Assembly: GCA_037157565.1 (NCBI GenBank)
Contig: JAZHRO010000002.1
Span: 37,964,501-38,028,500 of the forward strand
Reading direction: 5' to 3'
Origin: Thalassia testudinum
Taxonomy: Eukaryota > Streptophyta > Magnoliopsida > Alismatales > Hydrocharitaceae
DNA length: 64,000 nt
The notes beneath the pieces are model-generated. The model did not search any database. It saw only the letters and a program-made list of their open reading frames with translations, and was not told the origin of the DNA. The position numbers were made by a program, and so were the translations under genes. Positions 1 to 64,000 of the stretch are shown here, piece after piece. Within the stretch, counting starts at the first letter, position 1, and each line of letters starts with the position of its first letter.

Positions 1-797
1 CTCCTAAGAATGTGAATAATACACCGATCATACTAGGGAGACCCTTTCTGGCCATTACTAGGGCCAAAATCAATTGTAAGGAGGGCCAAATTGAATTAAA
101 ATTTGGGAGCAAGACACTAAAGATCGACATCTTTAAGGCCCAACAAGGAATCAATTGCGGAGTGATAGAACAAATTTGCGATATTGAAGCTGTGGTTGAT
201 GACTTTATCGAGGAAAAACCAACTATTTCCGATCAACCACAAGAGAATCAAAACCCGCAATTAGAGGAGCGCAAGCTCAACCTAGACACACCCATAGCTC
301 TTTCCTTTGCTCCCAACACCCATCCTGAACTACCCTCTGCTGCTGAAAACCCGGGTTTGGAATTAAAGCCTCTTTCCGATCATCTCAAGTACATATTTTT
401 GGGTTCCAATCAGACGTTTCCTGTGATTATCAACTCTCGACTCACACCTGATCAGGAAACACGCCTGATTTCTGTTCTCCAGCAACATCGAAGAGCCATT
501 GGATGGACTCTCGACGATCTCACTAGTATCAACCCCTCATACTGCACACATCACATTTACACTAAAGAGGGCTCACGACCATCCCGTGAAATGCAGAGAC
601 GCTTGAATCCTAATCTGCAGGATGTCGTGAAAAAGGAGATTATCAAGTGGTTAGATGCAAGGATCATCTACCCAATCTCCAACAGTCGGTGGGTGAGACT
701 AATCCAAGTTGTGCCTAAAAAGGCAGGGCTCACAATCATCACGACTGAAACCAAGGAAACCATACCGACCCATATAGCAAACTCGTGGAGAGTCTAA
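1..797 (+). pseudogene. Element A pol part 1: protease C-terminus and RT N-terminus
   Basis: This is the start of the visible pol fragment, open in one frame up to the stop at 795-797. The first ~55 residues (TPIILGRPFL, then the ILxAQQGINC-like end) match the end of the aspartic protease domain of element C in this window. A low-complexity acidic linker follows, then the RT N-terminus with the conserved tract ending in VVPKKAG. The catalytic Asp of the protease lies left of the window. Reading is lost at about 795, where a single-base deletion in the conserved first RT block shifts the frame. The RT continues directly downstream in another frame, so this is one broken gene, not a separate small protein. 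Confidence 0.88.
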
Positions 798-2184
798 TTG
801 ATCACAGAAGATTCAATTCCTCCACGAAGAAGGATCATTTCCCACTACCATTCATTGATCAGATTCTCGAGAAACTAGAGGGAAATCGATTCTTCTACTT
901 TTTGGACGGGTACTCCGGTTACAATTAGGTCGCAATCCATCCGAGGACCAAGAGAAGACCACCTTCACCTGCCCCTTTGGAACATACGCGTTCCGAAGGA
1001 TGCCGTTTGGTCTCTGCAATACACTCGCTACTTTTCAGCGGTGCATGCTTACCATATTCACAGATATGGTAGGTGAATACCATGAAGTCTTCATGGATGA
1101 CTTCTCGGTATTTGGTGAATCATTTGACGATTGCCTCTAGCGCTTTATCCAGATCCTCAGGCGATGCATCGAAGTGAACTTGGTTCTTTCCGGGGAAAAG
1201 AGCCACTTCATGGTACCTGAGGGAATTGTCCTGGGACATCTTATCTCGGAAAAGGGCATCCAGGTTGATCGAGCCAAGGTGAATCTGAATTCCAAACTCC
1301 CTATGCCTAGCTCAGTCAAAGACATCCGATCCTTCCTAGGGCACGTCAGTTTTTACCGTCGATTCATTCCTGATTTCTCAAAAATCGTGCACCCCTTGAC
1401 TAATCTTCTATCTAAGGATGTCCCCTTTGAAATATCCAAGGAGTACACTCAGGCATTTGAGATCCTACGTGATCGAGTGACCCAAGTGCCTATCCTGCAG
1501 TCCCCTGATTGGTCTCAACCCTTTGAGATCATGTGCGATACATCTGATTGTGCTGTAGGAGCGGTACTTGGGCAGAAAATAGACGGGAAACCCGTGGTCA
1601 TCTACTATGATAGTAAGACACTTGACGAGACTCTGTGTAACTACACAGTTACTGAGAAAGAGCTTCTAGCCGTAGTATTTGCCTTGGAAAAGTTCAGATT
1701 GTATCTTTTGGGTTCTCGTGTTATCATTTACTCAGATCACACTACTGTAAGGCATCTCCTTGCGAAGAAGGATGCGAAACCTCGACTAATCAGCTGGATC
1801 TTGCTGTTGCAAGAATTTGACCTCGAGATTCGCGATAAGGCGAGAAAACAGAATGTGGTAGCTAATCACTTATCCCGCCTTCCTTCCGACATTATCGACC
1901 GTTCCGGACCCATTACTGAGCATTTTCCCGATGAGCACTTCCTGACTATCAATGCAGGACTTCTATGGATTGCTGATCTAGCAAACTACTTGGCATCACA
2001 TCAGATCCCGTCCGATTGGCCAAAATACAAGAAGGACAAATTACTTTCCGATGCCAGGTACTACTTTTGGGAAGACCCGTATCTCTTCTGCATTGGTGCT
2101 GATCAAATCATCCGACAATGTGTTCCGGAAGTGGAAATACAAGACATTTTGTCCTTCTGCCATGACCAGGCCTGCGGTGGAACT
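798..2184 (+). pseudogene. Element A pol part 2: reverse transcriptase core and RNase H
   Basis: RT continues after the frameshift, with a stop at 926-928 and a second one-base deletion at about 942. The catalytic FMDD box is at 1090-1101 and looks intact. Another stop (TAG, 1138-1140) follows; element C has a CAG codon at this place. From about 1174 the frame is open through the RT thumb, the connection domain and an RNase H domain (DTSDCAVGAVLG near 1535, the DH of YSDHTT near 1735). The FMDDFSVFG wording of the catalytic region is typical of the Athila lineage. At least two stops and two frameshifts make it non-functional. It lies in order between the protease and integrase pieces. Confidence 0.9.
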
Positions 2185-3388
2185 TCTCTGGTCATAAAAC
2201 CGCAGCAAAAGTCCTCCAGTGTGACTTCTACTAGCCAACGATCTTCAAAGAGGCATACAATCACTGTAAGGCATGCACTCGTTGCCAGACCTTAGGCAAC
2301 ATGAGCCGCCACAATATGATCCCTTGCAGCCGATTCTCATATGCAAAATCTTTGATATCTAGGGGATTGATTTTATGGGACCCTTCGCTGTTTCGGACGG
2401 CTTCGAATACATTTTTCTCGCTGTTGACTACATGTCCAAATGGATCAAAGCCATTCTGACCTGAACCAACAATCATAAGGTGGTTATCAAATTCACTCAT
2501 CAGAACATCTTTTCTCGATTCAGGATTCCACGTGCCATAATCTTCGATGGAGGGACCCATTTCACAAATACTCAGTTCAGATCACCGATGACCAAGTATG
2601 GGGTGTCACATAGGATCTCGACTCCTTATCACCCCCAAACTAACGGTCTAGCTGAGTTATCAAATCAGGAGATCAAGAAAATCCTTCAGGTCATTGTTCG
2701 ACCTGACAGGAAAGATTGGTCATCCTGACTTTCGGAAGCTTTGTGGGCTTATAGGACCGTCCACAAAGCCCAATTAGGCATGTCTCCCTTCAGATTGGTG
2801 TACGGGAAGGCATGTCACCTCCTTGTTGAATTGGAGCACAAAGCCTATTGGGCAGTACAGAACTGCAATCTCGATCTTTCTAAGGCAAGAACCCATAGAA
2901 AGCTTCAAATGAGCGAGATCAATGAACTATGCCATGATGCGTATGAGAACTCACGAATTTACAAAGAGCGGGTTAAGGCTTTTCACGACAAGCACATATC
3001 TAGAAAGATCTTTTTCCCTGGTCAGAAAGTCCTACTCTTTGACGCCAAACTCAAATTGTTTCTAGGAAAACTCGGATCAAAATGGATTGAACCATACCTT
3101 GTCCGACGAATCTTTGGAAATGGAGCTATCGAAATTAGTCAACTCAACCATAATTCAGAACCTTTTGTCGTGAACGGTCAGAGACTCAAACCGTTCATTG
3201 AACTCACCGATACAAATTTGGCTGAGGTGTCTTTTACCGATACAAATTCTCCCCGAGCTCATTGCGCCCGGCTAATGGCATTAAACTCAGCACTTAACGG
3301 AAGGCAACTCGTCATCTTGAAAAAGCCAAAATCCTTCCTGACACATCTTATGCTAAACTCATATTGCACTTTAGGGTTCATCCATTAG
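2185..3388 (+). pseudogene. Element A pol part 3: integrase
   Basis: The zinc-binding HHCC region (about 2150-2300) is split by a frameshift near 2185. The frame then carries the catalytic core: first Asp in GIDFMGPF (about 2366-2390), second Asp in FDGGTHF (about 2541), and the Glu in SNQEIKK (about 2660). The core is interrupted by in-frame stops at 2360-2362, 2462-2464 and 2726-2728, the last two readable as CGA to TGA changes. The C-terminal part (2741-3388) is open and includes [22 protein letters not shown] and a degenerate GPY/F-like block (EPYLV). Integrase would insert the cDNA; this copy cannot. The end at 3388 runs slightly past the homologous end in element C. Confidence 0.9.
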
Positions 3389-4867
3389 AACAGCCGACTC
3401 CACCTCTGGTACCCATACTCGAGCTTGAAATCATCTGCAACAGTCACCCCAACCCACCCACCCAACACCTGTTCTAATGAATGGTCTAAGCTGAACAAAA
3501 ACCCACCTAATTTACAATGAGGGCATTGCAAATCATAGGCATAAGGGAGTATTAAAGTGCAAAACGCCGTGAAAATTACTTCACAAGAAAGGATTTTATC
3601 AAAAAAATCACATATTCCAAAAAATCAAAAAAATAAAAAGTTGAAAAAGAGCAAAAATAGGAGAGGGGAGGAAATTTTGAATGGATTGCATATCATTTTT
3701 GAGGAGAAAAAGGGGAGGAGATAAAAATGTCAAAAAGGAGCACAATTTGACAAGAAAAGAAAAAGAGGTAGTCATTAGTAAAAGATTAAGGAATTGACTT
3801 AGTTCTAAGACCAATCAAAAGAAAGAAAATGAAAGGCAAAAAGTGCTAAGAAAACAAAAAAACGATTAGTAGGAACGTTGATCTTAGGCCTCTTGGGCTG
3901 CAATCTTAGGCTTAAAAATTTAAGTACCTGCTAAGATCTGGATAGTCCTCAAGAGGTTGGGGAAAATGTGAAGCTTAAGTATAAGGTCTAAGGTTTGGGA
4001 TTATTCGACCTCGTTAACTAACCTCTGGTTTGCAGAACTCGATAACCTAAGCACCCCAATCCACACACAGTCTGGTTTAGTGCACCTAAGTATCAAAATC
4101 ACACAAATACGTTAAATCTATTCTGAAAAAAGGTTACCTAGATTAGGAGCGGCTGATCAACAGAAGTTGATTTGGACGAGTTCCCAACACGGAGAGGCAA
4201 GAAATTTCCCTCGAAGATACACAATAACATATCGTCTCCTTAGTGCTTGTCTCCTATGATATCTAAATATCCTACCGGGGGCATGTAAGCATCTTGTGTT
4301 GGTTCAGATGCCATGGGCAGCATTATCTCGAAATGTCGATTACCAGAATCAAGATTTAGCAACAGAATGCCATGGGCAAGATTATCTCAAAATCTCGAAA
4401 GCCAGGGTTCTGGTGGTTGCCATGGGCGATGCTATTTCGAAGCATCGATTGCCATGGTGGAAACTAGGAATCCGATACAGACCGTGTTGTAAAGCTAATC
4501 TGAAGTTAGAAATAAAAAGAAAAGAGAGAGAAAACTCTCCAAAAATAAAGAAAAATTCCTCTATCTCTCTCTAACAAAAACACGCTGCAAACTGAACTTA
4601 AGCTAAAACATGTTACAAGCACGGATGATTTAACCACCGAGTTCAACAAACCTTAGGTTAGTTCCTGTGGGCCTTAGAAACCTTCGCGGCGGATTGAGGC
4701 TAAAGCTAATCAGGTCTAGATCTTGGTTGGTACTTGAGTACCTCTAGGCCTACTATCGGCATTCTAACCTAATCCACAAAAGAAAGCACACATCAAAGGT
4801 TTAAGCATCAAAAGTTATATGGTCTAGAATCCAAAGTTAATACCTTGAAATTTTGCTAAGGGACTAG
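3389..4867 (+). other. Element A 3' non-coding tail between pol and LTR
   Basis: No supported gene. The stretch has a purine-rich part (about 3600-3880) followed by a block repeated at four other places in the window: 23145-24073 (+), 41400-42514 (+), and inverted at 11506-12560 and 28738-29748. Athila elements usually carry a long region here, sometimes with an env-like ORF. I see no transmembrane or env-like reading frame. It holds the GCCATGGG cluster listed separately. Confidence 0.75.
4310..4457 (+). repeat. GCCATGG cluster in the Athila-like 3' tail
   Basis: GCCATGG occurs at 4310, 4369, 4419 and 4451. The copies are followed by related text (ATTATCTCGAAAT or variants, then CGATT or CGAAAG). 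The same cluster is present at 23463-23610 and 41891-42040, and inverted at about 11965-12110 and 29205-29340. It is therefore a conserved feature of the tail in every copy. Confidence 0.7.
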
Positions 4868-4888
4868 TAAAAGCTAGGCATCGGGGTA
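4868..4888 (+). promoter_or_regulatory. Polypurine tract of element A
   Basis: The A/G-rich stretch AAAAGCTAGGCATCGGGG ends two bases before the LTR start TGATGG. The same arrangement precedes the LTRs at 24074 and 42515 and, inverted, follows those ending at 11505 and 28737. It would prime plus-strand synthesis. Confidence 0.75.
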
Positions 4889-6042
4889 TGATGGGAATAC
4901 CATCATGAGCCATAACTAGCTCATTTTGATCATATTAAGTTAGTTAATACTCCTACATAACTGCCAGAGAGTCATAAGTCACTGCATAATCATTCTGAGA
5001 GAAAAATAAGAAACTAGGGTTAAAACTATAATTTTACAAGCATATCATGAATGCAGTACAACCACGGGTTTTCTCAAAGGTTGAATGAAGGTCAAATGGT
5101 CTTAGAAAGCTAATAAGTGGGTTAAAACAATCAGAAAAGGGTTTGCACGTAAAAATTGAGAATTAAATGACTTTTTGAAATCCTAAAAACAGACCCACTT
5201 AATTAACTAAGGTTCTGATCAGTATAAAATTCACCTAAATATTCTAAAATTCATAGAAAAATATTCTCTAAGGTTTGAAACCTTCAATTTGACCATTAGA
5301 ACCCGTTTTAACCAAGAACAAAGTCATAAATAGACATTTGCCCTAATTTCAATTTTTACATAAATTACCCAGTCAAACGTAGTAAAAACCAAAAGCCAAC
5401 TTCACCATTGCATTTCTTAGGTCCAAATTAGGTTTTTAGCAAAATTTGAACCCAAGATGAGTTTGTCTTCACCTAATTTGCAACTTAGTCCTATCTGATT
5501 ACATTTCTGCCCTTAACTTTCAAAATCTTTTCAAACAGAACCCTAACTTTGTCATCGTTCTCACAAAAAGGTCCCTGGCTCCATTAAACCTATTCCTACT
5601 TGCTTCGGCAACCTTAATTTGGAAAGAACTCCCTAATTTCTTGACGAATCCCTTTCAAATTTGAAAGGGAAGTTAATCAAGAAATCCCCTTCCTTTTAAA
5701 CCCAATCCCACGCTCTAAAACTTACCCAATCTCTCATGCGAACACATGAGATTTGGGTCTCAAGGGATTTCCCAATCGAGAACGCCTTCCAAGCTTGGGA
5801 AGCTTACTTCCCAAGCTCTAATCGCCCTCTGATGACCTATAAAAGAAAGTCCAGACCAGGTTGAACACCCTACGCTCGAAATCGGCCAAGATTCCCCCTC
5901 AATTCTTCTCTTTCTCTCTCTCGGCCGAAAGCTCCTCGACGTCTGGCGAGCCCCTCTGTTCATCTTCTTCCTCTGTTTGCAATACCAGTAGTGGAGATAC
6001 CCTTCTTGATTCTTCCCGCGTCGAGCCGTACCAGCCGACGCC
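4889..6042 (+). repeat. Element A 3' LTR, first piece
   Basis: Begins TGATGGGAATACCATCATG right after the polypurine tract and aligns, inverted, with element B's LTR (compare 18960-19006). A TATA box lies about 950 bp in, the same offset as in LTRs D and E. It is interrupted at 6042/6043 by element B; the 5 bp before B (ACGCC, 6038-6042) match ATGCC at 19007-19011 with one C to T difference. Confidence 0.85.
5838..5845 (+). promoter_or_regulatory. TATA box of LTR A
   Basis: TATAAAAG, 949 bp from the LTR start. The matching positions in LTR D (24981) and LTR E (50758) also hold TATA boxes, which supports it as the element promoter. Confidence 0.65.
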
Positions 6043-8733
6043 TGTTAATCGTGCTAAATCAGGTTTTAAAAGTATTACATTGTAGTACAGCCGAAATAGT
6101 ATTAAAAAAATATATAATTTTATTACTCAAATATATTCCAAGCTCAAACAAAGGGAGCAAATGAAATTCACACACTAATCTCAACAATAAATGCAAATTA
6201 AACACATAATACTACTCAAAATCTAATTAGGAATGTAGAGCGTGAGTATATGAAGAGTAAAAAGAAATTTAGATAAAATAATGGAGAGCATATGAAAATC
6301 AGACGTCTGATTTTGCAACCAGACCTCTTAAATGACTTGTGCTACAGTCCCTTTCTTCTTCTGATTTCTCTTATTCTTCTTCTTCACTTCTTTTTCTCTT
6401 AGCTTTTCGTCCTCTTCCTTTCTTCTTCTTCAGCTTCTGTCTTTGGCTTCTTCTTCTTCTCCTCTCTTCTGCCTTGGCTTCCTTCTTCTTTCTCTGTATT
6501 TGGCCTTCTCTTCCTCTGAGGTCCTTCTCTTTCTCTTCTTCTCTTCTTCTTCCTAACCTCCTCTTCTTCCTTTGAATTGGCTAAGTGTTGGAGCAATCTC
6601 TTCATAGCAAAACCCCCTAACCCCGCACAGCTCTCCTCTCTCCTCTCTTTTCTATTTTAGTCTCGCTCTCCCAGAGCCTTTAGCTGGTTGGGTAATCGGA
6701 CCTAACGCAGACCCGGGTCCAGGCTCACCGACGTGTGTTGTAAGCGAGGAGTGTAAGGTCAGGTCGGGTAATCGGATCGACCAGGTCTATGTATTAGGTG
6801 TTGCGGACGAGTTCGGTGAAGGGGGGAGGACCTCACCCTCAGTGTTGGAGGCAAAGAGCCTACAACACTTTTTCAATTTATGCGTATGAAGGCACCTTTC
6901 CACTTTCGAGGTAGGACTAAATGTCCCACCTTCCTTTTGTGCATCGCAGCAGCAGGGTGTTGGCCAAGTTGAAGGGGCTGTGACTGCTGGAGCCTTTGCT
7001 TGAGGGCTTGGACACCTGCGCGCCTTAAGTCCGCACAGCCTGGGACATCCCCTGGAGCATAGTAGGATCTGGAGCAACAGCAGCAAGTTCGAAGCTTTGG
7101 CAACAATGGCGGCCGTCGTCCTACTACCTAAAATCAAAAGAACGGCCTTTCAGCCACGTCAAATCATTTAGGGAGCATCGCCGGAGCATGACGGATGTGA
7201 TGGGAGTGGTTTCATGGCGTGTGGGAGGATGTGGTGGCGTGGCTAGGGCACACTCTGTGCGTGTGAGTGGGTGCATTCGGTGAACTGTTTGGGTGAGTGG
7301 CGCGGTGAGTGGAGTAAGGGGAAGTGATCAGGGAGATGAGGCGGAGGTCGTAGGGTGGTCGGCAAGGTGGATGGAGGTGTGTAGCGACGGAAATACCTCG
7401 CCGGAGGTTTCGCCGGAGATGGAGGAGGTGAAGGTGTTCGGTGGCATCAGTGGTTGGTTTTGGGAAATAAAGAGAGGGGGAGAAAGTGTGAGAGAGAGGG
7501 AATCTAAGACCTACCTCTAAGGGACAAAAAGGACAGGAATCCTACGCCAGTATGGTTGTCGGACGTGGGGAAGACGAAGCCTCCGTAGATGAGGCGGCGG
7601 TGAAGACGGGGCAGGGGAGACATCGGCCGGTATTGCGTGACGCGGAAGACTGTGGTGGAGATAACCTAACCACTGGTATTGTGGTTGGGTGATGAGAGAG
7701 CTAGGGAGAAACCGTTGGAGCTTGTGGAGGGTTGTGGCCGGAGGGGGGAGAGGAATGTGTAGGAATCCGGCCCAATTTCAAGCTAAGGAGTTCGGTTTTG
7801 ATCTGGGGCTTCTTAAATAGGTTATTGGAGAGGGATTTGTGCTTGGAAGCTTGCTGGAGATGGAAGCTTCAAGAGACCTAAATCTCTCATGTGTTCGCAT
7901 GAGAGATTGGGAAGGAATCAATGCTTATGGACGAGTTCATATTGGAGGGATTTTCTCAGAGAATCTCCCTTCCAATTTTGGAGGGGATTCCCTGAGCAAT
8001 CAAGGAGAAATCTCCTTTCAAATCTTGCCGGAGTAGGATTCCTCCATGATAATGGCGAAGGGATCCACTTGTGAAGACGAAGAGAAAGCTAGGGGGCTAT
8101 TTGTAAGGGTTTTTGAAAGTTAGGGGTAGAAATGTAATCAGACAGGACCTTTTTGCAAACTAGGTCAAGAGGAGTTTCCCTTAGGTCCAAATTTTGGTAA
8201 AAACCTAATTTGGACCTAAGGAATCCAATGGTGAAGTTGGATTTTTGGTTTGACCACGTTTGACTGTGAAATTTATGCAAAAACCTAAATTAGGGTAAAT
8301 ATCTGTGTGAGATCCTATTTTAGGTCAAGATGGGTTCCAATGGCCAAATTGAAGGTACTAAACCCTAGAGAATATTTTTATATGATTTTTAGAGAATTTA
8401 GGTTAATTTTATCCTGACCAGAACCTTGGTTAATCAAGTGGGTCTGTTTCTAGGGTTTTAAGAAATCATTTAATTCACAGAACATACACAAACCCTTTTC
8501 TGTCAAATCCAACCTACTTGTTATCTTATTAAGACCATTTAACCTTTGTTTAACCCTTTAGAAAACCCGTGGTTGTACTGCATTGGTAAAATTACAATTT
8601 TACCCCTTGTTTCTTGTGTTTCTCTCAAAAAGGTTATGCAGTGAATTATGGACTTCAGTTGGTTATGTAAGAGCATTTATTCTCTTCATTGGGTCAAAAT
8701 GAGCTAGTTAGGACTCATGATGATGTTCCCATC
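6043..8733 (-). repeat. Element B 3' LTR (left), interrupted one base from its end by F1
   Basis: Starts TGTTAATCG and aligns with 16297-19006 along its length. It contains a CT-rich block (about 6345-6590) and, at 6301-6328, a two-unit AGACGTCT module whose second unit has decayed. The last base of the LTR is at 11505, after F1 and its duplicated CCATC. A TATA-like TTAAATAG (minus strand) near 7812 lies about 930 bp from the LTR start. Confidence 0.87.
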
Positions 8734-11499
8734 TGTTAAGACCCAAGACATCAAATGCTTTTTAAGACGTCTGGGAGTTGGTCTAAACTCCTGGTCAGAC
8801 GTCTGGAATTTAATTTTTGCGGCGTATGATTGCGAGTCTACGCGCGTAGACTGTGCCCGTCGACCTACAGGCGTTTCTCCTTTTCTTTTCTCTCTCCCCG
8901 ACGCCTTCAAATACTCTCTCCCCCTTCCCTTTCCCTCACCCACCACTCCACCGTCTCCTCCTTTTCTTCTAGTGTTTGCGTGAGAGTGAGAGAGCGAGGG
9001 CAGCAGCTGCTGCCGGGTGCGTGCGGGGAGGAGGAGGTGCAGCGAGGGGGAGAAGAGGTAGAGTGCGTGAGGAAGAGAGAGCGAGCTTGCCGGAGCAACC
9101 CAGGGCCGGCCGGCGAGCGCACAGCGGGAGCGGGGTGCTGGGGAAGTTACCTCGGTGCTGCTGCAGCTCAAGCAGCAGGCGGACGAGCGCGGCGCGGCCG
9201 TGCACAGCGGGAAGAAGGTGAGAAGGTTCTAATTCTGGGAAAGTTTCCCAGAATCAGACGTCTGGACCTACGTCCAGGCGACGCGAGAGATATCTGTAGT
9301 GAGATACAGACATCTGAAAGGTATGATATTACTTTTCTTCCTCCTTTTTGAGGATGCGACCATGCAGGCCGATCCGCCGAAGTTCTGAGACGTGTTGTGT
9401 TGAGGGGTGATACGTACGCGTGCAGGTTTCGTTTCGGGAAGGTGCAAGGACATGCCCTCCCACACAGATCAGACGTCTGGGCGCAGCACCAGACGACGGA
9501 GAGAGTCTCTAGACGTCCGGAGTGATAGTCGGACGTCTGGAACTATGTCCAGACGGTTCAGCGAGATCCTGGTCGTCTTAAGAACAGCTCAGAGTAAGGT
9601 ATGACCTGGACCATCTTTTAAGACGTTTGGAAGGTGTTCCAGATGTCTGATTGGGGTCAGAGTTGTCATTTTTGACCCGTTTAAGGTCTGTTCGAAGTCC
9701 GATTTCCGCGTTTAAAATTTCATTCTTCTCAGAATTAGTTCCTCTACTTGTTTAAAGTACTTGTATCCTGTTCTGAGTGGTTCCTTGTGTTTGATCCTTG
9801 TGTTAAAACCTCATTCTGTTGCGGATTTAGGGGTTGCGGAGGCACGTGGACCTGCCGATTATGCCCCCATTACTCTCGATTTTGCGGGTAGAGTGGCTTC
9901 CCTTAGTTAATTACAAACATTAAGGCTTATCTGAATTAAATGATAGATCCTAGGGTATGGCATGAATCCTAGGACCTGAAAAGTAGATTGAATGATAGAT
10001 CCTAGGGTGTGGTATGAATCCTAGGAACAGAAACACTAAAATGAATGTCTTGAATGCCTGAATTGCAGTCTCAGATAAATAGATAGAATAATGATAATTG
10101 CCTGTAATTTGATAACAGCTACCTGTGAAATGTAGAGTACTGTTGCTGGTAACTGCTACATGTAATTACTGTCGTTTGGAATCTAAATACGAGCTGCTTG
10201 TATATAAATTGGAAAGGAAAAGAAGTTTGAATGTTGGAAATACATACTATATGTGAATAAACCTGAAATGATGAAACCTAGTATGACTTGGCTTGAGGAA
10301 ACATGAGCACTAACCCTATGGGAAATTAGGAGTAGAACTCCTGAAAATAAATGGAATGGAACTGGAAAAGTAAAATGGGAAAGTGTGTTGTCTCTTGGGT
10401 ATGTGGTACCGAAGAGAGCACATATTACCTCTTAGTGTAGAGGGGAGCTTGCCGCCCTCAGGTCGAGACCGAGGTGTGTTTGGCCACTTTGCACCGACTT
10501 TCTGGCCCTCACGTACACCATACCAGGGAGAGCTGCTAGCGTAGGGAGAGAGCTAGCCACCCCACGAGGCCTGGGGTTCAGCTAGCCGTCCTACACCGAC
10601 TTGTTAGGCCCACTGGGAAAACCAGGGTAGTCAGGCGAGGGTGCGCGGACTATGGATGGGCAAGACCCCTGTTTGGTTACTGTGGAGGGGCTGGACCCCT
10701 GTTACTGAGAGGGCTCTGCCCTATAATGGTTCCGTGCTGTGCTTTGGGGTGCACCCATTAACGGAAACGACTGACCACGTTCCAGTGTGGGGTAGCTACC
10801 CGTGCGTTTATCGCACGTGCCGTAGTCATCGTTACGTCTATCAGTGACCTTGGGGTGGTTGACTGAGGGTAGGACCACCACAGGGTACTCTCCCGGCCAG
10901 GAGAGCACCACGTGCTACTTCTACTTTTCGGAAAAGACTGCAATCAAGATCGTTCCCACGAAGAACATTCGAGACCAATGGAAAGACCTGAGAAATAAAT
11001 CAAGAAAGTGTAAATAGAGAATAAAGAAAGAAATTAAAAACAACAGCTACTTGTCCACCTTTACTGTTTTTCCTAACTAGCCGGTTGCCACTCTACTCAG
11101 CGTTTCGCTGACGTGTCACATTTGTCACCTTTTTCAGGACCAGGTGTTGAGCAGCCAGAGCCTGCGATTGCGGAGGGTGCTGGGCCTAGTAGAGCCCAGT
11201 AGTTGTACTTTTGTACCGTTTTCTTTTCTGTAGTAGTGAGTATTTCCGTTTCACTTGTACTCTTTTATTGTAATCTTCATATTCTGCACTTGTTTATAGT
11301 TCTCTACTGTTGTGGTGGTATGTACTGTAGTAGTTCTTTCTTTACTGCTGTACTTTTGTTACTGTTAGTTACTTGCATTGTGAATGTAGTTTATTTTACT
11401 GCCTTTTGATTACCTTCTCGTTGGACGACTGGGTCTTGGGATCAGTCGAGTCGGTTCGATTCTCATGTCCTGTAGGGATTCGGGAACCGGGTCGTAACA
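8734..11499 (-). mobile_element. Solo LTR F1, probable chromovirus-type Ty3/gypsy
   Basis: A 2766-bp block starting TGTTAAGACCC and ending GGGTCGTAACA (imperfect inverted ends), flanked by CCATC at 8729-8733 and 11500-11504. It has no coding interior and no internal LTR pair, so it is a solo LTR. It matches F2 (20420-23144) and F3 (60632 on). Orientation is inferred from TATA-like sequences in F2 and F3 about 390 bp from the TGTTACGA end; in F1 that site has decayed. It holds AGACGTCT arrays (8765-8804, 9256-9648), a duplicated ~100-bp unit (about 10430-10610) and CACGTG at 10814 and 10909. TGTnAnGACCC ends resemble Del/Tekay LTRs, which is family knowledge, not proof. Confidence 0.82.
9256..9648. 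repeat. 20-bp-period AGACGTCT array in F1
   Basis: Octamers AGACGTCT or near variants start at 9256, 9276; 9288, 9308; 9471, 9491, 9511, 9531, 9551, 9571; and 9621, 9641. Neighbours within each group are exactly 20 bp apart. The ~12 bp between them are unrelated to each other. An upstream pair (8765, 8797) is 32 bp apart. Confidence 0.8.
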
Positions 11500-11505
11500 C
11501 CATCA

Positions 11506-11525
11506 TACCCCCATGCCTAGCTTTT
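11506..11525 (-). promoter_or_regulatory. Polypurine tract of element B
   Basis: Read on the minus strand, AAAAGCTAGGCATGGGGG sits immediately before the 3' LTR, in the same arrangement as in elements A, C and D. Confidence 0.72.
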
Positions 11526-13611
11526 GGTAGTCCCTTAGCAAAATTTTAAGGTTTTAACTTTGATTCCAGACCATGAAATCCTTTGATGCTCAAAAATTGT
11601 GATGTGTGCTTTTTTCTGTAGATTAGCTTAGAATATCGATAGTAGGCCTAAAGGTACTCAAGTACTAACCTAGATCCGAACCTGACCAGCTCTAGCCTCA
11701 ATTTGCCGCGAAGGTTTTTAAGGTCCACAGAAACTAACCTAAGGTTCGTTGAACTTCGCAGTAAAAACACCTGTGCTTGTAACATATTTTAGCCTCGATT
11801 CAGTTTGCAGTGCGTTTTTGTAGGAGAGAGATAGAGGAATTTTCTCTATTTTTGGAGAGTTTTCTCTCTCTTTTCTTTTTATTTTTAGCTTCAAATTGGC
11901 TTCACAACACGGTCTGTATTGGATTCCTAGTTCCCATCATCAATCCTCGAAGGGTCCCTGGCAATCGATGCTTTGAGATAGCACCGCCCATGGCAACCCC
12001 CAGAATCCTGACTTTCGAGATTTCAAGATAATCCCGCCCATGGTGTTCTGCAACTAAATCCAGACCCTGTCAATCAACATTTCAGGATAATGCCGCCCAT
12101 GGCATCTGAATCAGCACAGGGTGCTTACATGCCCCCAGTAGGATATGTAGATATCTTAGGAGACAAGCACCGAGTAGACGATATGTTATTGCACATCTTC
12201 GAGGGGAATTTCCCTCCTCTCCGCGCCGGGAATTCGTCCAAATCAACTTGTGTTGATTAGCAGCTCCTAATCTAGGCGAATTTTTCAGAACAACTTAAAC
12301 GCATTCACCTGATTTTGATACTTATGCTCACTGAACCAGACTATGTGTGGATTGGGGTGCTTAGGTTACCGAGTCCCGCAAACCAGAGGTCAGTTAACGA
12401 GGTCGAATACTCCTTAAGCCTTAGACCTAATACTTAAACTTCGCATTTTCTTGAACCTCTTGAGGACTATCTAGATCTTAGTGGGTACTTGAATGTTTAA
12501 GCCTAGGATTATTGCCCAAGAGGCCTAAAATCAGCGTTCCTACTAATCTCTTCTTGTTTCATTAGTACTGTTTCTTTCTTTTCATTTTCTTTCTTTTGAT
12601 ATTATCTAAAACTAAGTTAATTCCTTAATTTCTTACTAATGACTATCTCTTTTTCTTTTCTTTTCAACTTGTGCCCCTTTTTTGACATTTTTAACTTCTC
12701 CCCTTTTTCTCCTCAAAACTGATGTGCCATCAAAATTTTCTCTCCTCTCTTTTTTTGTTCTTTTTTCAAGAGTTTTTTCATTTTTTTAGTATTTTTGGAA
12801 TATGTGATTTTTTTGTGAGAACCCTTCCGAACTTTGATTTTTTGCATGTTTACACTTTACCACCCCTCCATGCCTAAGTTTTGCAAAATCCTCACTGTAA
12901 ACGAAGGGTGTGAAACATTTTTGGGTTCAAGAATTAGAATAGGATTATCGGGTGGGCAAACGGGTAAGGATGACTGTTGCGGATGATTTCAAACTTTGGC
13001 ACGTGTACCAAAGGTGGGATCGACTATTCTAAAACCAAACTAAGGGTGCAATAGACATGAAGTACAGAAGGATAATCAGAAGGTTCTCGATTTTTGGAAT
13101 GACGGGTTGCCTCCCGTTAAGCCTAAATTCAACATCTTTAGCCTAGCGGAAAATGGTCTAGAGAAGGAGTGGTCAAATCAGATGAGTTTTGCAGAACAAG
13201 CACCTTGATCAAAAGCCTGGTTAGTCCAACCAGGTGCTTGTTCAGATCAACAGGCTGATGATGCAGCCCAAACCCAATCAATTTGGTGGGTTGATAAAGG
13301 TAGATCAAGAGATGTGGAACCCACCATATACTTTGTTACTCAAAAGGGTATGGAAGTGTATGGCTAGGGTTTGGCTAAGTCGAATCAGCCTGATCAGAGT
13401 AGGGATCCTCAAATGAAAAAGAATTAGTGGAGGATGTAGGAACCCTACAGGAGTGATCAAAGAACTATGGAGCGTGATTTGTAGTATGATCGATGTCCAA
13501 AACCCTATAAAGATGTGGAGGCGAATCATCTGCAATAGACTCAATAAGAGGGGAATCAGAATAGAAATTGAGTCCAGTTGCAGGTCGGGGTTGAAAATGG
13601 GTTTGAATAGG
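11526..13611 (-). other. Element B 3' non-coding tail
   Basis: The part up to about 12560 is the inverted copy of the tail of element A, including the GCCATGG cluster (about 11965-12110). Next come a CT-rich part (12640-12800) and a segment near 13090-13120 that matches the post-pol sequence of element C (31727-31745). The remainder (13130-13611) shows nothing I can name. Confidence 0.65.
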
Positions 13612-15104
13612 TTATGTATATGTAGAGAAAGTGGCACCAATAAGAATTGTGTATGAGAGCTCTTCTAATAAGGGTTCAATGGTGGGTTCATTAAGAGAGT
13701 CCTCATAGTAGCCATCAAATTCGAAGCTAAATGCCTGAAGAGTGCTTATAGGATAAAGAAAATCTAAGTTAGAAAAAGATTCGAATTTGGGATTGTAGTC
13801 ACTCTCGGCATTTTTTGTTTTTGATTCCTGAGGATTGAAAAGAAATAATTCCATCGCAATGGAACCTGATTTTGAATCAGTGATCTTGGGATTAGGGACC
13901 TCAGAGCCGGAGTCGAAGAATGGATCATGTGTGCTGAGGTCGTAGTTTGGATCGTAGTCATCAGGAAACATATGTTCTCCGAAATCATGGTAGGATTCGA
14001 AATTGTCGGAGAAATTGCGAGAATCAAGTTTTGAATTTGATTCAAGATCAGAGGTTCCACTACAGAATAAATCACAAGATGTAGATTCAGCAACCTGACT
14101 TGGGTCTAGCCTATTCATAGATTCCGAGCTTAAAAAAGTGTCCTTATTGGATCTGGACTCAAGTTCTTGGCTTGTAGGGAAGACCCAATCAAAACCCCAC
14201 TCTTCCAACTCGGATTCTGTATCGTAGATTGGCATGACTGCCGAAAAATCAATCTGTATCTCTGAGGATGTTGAAGAGGGACATTTATCAAATAAAGGCC
14301 CAAAATCATAGTCCCAATTCAAACTTTTATCTTCGTCATACGGGACCTTGTAATTATCCCAATAAGATTCAAATCCAGATTCTAGGCTAAGGATGTGGGT
14401 TGAATTACTAAAATCTAGTCAGAATTGCCTTTGGGGGTTACCTTATCAAGATAAGGGGTGGAATTTACACTTTCGAGAGGTTCTAATTCAATCTTATTAT
14501 TATAGGAGTTTAGGAATTCTATACTTGGGTTTTGGTTTTCTAGTGATGGCTCAAAATTGTGTTCTCCTACAATCAAGACCTCCCAACCTAATTCAAGATT
14601 AGGCATATCATATTTCATCTGGTTTGAGAATTCACAACAACCTTGTGTCTCAAACCCAGGAATTGGGAAATCATGTTGATCCTCAATATTATTCCAAAAT
14701 GTTTCATTAACTGTTTAGGGCATGTACAGGTATTTGTGATCGATAACTTGTTTCAACAATTTCATCATTTCTTTCCGTTTTTCAATATCATCTTGGTGTT
14801 TTTCCCAAAGTACAGAATTTGTCATACATTGGAGATATTCAAAGTTATGCAATTTTTCTATCTCGATGTATCCTATTATGAGAATATCCCGGGTTGATCC
14901 CTTTGTTGCTTCTGTTAATAATAATTGAGCACAGTTTATGATGAAGGTTGTTGTTGTTGATACATCAACCTGAATGTCTTCAATTGGTTTTGAGGTTTTG
15001 TAATCAATTTTATAAAATCTAAGGGCATCCTCAACCATTCTAACTTTCATGGATCTTTGTGATTCAAGTTTCTTTAATGGTTTTCTTAAGTAGCTAAGCT
15101 GCAT
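13612..15104 (-). pseudogene. Unknown acidic ORF of element B, broken by one stop and one frameshift
   Basis: I do not recognise this protein. On the minus strand it runs from an ATG at 15104 (MQLSYLRKPLKK) to a stop at 13612, about 497 codons if read through a stop at 14715-14717 and a one-base shift near 14430. Composition stays protein-like and similar on both sides of each break, which suggests a single former gene. The N-terminal ~130 residues are mixed and basic, with a Thr run and a KRKEMMKLLKQ helix. The rest is rich in Asp, Glu, Ser, Asn and Phe with many short DYDxNYD-like acidic stretches. No zinc knuckle, DTG/DSG, FMDD or DDE motif is visible. It starts about 1.17 kb from the PBS, where gag starts in element C (about 1.07 kb). 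It could be a captured host sequence or an accessory ORF like those of other long gypsy elements. Confidence 0.55.
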
Positions 15105-15232
15105 TTTTGAATCAGATGGTGGAATCAAGATGTAGAATCAAAATTCAAGTTTAAAATGAAGTGATTTCATCTGAAAGAGATTCCCAATGAAAATATGTGT
15201 GTGTGCTCTAAATAGAAGGGATGACGGACTGG

Positions 15233-15480
15233 ATGTGATATTGACCCAATCAAAACACCCAAAGATTTTTGTATGACTATAGAGGTTCAGGGTGGATGAT
15301 ACCCCTGGATCGGAAAGTCGTCCACCTGAGAATTACTTGGGCAGCTAAGAAGGGAGAGTCCCGCAAAGACCCCTACAAGGTAAAGCGCTCCCATGGGTTA
15401 CAGGGTTTCCCCCATCCGACATTCCTTGTCACTGAGGGTCTAGGTAGACTAGAATGGATAACTTGACCTCTTAAGTCTAC
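15233..15480 (-). other. Conserved leader block shared by elements B and C
   Basis: This part of the untranslated leader of B aligns nearly continuously with 36534-36780 of element C, although the coding regions beside it are unrelated. No long ORF on the minus strand accounts for it. A packaging or translation signal is possible but is inference. Confidence 0.65.
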
Positions 15481-16270
15481 CAGTTTTATGTCCTAATTTG
15501 TGTCTTTGTTCTCACTTGAATTAGCATTTGATTTAACTCCTGACTTAATTTGGAGGTTGGTTGGCCTACAATGTAGTCCAACTTTACCTGACCTGCCCTA
15601 AAGATGGCAGAATGACTCTAGGTCAAGACCTAGAAATCACCCTGATTTGACTCCCAGGTTATTAGGTCCAAGGATTTTAGGGTTCAAGTGAGTTTAGAGC
15701 TTAATTTTAGGATTTTTCTTGATTAGATTTTTTCAATCAAGGGTTTGGGTAGCACACAAATGCAGGTGGGTTTGTTTCCTTTTATGCAGGCAAGTGTGAC
15801 TAGCACACCAAAACCCTAACAATTGAAACCCTAATTGGTTCTATTTCCAAGTCCACTTTGATCTTCAAAATATGTTCTCCTTGGACTTCAAATAAGAAGT
15901 GCGTAGTCCAAGAAGATTAGAAATTAAGTGTAGTCCCTAATAGGTACAGGAAATTTGGGGTATGATCTTTAAACAAAATTGCTTCAACTTCAATGAGATT
16001 TGAAAAAATTTCACAAATCAAGAAACTTTCCTTTTAAATGAGAATTACTATGAAAAATAAGGCAGGTGGTTCTTAATTGATTGTTTCCTTTTTTGTCTTC
16101 CTAAGATTAAGAGGTTGATTAGGGAAGAATAGAGAAGGTACTTGCCCTGAAGTGGTTGATTTGCGTGAAGATCACCTCGTGAAGTACCTGGCAAAATCAC
16201 AATAAAGCAAATAGGGCAAGTTAATGCTCAAATATAATCAAATAATGTAGAGAATAGTGGTGAATTGTGC
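15481..16270 (-). other. Element B leader between PBS and conserved block
   Basis: Non-coding on inspection. It is AT-rich with short runs resembling the leader of element C (36790-37440), but more diverged. I see no gene here. Confidence 0.55.
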
Positions 16271-16293
16271 GTTGCTCCCCGGTAATGGTGCCA
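16271..16293 (-). promoter_or_regulatory. Primer binding site of element B (decayed tRNA-Asp site)
   Basis: On the minus strand it reads TGGCACCATTACCGGGGA, the same as the tRNA-Asp site of element C except for three G/C to A/T changes. It sits 3 bp inside the LTR, which identifies 16297-19006 as the 5' LTR. Confidence 0.85.
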
Positions 16294-16296
16294 AAA

Positions 16297-19006
16297 TGTT
16301 AATCGTGCTAAATCGGGTGTTAAAAGTGTTGCGTTGTATTACAGCCGAAATAACGTTCAAAACAAATATAATTTTATTACTCAAAAATGTTTCGAGGTCA
16401 AACACAGGGAGCAAATTGAATTTACACACTAATCTCAACAATAAATGCAAATTAAACACATAATACTACTCAAAATCTAATTAGGAGTGTAGAGCATGAG
16501 TATATGAAGAGTAAAAAGAAATTTAAATAAAATAATGGAGAGCATATGAAAATCAGACGTCTGATTTTGCAATCAGACGTCTTAAATGACTTGTGCTACA
16601 GTCCCTTTCTTCTTCTGATTTCTCTGATTCTTCTTCTTCACTTCTTTTTCTCTTAGCTTTTCGTCCTCTTCCTTTCTTCTTCTTCAGCTTCTGTCTTTGG
16701 CTTCTTCTTCTCCTCTCTTCTGCCTTGGCTTCCTTCTTCTTTCTATGCATTTGGCCTTCTCTTCCTCTGAGGTCCTGTTTCTCTTCTTCTCTTCTTCTGC
16801 CTGACCTCCTCTTCTTCCTCTGAATTGGCTAAGTGTTGGAGCAATCTCTTCAGAGCAAAACCCCCCTAACCCCACGCAGCTCTCCTCTCTCCTCTCTTTT
16901 CTATTTCAGTCTCGCTCTCCCAAAGCCTTTAGCCGGTTGGGTAATCGGACCTAACGCAGACCCGGGTCCAGACTCACCGGCGTGTGTTGTAAGCGAGGAG
17001 TGTAAGGTCAAGTTGGGTAGTCGGGTTGGCCAGGTCCACGTATTAGGTGTCGCGGACGAGTCCAGTGAAGGGGGGGAGGACCTCACCCTCAGTGTTGGAG
17101 GCGAAGAGCCTACAACACTATTTCAATTTATGCGTGTGAAGGAAAATTTCCACTTCCGAGGTAGGACTAAATGTCCCACATTCCTTTTGCTTACCGCAGT
17201 AGCAGGGTGTTGGCCAAATTGAAGGGGTTGCGACTGCTGGAGCCTTTGCTTGAGGGCTTGGACACCTGCGCACCTTAAGTCCGCACAGCCTAGGACTATC
17301 CCTTGGAGCAGAGCAGGATCTGGAGCAAAGCAGCAAGCTCGAAGCTTTGGCAGCAATGGCGGCCGTCATCCTGCTACCTGAAATCAAGAGAACGGCCTTT
17401 CGGCCACGTCAAATCATTTAGGGACAGTCGCCGAAGCACGGTGAATGTGATGGGAGTGGTTTTGTGGCATGTGGGTGCCTGTGGTGGCGTGCCTAGGTCA
17501 CATTATGTGCGTGTGAGTGGGTGTGTTCGGTGAGGTGTTTTGGTGAGTGGCATGGTGAGTGGAGTGAGGGGAAGTCATCAAGGAGATGAGGCGGAGGTCG
17601 TAGGGTGGTCGGTAAGGTGGATGGAGGTGTGTAGCGACAGAAACACCTCGCCGGAGGTATCGCCGGAGATGGAGGAGGCGAAGGTGTTTGGTGGCGTCAG
17701 TGGTTGGTTTTGGGAAATAAAGAGAGGGGGAGAAAGTGTGAGAGAGAGGGAATATAAGACCTACCTCTAAGGGACGAAAAGTATAGGAATCCCATGCCGA
17801 TATGGTTGCCGGACGTGGGGAAGATGAAGCCTCCGTAGATGAGGCTGCAGCGAAGACGAGGTAGGGACAGCGTCGGCCGATATTGCGCGACGCGGAAGAC
17901 TGTGGTGGAGATAACCCGAGCACTGGTATTGTGGTTGGGCAATGAGAGAGCTAGGGAGAAACTGTCGGAGCTTGCAGAGGGTTGTGGCTGGAGGGGAGAG
18001 AGGAATGTGAGGGAATCTAGCCCAATTTCAAGCTGAGAACTTCGATTTTGATCTAGGGCTTCTTAAATAGATCATTAGTGAGGGATTTGTGCTTGGAAGC
18101 CAAGCTTCCAAGTAAGGAAAACTCACCGGAGATGGAAGCTTCAAGAGTCCCAAATCTCTTATGCGTTCGCATGAGAGATTGGGAAGGAATCAGTGCTTAT
18201 GGACAGGTTCATAATGGAGGGATTTTCTCAGAGAATCTCCCTTCCAATTTTGGAGGGGATTCCCTGAGCAATCAAGGAGAAATCTCATTTCAAAGCTCGC
18301 CGGAGTAGGATTCCTCCGCGATAATGGCCGAGGGATCCACTTGTGAAGACGAAGAGAAAGATAGGGGGCTATTTGTAAGGGTTTTTGAAAGTTAGGGGTA
18401 GAAATGTAATTAGACAAATCCTTTTTGCAAACTAGGTCAAGATGAGTTCCCCTTAGGTCCAAATTTTGGTACAAACCTAATTTGGACCTAAGAAATCCAA
18501 TGGTGAAGTTGAATTTTTGTTTTGACCACGTTTGACTGTGAAATTTATGCAAAAACCTAAATTAGGGTAAATATCTGTCTGAGACCCTATTCTTGGTCAA
18601 GTTGGGTTCCAATGGCAAAATTGAAGGTATTAAACCCTAGAAAATATTTTTCTGTGAATTTTAGATTATTTAGGTGAATTTTATTCTGACCAGAACCTTG
18701 GTTAATCAAGTAGGTCTATTTCTAGGATTTCAAGAAGTCATTTAATTCACAGAACATACACAAACACTTTTCTGTTAAATCCAACCTACTTGTTATCTTA
18801 TTAAGACCATTTGACCTTTATTTAGCCCTTGAAAAAACCTGTAGCTGTACTGCATTGGTAAAATTATAGTTTTACCCCTTGTTTCTTGTGTTTCTCTCAG
18901 AAAGGTTATGCAGTGAATTATGACCTTCAGTTGGTTATGTAGGAGCATTTATTCTCTTCATTAGGTCAAAATGAGCTAGTTAAGGCTTATGATGGTGTTC
19001 CCATCA
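16297..19006 (-). repeat. Element B 5' LTR (right)
   Basis: A 2710-bp block from TGTTAATCG to CCCATCA, aligning with 6043-8733. It contains the two-unit module AGACGTCT at 16555 and 16575 (20 bp apart), a CT-rich block (16600-16860), and on the minus strand a TATTTAAG promoter-like site near 18065, about 940 bp from the LTR start. The short open frames in it are shadows of CT-rich DNA. Confidence 0.87.
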
Positions 19007-20262
19007 ATGCCCTAACCTCCCTCTTCCTCTCCGTCTCTCTCTCCGGAGCTATTCGCTTCTCCGGCACCGGCAACACCATAACCGGCACCCCCTCTACCCT
19101 ACTTCATCCGCTAGCTACCCAGATCGACACCTCATCTTCCACTCTTCATTTCTAGACATTCACAACTTCGTTTCGACCGCCGACTCGCCCGACCACCCTT
19201 CATCTTCCACCTCGCTGGCATACCTCCAGCAAGCTCATACGGCCACTACGCTCCACCAACCTGGCCGCTGTTCATTCCTACACCTTCGCCTTGTTCCAGA
19301 GAGCAAAAGCCCTTTGGTATTCGAGGCCATTAGCCTCTCCAACGCTCCATCGAACGCACCCACTCTCATGCACACAGTCCAACTTCGCCATGCACGCACA
19401 GACCTTGCCACGCCACACAACCTCCATCGTTGCATTCGCCGTGGTCCGCCGAAGGTCCTGAGCAAGTTTAATTGAGCCGCGAGGCCGTTTGCTTGATTTC
19501 AGGTGTAATACCTCCTCCACCATTGACGAAAAGTTTTAAGAAGCTTCGAGCTCTCTCTAGGCCTTGTTTGCCCCAGGTAGAAGTCCCAGGTTGCGCGGAA
19601 ACAACACACGAACTCATCCAGGTGGTCAATTGGATGCATTGACCACGCTAGCTGAGGCAATTGGAGGAAGATGTGCTACTGCAGACACGCGAGCGAAGCG
19701 GGAGCAAATAGTCCCATAACGGAAACAGAAGAAGCGGCGCACACGCATATATTGAATTTGTTAATAGGGCTTATCGCCTCCAAACACAAGGTGAGGTCCC
19801 TCTCACCCACGCACACCTGCGCCTTGTCCGCGACACCTAACCCACGGACCTAGTGCACCCGATCCGCCTAAGCCTTCACTCCTCAGCTGCAACCACGCCC
19901 GCAGCCCTAGACCTGGGTATGCGCCTACCCGACTACCCGACTATACCCTGAAAGGCCCTGGGAGGGCGAAGCCTAAGAAGAGAGAAAGAGAGAGAGATTG
20001 CGCAGATAGGGGGAGGGTTTTGCTGCAGATAGAAATGGCTAACACTTAGCCGTTTGAAGAACCTTCCCCCTCTGTGTGAAGAAGGAGAATAGAGAAAGGA
20101 AGAAGGAAAGAAGAAGGGCCAAAGGCAGAAGAAGAAGAGTTACAGAGAAGGAAAGAAGAAAAGAAGAAGCAAAGGAATAAAGATAGAGAAGAGAAGAGAA
20201 GAGAAAGAGAAAAGCAGAAGAAGAAGAAGAAGAAGAAGAAGAAGAAGAAACAAAGAAAGAAC
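19007..20262 (+). repeat. Element A 3' LTR, second piece
   Basis: Resumes LTR A after the duplicated ATGCC. The segment 19740-19860 (GCGCACACGCATATATTGAATTT and following text) aligns, inverted, with 17000-17130 of B's LTR. The end is a GA-rich tract (20055-20255) equivalent to the CT-rich block of B. At about 20262 the sequence switches abruptly to the 3' tail of another copy, so the LTR's own 3' end is missing. Confidence 0.75.
20215..20250. repeat. (AAG)n microsatellite
   Basis: About a dozen AAG units at the end of the GA-rich part of LTR A, immediately before the breakpoint with complex D. It is a likely site of slippage or illegitimate recombination. Confidence 0.85.
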
Positions 20263-20419
20263 CATGCTAAAACATAAGGGATTAATGGCGAATACCGACC
20301 ATAGGCATCTTGGATTTGGTTTGAGATTTAAACACTCAAGTACTTGTCAAGATCCTAATTTATCCTCAAAAGGTTAAGGAAAATGCAAAGCTTATCTATT
20401 AGGTCTAAGGCTTAGGGAT
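20263..20419 (+). other. Complex D first 3' tail, left fragment
   Basis: Matches 41434-41585, which belongs to the tail of the second copy. It continues at 23145 after solo LTR F2; GGGAT (20415-20419) is duplicated at 23145-23149. Confidence 0.78.
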
Positions 20420-23144
20420 TGAAACGACTCGCTATCCTTTTGGGCTATTTAAGACGTCTGGATTAGCCGTCAGACGTCTGTCCAGACGTCTGGAAAGAGG
20501 GTTGGACGTGTGAAAGTAAAAGAACCGTACCTTGTATTCTTTTTCCGCTCATGCACATACGCACACACCTCTCCCTCCATTACTCCATTCCCTAACCCTC
20601 TCCTATTTAATCCCCACTCCCCCCCCCCCCCCCACGCCACTCTCTCCATCTCCATCGACCACCACCTTCATCCTTCTCTCCTGCCAGCCGCCACCTTCCT
20701 TCCAGCCACCAGCATGGTGTGTGGCGAGGAAGAAGAGAGGGACGGGATGAGGAGGAGAGGGGAGCTCGAGAGGAGCTCACGAGGGTGCCGCGAGAGTATG
20801 GGAGGAGCTCGGAGGAGCTTGTGCACGAGGAGGAGGAGCTCACAAAGGTGGGCTTCGTGGCCTCCTGAAGCTGCCGGCGTAGCAGTCACGGGTGGTGTGA
20901 AGGGGCCGCGCAGATGAGAAGGCTTGCGAGAGTTCTGTGTATTGGACATTTTCCAGTATCAAACGTCTAGAGCATCTCCCAAATGTATGGAGTAGCAAAA
21001 GGATGTCCGGAGCTAAAGCCGGATGTCTAAAATCACGCTCAGTGCCAAGGTACCTACTTCTGTGCAGTTTACGGCCATGCAGGCCTTACCGTAGAGATTG
21101 TCCAGCCATTTTTACATCTACACGTACGTACGCAAGGGGCAGGGAGTTGGAAAGGTGTGGGGTGCACCCTTCGAGGTGCTTTTAGATGTCTAGACACGTC
21201 GCCAGACGTCTGACAGTACCTCCAGATGACCGGAAGGAGATTCCGACGTCTAGAACTACCTCAGACAATCGCGGAAGGGTCCAAATGTTCGAGGTAGCCA
21301 CAGGAAACCCAGGGTGGGTATTGACATCTTTTAAGACGTCTAGGATTAGACCCAGACGTCTGATTTTGGACAGTGTGAGTGTTTTTGGCCAGTTTAAGGC
21401 TTAAACGAAATCGGATTTCCGCAAATGAACTATCGTTGTTTTTCGCTTGAGTTTCTCTACGAGTTAGTGTCACTTGTATATGATTTTGGACTCGTTTGAT
21501 GAGGTTGGTTAATTGCATAGGTCTCCAGCCAGTCGAGTACGCAGGAGTCGCGGAGGCGATGGGATCTGCGATCCGAGCCCCCATTCCTCCCATGTTTGCC
21601 GGTAGAGTGGTTTACATTAATATTATGATTTAAATAAATGAACTGTATGTTTAGAATAACTTGAATGAACCCTAGGATGAGAATGAACTCTAGGGTAAGA
21701 ACAAATGAGTATGGCTTGAGCTATGCTGTATACTTGAGATGCATGTAGAACCCTAGGATGAGAATGAACCCTAGGGTAGGAACAAATGAGTAGGGTTGAG
21801 CTACACTGTTTACTTGAGATGCATGTAAAACTTTAAATGCTAGCAAATGTATTGGTTATTTTAATGTGATGTCTTGTCAGTTAGAAAATCATGAGCTTCC
21901 TGTTTTAAGAATGGAATCGGAAATGTAAATAGAGAGATCTGAAAGTTTGGAATATGAAACAAAAGGAATACCAGCATGAACCCTATGGGGAATTAGGAGG
22001 AAAACTCCTGTATACAGGAAGTGAGCTGGCCCTTATGTACGCGGTACCAAGGAGAGCTACTGTTCCTTCAGTGTAGCAGAGTACTAGCTGCCTATTGGGT
22101 TGAGCCCTAGGGTCAGGCCTAGACACTTTACTCCAACTCTGTTTGGCCCTCGTGTACGTGGTACTGGGGTGAGCTACTTAGTGTAGGGAGGGAGCTAGCC
22201 GCTCCAGGGGGCCTAGGGTTAGGACTAGCCTCCCAACATCGACTCTTTTTAGGCCCAGTGGGAAAATCGGGATAGTCGAACGAGGGTACACAGACTGTGG
22301 AGAGGCGAGACCCCTATTCTGTTCTATTCTGAGAGGGCAAGGCCTTGTATTATTCTGTGTTGTACCTTTAGGCGTACCCTCTAGCGGAAACGACTGACCG
22401 CGTGCCATTGCGGGATAGCTACCCGTGCGTTTATCATGCGTACCGTAGTCATCGCTACGTCGCGACTATGACATCGGGGTGGTTGATTTATTACCACAAG
22501 GGACTCTCCTGGACAGGAGAGCACCACGTGTACCTCCTACATAATGGAAAAGACTGCAATCAAGATTGTTCCCGTAGGGAACAGGTCAGATCAAGAAATG
22601 ATTTAAGTGAATAAAGGAACAACAAATTAGAAGTACTTGGTTGAACTAAATGAAAATGGATAGTTACTTAATTGCATTAATTAATAGCTTGTCTTAATTA
22701 CATGTAAATGGCTAAATTACCACTCTACTCAGCGTTCGCATACTCCGAAAATTTTTTTATAACCTTATTCAGGTCAGGAGTTGAGTAGTTAGCATCACCG
22801 GCTACAGAGGAAGCTGGACCTAGTCGAGCCCAGCCTTAGCTATGTTTCTTACTGTTTCCCTAACTTCTATTGTAGTAGTGAGTATTTTTGTTCTATGAAA
22901 TACTGTTTCAGTTACTTTTCCGCTGTACTTCCCTCTGTCATAGTTGTGATGGCCTATAATATTGATAGCCTATTCGCTCTGTTTCTTTTACTGTCTCTTG
23001 TTTTTTTTCTGCTTAATTACATTACATGAGTGGATGTGAATTATTTCTTGCTTTTGGTTATTTCTCGTTGGAAGACTAGGTCTTGGGATTAGTCGAGGCG
23101 GATCAATCTTGGGTCCTGTAGGGATCTGGGATCGGGTCATAACA
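20420..23144 (-). mobile_element. Solo LTR F2, same family as F1
   Basis: A 2725-bp block from TGAAACGACTC to GGGTCATAACA with GGGAT duplicated on both sides. It aligns with F1 in its right two thirds (for example 23060-23144 with 11420-11499). There is no coding interior. On the minus strand TTATAAAAAAATT near 22757 is a TATA candidate about 385 bp from the TGTTATGACCC end. It also holds a poly-C run near 20620-20632, AGACGTCT arrays, and a duplicated ~100-bp unit (about 22030-22260). GA/CT-rich open frames around 20510-20950 have no recognisable protein features. Confidence 0.82.
20452..21361. repeat. 20-bp-period AGACGTCT arrays in F2
   Basis: Unit starts, exact or variant: 20452, 20472 (plus 20484); 20959, 20979, 20999, 21019; 21184, 21204, 21224, 21244, 21263, 21283; 21334, 21354. 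Within groups the spacing is 20 bp except one step of 19. Six are exact AGACGTCT (20452, 20472, 20484, 21204, 21334, 21354). Confidence 0.8.
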
Positions 23145-24051
23145 GGGATTATTCAGCCTCTTTAGCTGACCTCTGGTTTGCGTGACTTAGTAACTTAAGC
23201 ACCCTAAATCACACACAGTCTGGTTCAGTGTGCTTAAATATGAAATCACACCAAAAAGCATTTATGTTGTTCTGAAAAGGATCCTAAGATCTAAATTAGG
23301 AGCGACTCGAAAACATAAGTTGATTTGAACAAGTTCCCGACGCGAAGAGGCGGGAAATTCTCCTCGAAGGTGAGTAATAACATGTCGTCTCCTCGGTGCT
23401 TTCCTCCTAGGATATCTAACTATCCTACCGAGGGCATGTAAGCACCTTGTGCTGATTCAGATGCCATGGGCGACATTATCACGAAATGTCAATTGCCAAG
23501 GTTTGGATTTAGCTATAGAACGTCATGGGCAGCACTTTCCCAAAGTGCCGAAAGCTAGGGTTCTGGGGGTTGCCATGGGCGGTGCTATCCTAAAGCATCG
23601 ATTACAAGGGACCCTACAAGGATTGATGGTGGGGACAAGGAATCTGATATAGACCTTGTTTAGGGCCAATCCAACGTTGGATTTAATGAAAAATTATAAA
23701 AAGAAAGGGAAAGAGAAAGCTCTAAAAAAATGAAAATCTTCCTCTATCCCTCTCTCTCTTACAAAAATAATGCACTAGCAAAATGAACCTACGCTAACCA
23801 TGTAATAAGCATGGGTGCTTTAACCGTTAGGTCCAACGAATCTTAGGATAATTCTTACGAGCCTTAGAAACCTTCGCGGCAGACTAAGGTGAAAGTTAGT
23901 CAGGTCTGGATCTGGGCTAGTACTTGAGTACCTCTAGACCTACTGTTGGTATTAAGATCTGATTCCTAAAGATGCAACTTAGTAAGGCATCTTGACGATT
24001 ACATAAGACCTAGATAACTGGTCTGATCCATAGAATTTTGTCAAGGGACTA
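23145..24051 (+). other. Complex D first 3' tail, right fragment
   Basis: Continues the tail after F2. It matches 41585-42490 and 3980-4865, including the GCCATGG cluster (23463-23610). No gene is seen. Confidence 0.76.
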
Positions 24052-24073
24052 GCAAAAGCTAGGCATAAGGGTA
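24052..24073 (+). promoter_or_regulatory. Polypurine tract before LTR D
   Basis: AGCAAAAGCTAGGCATAAGGG followed by TA and the LTR start TGATGGG, in the same arrangement as element A. Confidence 0.72.
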
Positions 24074-25928
24074 TGATGGGAACACCATCATGAGTCCTAA
24101 CTAGCTCAATTTTGTCCGATAAAGTTGATAAAGCTCCCACATAACCATCAGAGGGTCATATATGCATAATGTTCTGTTTTATGAAGAAGATAAGAAACCA
24201 GAGTTATTTCTGCAATTTTAATTGTATTTCATAAGTACAGAATAACCAGGGGAATTCTAAGGGTTAATTAAAGGTTAAATAGGCATTAATATCCAATAAG
24301 AGGGTCCATGCAAACAGAACAAGTTTTCACGCATCTCGAGAATTAATGGACATCTAGAACCCTAAAAGCAGGCCCACTTAATTAACTGAGGTTCTGGTCA
24401 AGATAAAATTCACCTAAACCTTCTAAAAATCATTGAAAAATATTCTATAAGGTTTGATACTTTTGATTTGACCATCAGAACCCATTTTGACCTAAAATAG
24501 AGTCTCAAACGGAAAGTTGCTCTAATTTGGATTTCTGCACAAATTACCTAGTCAAACTTGATCCAAACAAAACTCCAACTTTACCATCAGATTCTTTGGA
24601 TCCAAATTAAGTTTATACCAAAATTTACGCCCAATCAGGTATCATCTTGACCTAATTTGCATTCCAGTCTAGTCTAACTCTTTTTCACACACACACCCCT
24701 AGCATTTTGAATTATTTGCGAACAGGTCCCTAAGTATGTCGTCTTCTTTACAGATTGGTTCCTCCACCATTATCGCGGAGGAACTCCTACTACGGCAACC
24801 TTCAATAAGAGATTTCTCTCTGATTTCTTGACGAATCTCTCCCAAAATAGAAAGGGAGATCCTTGATGAAATCCCCTTCCATCTGAGCTCCTTCATGGCC
24901 TTCCTAATCCGCCTCGGAAATTTGTTAACCTAAGCCCCTGATTTCTGACCTTTTCAAGCTTGGAAGCTTGCCCAATGGCCTATAAAAAAGCCCCATCGAC
25001 TGCCTTACCTCCTTACCAAATTTTTAGGTCAAAGTCCTCTTCTCTTTTCCCTCTCTGGGCTGCTCTGAAGTGTGCTCCAGCAACCTTCTTCCTCCGCTTT
25101 CTTCGCCCACTTCCATGTACAATAGGCGATGGGATCTTCTTCCTCAAGTTCTTCCGCACCTCGCAATACCAGCAGGCGTCTCCGTCCTCCGTCGTCCTCG
25201 CCGATCTCCCTCACTGGAGCCTTCTTCAATGGCGCTGGCCTATCACAGCAGGTGCTTCCTCCGCCTTCTCTTCATCCACTAGGCACTCCATTCGAATCCT
25301 CATCATCTACTGATTCCCTCCACACTTCAAAACTTCAGCTTCAACCTCCGACTCGCCTGTTCCGTCATCATCTTCCCCACGGCCGCATACCTCCGGTGTG
25401 GTCTCTACATCGCTATAGGCCACCATGCTTCACACCACAAGTTCCTATAGCACCGCCTTACCTCACTGATCAAAAGCCCCAAACAAATTGGGGCTTTGAT
25501 CTCTCTGACACCACCCCACACACACGCATCTGCACTGTTGTGTTGAGGTCATCTGACCTCCTCACTCACTCACACGCACCGCCAAGACCACCATCACGCT
25601 CACCATCCTTAGGCGATCCTCCTGAACATACTGATTGGGGCATTTAGCTCGTATTCTATGTTTCAGGTACCCACCAGGGCTTCGTTGTTGCCATTGTCTT
25701 CTCCGACCTTGGGGGCCAAGTTCTAGCCACATTCTTCATCGTCAACACCTCTAGGTGTTGCAGATTGGCTGCAGGCGCGTGCCCAGGTCTCCAATTGAAG
25801 GAGATTACCTCACCTTCGACCGTAATAAGAAGGATCATCTCCTGTTGTTGCTGTAAGAAGGCATCTGGAAGGATAGTCCCACATCGTGGGATTGGAAGCT
25901 CACGACGCGAGATAAAGGGAAATCATCC
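24074..25928 (+). repeat. LTR D, first piece
   Basis: Starts TGATGGGAACACCATCATGAG and aligns with LTRs A and E in its first kilobase. It is interrupted at 25929 by element C; the flank CATCC (25924-25928) pairs with CATAC (40183-40187). Confidence 0.85.
24981..24990 (+). promoter_or_regulatory. TATA box of LTR D
   Basis: TATAAAAAAG, 907 bp from the LTR start, aligned with the TATA boxes of LTRs A and E. Confidence 0.65.
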
Positions 25929-28737
25929 TGATGATGGTCGTTGTCGCAGTGTTTTAAAAAGATACACGTAGTATATCGTGAAAAACGATTATCAAATTTT
26001 ATTTATTTATTACTCGAAATTCAAAAATATTCCGAGGTCGAACTCAGGGAGCAATTCGATATTTAGAAACAGAAAATCACAATCTCAAATATGTTCAATA
26101 CTGATGCAAGGAAGATAAATGCTAGAGAAAAAAATAAAAAGGCATAAATTCTTTTTCTTCCTTCTTCTCCTCTCTTTCCTTTTCTCTTTGCTTTCTCTCT
26201 TCTCTTCTTTCTCTATCTTTCCTGTCTTCAGACATCTGATTCTGTGAATTAGACGCCTTAAGTGGTGTTCTGCTACAGTGTTTCTTCAGGCTCCTTCTTC
26301 TTCCTTCTCTGCTACGGCTCCTCCCTTCTTTTTTCTTCTTTGGCTTCTTCTTCTTCTCTTCTTGAGTGGTTGTGCCTCCTCCTCCTTCTTCTTCTTCAAG
26401 TCCTTCCTCTTCTTCTTCTTCTGTGGCTCCTTCTTCCTTGGCCTTTTTGCGGCCAAGTCTTCAGCTCCTTCTTCCTCTGCCTCTGCAGACCTCTTCTTCT
26501 TTGGTTCCTTTTCCGGCTAAGTCTTGGGTTTCTTCTTCTTCTGCTGCTCCTCTCCTTCTTCTTTCTCTTCTTCTTCCCCGCAGCTGCGTCCTCTTCCTCC
26601 TCCTTCCCTGCACGGCACAGAGACGCAAAACCTACCCCCTACCCTCCCCGCATCTCTCTCTTTCTATTTCTCTCTTCGCTCTCTCAGAGCCAGTCGGGTA
26701 ATCGGGTCGGGTTACGTGCCCCCGGGTCCAGGCGCACCATGTGGGTGGTCCGTGAGGAGTGCAGGGTAAACGGGTCAGGCCAGGTCTGCGGAGGCGTGGG
26801 TCACGGGTGAGACTGGGTCGGGTGAGTAGGACCTCACCCCGTGGATCTGAGGCGATAAGGCTATGGCACTTTTTCAATTTAAGTGTCACCTCCCGCTCGT
26901 CAGCTTTCTAGGTGGGACTAAATGTCCCACCTTCGCTTTGCGAATGCCTGTGGTAGATGTCGTGCTTGATTGCAGCTACAACGAAGACTTGTAGCTACAA
27001 TTAGAGGTCTGGAGTCGTGCACGAAGGGAATCCGTGCGACCTGGGCTAGTGACCTGGGGCTCGTGAGGTTTGGAGCAGCTTGCAAGCTTGCTCCAATGGC
27101 GAAGGTGGCTCCGAACCTGAAAACATGAACACAGCATCACGGCTCTATCAGATGCCTTGGGGAGCTTCGCCAAGGTGTGGCGAATGTGCAGAGGTGGTCG
27201 ATGAGGCGTGGGAACGCCAATGGGAGCATGCCTAGGGCACACTGTGGAGGTGCAGGTGGGTGTGTTCACGGGGTGGTTCGTGTGAGTGGCGCGATGAGTG
27301 GAGTGAGGGGAAATGATCAGTGAGGTGAGGCAAAGCTCGTAGGCTTGTCAGCGAGGGGTGGGAAGGCTTGTGGTGGTGGAGCGGCCTCGTCGGAGTTGGT
27401 GGCCGGAGGTGGAAACGATGGTGGTGGTAGTGGCACCCGAGGGGTCAAAACTAAAAATTGATGAAGGGGAAATGAAGAGTAGAGTGAGAGGAACTTAACT
27501 AACAGGTTTTGAGTGAAAGGGGAAGGTGGAGGGCAAGCGGCGGGTACTGCCATCACCGGAGACGAAGAGGCCCAGGGGAGAGATGACGGCGATGACGAAG
27601 AGGGTCGGAGGACGCGTGCTGGTACGGCACAACGCGGAAGAGAACGACGGAGCTGGTTCTGCCACCAGTACCGTGGCAGAGAGACGAGAAGAGGGAGGAA
27701 GAGTCGCCGGAAGCTTCAGGCAGTCGACCGGAGTGAGGAGGAGATGAATTTGGGGGTAATCTTCGGCCAATTCGAGCTTGAAGGAAGCGGCGAGGCCTGC
27801 GCTTCCTTAAATAGGCGTAGGCAGAGCGGGAAGTGCACGGAGGAGGCAGGAATGCCATGCCGGAGGTAAGGCTAGAGGGAGACCCATACCTCTCGAGCGT
27901 TCGTACGAGAGGTATGGTAAGTTTCAGGGCATGGGGAGTTGCCCATGCAGTAGGGGGCTCCGCAGGGAGCTCCCCTTTCAAATTTGGGGACAACTCCTCA
28001 TGCAAGCGAGGAGAAAACCTCCGCGCAAAGTCGCCGGAGGTACGGTCCCTAATGTGATGGCAGAGGGACCGAAATGAAGAAAGAGACGAAGAAGTTAGGG
28101 GCGAATTTGCAAGGGTTTCAAAAAGTTGAGGGTCTGAATGTAATTTGGAGGACCACTTTGCAAAGTGGGTCAAGACGACCTTCCCTTAGGTCCAAATTTT
28201 GGTATAAACCTAATTTAGACATATGGAATCCAATGGTGAAGTTGGATTTTAGGTTTGACCACGTTTGACTGGATATTTTGCACAAAAACCCAAATTAGGT
28301 CAAATATTGGGCATGGACCCTAATCTAGGTCAAAACAGGTTCCAAAGGTCAAATTGAAGGTTCTAAACCCTAGGGGATATTTTGCCATGAATTTTAGAGG
28401 GTTTATTTGATTTTTATATTGCCTGAAACCTTGCGAATTAAAGTAGGTTTTTTTTAGAGTTATAGAATGTCATTTAATTATCAAATTTCACAATAATCCT
28501 TATCTGACTTAACCATCCCATTTTTTCTCTTATTAAGTCCAATTGACCTATGTTTAGACCCTTAGAAATCCCGTTGATGTACTGCAATGGTAAAATTACA
28601 ATTTTACCCCCTGTTTCATGTTTTCCTTTCAGATCAGTAATTCCCTGAATTAGGCCTTCCTTAGGTTTTGTAGGAGCTTTTGTTCATTCTATCATATCAA
28701 AATATGTTAGTTAGAGCTCATGATGAGGTTCTCATCA
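25929..28737 (-). repeat. Element C 3' LTR (left)
   Basis: 2809 bp from TGATGATGGTCG to GTTCTCATCA, aligned with 37470-40182. It contains a degenerate two-unit AGACGTCT module (26230 and 26251, 21 bp apart), a long CT-rich block (26150-26590) and a minus-strand CTATTTAAGG promoter-like site near 27806, about 930 bp from the LTR start. Numerous open frames in the CT-rich block encode Ser/Leu/Phe runs and are not genes. Confidence 0.9.
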
Positions 28738-28757
28738 TACCCCCCTGCCTAGCTTTT
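28738..28757 (-). promoter_or_regulatory. Polypurine tract of element C
   Basis: On the minus strand AAAAGCTAGGCAGGGGGG lies directly before the 3' LTR start. Confidence 0.77.
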
Positions 28758-29748
28758 GCTAGTCCCTTAGTAAAATTTTAATGTTTTAAATTTTGTTCTA
28801 GACCATGAGTTCCTTTCACCAATTTTGATAAGTGCTTTTTCTTCTCTTTCCTCTTTGATTAAGTCAGAATGCCGATAATGGGCCTAAAGGTACTCTAGTA
28901 CCAACTAAGATCTAGACCTATCTAGCTTTAGCCTCGGTCCTCAGCAAAGGTTTGTAAGGCCCGCAGAAACTACCCTAAGGTTTATTGGATTCCATGGTTA
29001 AAGCACCCATGCTTGAGACATAATTTTAGCCATGGTTCAGTTTGTAGTGCATTTTTGGAAGAGAGAGACAGAGGGTTTATTTGTTTGCAGAGTTTTCTCT
29101 CTCTTTTCTTTTTATTTCTAGCTTCGGATTGGCTTTACAACATGGTTTGTATTGGATTCCTCATCCCCATCATCAATCCTCAAAGGTTTCTGGCAATTGA
29201 TGCTTCATGATAGCACCGCCCATGGTAACCCCCAGAACCTTGGTTTTCGAGATTTCGAGATAATCCCGCCCATGGCGTTCCGTGGCCAAATTCAGACCTT
29301 GGCGATTGACATTTCGTGATAATGCCATCCATGGTATCTGAACCCGCAGAGTGCTTACATGCCCTCAGTAAGATATGTAAATATCCTAAAAGACAAGCAC
29401 CGAGGAGACGATATGTTGTTACGCATCTTCGAGGGGAATTTCCCACCTCTCCACGCTGGGAACTCGTCCAAATCAACTTGTGTTGATCGGCCGCTCTTAA
29501 TGTAGGTAACATTTTCAGAATATTAAAATGCTTCTGCGTGATTTTCATAGTTATGCGCACTAAACCAGACTGTGTGTGAATTAGGGTGCTTAGGCTACCG
29601 AGTCCCGCAAACAAAAGGTCGGTTAATGAGGCTGAATACTCCCCAAGCCTTAGACCTAATACTTAAGCTTTGCATTTTCTTCAACCTCTTGAGGAATATC
29701 CAAATCTTAACGGGTACTAAGAGTCTGGCCAAAAAGGCCTAAGGTCAA
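28758..29748 (-). other. Element C 3' tail, left part
   Basis: Inverted match to the tails of A and D, with the GCCATGG cluster at about 29205-29340. It ends at solo LTR G. No gene is seen. Confidence 0.75.
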
Positions 29749-31225
29749 TGATGAGTCCATTAAATGGACTAATATTAAGCCTAAGTATCTTTAATCGTAT
29801 AATTTAGGTGTGTTAATAATGGCAATTAAGTTGTAGAATATTTGCACACCTCATGATTTAAGTTTATAACATTCTATAACTTAATTATTTTGTTGTTTCT
29901 ATGTGCAAGTAATAAAATGCAGAAAGAACAAGGGTGGGGGGATAAATTTCCCCAACAGCCGCAACTCTTTCCCCCTCCCCCGCCGCACATGGGGTTAATC
30001 TTTTGCCGCCCTTCAACTGACGAGGCCTGAAATAGTTAAGGGATTTGAAAATCCCTTAACTCACGCACGCGGGGAGAGAGAGGAATTAAAAAGAGAAGAG
30101 GTGCACTGGGGATTGGGGCTTCATCTTCCTCCTGGCGGGGAACTACTCAGCAGACACAGTGGTTCCAGGAAGGGAAGCGTGCACTATGCCCTCTTCACCC
30201 TTGCGGGGAAAAACCTCCGCCATCTGCCGGCGCACCCTCCTTGTACACCTCCTCCTTCCTGCAGTTCAGCGTGCCCTCACCAGCTCTCACACACTCGCAC
30301 CACGCCTGCAGGCCGCTTCCTGCCTTCAAGCGCCATCTACCTGCCCGCACGCACCAAGCCACGCCCCTCATCACCTTCCGCCTAAGCCGCAGCAGGCGCT
30401 CACGCCCTCTCCGCCTGCGCGCCTCTCCCGCCAACCACTGCAGACGCTCACGGCGCTCTCTGCCCGCACGTCCTCTCCGCCCGCGTGCCTCTACCCACCT
30501 GCAGATCACAGCTTGCAAGCGCCTGCCCGTGCACCAGCGCACGCACGCCCTCACGCCACCAGCCGCAGGCATCGCAGCAACACCTCCGCCTGCTTGTTCA
30601 ATAGGCCGGAGCTTCGGCCACCTGCATCACCACCCTGCCACCACCGGAGAGCTCTCGACCTCGCCGTCCACCTGAGCCTCGCATCAACCCTCGTGGTGCT
30701 CTCCCTCTCTCGCAAGGAGGAGAGAGGAAAAAAGCCCTGTTTTCCCACAAATTAAAATTTACATTCATTGCCATTGCCACCTAATTTGATTTTTTTTATT
30801 ATTATTATATTGTGGTAGAATTGTGTTCGAACACTCATAGTTCTTTATAATTGCATGGTATTGATATTAACTAGCTTAAAGATTGATTTTGGGCTTAACT
30901 TAAGTACTAATTGTATTTAGTACACATCACGTGAAAACTGCATGAATTCATCCTAAATTTATTGAGTATTTTTGTGAGGGAAAACTGCACTTATACCCTT
31001 ATCTTTTTAAGTTATTGTAAATCTACTTTCCTTCACATTTTAAGTCAGATTTGAACAGGGATTTCGCACTATCCGAAATAACATTAAATAATTAAGTATT
31101 GATTGCATCATTGCCTCCTTGTAGACACGACCCGCTCTTCTGCAAGTGGTTATTTTCATTATTTTTGATTAGTCAATTTTTCCACCACTTAAATACTATA
31201 ACGCTAAGCGAAAAGTTGTCTATCA
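29749..31225. mobile_element. Solo LTR G, unassigned family
   Basis: A 1477-bp insert with TG...CA ends (TGATGAGTCC to TTGTCTATCA) and a perfect GTCAA duplication (29744-29748, 31226-31230). The surrounding tail of C is continuous once it is removed. The middle (about 30100-30720) is GC- and C-rich with overlapping open frames on both strands, none with recognisable domains. The outer parts are AT-rich. I see no PBS, polypurine tract or second LTR, so a solo LTR is the best reading. Confidence 0.72.
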
Positions 31226-31230
31226 GTCAA

Positions 31231-31953
31231 CATTCCTATTAATCTCTGTGTCTCTTTAGCACTTCTCTTTACTTTTCATAATGTGGTCTAGAACTTCAGT
31301 TAATCCCTTAATCTCTTACTAATGACTATCTCTTTCTTTTTTTTATTTTGTGCTCCTTTTTTGGCCTCCAATTTTTTTTTGTTCTTTTTCAAAAAAAAAT
31401 TTATTATTATTTTTTTTGTGTTTTTGACATATGTGATTTTTTTGTTGAAACATTTTCTTGTTATGAGTTTTCATACATTTTGCACTTTCATACCCCCCAT
31501 GCCTTAGATTTGCAATGTCCTCATTGTAAATTAAGTGGGTTTTTATTCATCTTGGTTCATTCATTAGGATAGGTGTTGGGTGAGTGGACGAGTCAAGGTG
31601 ATTGTTACGGACGATTTCTAATCTCGGATACGGGTACCTGAGGTGGAGTCGACTATCCTAAAGGATGAACCCTAAAGTGCAAATAAATGTCAGGAAAGGT
31701 TTCGGGTTTTTGAAAGAATGACAGGTTGCCTCCCGTTAAGCGCTACGTTTTACGCCGTCGGCTGAGCGCAATGAGCTCAAGGAGAATGGAGGATAAAGGA
31801 TGACTCAGCCAAATCTGTATTGGTTACGTCAATGAACGGTTTGAGTCTCTAACCGTTCACGACAAAGGGTTCGGAATTGTGGCTAAGTGGACTGATCTCA
31901 ATGGCTCCATTTCCAAAGATTTGTCAGACTAGATATGGTCTGATTCACTTGGA
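31231..31953 (-). other. Element C 3' tail, right part, and pol end
   Basis: Read on the minus strand, the end of the integrase frame decays past the VNGxRLKPFI block. A conserved post-pol stretch (about 31727-31770) follows, also present in B near 13090, in A near 3270 and in D near 40900. The T-rich tract 31320-31450 holds no gene. Confidence 0.65.
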
Positions 31954-32097
31954 TCACATCTTTCCTGGGAATAATTTTAGTTGGGCATCAAAGAGTAGGA
32001 CCTTTTGACAAGGGTGAAAGATCTTTCTAGATATGTGCTTGTCATGAAAGGCTTTAACCTGTTCTTTGTAGATTCGCGAGTTTTCATACGCATCGAG
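31954..32097 (-). pseudogene. Element C integrase C-terminal remnant
   Basis: About 48 codons matching the integrase C-terminus of element A ([20 protein letters not shown], then the LKLFPGK block). The zinc finger and the whole DDE catalytic core are absent. It is fused in frame to the foreign RT patch at 32098-32259, with which it shares one open frame. It cannot encode a working integrase. Confidence 0.85.
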
Positions 32098-32259
32098 GTG
32101 ACCAAATGGCATGACCAAAAACTCGTAGTGTCTGTACCGGGTGCGGAAAGCTGTCTTGGAGACGTCGGTCTCCCTGATCCTCAAATGGTGGTATCCCGAC
32201 CTCAAGTCGATCTTGGAGAACACCGTGGCACCCCGCAATTGGTCAAACAAGTCGTCGAT
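32098..32259 (-). other. Foreign chromovirus-type RT patch inside element C
   Basis: About 54 codons reading [25 protein letters not shown] and FLVMPFG: RT motifs characteristic of chromoviruses (Tekay/CRM/Reina side), clearly different from Athila RT. It lies between the RNase H of C and its integrase remnant, a position where RT does not belong. The left junction in transcription order (near 32260) is out of frame with RNase H; the right junction (near 32098) is in frame with integrase. It replaces the end of RNase H and most of integrase. Confidence 0.85.
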
Positions 32260-32750
32260 CCTCGGATTCTTGCAACAGCAAGATCCATCAGATTAATCGA
32301 GGTTTCACGTCCTTCTTCGCAAGGAGATGCCTCACAGCTGTGTTATCCGAGTAGATAATAACATGGGAACCCAGGAGATAAGATCTGAATTTTTCAAGGG
32401 CAAATACTACAACTAGCAGCTCTTTCCTCGTAACTGTGTAGTTATGCTAAGCCTCGTCAAGTGTCTTGCTGGCGTAGTAGATGACCATGAGTTTCCCGTC
32501 AATGTTCTACCCCAAAACAGCTCCTACAGTGAAGTCAGATGCATCGCACATGATCTCAAAGGGTTGAAACCAATCAGGGGACTGTAGGATCGAGGCTTGG
32601 GTAACTCAGTCACGAAGGATCTCAAATGCTTGAGTGCATTCCTTGGAGATTTCAAAAGGTACATCCTTGGAGTGAAGAGTGGTCAGGGGGTGCAATTTTC
32701 GAGAAATCAGAGATGAATCGACGGTAAAAACTGACGTGCCCTAGAAAAGA
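32260..32750 (-). pseudogene. Element C RNase H domain, broken
   Basis: The minus-strand text matches element A's RNase H (1490-1830), including the GAVLG region, the YYxSKTLDE-like block and the HLLAKKD block just before the patch. No long frame survives, so several indels are present. It stops within the WILLLQE stretch where the foreign RT patch begins. In an intact element it would remove the RNA template during reverse transcription. Confidence 0.8.
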
Positions 32751-33858
32751 TCAGATGTCCCTTATCGAGCAAGGCATAGGGAGCTTGGAAATCAAGTTAA
32801 CCTTAGCTCGATTGACTTGGATGCCCCTCCCAAAAATCAAATGTCCTAGGATGATCCCCTCAGGCACCATGAAGTGGCTCTTTTCCCAAGAAAGAACCAG
32901 ATTCACGTCAATACATCGCCTGAGTATTTGAACCAAGTACTGGAGGCAATCGTCAAAGGATGCCCCAAATACTGAGAAGTCATCCATGAAGACTTTCAGA
33001 TAATCACCTACCATATCAGAGAATATGGCAAGCATGCACCGCTGAAAAGTCGCAGGTGCATTGCAGAGACCGAAAGGCATCCTTCGGAACGTGTACATCC
33101 CAAAGGGGTAGGTGAACGTGGTCTTCTCTTGGTCCACTAGATGGATCGCCACTTGGTTGCAACCGGAGTGCCCGTCAAGAAAGCAGAAGAATCTATTTCT
33201 CGTTAGTTTTTCGAGGATCTGATCAATAAATGGTAGTGGGAATGATCCTTCTTCGTGGTGGAATTGAATCTTCGGTAATCAATGCAGACTCTCCACGAGT
33301 TGGCTATACAGGTCGGTATGACCTCTCTAGCTTCAGTCGTGATTGTGGTGAGTCATGCCTTCTTAGGCACAACTTGGATTGGACTCACCCATCGACTGTC
33401 GGAGATCGGGTAGATGATCCCTGCATCTAACCACTTAATGGTCTCCTTTTTCACGACCTCATGCAGATTAGGGTTCAGACGTCTTTGCATTTCACGCGAA
33501 GGTCATGCACCCTCTTCGGAATAGATGTGGTGTGTGCAATAAGAGGGACTTATGCCAGTCAAATCATTGAGAGTCCAACCAATGGCTCTACGATGTTGCT
33601 GGAGAACAGTAATCAGATGGGATTCTTTGTCAGGTGTGAGTCTAGAGTTTATAATCACAGAAAACGTCTGATTGGAACCCAAAAAGACGTATTTCAGATG
33701 ATCAGGAAGGGGCTTGAGTTCCAAGACGGGATTATCAGCAGCAGTGGGTGGTTCAGAGTGAGTGTGAGGAACAAGGATAGGAGTTATGGGTGTATCTAGA
33801 TCAGGTTCAGCCTCCTCTAATTGCGAGTTTTGTTCTTCTTGTGGTTGATTGGGGATAA
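32751..33858 (-). pseudogene. Element C reverse transcriptase
   Basis: Two readable pieces. The first (33503-33858) covers the acidic linker and the RT N-terminus, where HHRRAIGWTL-like text matches element A. The second (32751-33152) covers VDQEKTTF, RRMPFGLCNAPATFQRCM and the catalytic FMDD (32979-32990) through to the SKLPMP block. Between them the RT fingers are frameshifted. The catalytic aspartates remain. At the position of element A's TAG stop (1138) this copy has CAG, which supports a C to T origin for that stop. Confidence 0.88.
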
Positions 33859-34512
33859 TCAGGTTGTCCTCAAAATGCGGTTCATCAACCACGGCTCTAA
33901 TATCACATATTCTACGACATCGCAATTAATCCCTTGTTGGGCCTTAAAGATGTCAATCTTAAGGGTTTGGTTTCCAAATTTCACCTCTATTTGGCCCTCC
34001 TGACAGCTTATGTTGGCCCTAGCAGTGGGCAGAAAAGGTCTAACAAGTATAATTGGTGTATCCCTTAGGTTCTCAGGTGCATCCATATCTAGAACTATAA
34101 AGTCTACTGGGAAGTAGAAATCCCGCACCCTAACAATAACATCCTCGAGAACTCCCTTAGGTGACTTAATGTATCGATCAGCTAACTGCAATGTCACATC
34201 AGTTGGTTTAAGCTCGGATTCTTCAAGATGGTTAAGCAGGGATGTGGGTATTAAGTTTATGGAGGCATCTAGGTCTAGTAATGCTCTATCGAATTGGGTT
34301 TCACCAATTTTACATGAGATCAGGGGAGTGCCTGGGTCATTTGCCTTGGGTGGGAGTTTACTCAAGATTACATAGCTGGCTTGCTTTGACAATACAATCG
34401 AACTCCCAATCTTGGTTCGCAGCTTACGCTGGGGTGTACACACGTTTTTCAAGAATCGTGCGTAAGTCGGTACGTGGCAGATTGCATCCATCAAGGGGAT
34501 GTTTATCTGGAC
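33859..34512 (-). pseudogene. Element C aspartic protease region
   Basis: Open frame from just after a TAG (34513-34515) to 33859. It begins with the LMDAICHVPTYARFLKN segment that links gag to protease in Athila elements, then has the protease active-site region with text DLDASINLIP. The usual form is DLGAS or DTGAS; here the Gly is replaced by Asp, which should disable it. It ends with TPIILVRPFL and the QQGINC tail also seen in element A. The protease would process the Gag-Pol polyprotein. Confidence 0.87.
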
Positions 34513-36369
34513 CTATTCAAAAAGCTTGATCAGGTTTTCCTCAGGAGCCATGGATTTGGTTGTCCTCTTTCCCTTGGTCAAGGCCTCAGGAAATGGAACC
34601 TTTGTTGGTTCCTCTAGAATAGGTCCATGTTCTTGATTTGGGATAGGGACATCCTGGATGGCTATCCTAGGGCTTGGTTCACTACCAGGCTTGGAGTGGT
34701 TTGGATAGGGTGGGTCTTGGGCTGCTTTACCACTTCGGGTTGTTACAGAGTTTAATCCTTCCTGGTTCGGGTTAAGGGTTGGTAAAATGGGTGGTTGCTG
34801 TTGATAACCCGCATAGGATGTTGAAGCTTCCATGCCATCAAGTGATGGAACAAAAGGGACCTGATAAATCATGTGTGCTTGTCCTGGGATCGGATTCATA
34901 ACGTGCCTCTGGGTCGGCATGTTATTAGGGTTTGGCAGTGGTTGTGAAGGAAGTGTGCCTGGTTGGCGGGAATTCACCATCTGGGTGAGTTGGCTGCGAA
35001 CCTCTGTGATCTCGTCCTTTTGCTGTTTTTGGATAGCCGCATTCGATCTCGGAATGTCAGCCAGTGTTTGGAGGATGAGGGACATTTGGTCTTGGTTTGG
35101 CCCAGATTGATAGGTGGGGTTGGGCCGAGGCTGAGGTGGCTAGTAAGGACAACGGGCTTGTGGACGGGGTTGATAAGGTGGTCTTTGGATCTGAGAATTT
35201 CCCGCCCACTGGAAATTGGGATAATTTCGCCATCCAGGGTTGTAGGTGTTGGAAAATGGGTCATTTTGGATGGTATTGAGGTCCTCGCAGGTCTGAGGAG
35301 CCTCAGGAAAGTCAGAGTATGGGGGATCAGAGTTTCCCCGATAAGAATAGAGTGGATCGAAGGTCCCTCCAGTCCTGGAGTCAGATGGGGTTGGATACGG
35401 GTCCATCCCTGGAGAAGATCGGTGGAAGATGTTTTGCACAGTTTCCCTCACGGGAGGTGGCTGTGCGAAAGAGTTCTGCATAGAGGTGGCTCGCTGCAAA
35501 TGCCGAGTTAGCTCGCCCACCTTCTTCTCGATGATAGAGACCTTGTCCAATCAACTGGCCATCAGTTCCAAGTCGACGGATACGAACAGGCCCTGTGTCT
35601 CATGTGCTCCCCTGAGATTCGTTGATGTGCGGGTATTCGTTTGGTCGAATAATCACATGGAGTCATTGTTGATGGAGTTCTTGTACATATTCTCGAGAAT
35701 CTCCCATACTGTGTCCTCATGCTAACCCATGATATTCCCTCTGCAAGTTGCATTGACGAATAATCTAATATCCTCACGGAGTCCCTGGTAAAAAGACTGG
35801 ACTTATTCCCATTTAGGAACTCCATGATGGGGTCAATTCCGCATGAGATCCAAAAATCGGTCCCATGCCTCATGAAGAGGTTCTCCCGTCTGTTGGGTGA
35901 AATGAGTAATCTGATGGCGCAAGGTGTTTGTCCGACCAACAGGAAAGAACTTCTTCAAAAACTCGGATTGAAGTTCATCCCATGTGTTGATCGGACGGGT
36001 CTGAGTTTTGTGCCAATGAGCCGCCTTGTTCGTGAGGGAGAAAGAGAACATCTTCATGAGCAGAATATCCCGATTTTGTGCATCTGACCCAAAGGACTGG
36101 GCCAGATGCTTGAGCTGTTTGATATGCTGGAATGGATCTTCGGAGTTAAGCCCATAGAATTTAGATATGGCATGAATCATATTGGGTTTCAGTTCAGAAT
36201 TAGGTCCTCCAGCCGAGATTCGGACTCAAGGCTTAATTGCCACTGCAGCGGGATTATAGTGATCTCGCATCATGGGTAGCTACGATGGGTTCATGAAGTT
36301 CTGAAAGAGGTCATTAAGATGCTAAAGCTGGTGCTCAAGATTATTTTCTTCTTCAATAGGTTGTGCCAT
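34513..36369 (-). pseudogene. Element C gag
   Basis: The start is the ATG at 36369 (MAQPIEEENN). Three in-frame stops follow closely (36322-36324, 36280-36282, 36226-36228), all explainable as C to T changes in CAG or CGA. The capsid-like part (35833-36180) has the usual retrotransposon gag wording (DPFQHIKQL, WDELQSEFLKKFFP, LHEAWDRFLDLMR). After a frameshift, 35140-35550 holds the Athila-type NTYNPGWRNYPNF motif and Pro/Gln-rich text. The last piece (34513-35085) ends at a TAG before protease. I do not see a CCHC zinc knuckle. Gag would form the virus-like particle. Confidence 0.9.
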
Positions 36370-36533
36370 GATGGAAGAAGAAGGAGAACTAGGTTCAAAA
36401 TCAGAGGAAAGGTCTATGTAGAGGGGTTGCTGCACAAATAAGGGCACCGAGGCTTGGCCTTGGGGAGAGTGGATTTCTAAAGGAGGTTTCAAAAACCTCC
36501 TACCAAACAGACAATGATGGATTGGATGAGATT
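36370..36533 (-). other. Element C leader next to gag
   Basis: Untranslated sequence between the conserved leader block and the gag ATG. It has no counterpart in element B, whose ORF starts differently. Confidence 0.55.
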
Positions 36534-36780
36534 AGAATGTGCTGGACCCAATCAAGACACCCAAAATATGCTAGGTGACTATAGAGGTTCGGGGCGAATG
36601 ATACCCCTGGATCAGAAGGTCGTCCACCTGAGAATTACCTGGGCAGCCAGAGAGGGTGAGTCCCGCAAAGACCCCTACATGGTAGAGCACCCCCACGGGT
36701 TACAGGGTTTCCCCCACCCGACCTCTTTTGTCATTGAGATTCCAGGTAGACCAGAATGGGGACCTTAACCTCTTAAGTCA
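36534..36780 (-). other. Conserved leader block of element C
   Basis: Aligns with 15233-15480 of element B with few indels. It includes the shared strings ACTATAGAGGTTC and GTCGTCCACCTGAGAATTAC. It lies about 660-900 bp downstream of the PBS in transcription order. Confidence 0.65.
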
Positions 36781-37440
36781 ACCACTTTTAGTTAAGATCA
36801 AGGTGCTTAGGGTTCCACTTGAACTTTAAGCCTTTTGAATGCAAAGTGACCTAATTTAAAGGTTGGTTGACCCAAAGGATCAACTTCACCTCTTTGTTCC
36901 TTTGAGAGCTTCTTAGGTCCTTTCTTTTAGGGTTCAAGTAGATTAAGAGCCCGATTTGCTTAGGGTTTCTCTTGGATAGGTCTTTTCAAATAATGGCTTG
37001 GGCACACCTTTTTTTTTTTTAATTTTCTTCTTAGAAGAAGATGTGTCTCTAAAACCCTAGCTTGTAATCCTTAGGTTGGCTCTAGTTGATCCAATTTTGT
37101 TGCCTCAGAAATGGGTAATTAGGTCTCAATCAAGAAGGTTTTAGCCCTAGTTACCTTAAGTGGATTTACAATTAAAATGTGTTGAAAGTAAAAACTAGAC
37201 AACTCTTGTGGATTACTAAATATGGAAAACAGGTAGCCCAAGATTGATTTTCCTTTGTTTTTCCTCTTTAGATTGTGAGGGGATTAAAAGAGAGGGTTAA
37301 AAAGGTTATTTGTTTCCTGGTGTGGTTGCTGTGCAGCTGCTTGCCTTTTCTTGACTTCCTTTCCTGCAACAAACACAACAAAAGAGAGATTAAGTCAGTA
37401 TAAAATCAAAAATTGTGATTTAAAGATTCTAAAAATGCCT
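36781..37440 (-). other. Element C leader, PBS-proximal part
   Basis: AT-rich non-coding leader with a T run at 37012-37021. No ORF of note. Confidence 0.55.
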
Positions 37441-37463
37441 GTTGCTCCCCGGCAACGGCGCCA
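37441..37463 (-). promoter_or_regulatory. Primer binding site of element C, tRNA-Asp
   Basis: The minus strand reads TGGCGCCGTTGCCGGGG, a perfect 17-base complement of the 3' end of plant tRNA-Asp including CCA. It lies 6 bp inside the 5' LTR. This PBS type is typical of Athila/Tat elements. Confidence 0.95.
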
Positions 37464-37469
37464 AAAATA

Positions 37470-40182
37470 TGATGATGGTCGTTGTCGCAGTGTTTTAAAA
37501 AGATACACGTTGTAGTATATCGCGAAAAACGATTATCAAATTTTATTTATTTATTACTCGAAATTTAAAAACATTCTGAGGTCGAACTTAGGGAGAAATT
37601 CGATATTTAGAAACAGAAAATCACAATCTCAAATATGTTCAATACTGATGCAAGGAAGATAAATGCTAGAGACAAAAATAAAAAGATAAATTCTTTTTCT
37701 TCCTTCTCCTCTCTTTCTTTTTCTCTTTGCTTTCTCTCTTCTCTTCTTTCTCTGTCTTTCCTATCTTCAAATGTCTGATTCTATGAATCAGATGACTTAA
37801 GTGGTGTTCTTCTACGGTGCTTCTTCAGGCTCCTTCTTCTTCCTTCTCTGCAGCGGCTCCTCCCTTCTCTTTTCTTCTTTGGCTTCTTCTTTTGCAGCTC
37901 CTTCTTCCTCTGCCTCTACAGACCTCTTCTTCTTCCTTGGCTCCTTCTGCGGCTAAGTCTTGGGCTTCTTCTTCTGCTGCTCCTCTACTTCTTCTTTCTC
38001 TTCTTCTTCCCCGCAGCTGCATCCTCTTCCTCCTCCTTCCCTGCATAGCACAGAGATGCAAAACCTACCCCCCACCCTCCCCGCGTCTCTCTCTTTCTAT
38101 TTCTCTCTTTGCTCTCTCAGAGCCAGCCGGGTAATTGGGTTGGGTTATGCACGCCCGGGTCCAGACGCACCGGCATGGGTAGTGCACGAGGAGTGCAGGG
38201 TAAACGGGTCAAGCCAAGTCCGTGAAGGAGTGGGTTGCGGACGAGACCGAGTCGGGTGAGTGGGACCTCACCCCGTGGATCTAAGGCGATAAGGCTATGG
38301 TACTTTTTCAATTTTAGTGTCGCCTCCCACTCGTCAACTTCCAAGGTGGGACTAAATGTCCCACCTTCGTTTCGCGAATGCCTGCGGCAAATGTCGCGCT
38401 TGATTGCAGCTGCAGCAAAGACTTGTAGTTGCAATTGGAGGTCTGGAGTCGTGCGCGAAGGGAATCCGTGCGACCTAGGCTAGCGACCTGGGGCTGGTGA
38501 GGTCTGGAGCAGCTTGCAAGCTTGCTCCAAGCTCTGCTCCAATGGCGGAGGTGGCTCTGAACCTGAAAACACGAACATGGCCTCACGGCCCTGTCAAATG
38601 CCTTAGGGAGTTTTTCCAAGGTGTGGCGAATGTGCAGAGGTGGTCGGCGAGGCATGCGAACGCCTGTGGGAGCGTGCCTAGGGCACACTGTGGAGGTGCA
38701 AGTGGGTGTGTTTGGGGGGTGGTTCGAGTGAGTGGCGTGGTGAGTGGAGTGAGGGGAAATGATCAGTGAGGTGAGGCAGAGCTTGTGGGCTTGTCGGTGA
38801 GGGGTGGGACGGCCTGTGGTGGTGGAGCGGCCTCGCCGGAGTTGGTGGCTAGAGGTGGAAACGATGGTGGTGGTAGTGGCAGTTGAGGGGTCGAAACAAA
38901 AAATTGATGAAGGGGAAATGAAGAGTAGAGTGAGAGAAACCTAACTGACAAGTTTGGAGCGAAAGGGGGAGGCGGAGGGCGAGCGGCGAGTACTGCCGTG
39001 CTGGAGACAAAGAGGCCCAGGGGAGAGATGATGGCAACGGCGAAGAGGGTCAAAGGACGCGTGCTAGTATGGCGCAGCGCGGAGGAGAACGGCGGAGCTG
39101 GTTCTGCCACTGGTACAGTGGCAAAGCGACGAGAAGAGGGAGGAAGAGTCACCGAAAGCTTTAGGCAGTCGACCAGAGTGAGGAGGAGACGAATTTGGGG
39201 GTAATCTTCGGCCAATTCGAGCTTGAAGGAAGCAGCGAGGCCTGGTCTTCCTTGAATAGGCGTAGGCAGAGCGGGAAGCGCACGGAGGAGGTGGGAATGC
39301 CAAGCCGAAGGTAAGGCTGAAGGGAGACCCATACCTCTCGAGTGTTCGCATGAGAGGCATGGTGGGTTTCAAGGCATGGGGAGCTGCCCATGCGGTAGGG
39401 GGCTCCGCAGGGAGCTCCCCTTTCAAATCTGGGGGTGGCTCCCCATGCAAGCGAGGAGAAAACCTCTGCACAAAGTCGTCAGAGGTATAGTCCCTGATGC
39501 GATGGAAGAGGGACCGAAATGAAGAAAGAGACGAAGAAGTTAGGGGGGATTTGCAAGGGTTTCAAAAAGTTGAGGGTCTGAATGTAATTTGGATGACCAA
39601 TTTACAAAGTAGGTCAAGGCAACCTTCCCTTAGGTCCAAATTTTGGTATAAAGCTAATTTGGGCATAAGGAATCCAATGGTGAAGTTGAATTTTAGGTTT
39701 GACCACGTTTGACTGGAAATTTTGCATAAAAACCCAAATCAGGTCAAATATTGGTCATGGACCCTAATCTAGGTCAAAATAGCTTCCAAAGGCGAAATTG
39801 AAGGTTCTAAACCCTATGGGATATTTTTCTATGAATTTTAGAGGATTTAGTTGATTTTTATCTTTTCTGGAACCTTGTGAATTAAAGTAGGCTTGTTTTA
39901 GGGTTACAAAATGTCATTTAATTCTCAAATTTCACAATAACTCTTATCTGACTGAACCATCCCACTTTTTCTCTTATTAAGTCCAATTGACCTATGTATA
40001 GACCCTTAGAAATCCCGTTGATGTACTGCAATAGTAAAATTACAGTTTTACCCCTTGTTTCATGTTTTCCTTTCAGATCAGTAATTCCCTGAATTAGGCC
40101 TTCCTTTAGGTTATGTAGGAGCTTTTGTTCATTCTCTCAGATCAAAATATGCTAATTAGGGCTCATGATAAGGTTCTCATCA
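37470..40182 (-). repeat. Element C 5' LTR (right)
   Basis: 2713 bp from TGATGATGGTCG to GTTCTCATCA. It aligns end to end with 25929-28737 apart from small indels, for example a shorter CT-rich block here (37690-38045). The two-unit module is badly decayed (37769 and 37790). Confidence 0.9.
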
Positions 40183-40844
40183 CATACCATACCCTCCGTG
40201 GCCAAGACACGGGAGTTGGGTCCCCATGCACGCCTAAGCGCATGCCTCACCCGCGGTCATGCCACTCGAGTCTGGCCAGGATCCGTTTGGGGGTTTGCCT
40301 CGCTCTTTAACTCTCAACACCTAGTCGATTTAGAGGCTTCGTGCCTCTCCTGTGAGGCTTGAAAGAAGAAAGGGAAAGCTACGCTCCTTTGCCCTTGTGA
40401 AGAAGAGAGGACCTTGAGCCTTTGCTATTAAGGCGTCTGAGCGCCTTATCTGTCATCTGATTTCGCTGGTTCTGTGTTCCTGTGGCTATATTGGTTGATT
40501 ACTGACATGAAATAATTGGTTGATCATTACTATTCAGTTATTTGTGAATAATTGTGAGCATAATTATAGGGGAATTGGTGATTTAAATCACCATTTGCCC
40601 CATTCTTTTTGCACTCTAATAGTGACATTCATATATATATCATTTTTTAATGGAATTTTTGTTATAATTGCTCAAACTTATGCTAGAATTGTGATATTTG
40701 AGATTAAATTGCAATACTTGCTCCCTATGTTAGACCTTGGATTTTCTTACGATTCTTTGAGTTATAAATTGTATTTGTTATCGAGCTATTTCGGTTGTGC
40801 TACAAAGAAACAATTTTTAAAACCCTGTCTTTGCCCGATTAACA
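40183..40844 (+). repeat. LTR D, second piece
   Basis: Resumes LTR D after element C (CATAC duplicate at 40183-40187). It resembles the equivalent part of LTR E (51690-52330) and ends CGATTAACA, like the B LTRs. A degenerate two-unit module lies at 40431 and 40451, exactly 20 bp apart. Confidence 0.8.
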
Positions 40845-40847
40845 TTT

Positions 40848-40860
40848 TGGTGCCGTTATC
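40848..40860 (+). promoter_or_regulatory. Primer binding site remnant of complex D
   Basis: TGGTGCCGTTATC just after the LTR end; a shortened and mutated version of TGGCGCCGTTGCC. It shows that 24074-40844 served as a 5' LTR. Confidence 0.75.
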
Positions 40861-42514
40861 TTTTTCATCTCCATTCTCCCTATGCTTATTGTGCCTAGCT
40901 GATGGCGTTAAAGTTAGCGTCTAATGAGAGGTAACCCGTCATCTTTTGTAAAAAAACCTGAAACCCTTTAGACATATCTCTTTACTGAACACATATTGCA
41001 CTTTAGGGTTCGTCCATTAGAACAACCGACTCCACCTTTAGTACTTGAATCAATGCTTGAAATCGTTCGCAACAATCATCCTGACCTATTCACCCACCCT
41101 TTGACCTTGCTCTAATGTACGATCTAAGATGAACTCGAACCCACCTAATTTACAATGATGACATTGCAAATCATAGGCATTGAGGGGTATTAAAGTCCAA
41201 AATGCTGTGAAAATCAAATCACAAAAGGATTTCGCAAAAAAGAAAAAAATGGAGGTTGAGAGGAAGGAAAACCCATTTGAGCTAAATTAAGAAAGAGGAG
41301 GAAAGGAAAAGGAAAAGAGAGAAGAAAAAAGGAGCAAATAAAAAAAAATTGAGAGAGAGAGAGTCCCTTCAAAATAATATGGAACTTACCTAACTTCTAA
41401 GTTGGATCGAATGATGAATTAGGACATCAAAGGCTAAAACGTAAGGGATTAATGACGAATACCAACCTTAGGCCTCTTGGATCTGGTTTGAGATTTAAAC
41501 ACTCAAGTACTTGTCAAGATCTTGATTAATCCTCAAGAGGCTGAGGAAAATGCAAAGCTTATGTATTAGGTCTAAGGCTTAGGGATTATTCGACCCCGTT
41601 AACTAACCTCGAGACTTGGTAACTTAAGCACCCTAAATCACACACAATCTGGTTCAGTGTGCTTAAATATGAAATCACGCGAAAAAGCATTTATGCTATT
41701 CTAAAAATGGTCCTAAGAACTAGATTAGGAGCAGCTCGAAAACACAAGTTGATTTGAACAAGTTCCCGTCACGGAGAGGCGGGAAATTCCCCTCGAAGAT
41801 GTACAATAACATATCGTCTTCTTGGTGCTTGTCTCCTAGGATATCTAAATATCTTACCAGAGGCATGTAAGCACCTTATGCTGGTTCAGATGCCATGGAC
41901 GACATTATCACGAAATGTCAATTGTCAGGGCCTGGATTTAGCTACAAAATGCCATGGGCGGCACTATCTCGAAGTGTTGAAAACCAGGGTTCTGGGAGTT
42001 GCCATGGGCGGTGCTATCCTGAAGCAACGATTGCAAGGGACCCTACGAGGATTGATAGTGGGGACAAGGAATCTGATATAGACCGTGTTTAGGGCCAATC
42101 CGAGGGTAGATTTAACGAAAATTTATAAAAAGAAAGGGAGTGAGAAAGCTCTCCAAAAATGAAAATCTTCTTCTATCCCTCTCTCTCTTACAAGAAAAAT
42201 GCACTAGCAAACTGAACCTGGGCTAACCATGTTACAAGCACGGGTGCTTTAATCACTGGGTCCAACGAACCTTAGGATAGTTCTTGTGGGCCTTAGAAAC
42301 CTTCGCGGTAGACTGAGGCGAAAGTTAGTCAGGTTTTGATCTGGGCTGGTACTTGAGTACCTTTAAGCCTATTGTTGGTATTAAGATCTGATTCCTAGAG
42401 ATGCAGCTTAGTAAGGCATCCTGACGATTACATCCAACATAGATTACTGGTCTGATCCGTAGAATTTTGGTAAGAATTTTGCTAAGGGACTAGCAAAAGT
42501 TAAGCATGAGGGTA
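40861..42514 (+). other. Complex D gutted interior (3' tail only)
   Basis: Goes almost directly from the PBS into the post-pol sequence (40895 onward matches 3265 onward of element A), so the whole gag-pol is deleted. It continues with a purine-rich tract (41220-41380), the common tail, the GCCATGG cluster (41891-42040) and a polypurine tract just before 42515. Confidence 0.8.
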
Positions 42515-43101
42515 TGATGGAAACACCATCATGAGCCCTAACTAGCTCAATTTGGTTTAATAAAGTTAATAAAAGCTCTTACATAACCATCAGAGGGTTA
42601 TATATGCATAATGTTCTGTTTTGCGAAGAAGATAAGAAACCAGAGTTATTTCTGCAATTTTAACTGCATTTCATAAGTACAGAATAACCACGGGAAATTT
42701 TAGGGGTTAATTAAAGGTGAAATAATCATTAATATCTAATAAGATGGTCCATGCTGATAGAAATAGATTTTCACGCATCTCGAGAATTAATGGACATCTG
42801 GAACCCTAAAAATAGACTCACTTAATTAACTGAGGTTCTGGTCATGATAAAATTCACCTAAACCTTCTAAAAATCATATTGACATTCATATATATATCAT
42901 TTTTTAATGGAATTTTTGTTATAATTGCTCAAATTTGTGCTAGAATTGTGATCTTTGAGATTAAATTGCAATACTTGCTCCATTTGTTCAACCTCGAATT
43001 TTCTTACGATTCTTCGAGTTATAAATTATATTTGTTATCGAGCTATTTCGGCTATGCTACATCGAAACGATTTTTAAAACCCCGTCTTAGCTCGGTTAAC
43101 A
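42515..43101 (+). repeat. Complex D 3' LTR with ~2-kb internal deletion
   Basis: Begins TGATGGAAACACCATCATGAG and ends GGTTAACA. The first ~360 bp match 24074-24450 and the last ~230 bp match 40620-40844. The join is at about 42873, with two or three bases of microhomology. Confidence 0.82.
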
Positions 43102-43968
43102 GTCAATAAGGCAAACACGGTTAATGTAAGGGTGACACCCAATAGACTAGCGAACCATTATAATTTCACCCCCAATTGTGATCCCATAAATATTCTCAAT
43201 TTTTTACTTAATTTGTTTCATTTATTCTCTCTCTTGCCACAAAGATCAACTTATTAGAAATCTTCTCTCTCTAACGGAGGTGATTGGGACGTACCCTCCT
43301 TCAGAGTCCTAGCCTGATAGGCTTTCTTTGATTAGGGGAGAGTCTAACAGTACTAGTAATCCTCGAGTAAGGCGTACCCGTCCTCGCCTAGCAAGGACGA
43401 TGTTGACGTCAGTCAAAAGAGTCAGGCCTTTTAGGAGCGACCGAGGCCAAAGCTTAAGATTACAAGGAGCAACTCGGCTCGTATCCATCGAGGCACGATT
43501 ATAATTATTCATATTTAGCTGTGGTTGGATAGGTTGGATGTTTAATGAGCCACACCAGTGCCTCCTGTTAAGAGCACGTACTCTGGGTGTGCTCTCTTAG
43601 GTAGCCCTGCATCTGACTGAGGCTACAACTCTAACCCATTTAGGCAAGATTGACCAGATGTTTAACGGTCCGCACCATTGTTCCCTCATGGAACATGGTC
43701 CTTTGGGTGCACCCTCTCAATCCACCATCATTACTAAGGCCGTCACCAAAACTCGCATCCATACGTCCTGAACCTTTAGGTCGGACTCGAGTACCCCTTA
43801 GTACCTAAACTCGACAACTGCTACTTGGCATGTCGTCGTAGTCAGGAATCCTCTAGATTCCAAGGCCAACCATAGGTAGCCGATAGCTACTTCAACTCTT
43901 TAGGTCTCCAACCTGCAACAATGAACCTTTGGTTCACATAGTCAACTCTTATTCCTTACAGATCCACC
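43102..43968. other. No recognised gene; one imperfect direct repeat
   Basis: Between complex D and H2. Two related stretches (about 43527-43600 and 43645-43720) share GATGTTTAA, CACCA and GGGTG-CTCTC text. I see no coding or RNA gene. Confidence 0.5.
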
Positions 43969-46900
43969 TGTGATGACCCAAGTCCCACCAAGGGATGAAA
44001 CCCGGGTCGTCGTATGCTAATAACCAGCACAACTTGCCCACAAGATCATAGTCACCCAACACATAATCATAAAATATAAACATAGCTAACAAACAATTCA
44101 TATTGCATAAATTAAATAAACATAAATTGAATACTAACAACAAGATTTACAGTAGAACATAAGTATATATGTGACGACCCGAATCCCACCAAGCGACGAA
44201 ACCCAGGTCATCATGTGCTAACAACCGGCACAACACTCCTACAAGATCGCAGTCATCCAACACATAATCACAAAATATAAGCATAGCCAACAAATAATTC
44301 ATATTACGTAAATTAAAGGAACATGAATATTATACTAACCGAAAGATTTACCATAGAACAGAAGTATATAATTCCAAAAAATCACCTTACGAACTACTAA
44401 GTATACCTGAGTACGGAACCCAATAACACGTCAGTAAAGACTAAGTAGAGTAGAAACAACAACAGCAAAGTGTAACGGTAATCGAACACAAGAGAATGTG
44501 GGTATTATAGCTTTAATTAATCCATTTATTAGTCATCTCGCTATTTGGTTCCATTTCGTATATTGGAAGCCCAATTTATTATAGTCCAAATTTTATCAAT
44601 CGACGTCTCAGGAGCGAGATGATCTCGTGTAACTTCCTACAATGCAAGACCAGTATAAGTTACCCTCCTATCCGAAAAGATGGCTTATACCCATCCAGTC
44701 ATCACTCTTTATCACCCTGGGGTCATTGTGGAAAGAGGTGGTGGTTACGTCGTGCAGCGTGAACACATACATGCGCCATGTACGCTGAATCACAGACAGC
44801 CAATGGCCCATCCACCAGCCGAGAAAAAAACCAATCCAACGCTCGAACCGTACATCCTGCTATCCCAGTGGGTCTCTAAGCCTAACCAAAAAGTCGTAGG
44901 GAGGCAAGCAATTCCCTAAATCAGCACAGAACCGGTCTAATAGACCAAAGCTATAGTTAAATCCGACTAGTAGCGGGCTAAAACCAATTATCAAATTCCT
45001 TTAATTCTCGACAAATTCGTCGTACTGATCAGTTGATCATTTTCAGATAACTGTATCAATATCTATCGATTAAGCCATAGCTCTCATCACTTTAAACCAT
45101 TGATCTAAAGTTATGAAAAGAGTTCATATCACATAATTTTCAATCAAATTATTATTTAACCATCCTGATGATGCCAGTTTTACTAAAGATAGGATTTATT
45201 TCATACATGCGATAACAAAATCACATCCCATATTCTAAGTGCTTCATAATTCATTTAATTAATAAAAATTATCTAATAAATTGTTGTCAATCCCTTTTAA
45301 CTCGACAGGTAAATATATTGAATTGATTATACACATTCTAATTCAACAACTTGATTTACATTAACCATATTTAATGCTCAAGTATCCAAGATAGCAAAAA
45401 ATACGAAAATGGGCCCAATCTCAGCAAGAGACAAGAACGCATACTAAACTGTGCAACACACGAAGAAAGTCATAATGTAGACAATCACATAGAAAAAGAA
45501 AATAACTACTCTACCTAATGTCACCGGAAGCTCACGATAACTCAGTAATTGGCATCTATTATTTCTCCTTCGCTATTCTAGAGGCCCGTGTATTTTGTAC
45601 ATGCTACAGGACTAAATCAACATCAAGCCATGTGGGGAATAAAATAAAAATGTTAACGGATTTTGCTAAAATTTTATGCAACAAATAATTTTCAAATCAT
45701 ATTTAAAATTTACTAATGCATAATTGGTAGAGAGACAATTCCAAAGAATCCTAAAATGTGGAAAATGAGCGTTGTTTAACCTCGAAAAACAAGAAAAAAT
45801 GCACGACAATAATGCCGCACGCATGTAAACCGATGCTTACCTCGAAAAACGTACATCAACCGTACGTTGACATGCCTGCACCACTCCCCTCTCTCTCTCT
45901 CTTCCCATTCATGATCTCTGCCTCTCCTCCTTTCTTTCCTATCTCATCTCTCTCTTTCCCTCGATCTTTCCCCTCTCTTTCTTTCGATTTTTCCTCTCTT
46001 CCGAGCTCTCCTCTTTCTCCTTCGATCTTGCTCTCTCTCCCTCCCAACCTCTCCCTTCAACTCCTATTATTTATACCCAACGGCAAAACAACCCAAGTAT
46101 GTGATCCCAACGAAATCTACTCCACCGATTTGTTTTTTTTCTTAGTTATAAGAATTTTTATTCTTAACGTTATTATCATTATTATTAAAATTCCTTTACA
46201 TACTTTTATCATAAAAATTACATTTTTGCAAAATAGATATCGTTGGAAAGCTTACAATGAGAGAAATTTAATGACACTAATTTCGACATATTTTGAACAC
46301 GTTTCCAAGGATGACCATATTTGACTAAAAACTCAATTTTCTAATTTTCGAAATACACAAATCTAATTCATGCTCCGAAAGTTCATCTTGACGTGCTTAG
46401 CAAAAAAAAAGACCTTGGAAAGTAGGTTCGGGTCTTTACAATATAAGCCCAAAGACATGTAAAACGGAAATCACATTGCAAACTGCCAAGTATACCTGAG
46501 TATGGAACCTAAAAACTTGTCAGTAAAAACTTAATAGAGTATAAATAACAACAGAGTGCCACAGTAACCGAGAGCAAGAAAAAATGAGTGCTGCAGCTTT
46601 AAGTAATCCATTTATTAGACATCTCGTTATTCGGTTCCGTTTTGTATATTGAAAGCTCAAATATTATAGTTTACAACCTGTCAATCGACGTCTAAAGGTA
46701 AGAGACGATTTCATGTAACTTCCTATAGCACAAGATCAGTATAAGCCACCCTTCTGACTGAGAAGATAGCTTATATCCATCAGGTCACTACTCTGTCACC
46801 TTGTGGTCACTACGAAAATGGGTGGCGGGTACGTCGTGTGACATGAACACGTACAATTGCTATGTATGTTGAACCACTGACAGCTAATGACCCACCCACC

Positions 46901-48778
46901 GGCCGAGAAGAACCTCTCCAAACCTCGAGCCCTGCATCACGCTATCTCAGTTGGTCGCTAAGTCTAACTAAAGAGTTATAGGAATGCCAGTAACTCCATA
47001 AACTAGCTCGTGAAATCAATCTGAAAGATCAAAGTTACAACCAAAATTCGACAAGTAGCGGGGCTAAGACCAATTACTTAATCCTTTTAATTCCCAACAT
47101 ATCTATTGTACTAATTATGTAACCATTTCCAGATAACTGCACCTTTCATTTTCATCCATTCAAACCATCCTTAATAATTTCACATTATTAATTCCGGAGT
47201 TAACAAATATTCACATTATCCTCTAACTTATCCATTTCTAGGAAATTTTTAATTTCTAGTCGTAGTTTCAATCAAATAATTATTTAAGCATCATGATGAT
47301 GTCAGTTTTACTAAAAATAAAATTCCTTTCGTACATGCGATGATGAGACCACATCTCATATTCTAAATGCTTCATAATTCACCTAATTCATGAAAATGGT
47401 CTAAAAATTATTGTTAACTCCTTTTAATCCAACAGTTAATTATATCAACTAGATTATTTACATTCCAAATCAACAACTTGATTTACAACATCCACATTCA
47501 ATATTCAAGTACCCAAGACACCAATCATAACCTCTACCAGGTTCCAGACTCAGCAAGGAGAGGAAACGCATATCAACAGGCACGAGACACGTGAAGAAGT
47601 ACGCAAAACGGGTTCGCAATACCCAGAAACGAATCAGAAATAAAGGAAGGGTAGACTACTCTACCTAATGTCATCGGGGGCTCACGATGACTCTGAACCA
47701 TGTGCACAGGGCCTAAGGGCAGTATCCATACCCACCTCAAAATCCACACACACATCGAGCAAGGCCTGATTCAACCGAACCAACAATAGGGTGGAAGACA
47801 TCTAATCACGTTTTTTATTTTTCACTAAGGATAACATACTCAAAAATGAAAATAAATCACACCAACGTGTAGTATGCTTCGATACAATTCCAACGACACC
47901 TTATTTGTCAAAATCTGAGGTCGAGAAGGCTTCGAACCAGACAAAATAGCGCAAGGTCCTAAATCGAACTGTTTCACTTAGACCGGTCGCCACCTCATGC
48001 AAGCTACGTGCGTGACAAGTGTCACAAGGTGATTCACTCACGCGCTGCCCACCAGATTGCGCCACACGCGGCCAATGACACTGGATCACGACACGCATCA
48101 GTAATCGCCACACCACACTCCATAACTTGCCACACCTTGCCAAGGTCGCTGCCGCTTGCCACACCACGCATCAGCAACCGCTTCATCAGCAATCCTTGCT
48201 AAGGTCACTGCCGAGTGCCACACCGCCACCACATGTCACACGCCCGTTGCACACTTCCACCACTATCGTGACTTTTGCGATGGGAAGCCCGGAGATTTTG
48301 GATTCACGATTAGGTTCCTACAATTTTGAATTAGGATTTCTAATGAATTCCTGATTCTTTTCTCTTTGGTTTTAGTGGATTTAAAGGCTAATGATGACCC
48401 AAAGACCTAAGGGGATCTTTTTATAGGCCCAAGTTTGATTGGAAATACATTTAGTGGGGTGAAATATGCAAAATACCCCTAGGGTTGGGCCCACCTTACA
48501 TTTAGGTTATTTTTGACTTGCTTTGACCATAACTTGATCTATACACCTCAGATTCGAACGAAACAAGCATTGTCGGAAAGCTTGTGATGAGAGGAATCCA
48601 ATGGTACCATACATGTTACCCTTTTGACAACGTTTGATTAGGGATTAGCTCGAAATATGCATTTCTTGGCAATTTAAAGAGGTGTTGACACCAGCAGCAA
48701 ACCACAACCAGGTTTCCAGGTTCAATTTGACCCGATCCACTTTGAAATGACTTGGAACCAGGATTTTGGGATGTTACA
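43969..48778 (-). mobile_element. Solo LTR H2, interrupted by H1
   Basis: Pieces 43969-44169 and 46446-48778 make a ~2.5-kb LTR from TGTGATGACCC to GGATGTTACA. Flanks are CCACC (43964-43968) and CTACC (48779-48783), one C/T mismatch. On the minus strand a TATAAAAA site at 48418-48425 lies about 358 bp from the LTR start, the same offset as in H1. There is no coding interior. The TGTGAYGACCC terminus suits a Del/Tekay-type chromovirus. Confidence 0.8.
44170..46440 (-). mobile_element. Solo LTR H1, nested in H2
   Basis: 2271 bp from TGTGACGACCCG to CGGGTCTTTACA with the perfect duplication ATATA (44165-44169, 46441-46445). It aligns with H2 (for example 44380-44600 with 46480-46690). The minus-strand TATAAATA at 46068-46075 is about 370 bp from the LTR start. 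The CT-rich open frame near 45860-46070 is low-complexity and not convincing. Confidence 0.85.
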
Positions 48779-48783
48779 CTACC

Positions 48784-49803
48784 TATATGGACCTGATCAC
48801 CATTTGCACTTAAATTCTTATCTCATAATAGACCCTCAACCCTTAAAGATCCATTGGATTCCTTGAAGTCTCACTTGAGACCCTTCTAATCCAAGAAATT
48901 CCCCGTTTCGACTCTCGATGGGGTCTACAAGTCCTTTGGCCCAAGTTTGGCCCTTCTTAGTTTTCTTACTCAAGTTGCCCTTCTTGTTTGGCTAGAGTTT
49001 TAGGGCTCTCAAGCCCTCCTTACAATTTACTTATGAAGCAAAATTACCATGCATGTAAAATCACATCACACACACACACACACACCCATTAGAATCATAA
49101 TCCTCCAATCTTACCTATTCACAGGGTGATTAATGAGGTAAAATTTCAACTAGACTTCTTATGCCATTATTCATCAGGAACCCAACACGATAAGATGGTC
49201 CTAAATCCTCAATTTATCACTACTTACCACATGCAACTCCTTATCGAGTTTAGAGTTACTTGAGTTGAAATTTAAAATTTCTTCTATTGGACCAAAATCA
49301 TTTCAACTCACCACATAAGGAACTAGATGTTCATATCCCTTCCCAACACATTCGTTGGGTTTTCCCCCACTCATCATTTCCATGAAACCAAGGAAAGATT
49401 TCATATATCTGAAATCTAAGGAAACACCACCAAACCATGAGATTGGACATTAAAAGGATGATTCACAATAAGGGAGGAAACATCCCTACCTCAAACCTTC
49501 ATTTAGTGGATGAAAATCATGTTGATGGCAATGGTGAGGGGCCGTAGTCCTTCCTCCGTTGATCCTCTCATCTGCCAGCTTTAACCTACAAGTTTCAATC
49601 TAAGGAACAACCTCACAATGTTGGGAAAGATCCTCCTTTACTTGGCTTATCCCCCCCTTCACTATAGCGGCAACCACAATAATGGCAACAACTGCAGCAC
49701 CGACGACGACGGCAGCTCCGATGACGTCGTTAGCAATTGAAGCATTAACACCTGCTGCAGTAACTACAGTGGCAGCTGCAACAGTAGGAGCTGCGTGAGG
49801 CAG
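48784..49803. other. Intergenic stretch, no recognised gene; Ala/Val-rich frame at its right end
   Basis: Contains a (CA)n tract (49066-49084). On the minus strand 49600-49803 reads as an Ala/Val-rich frame that appears to continue across LTR E at 52335-52400. I cannot name it. Confidence 0.45.
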
Positions 49804-52334
49804 TGATGGTAACACCATCATAGATCCTAACTAGCCACAATTAGTCAGATTCAAGTGATAAATGCTCCTAAATGATCATCTGAGGGTCACAATTCCGCAC
49901 TGATCTGATTTAAAAAGAAGATAAGAAAATAGGGTTAATTCTGTTATTTTAACAGCACATCACAAATGCAAATTAATCACGGGGTTACTAAGGGGTTAAT
50001 TGAAGGTCAAATGAACATAAAATACTAAAAAATGGGTTCACACTAATTGAATCAGGGTTTCACATATTTCGAGGATGAAAACAGTACTAACAACCCTAAT
50101 TATCAACCTCACTTAAATTGAAAAGTTTCTAGTCAGGATAAAATCAATATAAATATCCTAAAAATCATTTAAAGATATTCTAAGAGGTTTGGTACCTTCA
50201 CTTTGACTATCTGGATCCATTTTGAAATAGAACAAAGATTCAGACGGGATTTGCCTTGATTTGGGCTTCTATGCAATTTACCTAGTAAAACGTGGTCAAA
50301 AATCAAATCCAGGTTTACCACTAGATTTCTTGGGTCTAAATTAGGTTAACAACAAAATTTGGGTCCAGTCAGAGTCTATCTTGATCTAGTTTGCATTTTG
50401 GGTCCTAAAAACTCTATTTTTCACAGTTAGACTCCTAACTTTCAATTTTCGTTACGAATATGTCCCTAACTTATTGTCACTTTTGCAGAAGTGCCCCTAA
50501 TACCATTGTTGTCTAAACATAACCTCTAAACCTAGTTGACCGAACTTTGACCGAGGTTATCTCCACCAAATCAGCTCCAAATCCCTCCAAAATTGGAGGG
50601 ATTGGAGTTCAGACCTTGGAGAATTGATTGAACAGGATCTTGGACCCTAATTTGAAGCGAGAAGCTCCAACGAATTCAAGGGAAATGTGGGAGTTTCTTA
50701 TTTCGAAATCCTAATCTCATGACCTAATTCTTCCATTTTGAGCTCGCAATTGAGCTCTATAAAAGCTCTACGAGGTTCCACGGTCTAGATCAGCCAAGAA
50801 ACATCTAGAAACGCCCCTTCTCTCCCTCCTCCCACCACCATCCTCTTGAGCTCCGGCGACCATCTCCATCCTCTTCCTCAAGCCAGCCAATAGCCAAATT
50901 GGCCAATCCTCCTTCCTCACCTTCTTCCACCTCTCGCAGGTCAAAGCAAAGGCCCACAATGCCCTCGTTGTCGCCGCTCTCTCTCACCGAACTCCATCAT
51001 CTCCCTCGCGTCTTTCCAGTCAACGTCGGACACCTCCTTCTCTCTCTTTCCTCCTAAGCTAGCTTAAACTCTCCCTCTCTAAATCATTTCTACGCCCTTA
51101 GTCCCTAGCTTCAACCATGACATACCCTAGTTCGCCCCCATCTTCCCCACACCCAACACGAGCTCCGGCAAGCTCGCACTGGCGCCACATGCATGCAAAC
51201 CCACAACCATCACCACCACTACCTTCGCCACAACCTACAGAGCAAAAGCCCTAACCTAATTGGGTGTTTTGAGCTCTCCTTTACCTCACCGACCAAACCC
51301 ACCTCCGCTCACCTTCTCTGACCTTGACAAACCACCTTCATGTACCAAACTCTACGAAATCACCGCCACAACACTTGTCGTCCTCAGGAGAAGCTATTGA
51401 GCTATTTAATTGGGGCTCTTAGCCCGTTTTCGTGCTTTCAGGTACTTAGCCGGAGCTCCGTCGCCACCACCATCTTCCCCGACGTCATCTGCCACACTCC
51501 GACTGCCATCCATCCTGATACCCCTTCCAATAGCCGCAAGCTCAACTACTGAAGCTTCCCATGTCGTCAATCAAAGCAACGAGCAGCAACAACTGCTCCA
51601 ATTTGACAAGTGATCACCTGCAGCTACACGCGAAGAGAACAAGCTGATAGTCCCACATCATGGGATTTTGTTTTTAAAATCTCTTCATAACATTTCGCCT
51701 CCATTAGCTTCTTACCTCAGAAAGCATGAGGTGAGGTGCCCTTGCACGTGCCCCATGCACGCCCTCGCCTACGCTCACACCTCGCGGGTCCAGCCTTCTA
51801 ATCCAATTACTCGTGTACCCCTTACCCGATTCTGAAGAGAGAGAAAGAGAAAGGGAAATTCTGAGAGGATTGGGGGGGGGGGGTTTTGCACTGTAGAACC
51901 ACGGGTTCTGCACCCAACACTTAGGCAAATTTAGAGCTGAGGCTTGTTACTTAAGTCTAGTGCTTGGGTTCGACATCTGATGATTGACTCTGAATTGGTT
52001 TGAAAGTACTATTGAGATATGGAGATTTGACTTGGGATATTGTTGGAGATATTTGGTGGTTTCAATCACCATTTCTCTCTTTTATTTTTACTATGAGATA
52101 TACTTTGAGCATTAATTGTTTATTATCATATTTGTGATTGAGTAGCCATTGCATTATTGTTTATGATTGTTGAGATTAATGAATTGAATTGCTACACTTG
52201 CTTCCTGCAAACGATCATTTCAATTGCTACACTCACGGTTTCTCGAGCTTTATAAATTTAAATATCATTTCAATTTTCGTCGCTATACTACAACATGATG
52301 TTTTCTTAAACTACGACAATTTTCGACTACAACA
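49804..52334 (+). mobile_element. Solo LTR E, Athila-like
   Basis: Starts TGATGGTAACACCATCAT and ends near CGACTACAACA. It aligns with LTRs A and D (for example 49804-50350 with 4889-5400). There is no polypurine tract before it or PBS after it, so it is a solo LTR. A target duplication is not clear (GCAG on both sides only). A degenerate two-unit module is at 51951 and 51971, 20 bp apart. Confidence 0.78.
50758..50765 (+). promoter_or_regulatory. TATA box of LTR E
   Basis: TATAAAAG, 954 bp into the LTR, aligned with LTRs A and D. Confidence 0.65.
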
Positions 52335-52784
52335 GCAGCAGTTGCAACCACGGCGATGACGGTAGCAGCTAGTTGGCTGGCTAGCAGGTGCAGCAGCTAG
52401 TCAGTGAGGATGAAAAGAAAGGTCGGTGGTGTTCTCGCTAGTGATGGCCGTAAGAGGAAGGGGAGAGTGATGGAGGGGAAGGAAGTGGTGTTGGCTTGGA
52501 GGGGAAGTAAAGATCTGATGACTTGAAATCAAAGGAGTTCTTTTTGGGCCTCTCCCTCTCCCTCTCCCTCTCCATCCCTCTTAAACAAATGGGAAACAAA
52601 AAAAAATTAATTTGGTTCTCCCATCACAAAATACCCATGACAAAGGGTTCAAGGAATTCCATTCTCTTATTTAGAGCTCCTTAGCCCCGTCCTTTCTTTT
52701 TTTTTTTTTTGTCAAGACCCTCATCATAAAAGAATATATTCCACTGTTATTGGATTATCATGGGGTTCATTTTGGTCCCAAATG
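52335..52784. other. Host flank between LTR E and LINE; simple repeats
   Basis: GC-rich continuation of the Ala/Val-rich stretch, then a (CCTCTC)n tract (52549-52572) and a T14 run (52697-52710). No gene is seen. Confidence 0.5.
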
Positions 52785-53232
52785 GCTTTTATAAATTTGA
52801 ACCCTAACACTTTCACTTGGTCAACCAAAAGGAAACCACTATATTTGATTAAGGAAAGACTTGATAGGGCATTGCTTCGAGAGCTTGGTGTCTAACCTAT
52901 CCGAAAGCAGGGGTTCTTCATTTACCGGCTATTGGAAGTGATCACAGTCCCATTCTTCTTCAGACTGAGAGAAAGATTAAGCATTCCCCTAAAATATGAC
53001 ATATGGAAGCTAATTGGTGTCTGGAAGGAAATTTTAAGGAAGCTATCAGGAGCAGCTGGATCGATACTTTGATTGATGGAAATCAAATTTCCAACAGGCT
53101 TGCATCTCTCTTAGCAGAATTGAATTGTTGGTCAAAAAATTCTTGTATGAACTGGAAGGAGGGCAAGAAGTAACAAGAAAATGAAATAAATGAATTACAA
53201 AAATCAGCTGTATTCCTGATCGAGAAAAGGAG
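52785..53232 (+). pseudogene. LINE endonuclease C-terminus and linker
   Basis: Text FTWSTKR, then LIKERLDRAL, then GSDHSPILL (about 52934-52957): the end of an AP-type endonuclease with its conserved SDH catalytic region. The first motifs and the SDH are in different frames, so there is at least one indel, and stops interrupt the linker toward RT. This domain nicks target DNA in intact LINEs. Confidence 0.82.
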
Positions 53233-54726
53233 ATGGACATTATTAAGAAACATGAAGATATTCTATTGATAGAAGAACTCTACTTGCACCAGAGATCACG
53301 TCATGACTGGGTCAACAGCGGGGACAGAAATACTAAATTTTACCACCTTCATGCCTCTAACAGAAGAAGGAAAAACAGTATAGAATGGCTGAGATTACCG
53401 AATGGGGTAGAAACAGGAGACCAGAAACTCATTCGCAACTGTTTTTGGGAGCATTTCTCTCTTCTATACAAGGCTGAAAATGGGGACTACCCCTTGCAGA
53501 ATTTCTTTGAAGGATCGGACTGGGTTAAGTCTGAGGAATGGGACTGGTGTGCTTCAATTCCTGATTCTGAGGAAATCAAAAATATTTTATTCCATATGCC
53601 ACCTTCAAAGAGCCCGGGTCCAGACGACTTTCCTACTTTATTCTTCCGTAACAGCTGGGATCTGATTGGACAAGATGTCATCAAATTCGTTAGAACTTGC
53701 TTCTTGGAAGCCTCCATGCCGGCTGAAATGGGAAGAACTTACTTGGCCTTTGCTCCGAAGGTAATAAATCCTATTGAACCAAAGGATTATAGACCTATTA
53801 GCTTGACTAATTTCTTATACAAATTGGTGGCCAAACTTGCAGCAAGAGGGTTAAGTCCGGTGCTTCACAGTCTCATAGCATCTAATCAATCTGCTTTCTT
53901 GTCGGGTAGACAGATATCTGATAATGTCGTATTGATTAAGGAGATATTCCATGCTCTAAAGACAAGGAAGAGAAAGCGTGGCTCCATGGCGATAAAGCTA
54001 AATATGGAAAAAGCTTTTGATCATCTCGAATGGCGCTTCATTCATTTTTGTTTGAGTCAATTGCATTTTCCTACTTTATTGGTCAATCTTGTTTTGTCTT
54101 GTGTCTCCTCTGCATCTTTTGAAGCTATTGTAAATGGCAACACTGCTAAAAGTATTATTCCTACTAGGGGTGTAAGACAAGGATGCCCGCTCTCCCCTTA
54201 TCTCTTTATCTTGTGCACTGAATTTTTTTCTCGTTCCCTATCTGCTTCACTTCTTCGTAGGAAAATATCGGGTTACCAAATAGCCAAAGATGCCAAGCCT
54301 ATCTCTCATCTCATATATGCTGACGAAACAATTCTCTTTGCTAAGGCAACATTGGAAGAGGTGCATGAACTAAAGACTATCTTGCAAGAATATCAATTAT
54401 GTTCCAGTCAGAAGGTTAACTTCACAAAATCTAGAATTTATTTTGGAAGAGGAATTACTGAAGATGTCAGGAAGGTCATTATTTCAGAAATCAAGATCAA
54501 TTTGATGTCTAAATCAGAGATATATCTGGGAAACCCAATTCTGGAGTCAAAAGGCCAGCAAACATTACATGATTTGGTCTTAGGGAAATGTCAGAAAAAA
54601 AATAGCAGGCTGGAAAGGAAGGTGCCTGTCCCAGGCTGGAAGAAGTGTGTTGCTGCAACCCTCATTGTTAACGGTTTGCAATCACTTCATGTATACTCAT
54701 CTCTTCTCAAAAAAATTAGCCAATGA
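53233..54726 (+). pseudogene. LINE reverse transcriptase
   Basis: A 497-residue open frame with the L1-type RT blocks in order: RSRHDWVNSGDRNTKFYH near residues 18-35, the KSPGPDDFPTLFF block, YRPISLTNFLYK, the SAFLSGRQI region, MEKAFDHLEW and GVRQGCPLSPYLF. The catalytic box reads YADE (Tyr at 54316-54318) where YADD is expected, so the second aspartate is replaced by glutamate. A frameshift near 54650-54720 moves the rest of ORF2 into the next frame. The ATG at 53233 is internal to ORF2, not a true start. Confidence 0.9.
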
Positions 54727-55744
54727 TATTGACAGGTTGTCTAGGGACTTCTGGTGGGGTTTCGAAGATGGAAAAAGACACTTTTATCCTAAATCTTGGC
54801 AGTCTATATGCCTTCCTAAGCATATGAGAGGATTGGGATTTGGGAATACTCATCTTAATAATTTTGCATTTCTCGTGAAGGAGGGGGGTTTTTTGCAATC
54901 GCAATTGAGGGCGAAGTATTTCCGTAGGGGTTCTTTTTGGGATTATACTCCTAAGGCAGTAGATTCACATTTTATGAAGGCTATCCATCATATACAGAGC
55001 TGCTTGTTCCAAGAAACATGTTGGTTAATAGGTGCTGCTGATAAACCGTCTATCTGGAGGGATAAATGGATTCGAGATTATGATGATCCTCTCATACCTG
55101 TATGTACTCCTTCTGATATCAACTCTGTTGGAGACTTAATGGATGTGGAAAATTATACATGGAATGCTCCCCTCATTGCTCAGCTATTCCCTGCTGGAGT
55201 GGCTGCAAAAATCCTATCCACGCCGTTCCATAGAAACCAGGAGGATAGATTGATCTGGTCCCCTCATCCAAGAGGCGTCTTTTCCGTTGTTAAGTCTGCT
55301 TATCATTCTCTAATTCTTCATTTCCAGAGGTCTGCTACTCAAGATGCTGCTGCTATAACTTTCTGTAAGAAAATATGTTCCACAAAGCTTCCACCTCGTG
55401 CCAAATTGCTTTGCTGGAAAGCATCGGTAGGAGCGCTTGCAACATCCTCTAGATTGGCTGACAAAATCAATACCATTCAAGCATCTTGCATCTTATGCAG
55501 GGAAGGAAATGAGGATGAGCAGCATTTATTTCTCAAATGTCCCTTCACTAGAGCTATATGGTTTAAATTCGGATTCAGATTAGATAGATTTTTGGTGTCT
55601 TGGTTTATGGTCTACCAACAAATCAGCGAACTGCTACTTAATTCTGAACAGAATCCCTCGCTTCCCTTCTTATTACTTATTTCTTATGGACTAACAGATG
55701 TTCAGTGGCCCATGGAGATGAAGGTCAGAGAATTTAGGATTTAA
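54647..55744 (+). pseudogene. LINE ORF2 middle: post-RT region and zinc-finger domain
   Basis: Continues ORF2 in the next frame. It includes DFWWGFEDGKRHFY and KSWQSICLPKHMRGLGF, typical of the region after RT in plant LINEs. A zinc-finger RT-associated domain follows (about 55375-55590), with CSTKLPPRAKLLCW, CILC and HLFLKCPF providing the Cys/His ligands. It ends at 55744 by a further frameshift before RNase H. It belongs to the same broken gene as the RT above. Confidence 0.87.
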
Positions 55745-55839
55745 CTTCCCATATTACTTCTTCTACCAATATGTTCTCAACGCAACAGGAAGTACATCCT
55801 GCTTAAATATCTCAACGAGACACTCCTTTAGCTTCCCAT

Positions 55840-56310
55840 TTGGGTTCAGTTGAGTCAATTGAACTCAGTGGTTGTAAAATTATAGTTGATGCTGCTGTCA
55901 GAGTTGATGGCTCATTGGTAGCTGCGGTTATCATGGACTCGGATGATACTGTCATTGCAGCTCAAACGGCTAGACATTCCACGACAAACCCTGAGGAAGC
56001 CAAAGCTTTCGCGATTCTTCAAGGCTTACGTTTCGCCTTGTCTTTGACTTACTCAAGGGCATGTGTTCTTAGTGATGCCTTATCGCCTGTTAGTCAAATC
56101 AATGGATCTATGCAACCTTCGTGGAGATCTCTTCGTATTGTAAATTTTTGTCGGTCCCTTCTTCGTAAGTTTCCTTCCTTTAAGGTCTTACATGTTTCTA
56201 GATCTGAAGTTGGGGTGGCACACTTTGTGGCAAAATTCTGTATTAGGTCTGATACGGTTGGTTCTTGGTATGATTACTCCATTCCGTGTCCTGTATCTGG
56301 TTGCACATAA
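55840..56310 (+). pseudogene. LINE RNase H domain
   Basis: A 156-residue frame with VDAAVRVDGS (first Asp), NPEEAKAFAILQGL (catalytic Glu) and VLSDA (second Asp). This is the RNase H-like domain found at the end of ORF2 in many plant L1 elements. It is in a different frame from the preceding piece. The stop at 56308-56310 fits the natural end of ORF2 and is followed closely by the T/A-rich tail. Confidence 0.87.
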
Positions 56311-56342
56311 GTGAAAGCATATTTTCCTTTTTTTTTAAAAAA

Positions 56343-59300
56343 AAGGAAGAAGGTGGTACCCCCTTCGCCCTAAAACTCGTGCAAGTAAACCACAAGTCCA
56401 TTTTTATACACGTTCCTTGCTTGGAATTTGTCTCAATTGCACCGACACACACACGCACGCGCGTCCACACACACCAACCCAATTTAGATCCCACTATTTA
56501 CGGATGACTTGATATACCAGTAGGTAAACCAGCAAGATCTATCCATGCCCAATTGAAAACCATACCACCTATAAGCCAAATGTAACAAATTCCTCTTCAC
56601 TAAAGTGAAGCATTAGATCTGACCTAGCCCACGCCCAACCAAATGTAAACTTGCAAGGCTCATTTTCATCCGTAGGTCGTGAGCCGAGACGGAGGCCCGA
56701 AAATTTTCGAATGTGAGTAAATTAAGGACAATGTGGCCCAGTTTTAGTTTACAGTACAACTCCTTAAAAATGAGGCCCAACTAAATCTTTTCAGACGATT
56801 TATAGATTCCGATGGATTAATACTTGGAAATCATGCTAGTACATCAATGACAAAAGGTGCATGCGGGACCAAATTAGTCCCTTTCGGGGTCATGGCCTAT
56901 TTCAACGAAAATTAAAGGGGATAGACTGAAGGTCCGAGTCCAGGTCACATAAATTTCAGATATGGGTCGAATCGAATATTTCGGGCCTCACTCTGGGTCA
57001 GACTATTGCTGGCCCAGCCAACAGTCCAGTCTTATTCTTAACCATGTCAGTGGGCACGTCCACCTTCAAACAACTTCCCAGGAGAGGAGACGTACCCCTT
57101 AGCATGAAAACCTCGACATCATTTACCAAAAAAGATCCTAGACATCGCCTCGAATTGCTTGATCCGCCCAATCCCACCCACCCCAAATCCAAGCAATCGA
57201 TGCACGACGCACTTAACATATCGCCGCCCACGAGCATCAATTCACCCAAGTGGGTCCCCATCAATGTGGCCCGCACGACTTTCCACCCTGTTAGGTCGCT
57301 CCTACAGCCCAACTGAATCCACGGCTCCGCTTTATTCCCTTGCCCACCCCCGCGGCAAGGACTCCCCAACCAACGGCACCACCAATAAATGACTAAAAGA
57401 CCCTCGGCATAAGTTTAGTTCTCAGATTACAAAATTTATATTAAAAGAAATAAAATTTGTGTTACCTCTTAATTCTACTTACGTTTAGGTTGATATTAAT
57501 ATCAATTTTTTTTTTATCTTAAATTGATATTAACATGGATTTTTTAATACCTAGTGTTAATTTTTATGATATTTATTTGAATTGATGTAAATATCAATTA
57601 TTGAAAATTGAAATTTGAGTATATAAAAATTAAAGATATTGACAAAATAGATGTTAATATCTTAAAATAGATATTAAGATTATGGATATTAACTTTTCAA
57701 GTAGAGATTAACCTTTAAAAAATATATTAATCTTTCAAATAAATTAACCTTTGTATTTAGCCATAAGTTCCTCCTTATCCATATCTCACGTGTGTCATTG
57801 ACAAATCGATCCTTGGGAACTTAAGAACTTAAACTCTTTCAGTTGATTTCTTATAGATCCCTTGAAAAATGTTATTTTCATGTATACAACCAAAGTTCTT
57901 TATCATGTAGCCCTCTATGTTGCTGTACACATGGACTCCTGCCATTCTCATAACTCCAACTTTACATCTTGTGTGGTCGGCAAAGGCCATATATGGATTT
58001 AATCACGTGTATTTCATTCATACGCTCCATGGTATTGCAAAATTTACTTTGTTACCTATTTTCATGCTCATGTAGTTAAATGGGTAAAGTTGGCGTGGTA
58101 ATGAATAAGTAGGATTCCAGATAAATCTTTCAATATAATATACCTATTTACCTAAACGATAAAATTTAACCACTAAAAAAAATGTGAAGCACATAAGTAG
58201 GAACTAAATATAGTGGAATCACTTATCTTATTCCTTAACATGGGTGATCGGGTCCACCTAAAATGGATCAAAGTGAAGGCAAGTTCGGTCCTAGAAAGAG
58301 AACTTGATCAAGTCACATGGTTACGTTGTTTGACAGAACATTGAGAACAAAGTGATTTTTACCGTATTGTACCATTAGAAGTGTACATCCTGTGAAGGAT
58401 TAAATCCTTAGTATGCTACGTGTCAATGTTTTGAAATAAAACTTGCTATTGAAGTGACGATTTTAATTTTTAATGATTGAAGGGTTCAGATCAATCAAAT
58501 CGATGATGACGTCAACTTGTAAAAATAAAATTGTGTGATCTTTGATTTGCATTGACCTAACGAAATTAAATCGATGTTTGATAAAAATATATAAATATAT
58601 CCGATTGGAATCGTTACTTTACGATTTTAACTATGCTTATACAATCAGGAGTAAGTGTTTAGTAAGTGTTAAATAAAAAATAAAATATATAATTAAAATT
58701 AGGAGTCAAATCTAAAAGTTACATATTATTCAAAAATGACTACACTTATGAGTCAAGAGATTAACTACCTTATAAAAATAAAAGATTTACTATTTTAAGG
58801 AAAAAAATAGACATGTTTATTGATGAGACTAAGAGGTAAGTCATTAAAAAATTTATATAATATGAGAAATATTAGCCCAAAAATAAAAATATAAAAGCAA
58901 TCACATAAATAAGTAATTATTGATCCAGTTTCACCTTAGACAGGTGTATGTCTAAAGAAGAAATCTAACACTCAATATTCACTATATGTAAAGTAGTACA
59001 TAAGCTATGACTTTGGTTGGCCCCATTTGCATGTCCCCCTTTCCATGTAAATTGGAATTAATTTATAGAATACAAACGTGCGAGGTTATATACTTGGATG
59101 AGTAACTGTCGAAGTAATGAGGAGTTATTGTGTTGACTCATAAATGCTTGGTGAGCCTACTTCTCTTCGCATTCTTATGTGGAACAGGTCCAAGCAAGTT
59201 CTGTTGGTCTGATGATGAGCCGATTAGACTTATTTTGAAAGGACAATTTCTTTCCTCATCAATTGTCCCTACTCTCGTTGTTCGGCTTTGTTGACTGCGA

Positions 59301-60631
59301 GAGTAGAATTTTCTTCTCTTTTTTGCACTTGTGCGAAGGTTACCCTTACTCCTAGCAGCTATTATTCGGTAGTGCAAGGGGGTAGGTCCTTCATTGCTCC
59401 CACTTGCCTTTTAGGAGGGGCTGTTTGCAAACTGTCTCCTGCAAAAACAAATCAAAAGTAAGATATAAGTCACAATGGAAGTGCTAGAATTCAGTTTCCA
59501 ACTTTGAACTTGATCTCGACCCACTGTCTGACTGGCGAGATTGGAGACTCAAGCTCTCCCGCCAAGGTTCATCACATGAAACCAACACTCACAGGGAGCC
59601 TGGGGTTTGGTCTAGTTAGGGTACCCGCTGGCAACTTGTCCTGTGTAGGTGGCAAGTGCTTGTTGGAAACGTGAGGGGATTTTTCAGTCCCAGTATGTAC
59701 TCATTCATAGGCGGGTGAAGTGATTAGTGGTATATAGATAATATTTGCAAATACAAGTATCAATTGCACAAATAAAAAATTGGACTTATCTTTGGTGGGG
59801 GATATGGTTGGAGCAGCGCTTGGCTGTGAGTGAGGTCGCTAGCCTCATAAAATCTCCTTGTTTATTTTCTTCAGGTGGTCCCCTACTTGATCACATAATA
59901 GTTGTGGTAAAGTAATAGGTGGGGGTGGATGTCGGTTCACCTCTTCTCTAGCTATCAACCATATGATCAAGCGGGAATGGAGATGAGCAGCAGGTTGCCT
60001 TACAAGTCTTTTTTTTATTTTTTTGGATTGGAGGTCAGTCAGTCTATTAGATAATCAAGTGGTGCCCAAGACAAGGTTGCTTCTTCAATTGTGGAGAGGT
60101 CTTCCCATCTCTTCCCCTTCTCTTTTTTTCTGGAGGCCTCTAAATTGTTTGCCCGACCTTCGTGGCACTTGTAAGAGAGGACGGTAATTGGCCCAAGAGC
60201 AAATGGTGCTCGACCCTCATTAATGGCAGAGAAGAGACAGTGATCAATTGAGAGGGAGATCCATGTTAGATTTGATGGTTTCAACAACATCACCATTGAT
60301 GGTCACAAGGAGGTGGGATCAGACTACAATGAGGTGCCCTAACATGGCTCTAAAGGGAGAACTAGACCTCTCTCAAGGTTAGGTGAAGTCCTGAGCAAAT
60401 GAAGCCCTTGGTGGAGGAGCTCCTACTGGGTGCAACCCTGGCTGAGGTAGAACCTTAGGTGAGAGGAGGGACCTTGAGCATGTCGACTAGAGGAGGGCCA
60501 GCCAACCTCCACAAGGAATCGGTTGCCTCATGGACTAGCTGACACCTTTAGGTTGGGAGCTCCTTCGACATGGCCGAGGGGAGCTCAAGCGAGGTGCCCC
60601 TTAGCGGGGTCAGCTAAATGGTAGGAGACAC
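56343..60631. other. AT-rich low-copy-looking DNA, no recognised gene
   Basis: No match to the repeat families in the window and no convincing ORF. 57000-57400 is C-rich with short overlapping frames on both strands. 57485-57720 repeats GATATTAA-type words. 59138-59377 (minus) has an open frame without recognisable features. A small or exon-fragmented host gene cannot be excluded by eye. Confidence 0.45.
57485..57720. repeat. Degenerate GATATTAA/AATATCAA word cluster
   Basis: ATTGATATTAA-like words recur in both orientations within ~235 bp of AT-rich DNA. It may be an old tandem or palindromic repeat; no clear unit length is visible. Confidence 0.4.
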
Positions 60632-61550
60632 TGTTACGATTTGATCCCGGCTCCTTACTGAACCTGAGAACAGCCACCTCGACTAGATCCCATGACCGAG
60701 TCGTCCAACGAGAAATAACCAAATTCATAAATCATTCCACAACTACACATGTAATTTAACTAAGCAAAAATAGATAATAGACAACAGTGGGAATATAACA
60801 GAATATCTCAAAGATATTACATGCCACAAGTGGAATAGAAATATTCACTAACATAGTCATCACACAAAAATAGAGAGCAACATAATAGAAACAATTACTA
60901 CATGCTAAAAGTATTTACTACTAACAAAAAACCTCTGCAACGAACAAGAGAAATAACGACTACAGCTGGACTCGACTGGGCCTAGCACCCTCTGCAACCA
61001 GTGGCAATGGCTGCTCAACTCCCTAATCTGAACATGGTTATATAAATCTATGGTCAGCTAACGCTGAGTAGAGTAGTATATATGTCATTTACATGTAATT
61101 AAACATAAAGGAACAATTAAATAACTAATCATACAATTTTCACTTATGTATTAATATCTGTTTCCATTTAAATTATCTATGTGTTTCTGATTCGATTATT
61201 CTAATGAGGATCCACAACATTTCTTAATCCACTTGTTCCCTAAGGGAACGATCTTGATTGCAGTTTTCCCATGATGCAGGATGTACACGTGGCACTCTCC
61301 TGGCCGGGAGAGCACCCCCTGGTAGTCCTACACCTGGTCTACCACCCCGAGGTCATTGCCGTGATGTAGCGGTGACTACAGCATGTGCGATAACTGTATG
61401 GGTAGCTATCTTACACTAGCATGCGGTCAGTCGTTTTCCCTAACGGGTACGCCCAAATGTACAGCACAAAACAGAACAAGAGCCACACCCCTCAACAGTC
61501 TACGTACCCTCGCTCGACTATCCTGATTTACCCAATGGGCCTAGCAAGAG

Positions 61551-61745
61551 TTGGTGTAGGGTGGCCATTCTTAACCCCTGAGTCCCAACCCAATGAGCGA
61601 CTAGCTTCCCCTTACACTAAAGTAATAGTAGCTCTCCTGATAGGAGTCGGTGTAGGGTGGCCATTCTTAACCCCGGGTGCTAACACAAGGGACGACTAGC
61701 TTTCCCCTATACTAAAGTGATAGTAGCTCTCCTCAGTACCGCGTG
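61551..61745 (+). repeat. Two-copy 96-bp direct repeat in F3
   Basis: TTGGTGTAGGGTGGCCATTC at 61551 recurs with one change at 61647. Equivalent duplicated units are present in F1 (about 10430-10610) and F2 (about 22030-22260), so the duplication predates these insertions. Confidence 0.72.
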
Positions 61746-62218
61746 CACAAGGGCCAGCTCACTTTCCATACCCAAGTCCATATAACTAATCAGCCCATAG
61801 GCAACATGTTCCTGTTGGTGCTAGAGCACCACGATCATTTGTTTTGATAATAACAAAACACGTGTCATTTAACATTTGCACTTTGAGTCCTAGATTTCAG
61901 GTCAATCGCAAATGGATACGTGATTAGACGGAGTTCGAGCTCGCATCCAGGACGGATTGGAGGAGCTCGATGGAAAACAGAGGAGATTCGCGAGGAGTGA
62001 TAGATTGAAGAAGGAAGGAGATGAAGAATAGGATAGATTTCATTCTCTTGTACTCATTGTATTTTTTGTTTCTTTTGTTGCTCTTTATTACTTAGATTTC
62101 TGTTAAAGAGCCTCAAAGTACCCTAACAGTAGTCCTAGCAACACCTGCACAACCCTAGGATATTTAGGTTTTCTGTAGAACACTTACAAAACCAATATAG
62201 GGTTCAAACAGAGTTTCC

Positions 62219-62748
62219 AGAAGTCTAATTCCCAAATCAGATGTCTGATAAAGTATTTTAAGACGTCTAACTGTTGATTCAGACGTCTGATAACTATTAG
62301 GCTGGACATACTTAATTCTGTCTGATGAAATCAGACGTCCAGACCTTAGACCAGACGTCTTAGGAGACGTCTGATGACTTTGCCAGACGTCCAATTAGTG
62401 GAACGTTGGCTGGCTTAGCGAACAGTCAAGAATGTGACCGTTAGAGCCTTATCAGACGTCCATAGGACTTTCCAGACGTCTGATAATTGACCGTTTTGCC
62501 TCGACTGACCCGAAAATCTCTTCTCAGAGATTTTGTAGCAGTTGCAAATCCATTCCCATGAAAAAGTAGGTTTCCAGACGTCCAGACATAGTGCCAGACG
62601 TCATGTATGTCGTCTGATGGACTTACACTAAACCCTGTTTAGATCTGATCCATGTCAGGAAGAGACTCGCCCAAAATCAGACGTCTGACCTTGAAATCAG
62701 ACGTCTTAAAGTGAACTTCCAGACATCTGATGCCAGAATTAGACGTCT
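62219..62748. repeat. Eight-pair AGACGTCT array in the copia-like LTR
   Basis: Octamers (exact or one or two changes) start at 62219/62239, 62261/62281, 62333/62353, 62365/62385, 62454/62474, 62575/62595, 62679/62699 and 62721/62741. Every pair is exactly 20 bp apart. Eight are exact AGACGTCT. Distances between pairs vary. Confidence 0.85.
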
Positions 62749-62860
62749 GATAAGCCTATCAGAGCAATGATTGTTCCTGATTTCGGGCTGATTCACTTGG
62801 GCTTTGTACCCAACGGCTATGGAAGCTTTTCCAAGCCTTCCAAGGCCTTCCTAAGGCCTC

Positions 62861-62870
62861 TATAAATAGA
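62861..62870 (+). promoter_or_regulatory. TATA box of the copia-like LTR
   Basis: TATAAATAGA, about 110 bp downstream of the last AGACGTCT unit, so the array sits in the upstream promoter region of this LTR. Confidence 0.75.
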
Positions 62871-64000
62871 GGGGAGCCTTTACACACAAACATATACCAA
62901 GAGAAACACAAGACACACCTAAGCAACTTAGTTCCACTCTTTTGTGTCCAAGAGAAGCTCTTGCTCTCTAAGCTCTAGTTCCATTCATCTTGAGAGCATC
63001 AAGCTTCGCGCACCCACTCTCCCGCCGTAGTTCACGAGAGCGAAGTTGCACCGTCGCGTGGCTCACGCACCGCGTCATCAACTCGACACACTCCTTGCAA
63101 AGGGGAGTTTCCTAATTCCTATAGAAGCTAGGTTTAAAATTACTTTGTTGGCTCTATAGGATTACTTGTTTATTTTATCTTTGTTATTTGGTTGGGTATT
63201 CGCTTTGCTAATTCCCGTCTCCTTCGGGGGACAAAATCCTTCTCGTGGAGAGAAGGGGTTGAGGTACGCTACCCTCATCTAAGTAGCGTGGTTGTAACTG
63301 AGGTTAAATCACCCTCGTTTTAAAGTGATTCGGTTTAGTGGATTTTGATCAACTTGGTTGATCGGAAAATCCTAACTCGAGAGGGTTAGGTGGTGGTTTT
63401 CACCCGGTTTGGGTTTCCACCTAAAAATTCTTGTGTACTTGTGTGATTGCTTATTTGTGAGATTATTTATATTTCAATTCCGCATTTTTTTTACGTCACA
63501 CTGATCTCACCCCCTCCAAGTAGGAAATTTTAGTTCCATCATACATCCGATATTCATTTTAATATACTTGAGTTCCTTTCCTAGTTCCCTGTAGGGTTCA
63601 TGCATCGTACTCATCTCATTTCATATACGGCATATCTCACTATTCATATTTCGGTTCTTAATCGTGTAACAGGCAGCTTGTGAATTAATAAATTAAGCAA
63701 TCACCACATCACTTAACTATTCAGTTGCTAGCAGTAAAGACTTTAACATGCATTTTAGAGTATAATAGCGGGGTTCAGGTAATGTACATTCATCCTTCTC
63801 AGCTCTAGGGTTCATTTCATATCCTAGGGTTCAATTAGATCATTCTAATATAGTATACTTTAATCATTTAAATCACAGTATTAAAGAAGACCACTCTACC
63901 AGGGTATGCAGGTGGTATGGGGGCTCGAACGATGGATCCCAATGCCTCCGCGGGTCTCGTGTACACTACGGACTGGAGACCTATATCATTGACCAACATG

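Follow-up and report, generated by a model that had tools for sequence, protein, structure and literature searches.

Whether a short palindrome repeated at a fixed interval in the LTRs of different retrotransposons is a protein-binding site, an RNA structure or a relic of shared descent is the question raised by a 64-kb stretch of the Thalassia testudinum genome (the window, meaning the whole stretch analysed). Herein, we describe the octamer AGACGTCT, its spacing and the LTRs that carry it, and weigh the possible readings of the pair.

Octamer pairs in the window and in the genome

The exact octamer occurred 22 times in the window, whereas 100 dinucleotide-shuffled versions averaged 0.65 copies. 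Five LTRs contained 21 of the 22 copies, the same tally as counted earlier (four in F1, six in F2, three in B and eight in the copia-like LTR). The original prediction had placed all octamers in LTRs, which holds for these 21 but not for the copy at position 33477, outside the five LTRs; it had also started the span at 8765, whereas the first LTR octamer lies earlier, at 6301. Near-matching pairs, defined as two octamers with at most two mismatches each and at most three together, numbered 20 at exactly 20 bp, whereas 100 first-order Markov sequences gave a mean of 0.2 and a largest value of 1. All 20 pairs fell within the five LTRs (12,607 bases), for which the random mean was 0.03 and the largest value 1. 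The predicted 20-bp periodicity was therefore confirmed, clearly above random controls both in the window and in the five LTRs. Other box distances also recurred in the window (12, 32, 42 and 52), and boxes usually come as a 20-bp pair, a 20/12/20 arrangement or, in the second F array, a short 20-bp run, rather than a single long ladder.

The observation extends far beyond the window. The window's own 4.26-Gb genome contained 212,299 exact AGACGTCT-N12-AGACGTCT pairs (20 bp), compared with 825 pairs with N11 (19 bp) and 896 with N13 (21 bp), indicating an approximately 240-fold excess of the 20-bp spacing. The octamer read backwards, TCTGCAGA, gave 6, 3 and 3 pairs genome-wide at the three spacings; this control has no CpG, and TGACGTCA pairs served as the CpG-matched control, with one pair at 20 bp in the genome, which is the chance level. 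An independent sample of 140 kb, made up of 28 stretches placed at round-number positions, yielded 29 exact octamers, and the commonest distance was again 20 bp (6 exact, 19 with at most one mismatch). Among the first 100 pairs listed, 61 were assigned to the F group and 39 to the Sirevirus-type group, at a threshold that is loose, as all spacers fall into one cluster when single linkage is applied with it. A scan of viral contigs returned a single phage match, apparently unrelated.

LTR groups carrying the pair

As predicted, unrelated LTR families share the motif, namely Sirevirus-type, chromodomain Ty3/gypsy and Athila-like LTRs. The Sirevirus-type LTR, earlier called copia-like, is a solo LTR on the forward strand at 61813..63532, delimited by reading its ends and 5-bp repeats (GTTCC at each flank). 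It is inserted into a reverse F-type LTR and is homologous to loci L029, L003, L032 and L020. The box and pair search of the window found 16 boxes at 62219..62748, forming eight pairs of exactly 20 bp, so that every one of the 16 sites (at most one mismatch) belongs to a pair; RM boxes, the palindromic boxes of Sireviruses, are expected in at least eight copies. A TATA box in the context CTATAAATAG was read at 62861..62868 on the forward strand. All five Sirevirus-type LTR copies examined had TATAAATAGA 120 bp after the start of the last box, and all five had a mid-LTR TATA box of the cTATA(A/T)A type, CTATAAATAG, downstream of the boxes. The Sirevirus LTR/PBS junction, CA-ATTGG-TATCAGAGC, was exact in L020 and L032, both loci that show the junction; the window copy, being a solo LTR, has no PBS of its own. 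The same two relatives carry a C-rich signal, CTGATCTCACCCC(CT)CC, ~14-16 bp before the LTR end. Sireviruses show both this junction and a C-rich stretch close to the LTR end, the published signal lying on average 21 bp from the end (Bousios et al. 2010, PMC2829016). Judged by these published landmarks, the copia-like LTR is Sirevirus-type, and its boxes therefore fall within a type already described, the RM boxes. Locus L039 contained only a Retrotrans_gag ORF, of another kind.

Two solo LTRs on the forward strand represent the F group. F1 (8734..11499, CCATC flanks) was oriented by the PBS in its relative L021/L038, and F2 (20420..23144, GGGAT flanks) is a distant relative of F1 with 67% identity in the 3' part. 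The first F1 array (8765..8804, boxes at 8765 and 8797) lies upstream of a TATA-like site near 8907, and the second (9256..9648), which includes a 20-bp run at 9471-9558 and a pair at 9621/9641, lies downstream of it. For F2, exact octamers and pairs define a first array at 20452..20511 (20452/20472 and 20484/20504, a 20/12/20 arrangement), and the second array, at 21184..21361, is in register with F1 9471-9648 at an offset of 11713. The first array precedes a TATA-like site in F1, F2, L014 and L038, these strings having been picked by eye; one of the seven F copies, L006, had no TATA-like string at the expected place. Locus L038 encodes the domains RVP_2, RVT_1, RT_RNaseH, Integrase_H2C2 and Chromo (Chromo 26.9 bits, cut-off 25.1), with rve below the cut-off (26.7 vs 32.6), and a Met-tRNA-type PBS, TGGTATCAGAG, adjoins the LTR in L021/L038. 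The RT-RNaseH-INT order with a chromodomain and a Met-tRNA-type PBS is that of chromoviruses, and these domains and the PBS assign the F LTRs to a Ty3/gypsy element with a chromodomain. This element may be of the Del/Tekay kind, a name taken from LTR length and ends only.

The Athila-like LTRs, a putative label, carry one pair each. B1 (6043..8733, reverse strand) was delimited by its match to B2, and its sense strand was inferred from a PBS-like sequence adjoining a related LTR at 37447; its pair, AGACGTCT and AGACCTCT, lies at 6301..6328. B2 (16297..19006, reverse strand) is 90% identical to B1 and has a pair of two exact octamers at 16555..16582. In C1 (from 25929) and C2 (from 37470), two more Athila-like LTRs in the window, the pair is instead decayed and spaced at 21 bp, at 26230..26258 in C1. 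One octamer of Athila-like pairs is often non-palindromic, and an inverted variant takes the form AGTCGTCT-N12-AGACGACT, as opposed to the direct-repeat form. The PBS-like TCCCCGGCAACGGCGCCA, a putative match to tRNA-Asp, adjoins C2. RNase H domains at 1174-2292 could be placed no more finely than Ty3-type.

Conservation and symmetry of the boxes

Between distant relatives, the boxes were better conserved than the spacers. Conserved columns, which are not fully independent within an alignment, made up 39/48 in boxes vs 160/329 in spacers for F1/F2, 69/72 vs 509/815 for L005/L014, and 103/122 vs 263/428 for the Sirevirus-type window copy and L020. Close copies showed no difference between boxes and spacers (0.91 vs 0.91; 0.93 vs 0.92), which is what selection on source elements would produce. 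The spacers diverged, as predicted, while boxes and spacing persisted, a pattern that lends support to the proposed protein-DNA array.

Dyad symmetry reaches beyond the octamer, the outermost flanks being Y in 33/35 and R in 33/35 of the F1, F2 and Sirevirus-type sites. Spacing by helical turns had also been suggested. The pair at exactly 20 bp agrees with this. For the 34 distances that differ from 20 bp, agreement with a 10.0-bp period was strong, but the fit at 10.5 bp per turn was not significant (p = 0.13), which leaves face-phasing between pairs tentative. Half-site mismatches were 50 outer vs 35 inner in 40 isolated pairs and 25 outer vs 33 inner in 23 tandem pairs, giving no clear rule of inner versus outer conservation across the two kinds. 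CpG retention in boxes relative to other CpGs was mixed and is given no weight here.

Possible readings of the pair

We observed one octamer at one exact spacing, located in LTRs of separate groups and conserved over its spacers. From these sequence features, we give about an even chance to the pair being a cis-regulatory site at the LTR promoter, read by a host DNA-binding protein that acts as a symmetric dimer. Such a protein, presumably host-encoded, would recognise YCRGACGTCYGR, and two dimers, separated by roughly two helical turns and facing almost the same side of the DNA, would bind jointly and probably cooperate. In the Sirevirus-type and F groups, several pairs stand upstream of the TATA box of the LTR, and F carries a second box set downstream of its TATA-like site. 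Lineages with unrelated LTRs may have gained the code independently and retained it because it drives transcription or shields the element from silencing. For the second F array, a role in RNA is also possible.

Folding of the paired self-complementary boxes in RNA, or their extrusion as cruciforms with 8-12-bp stems, which would supply small RNAs or function within genomic RNA along the lines suggested for maize Sirevirus LTR palindromes, seems unlikely to us. The palindromic boxes of those maize LTRs are small-RNA mapping hotspots in the passages of PMC5311732, and three Athila-like loci (L012, L013 and L002) combine AGTCGTCT-type and AGACGAC-type octamers into an inverted repeat whose stem measures 9-11 bp, two of the three having a 4-base loop. 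A 21-bp-pair spacer with complementary arms, GATTCTGTGAATC, recurred among the matches listed, and in F, AGACGTCC is followed by GGACGTCT. Inner-flank complementarity across 44 distinct spacers exceeded expectation at position 2 (37 vs 21) and position 3 (23 vs 11.8). However, within the F-like (9 clusters) and Sirevirus-like (8 clusters) groups the excess was gone at positions 1, 2, 4 and 5 and small at position 3, F position 6 alone clearly exceeding (0.46 vs 0.24); most of the excess is therefore a difference between groups. The stem-loop alternative raised in the original prediction thus suits some Athila-like copies but not the set as a whole, where, after dereplication, 39 pairs included a non-palindromic octamer and gave five inverted-repeat fits, six direct and 28 neither, which argues against general compensatory change. 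Nor does folding by itself demand exactly 20 bp over 19 or 21.

The identical box and spacing in three groups could also reflect one array that recombination or template switching carried from family to family before it diverged. Nested and solo LTRs offer chances for such exchange, and some pairs of different groups are alike in being preceded by TTTA and followed by GATTTT, yet we consider this origin improbable. Outer-flank matches between groups were no greater than in column-shuffled flanks (fraction at or above the observed value: 0.063 for F/Sirevirus-type, 0.593 for F/Athila-like and 0.263 for Sirevirus-type/Athila-like), a result that does not support a larger module common to the groups and speaks for convergence rather than transfer of a module. 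A sequence-based host defence, in which a repressor or methylation-nucleating protein recognises the pair in several LTR groups, would suit a CpG-containing box in the LTRs of very numerous elements, with variants that are often TpG or CpA; it is very improbable, since loss of the site would benefit the element, yet there are several boxes, and they stay conserved across source lineages. The bZIP proteins of plants bind GACGTC, the core of the octamer, which we take to be the C-box core, and partner boxes often keep this core (G at position 2 in 68/69, C at position 4 in 63/69). Many bZIPs prefer T at the outer octamer position. None of the 35 intact-core partner boxes was TGACGTCA, with T and A at the outer positions, and the single genome-wide TGACGTCA pair further weakens the earlier C-box reading, to which we attach the least probability.

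If a dimeric host protein does read the pair, lineages of both superfamilies may have converged on two YCRGACGTCYGR exactly 20 bp apart. A single protein would then read the code, the >200,000 exact copies would rank among the most numerous paired sites of the genome, and the activity of unrelated elements would be coupled; this wider proposal is plausible, though we hold it tentatively. One factor could then set activity across a large part of the 4.26-Gb genome. The 28-bp pair is a defined bait for finding the protein, and it allows testing of a common host factor that switches on or silences different retrotransposon groups.

Relation to known LTR boxes

To our knowledge, no protein binding the Sirevirus palindromic boxes has been identified since 2010. 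In 2016, Bousios et al. reportedly found that small RNAs concentrate in palindrome-rich parts of maize Sirevirus LTRs, and we know of no code common to superfamilies from that work. As here, those palindromes lie in the regulatory part of the LTR, and they are interpreted through hairpins and small RNAs within a single genus (passages of PMC5311732).

The array had been presented as not a known LTR feature, but palindromic repeated boxes upstream of the Sirevirus TATA box were published in 2010. RM boxes are likewise numerous palindromic, CpG-holding LTR boxes that lie in clusters on the upstream side of a conserved TATA box (Bousios et al. 2010, PMC2829016). The CGG-CCG core signature, present in 12 of the 13 published RM boxes, was not found here, where the core is AGACGTCT with GGACGTCT and AGACGTCC as sole variants; the 13th box, that of Tnd-1, likewise lacks it (PMC2829016). 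The RM boxes were termed Sirevirus-specific in a comparison among Ty1/copia elements, and their descriptions in passages of that paper give no fixed spacing, unlike the rigid 20 bp here; also unlike them, the same box and spacing extend to Ty3/gypsy LTRs. Del/Tekay LTRs (Cruz et al. 2014, PMC4029996) are similar to the F LTRs in being long and from chromodomain Ty3/gypsy elements, and some groups have a 5' variable CpG-rich LTR region; the main text of that paper does not contain 'palindrom', and it gives no CpG islands for its eudicot group. In the published literature, we found no description of a single box with a single spacing common to copia and gypsy LTRs, and a search for the octamer letter string, which occurs in 249 papers, gave no LTR-related title among the 15 matches listed. 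The kind of box is thus already known in Sirevirus LTRs, and what is added here is a single box with rigid pair spacing in both Ty1/copia and Ty3/gypsy. Among the published boxes, that of Usier, GTCGGACGTCCGAC, has the GACGTC core in common with the octamer (PMC2829016).

Paired boxes in the window

The palindromic octamer AGACGTCT (the box) occurred 22 times exactly in the window, compared with 0.65 in shuffles, and was its most frequent palindromic octamer. When two octamers with no more than three mismatches over both together were counted as a near-match pair, 20 pairs had starts exactly 20 bp apart against 0.2 expected, which bears out the original prediction of a 20 bp periodicity above the shuffled level. 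All 20 lay inside five LTRs (F1, F2, the Athila-like B1 and B2, and a Sirevirus-type LTR), which cover 12.6 of the window's 64 kb. The further claim that every exact octamer lies in an LTR held for all but one of them in these five; the exception, at 33477, was outside and had weaker neighbours at 33662 and 33685.

The 16 boxes of the Sirevirus-type LTR formed eight pairs, each of exactly 20 bp. In the F LTRs, distances of 20 and 12 bp alternated in the first array, and the second consisted of a short 20 bp run plus one pair. Dyad symmetry extended past the octamer (YCAGACGTCTGR). Within the octamer, position 1 or 8 could vary to G or C. G at position 2 (68 of 69) and C at position 4 (63 of 69) were nearly fixed in partner boxes. 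In all five Sirevirus-type copies examined, the distance from the start of the last box to the TATA box was exactly 120 bp. The first array preceded a TATA-like site and the second followed it in F1, F2, and two other compared stretches, L014 and L038; F copies were variable, and L006 had no TATA-like match at the corresponding place.

Genome-wide counts and sampled stretches

Across the assembly (4.26 Gb, 237 contigs, including the window), exact AGACGTCT pairs numbered 212,299 with a 12 bp gap versus 825 with 11 bp and 896 with 13 bp. Reversed-pattern controls gave 6, 3, and 3 pairs, and TGACGTCA, a CpG-matched bZIP C-box-type octamer, gave one; by arithmetic, about one per genome is the chance level for 16 fixed bases. 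Among the first 100 pairs listed, 61 were F-like and 39 Sirevirus-like, a loose assignment by nearest spacer.

In an independent sample of 28 stretches at round coordinates (140 kb in total), 29 exact octamers were found, most frequently 20 bp apart. Nine stretches had pairs, and eight of these were similar to window LTRs of the F, Sirevirus-type, or Athila-like groups. In three cases (L010, L012, and L013 at its second pair region), the pair adjoined the aligned blocks rather than lying within them. The ninth, L018, had no match among these window LTRs.

Pairs at 21 bp with the spacer GATTCTGTGAATC, which has complementary arms, occurred at places far apart among those listed genome-wide, and are of the type of the Athila-like window LTRs C1 and C2. 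A phage contig (L001, 6926-6953) had one exact 20 bp pair in a promoter-like intergenic stretch; it may be an operator and is probably unrelated.

Host elements and published boxes

F1 (8734-11499) and F2 (20420-23144) were solo LTRs with 5 bp target duplications, CCATC and GGGAT, respectively. The Sirevirus-type LTR (61813-63532), also solo (target duplication GTTCC), was inserted in a third F-type LTR in reverse orientation. "Athila-like" is the putative label of the original prediction for the B and C LTRs. The window also held a fragmented LINE-type coding region (53233-56310; RVT_1, zf-RVT, and RVT_3 matches) and two tandem copies of a 201 bp unit (43969-44370; start TGTGACGACCC) resembling the start of long gypsy LTRs.

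In L021/L038, the primer-binding site (PBS) TGGTATCAGAG adjoined the LTR, and protease, RT, RNase H, integrase zinc-binding, and chromodomain matches lay between two F-type LTRs; on these sequence features, this F relative is classed as a Ty3/gypsy chromovirus. The F lineage is putatively Del/Tekay. Relatives of the Sirevirus-type LTR in L020 and L032 had the junction CA-ATTGG-TATCAGAGC and a C-rich signal, and TATAAATAGA was present in all five copies examined, in agreement with the Sirevirus landmarks given in Bousios 2010 (PMC2829016). Three such LTRs in one direction lay within 8.5 kb in L039 (1954-5459) and L032, two of them ~80 bp apart.

According to the same paper, palindromic repeated boxes lie upstream of TATA in Sirevirus LTRs, are absent from other copia elements examined, and contain CGG-CCG in 12 of 13 cases (PMC2829016). 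For Del elements, the main text of Cruz et al. 2014 (PMC4029996) describes CpG islands and does not mention palindromes. We found no report of a single box and single spacing common to copia and gypsy LTRs in literature that covered subscription papers thinly. Palindromic LTR boxes are thus a known kind, and the new parts are their sharing across superfamilies and the rigid 20 bp pair.

Conservation and the hairpin alternative

In comparisons of distant relatives, boxes were kept more than spacers between F1 and F2 (0.81 vs 0.49), F1 and L014 (0.94 vs 0.55), L005 and L014 (0.96 vs 0.62), and the Sirevirus-type window LTR and L020 (0.84 vs 0.61), with p-values that are indicative because alignment columns are interdependent and box sites were defined in one sequence per comparison. 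In close copies the two were equal (0.91/0.91 and 0.93/0.92). These alignments show the pattern expected when selection acts on source elements and their inserted copies then decay neutrally.

Retention of the pairs as hairpins would predict matching changes in their two octamers. After dereplication, 39 pairs included an octamer that was not a palindrome; of these, five were nearer to an inverted and six to a direct repeat, and 28 were tied. Complementary inner flanks at position 2 looked frequent with all groups together (37 of 44 against 21 expected), but the excess was absent within F-like and within Sirevirus-like pairs, owing to the difference between CC..GG in F boxes and TC..GA in Sirevirus-type boxes. 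The Athila-like group may have a hairpin or a half-site dimer, because several copies there had truly inverted, non-palindromic arms and some spacers of 21 bp pairs had complementary arms.
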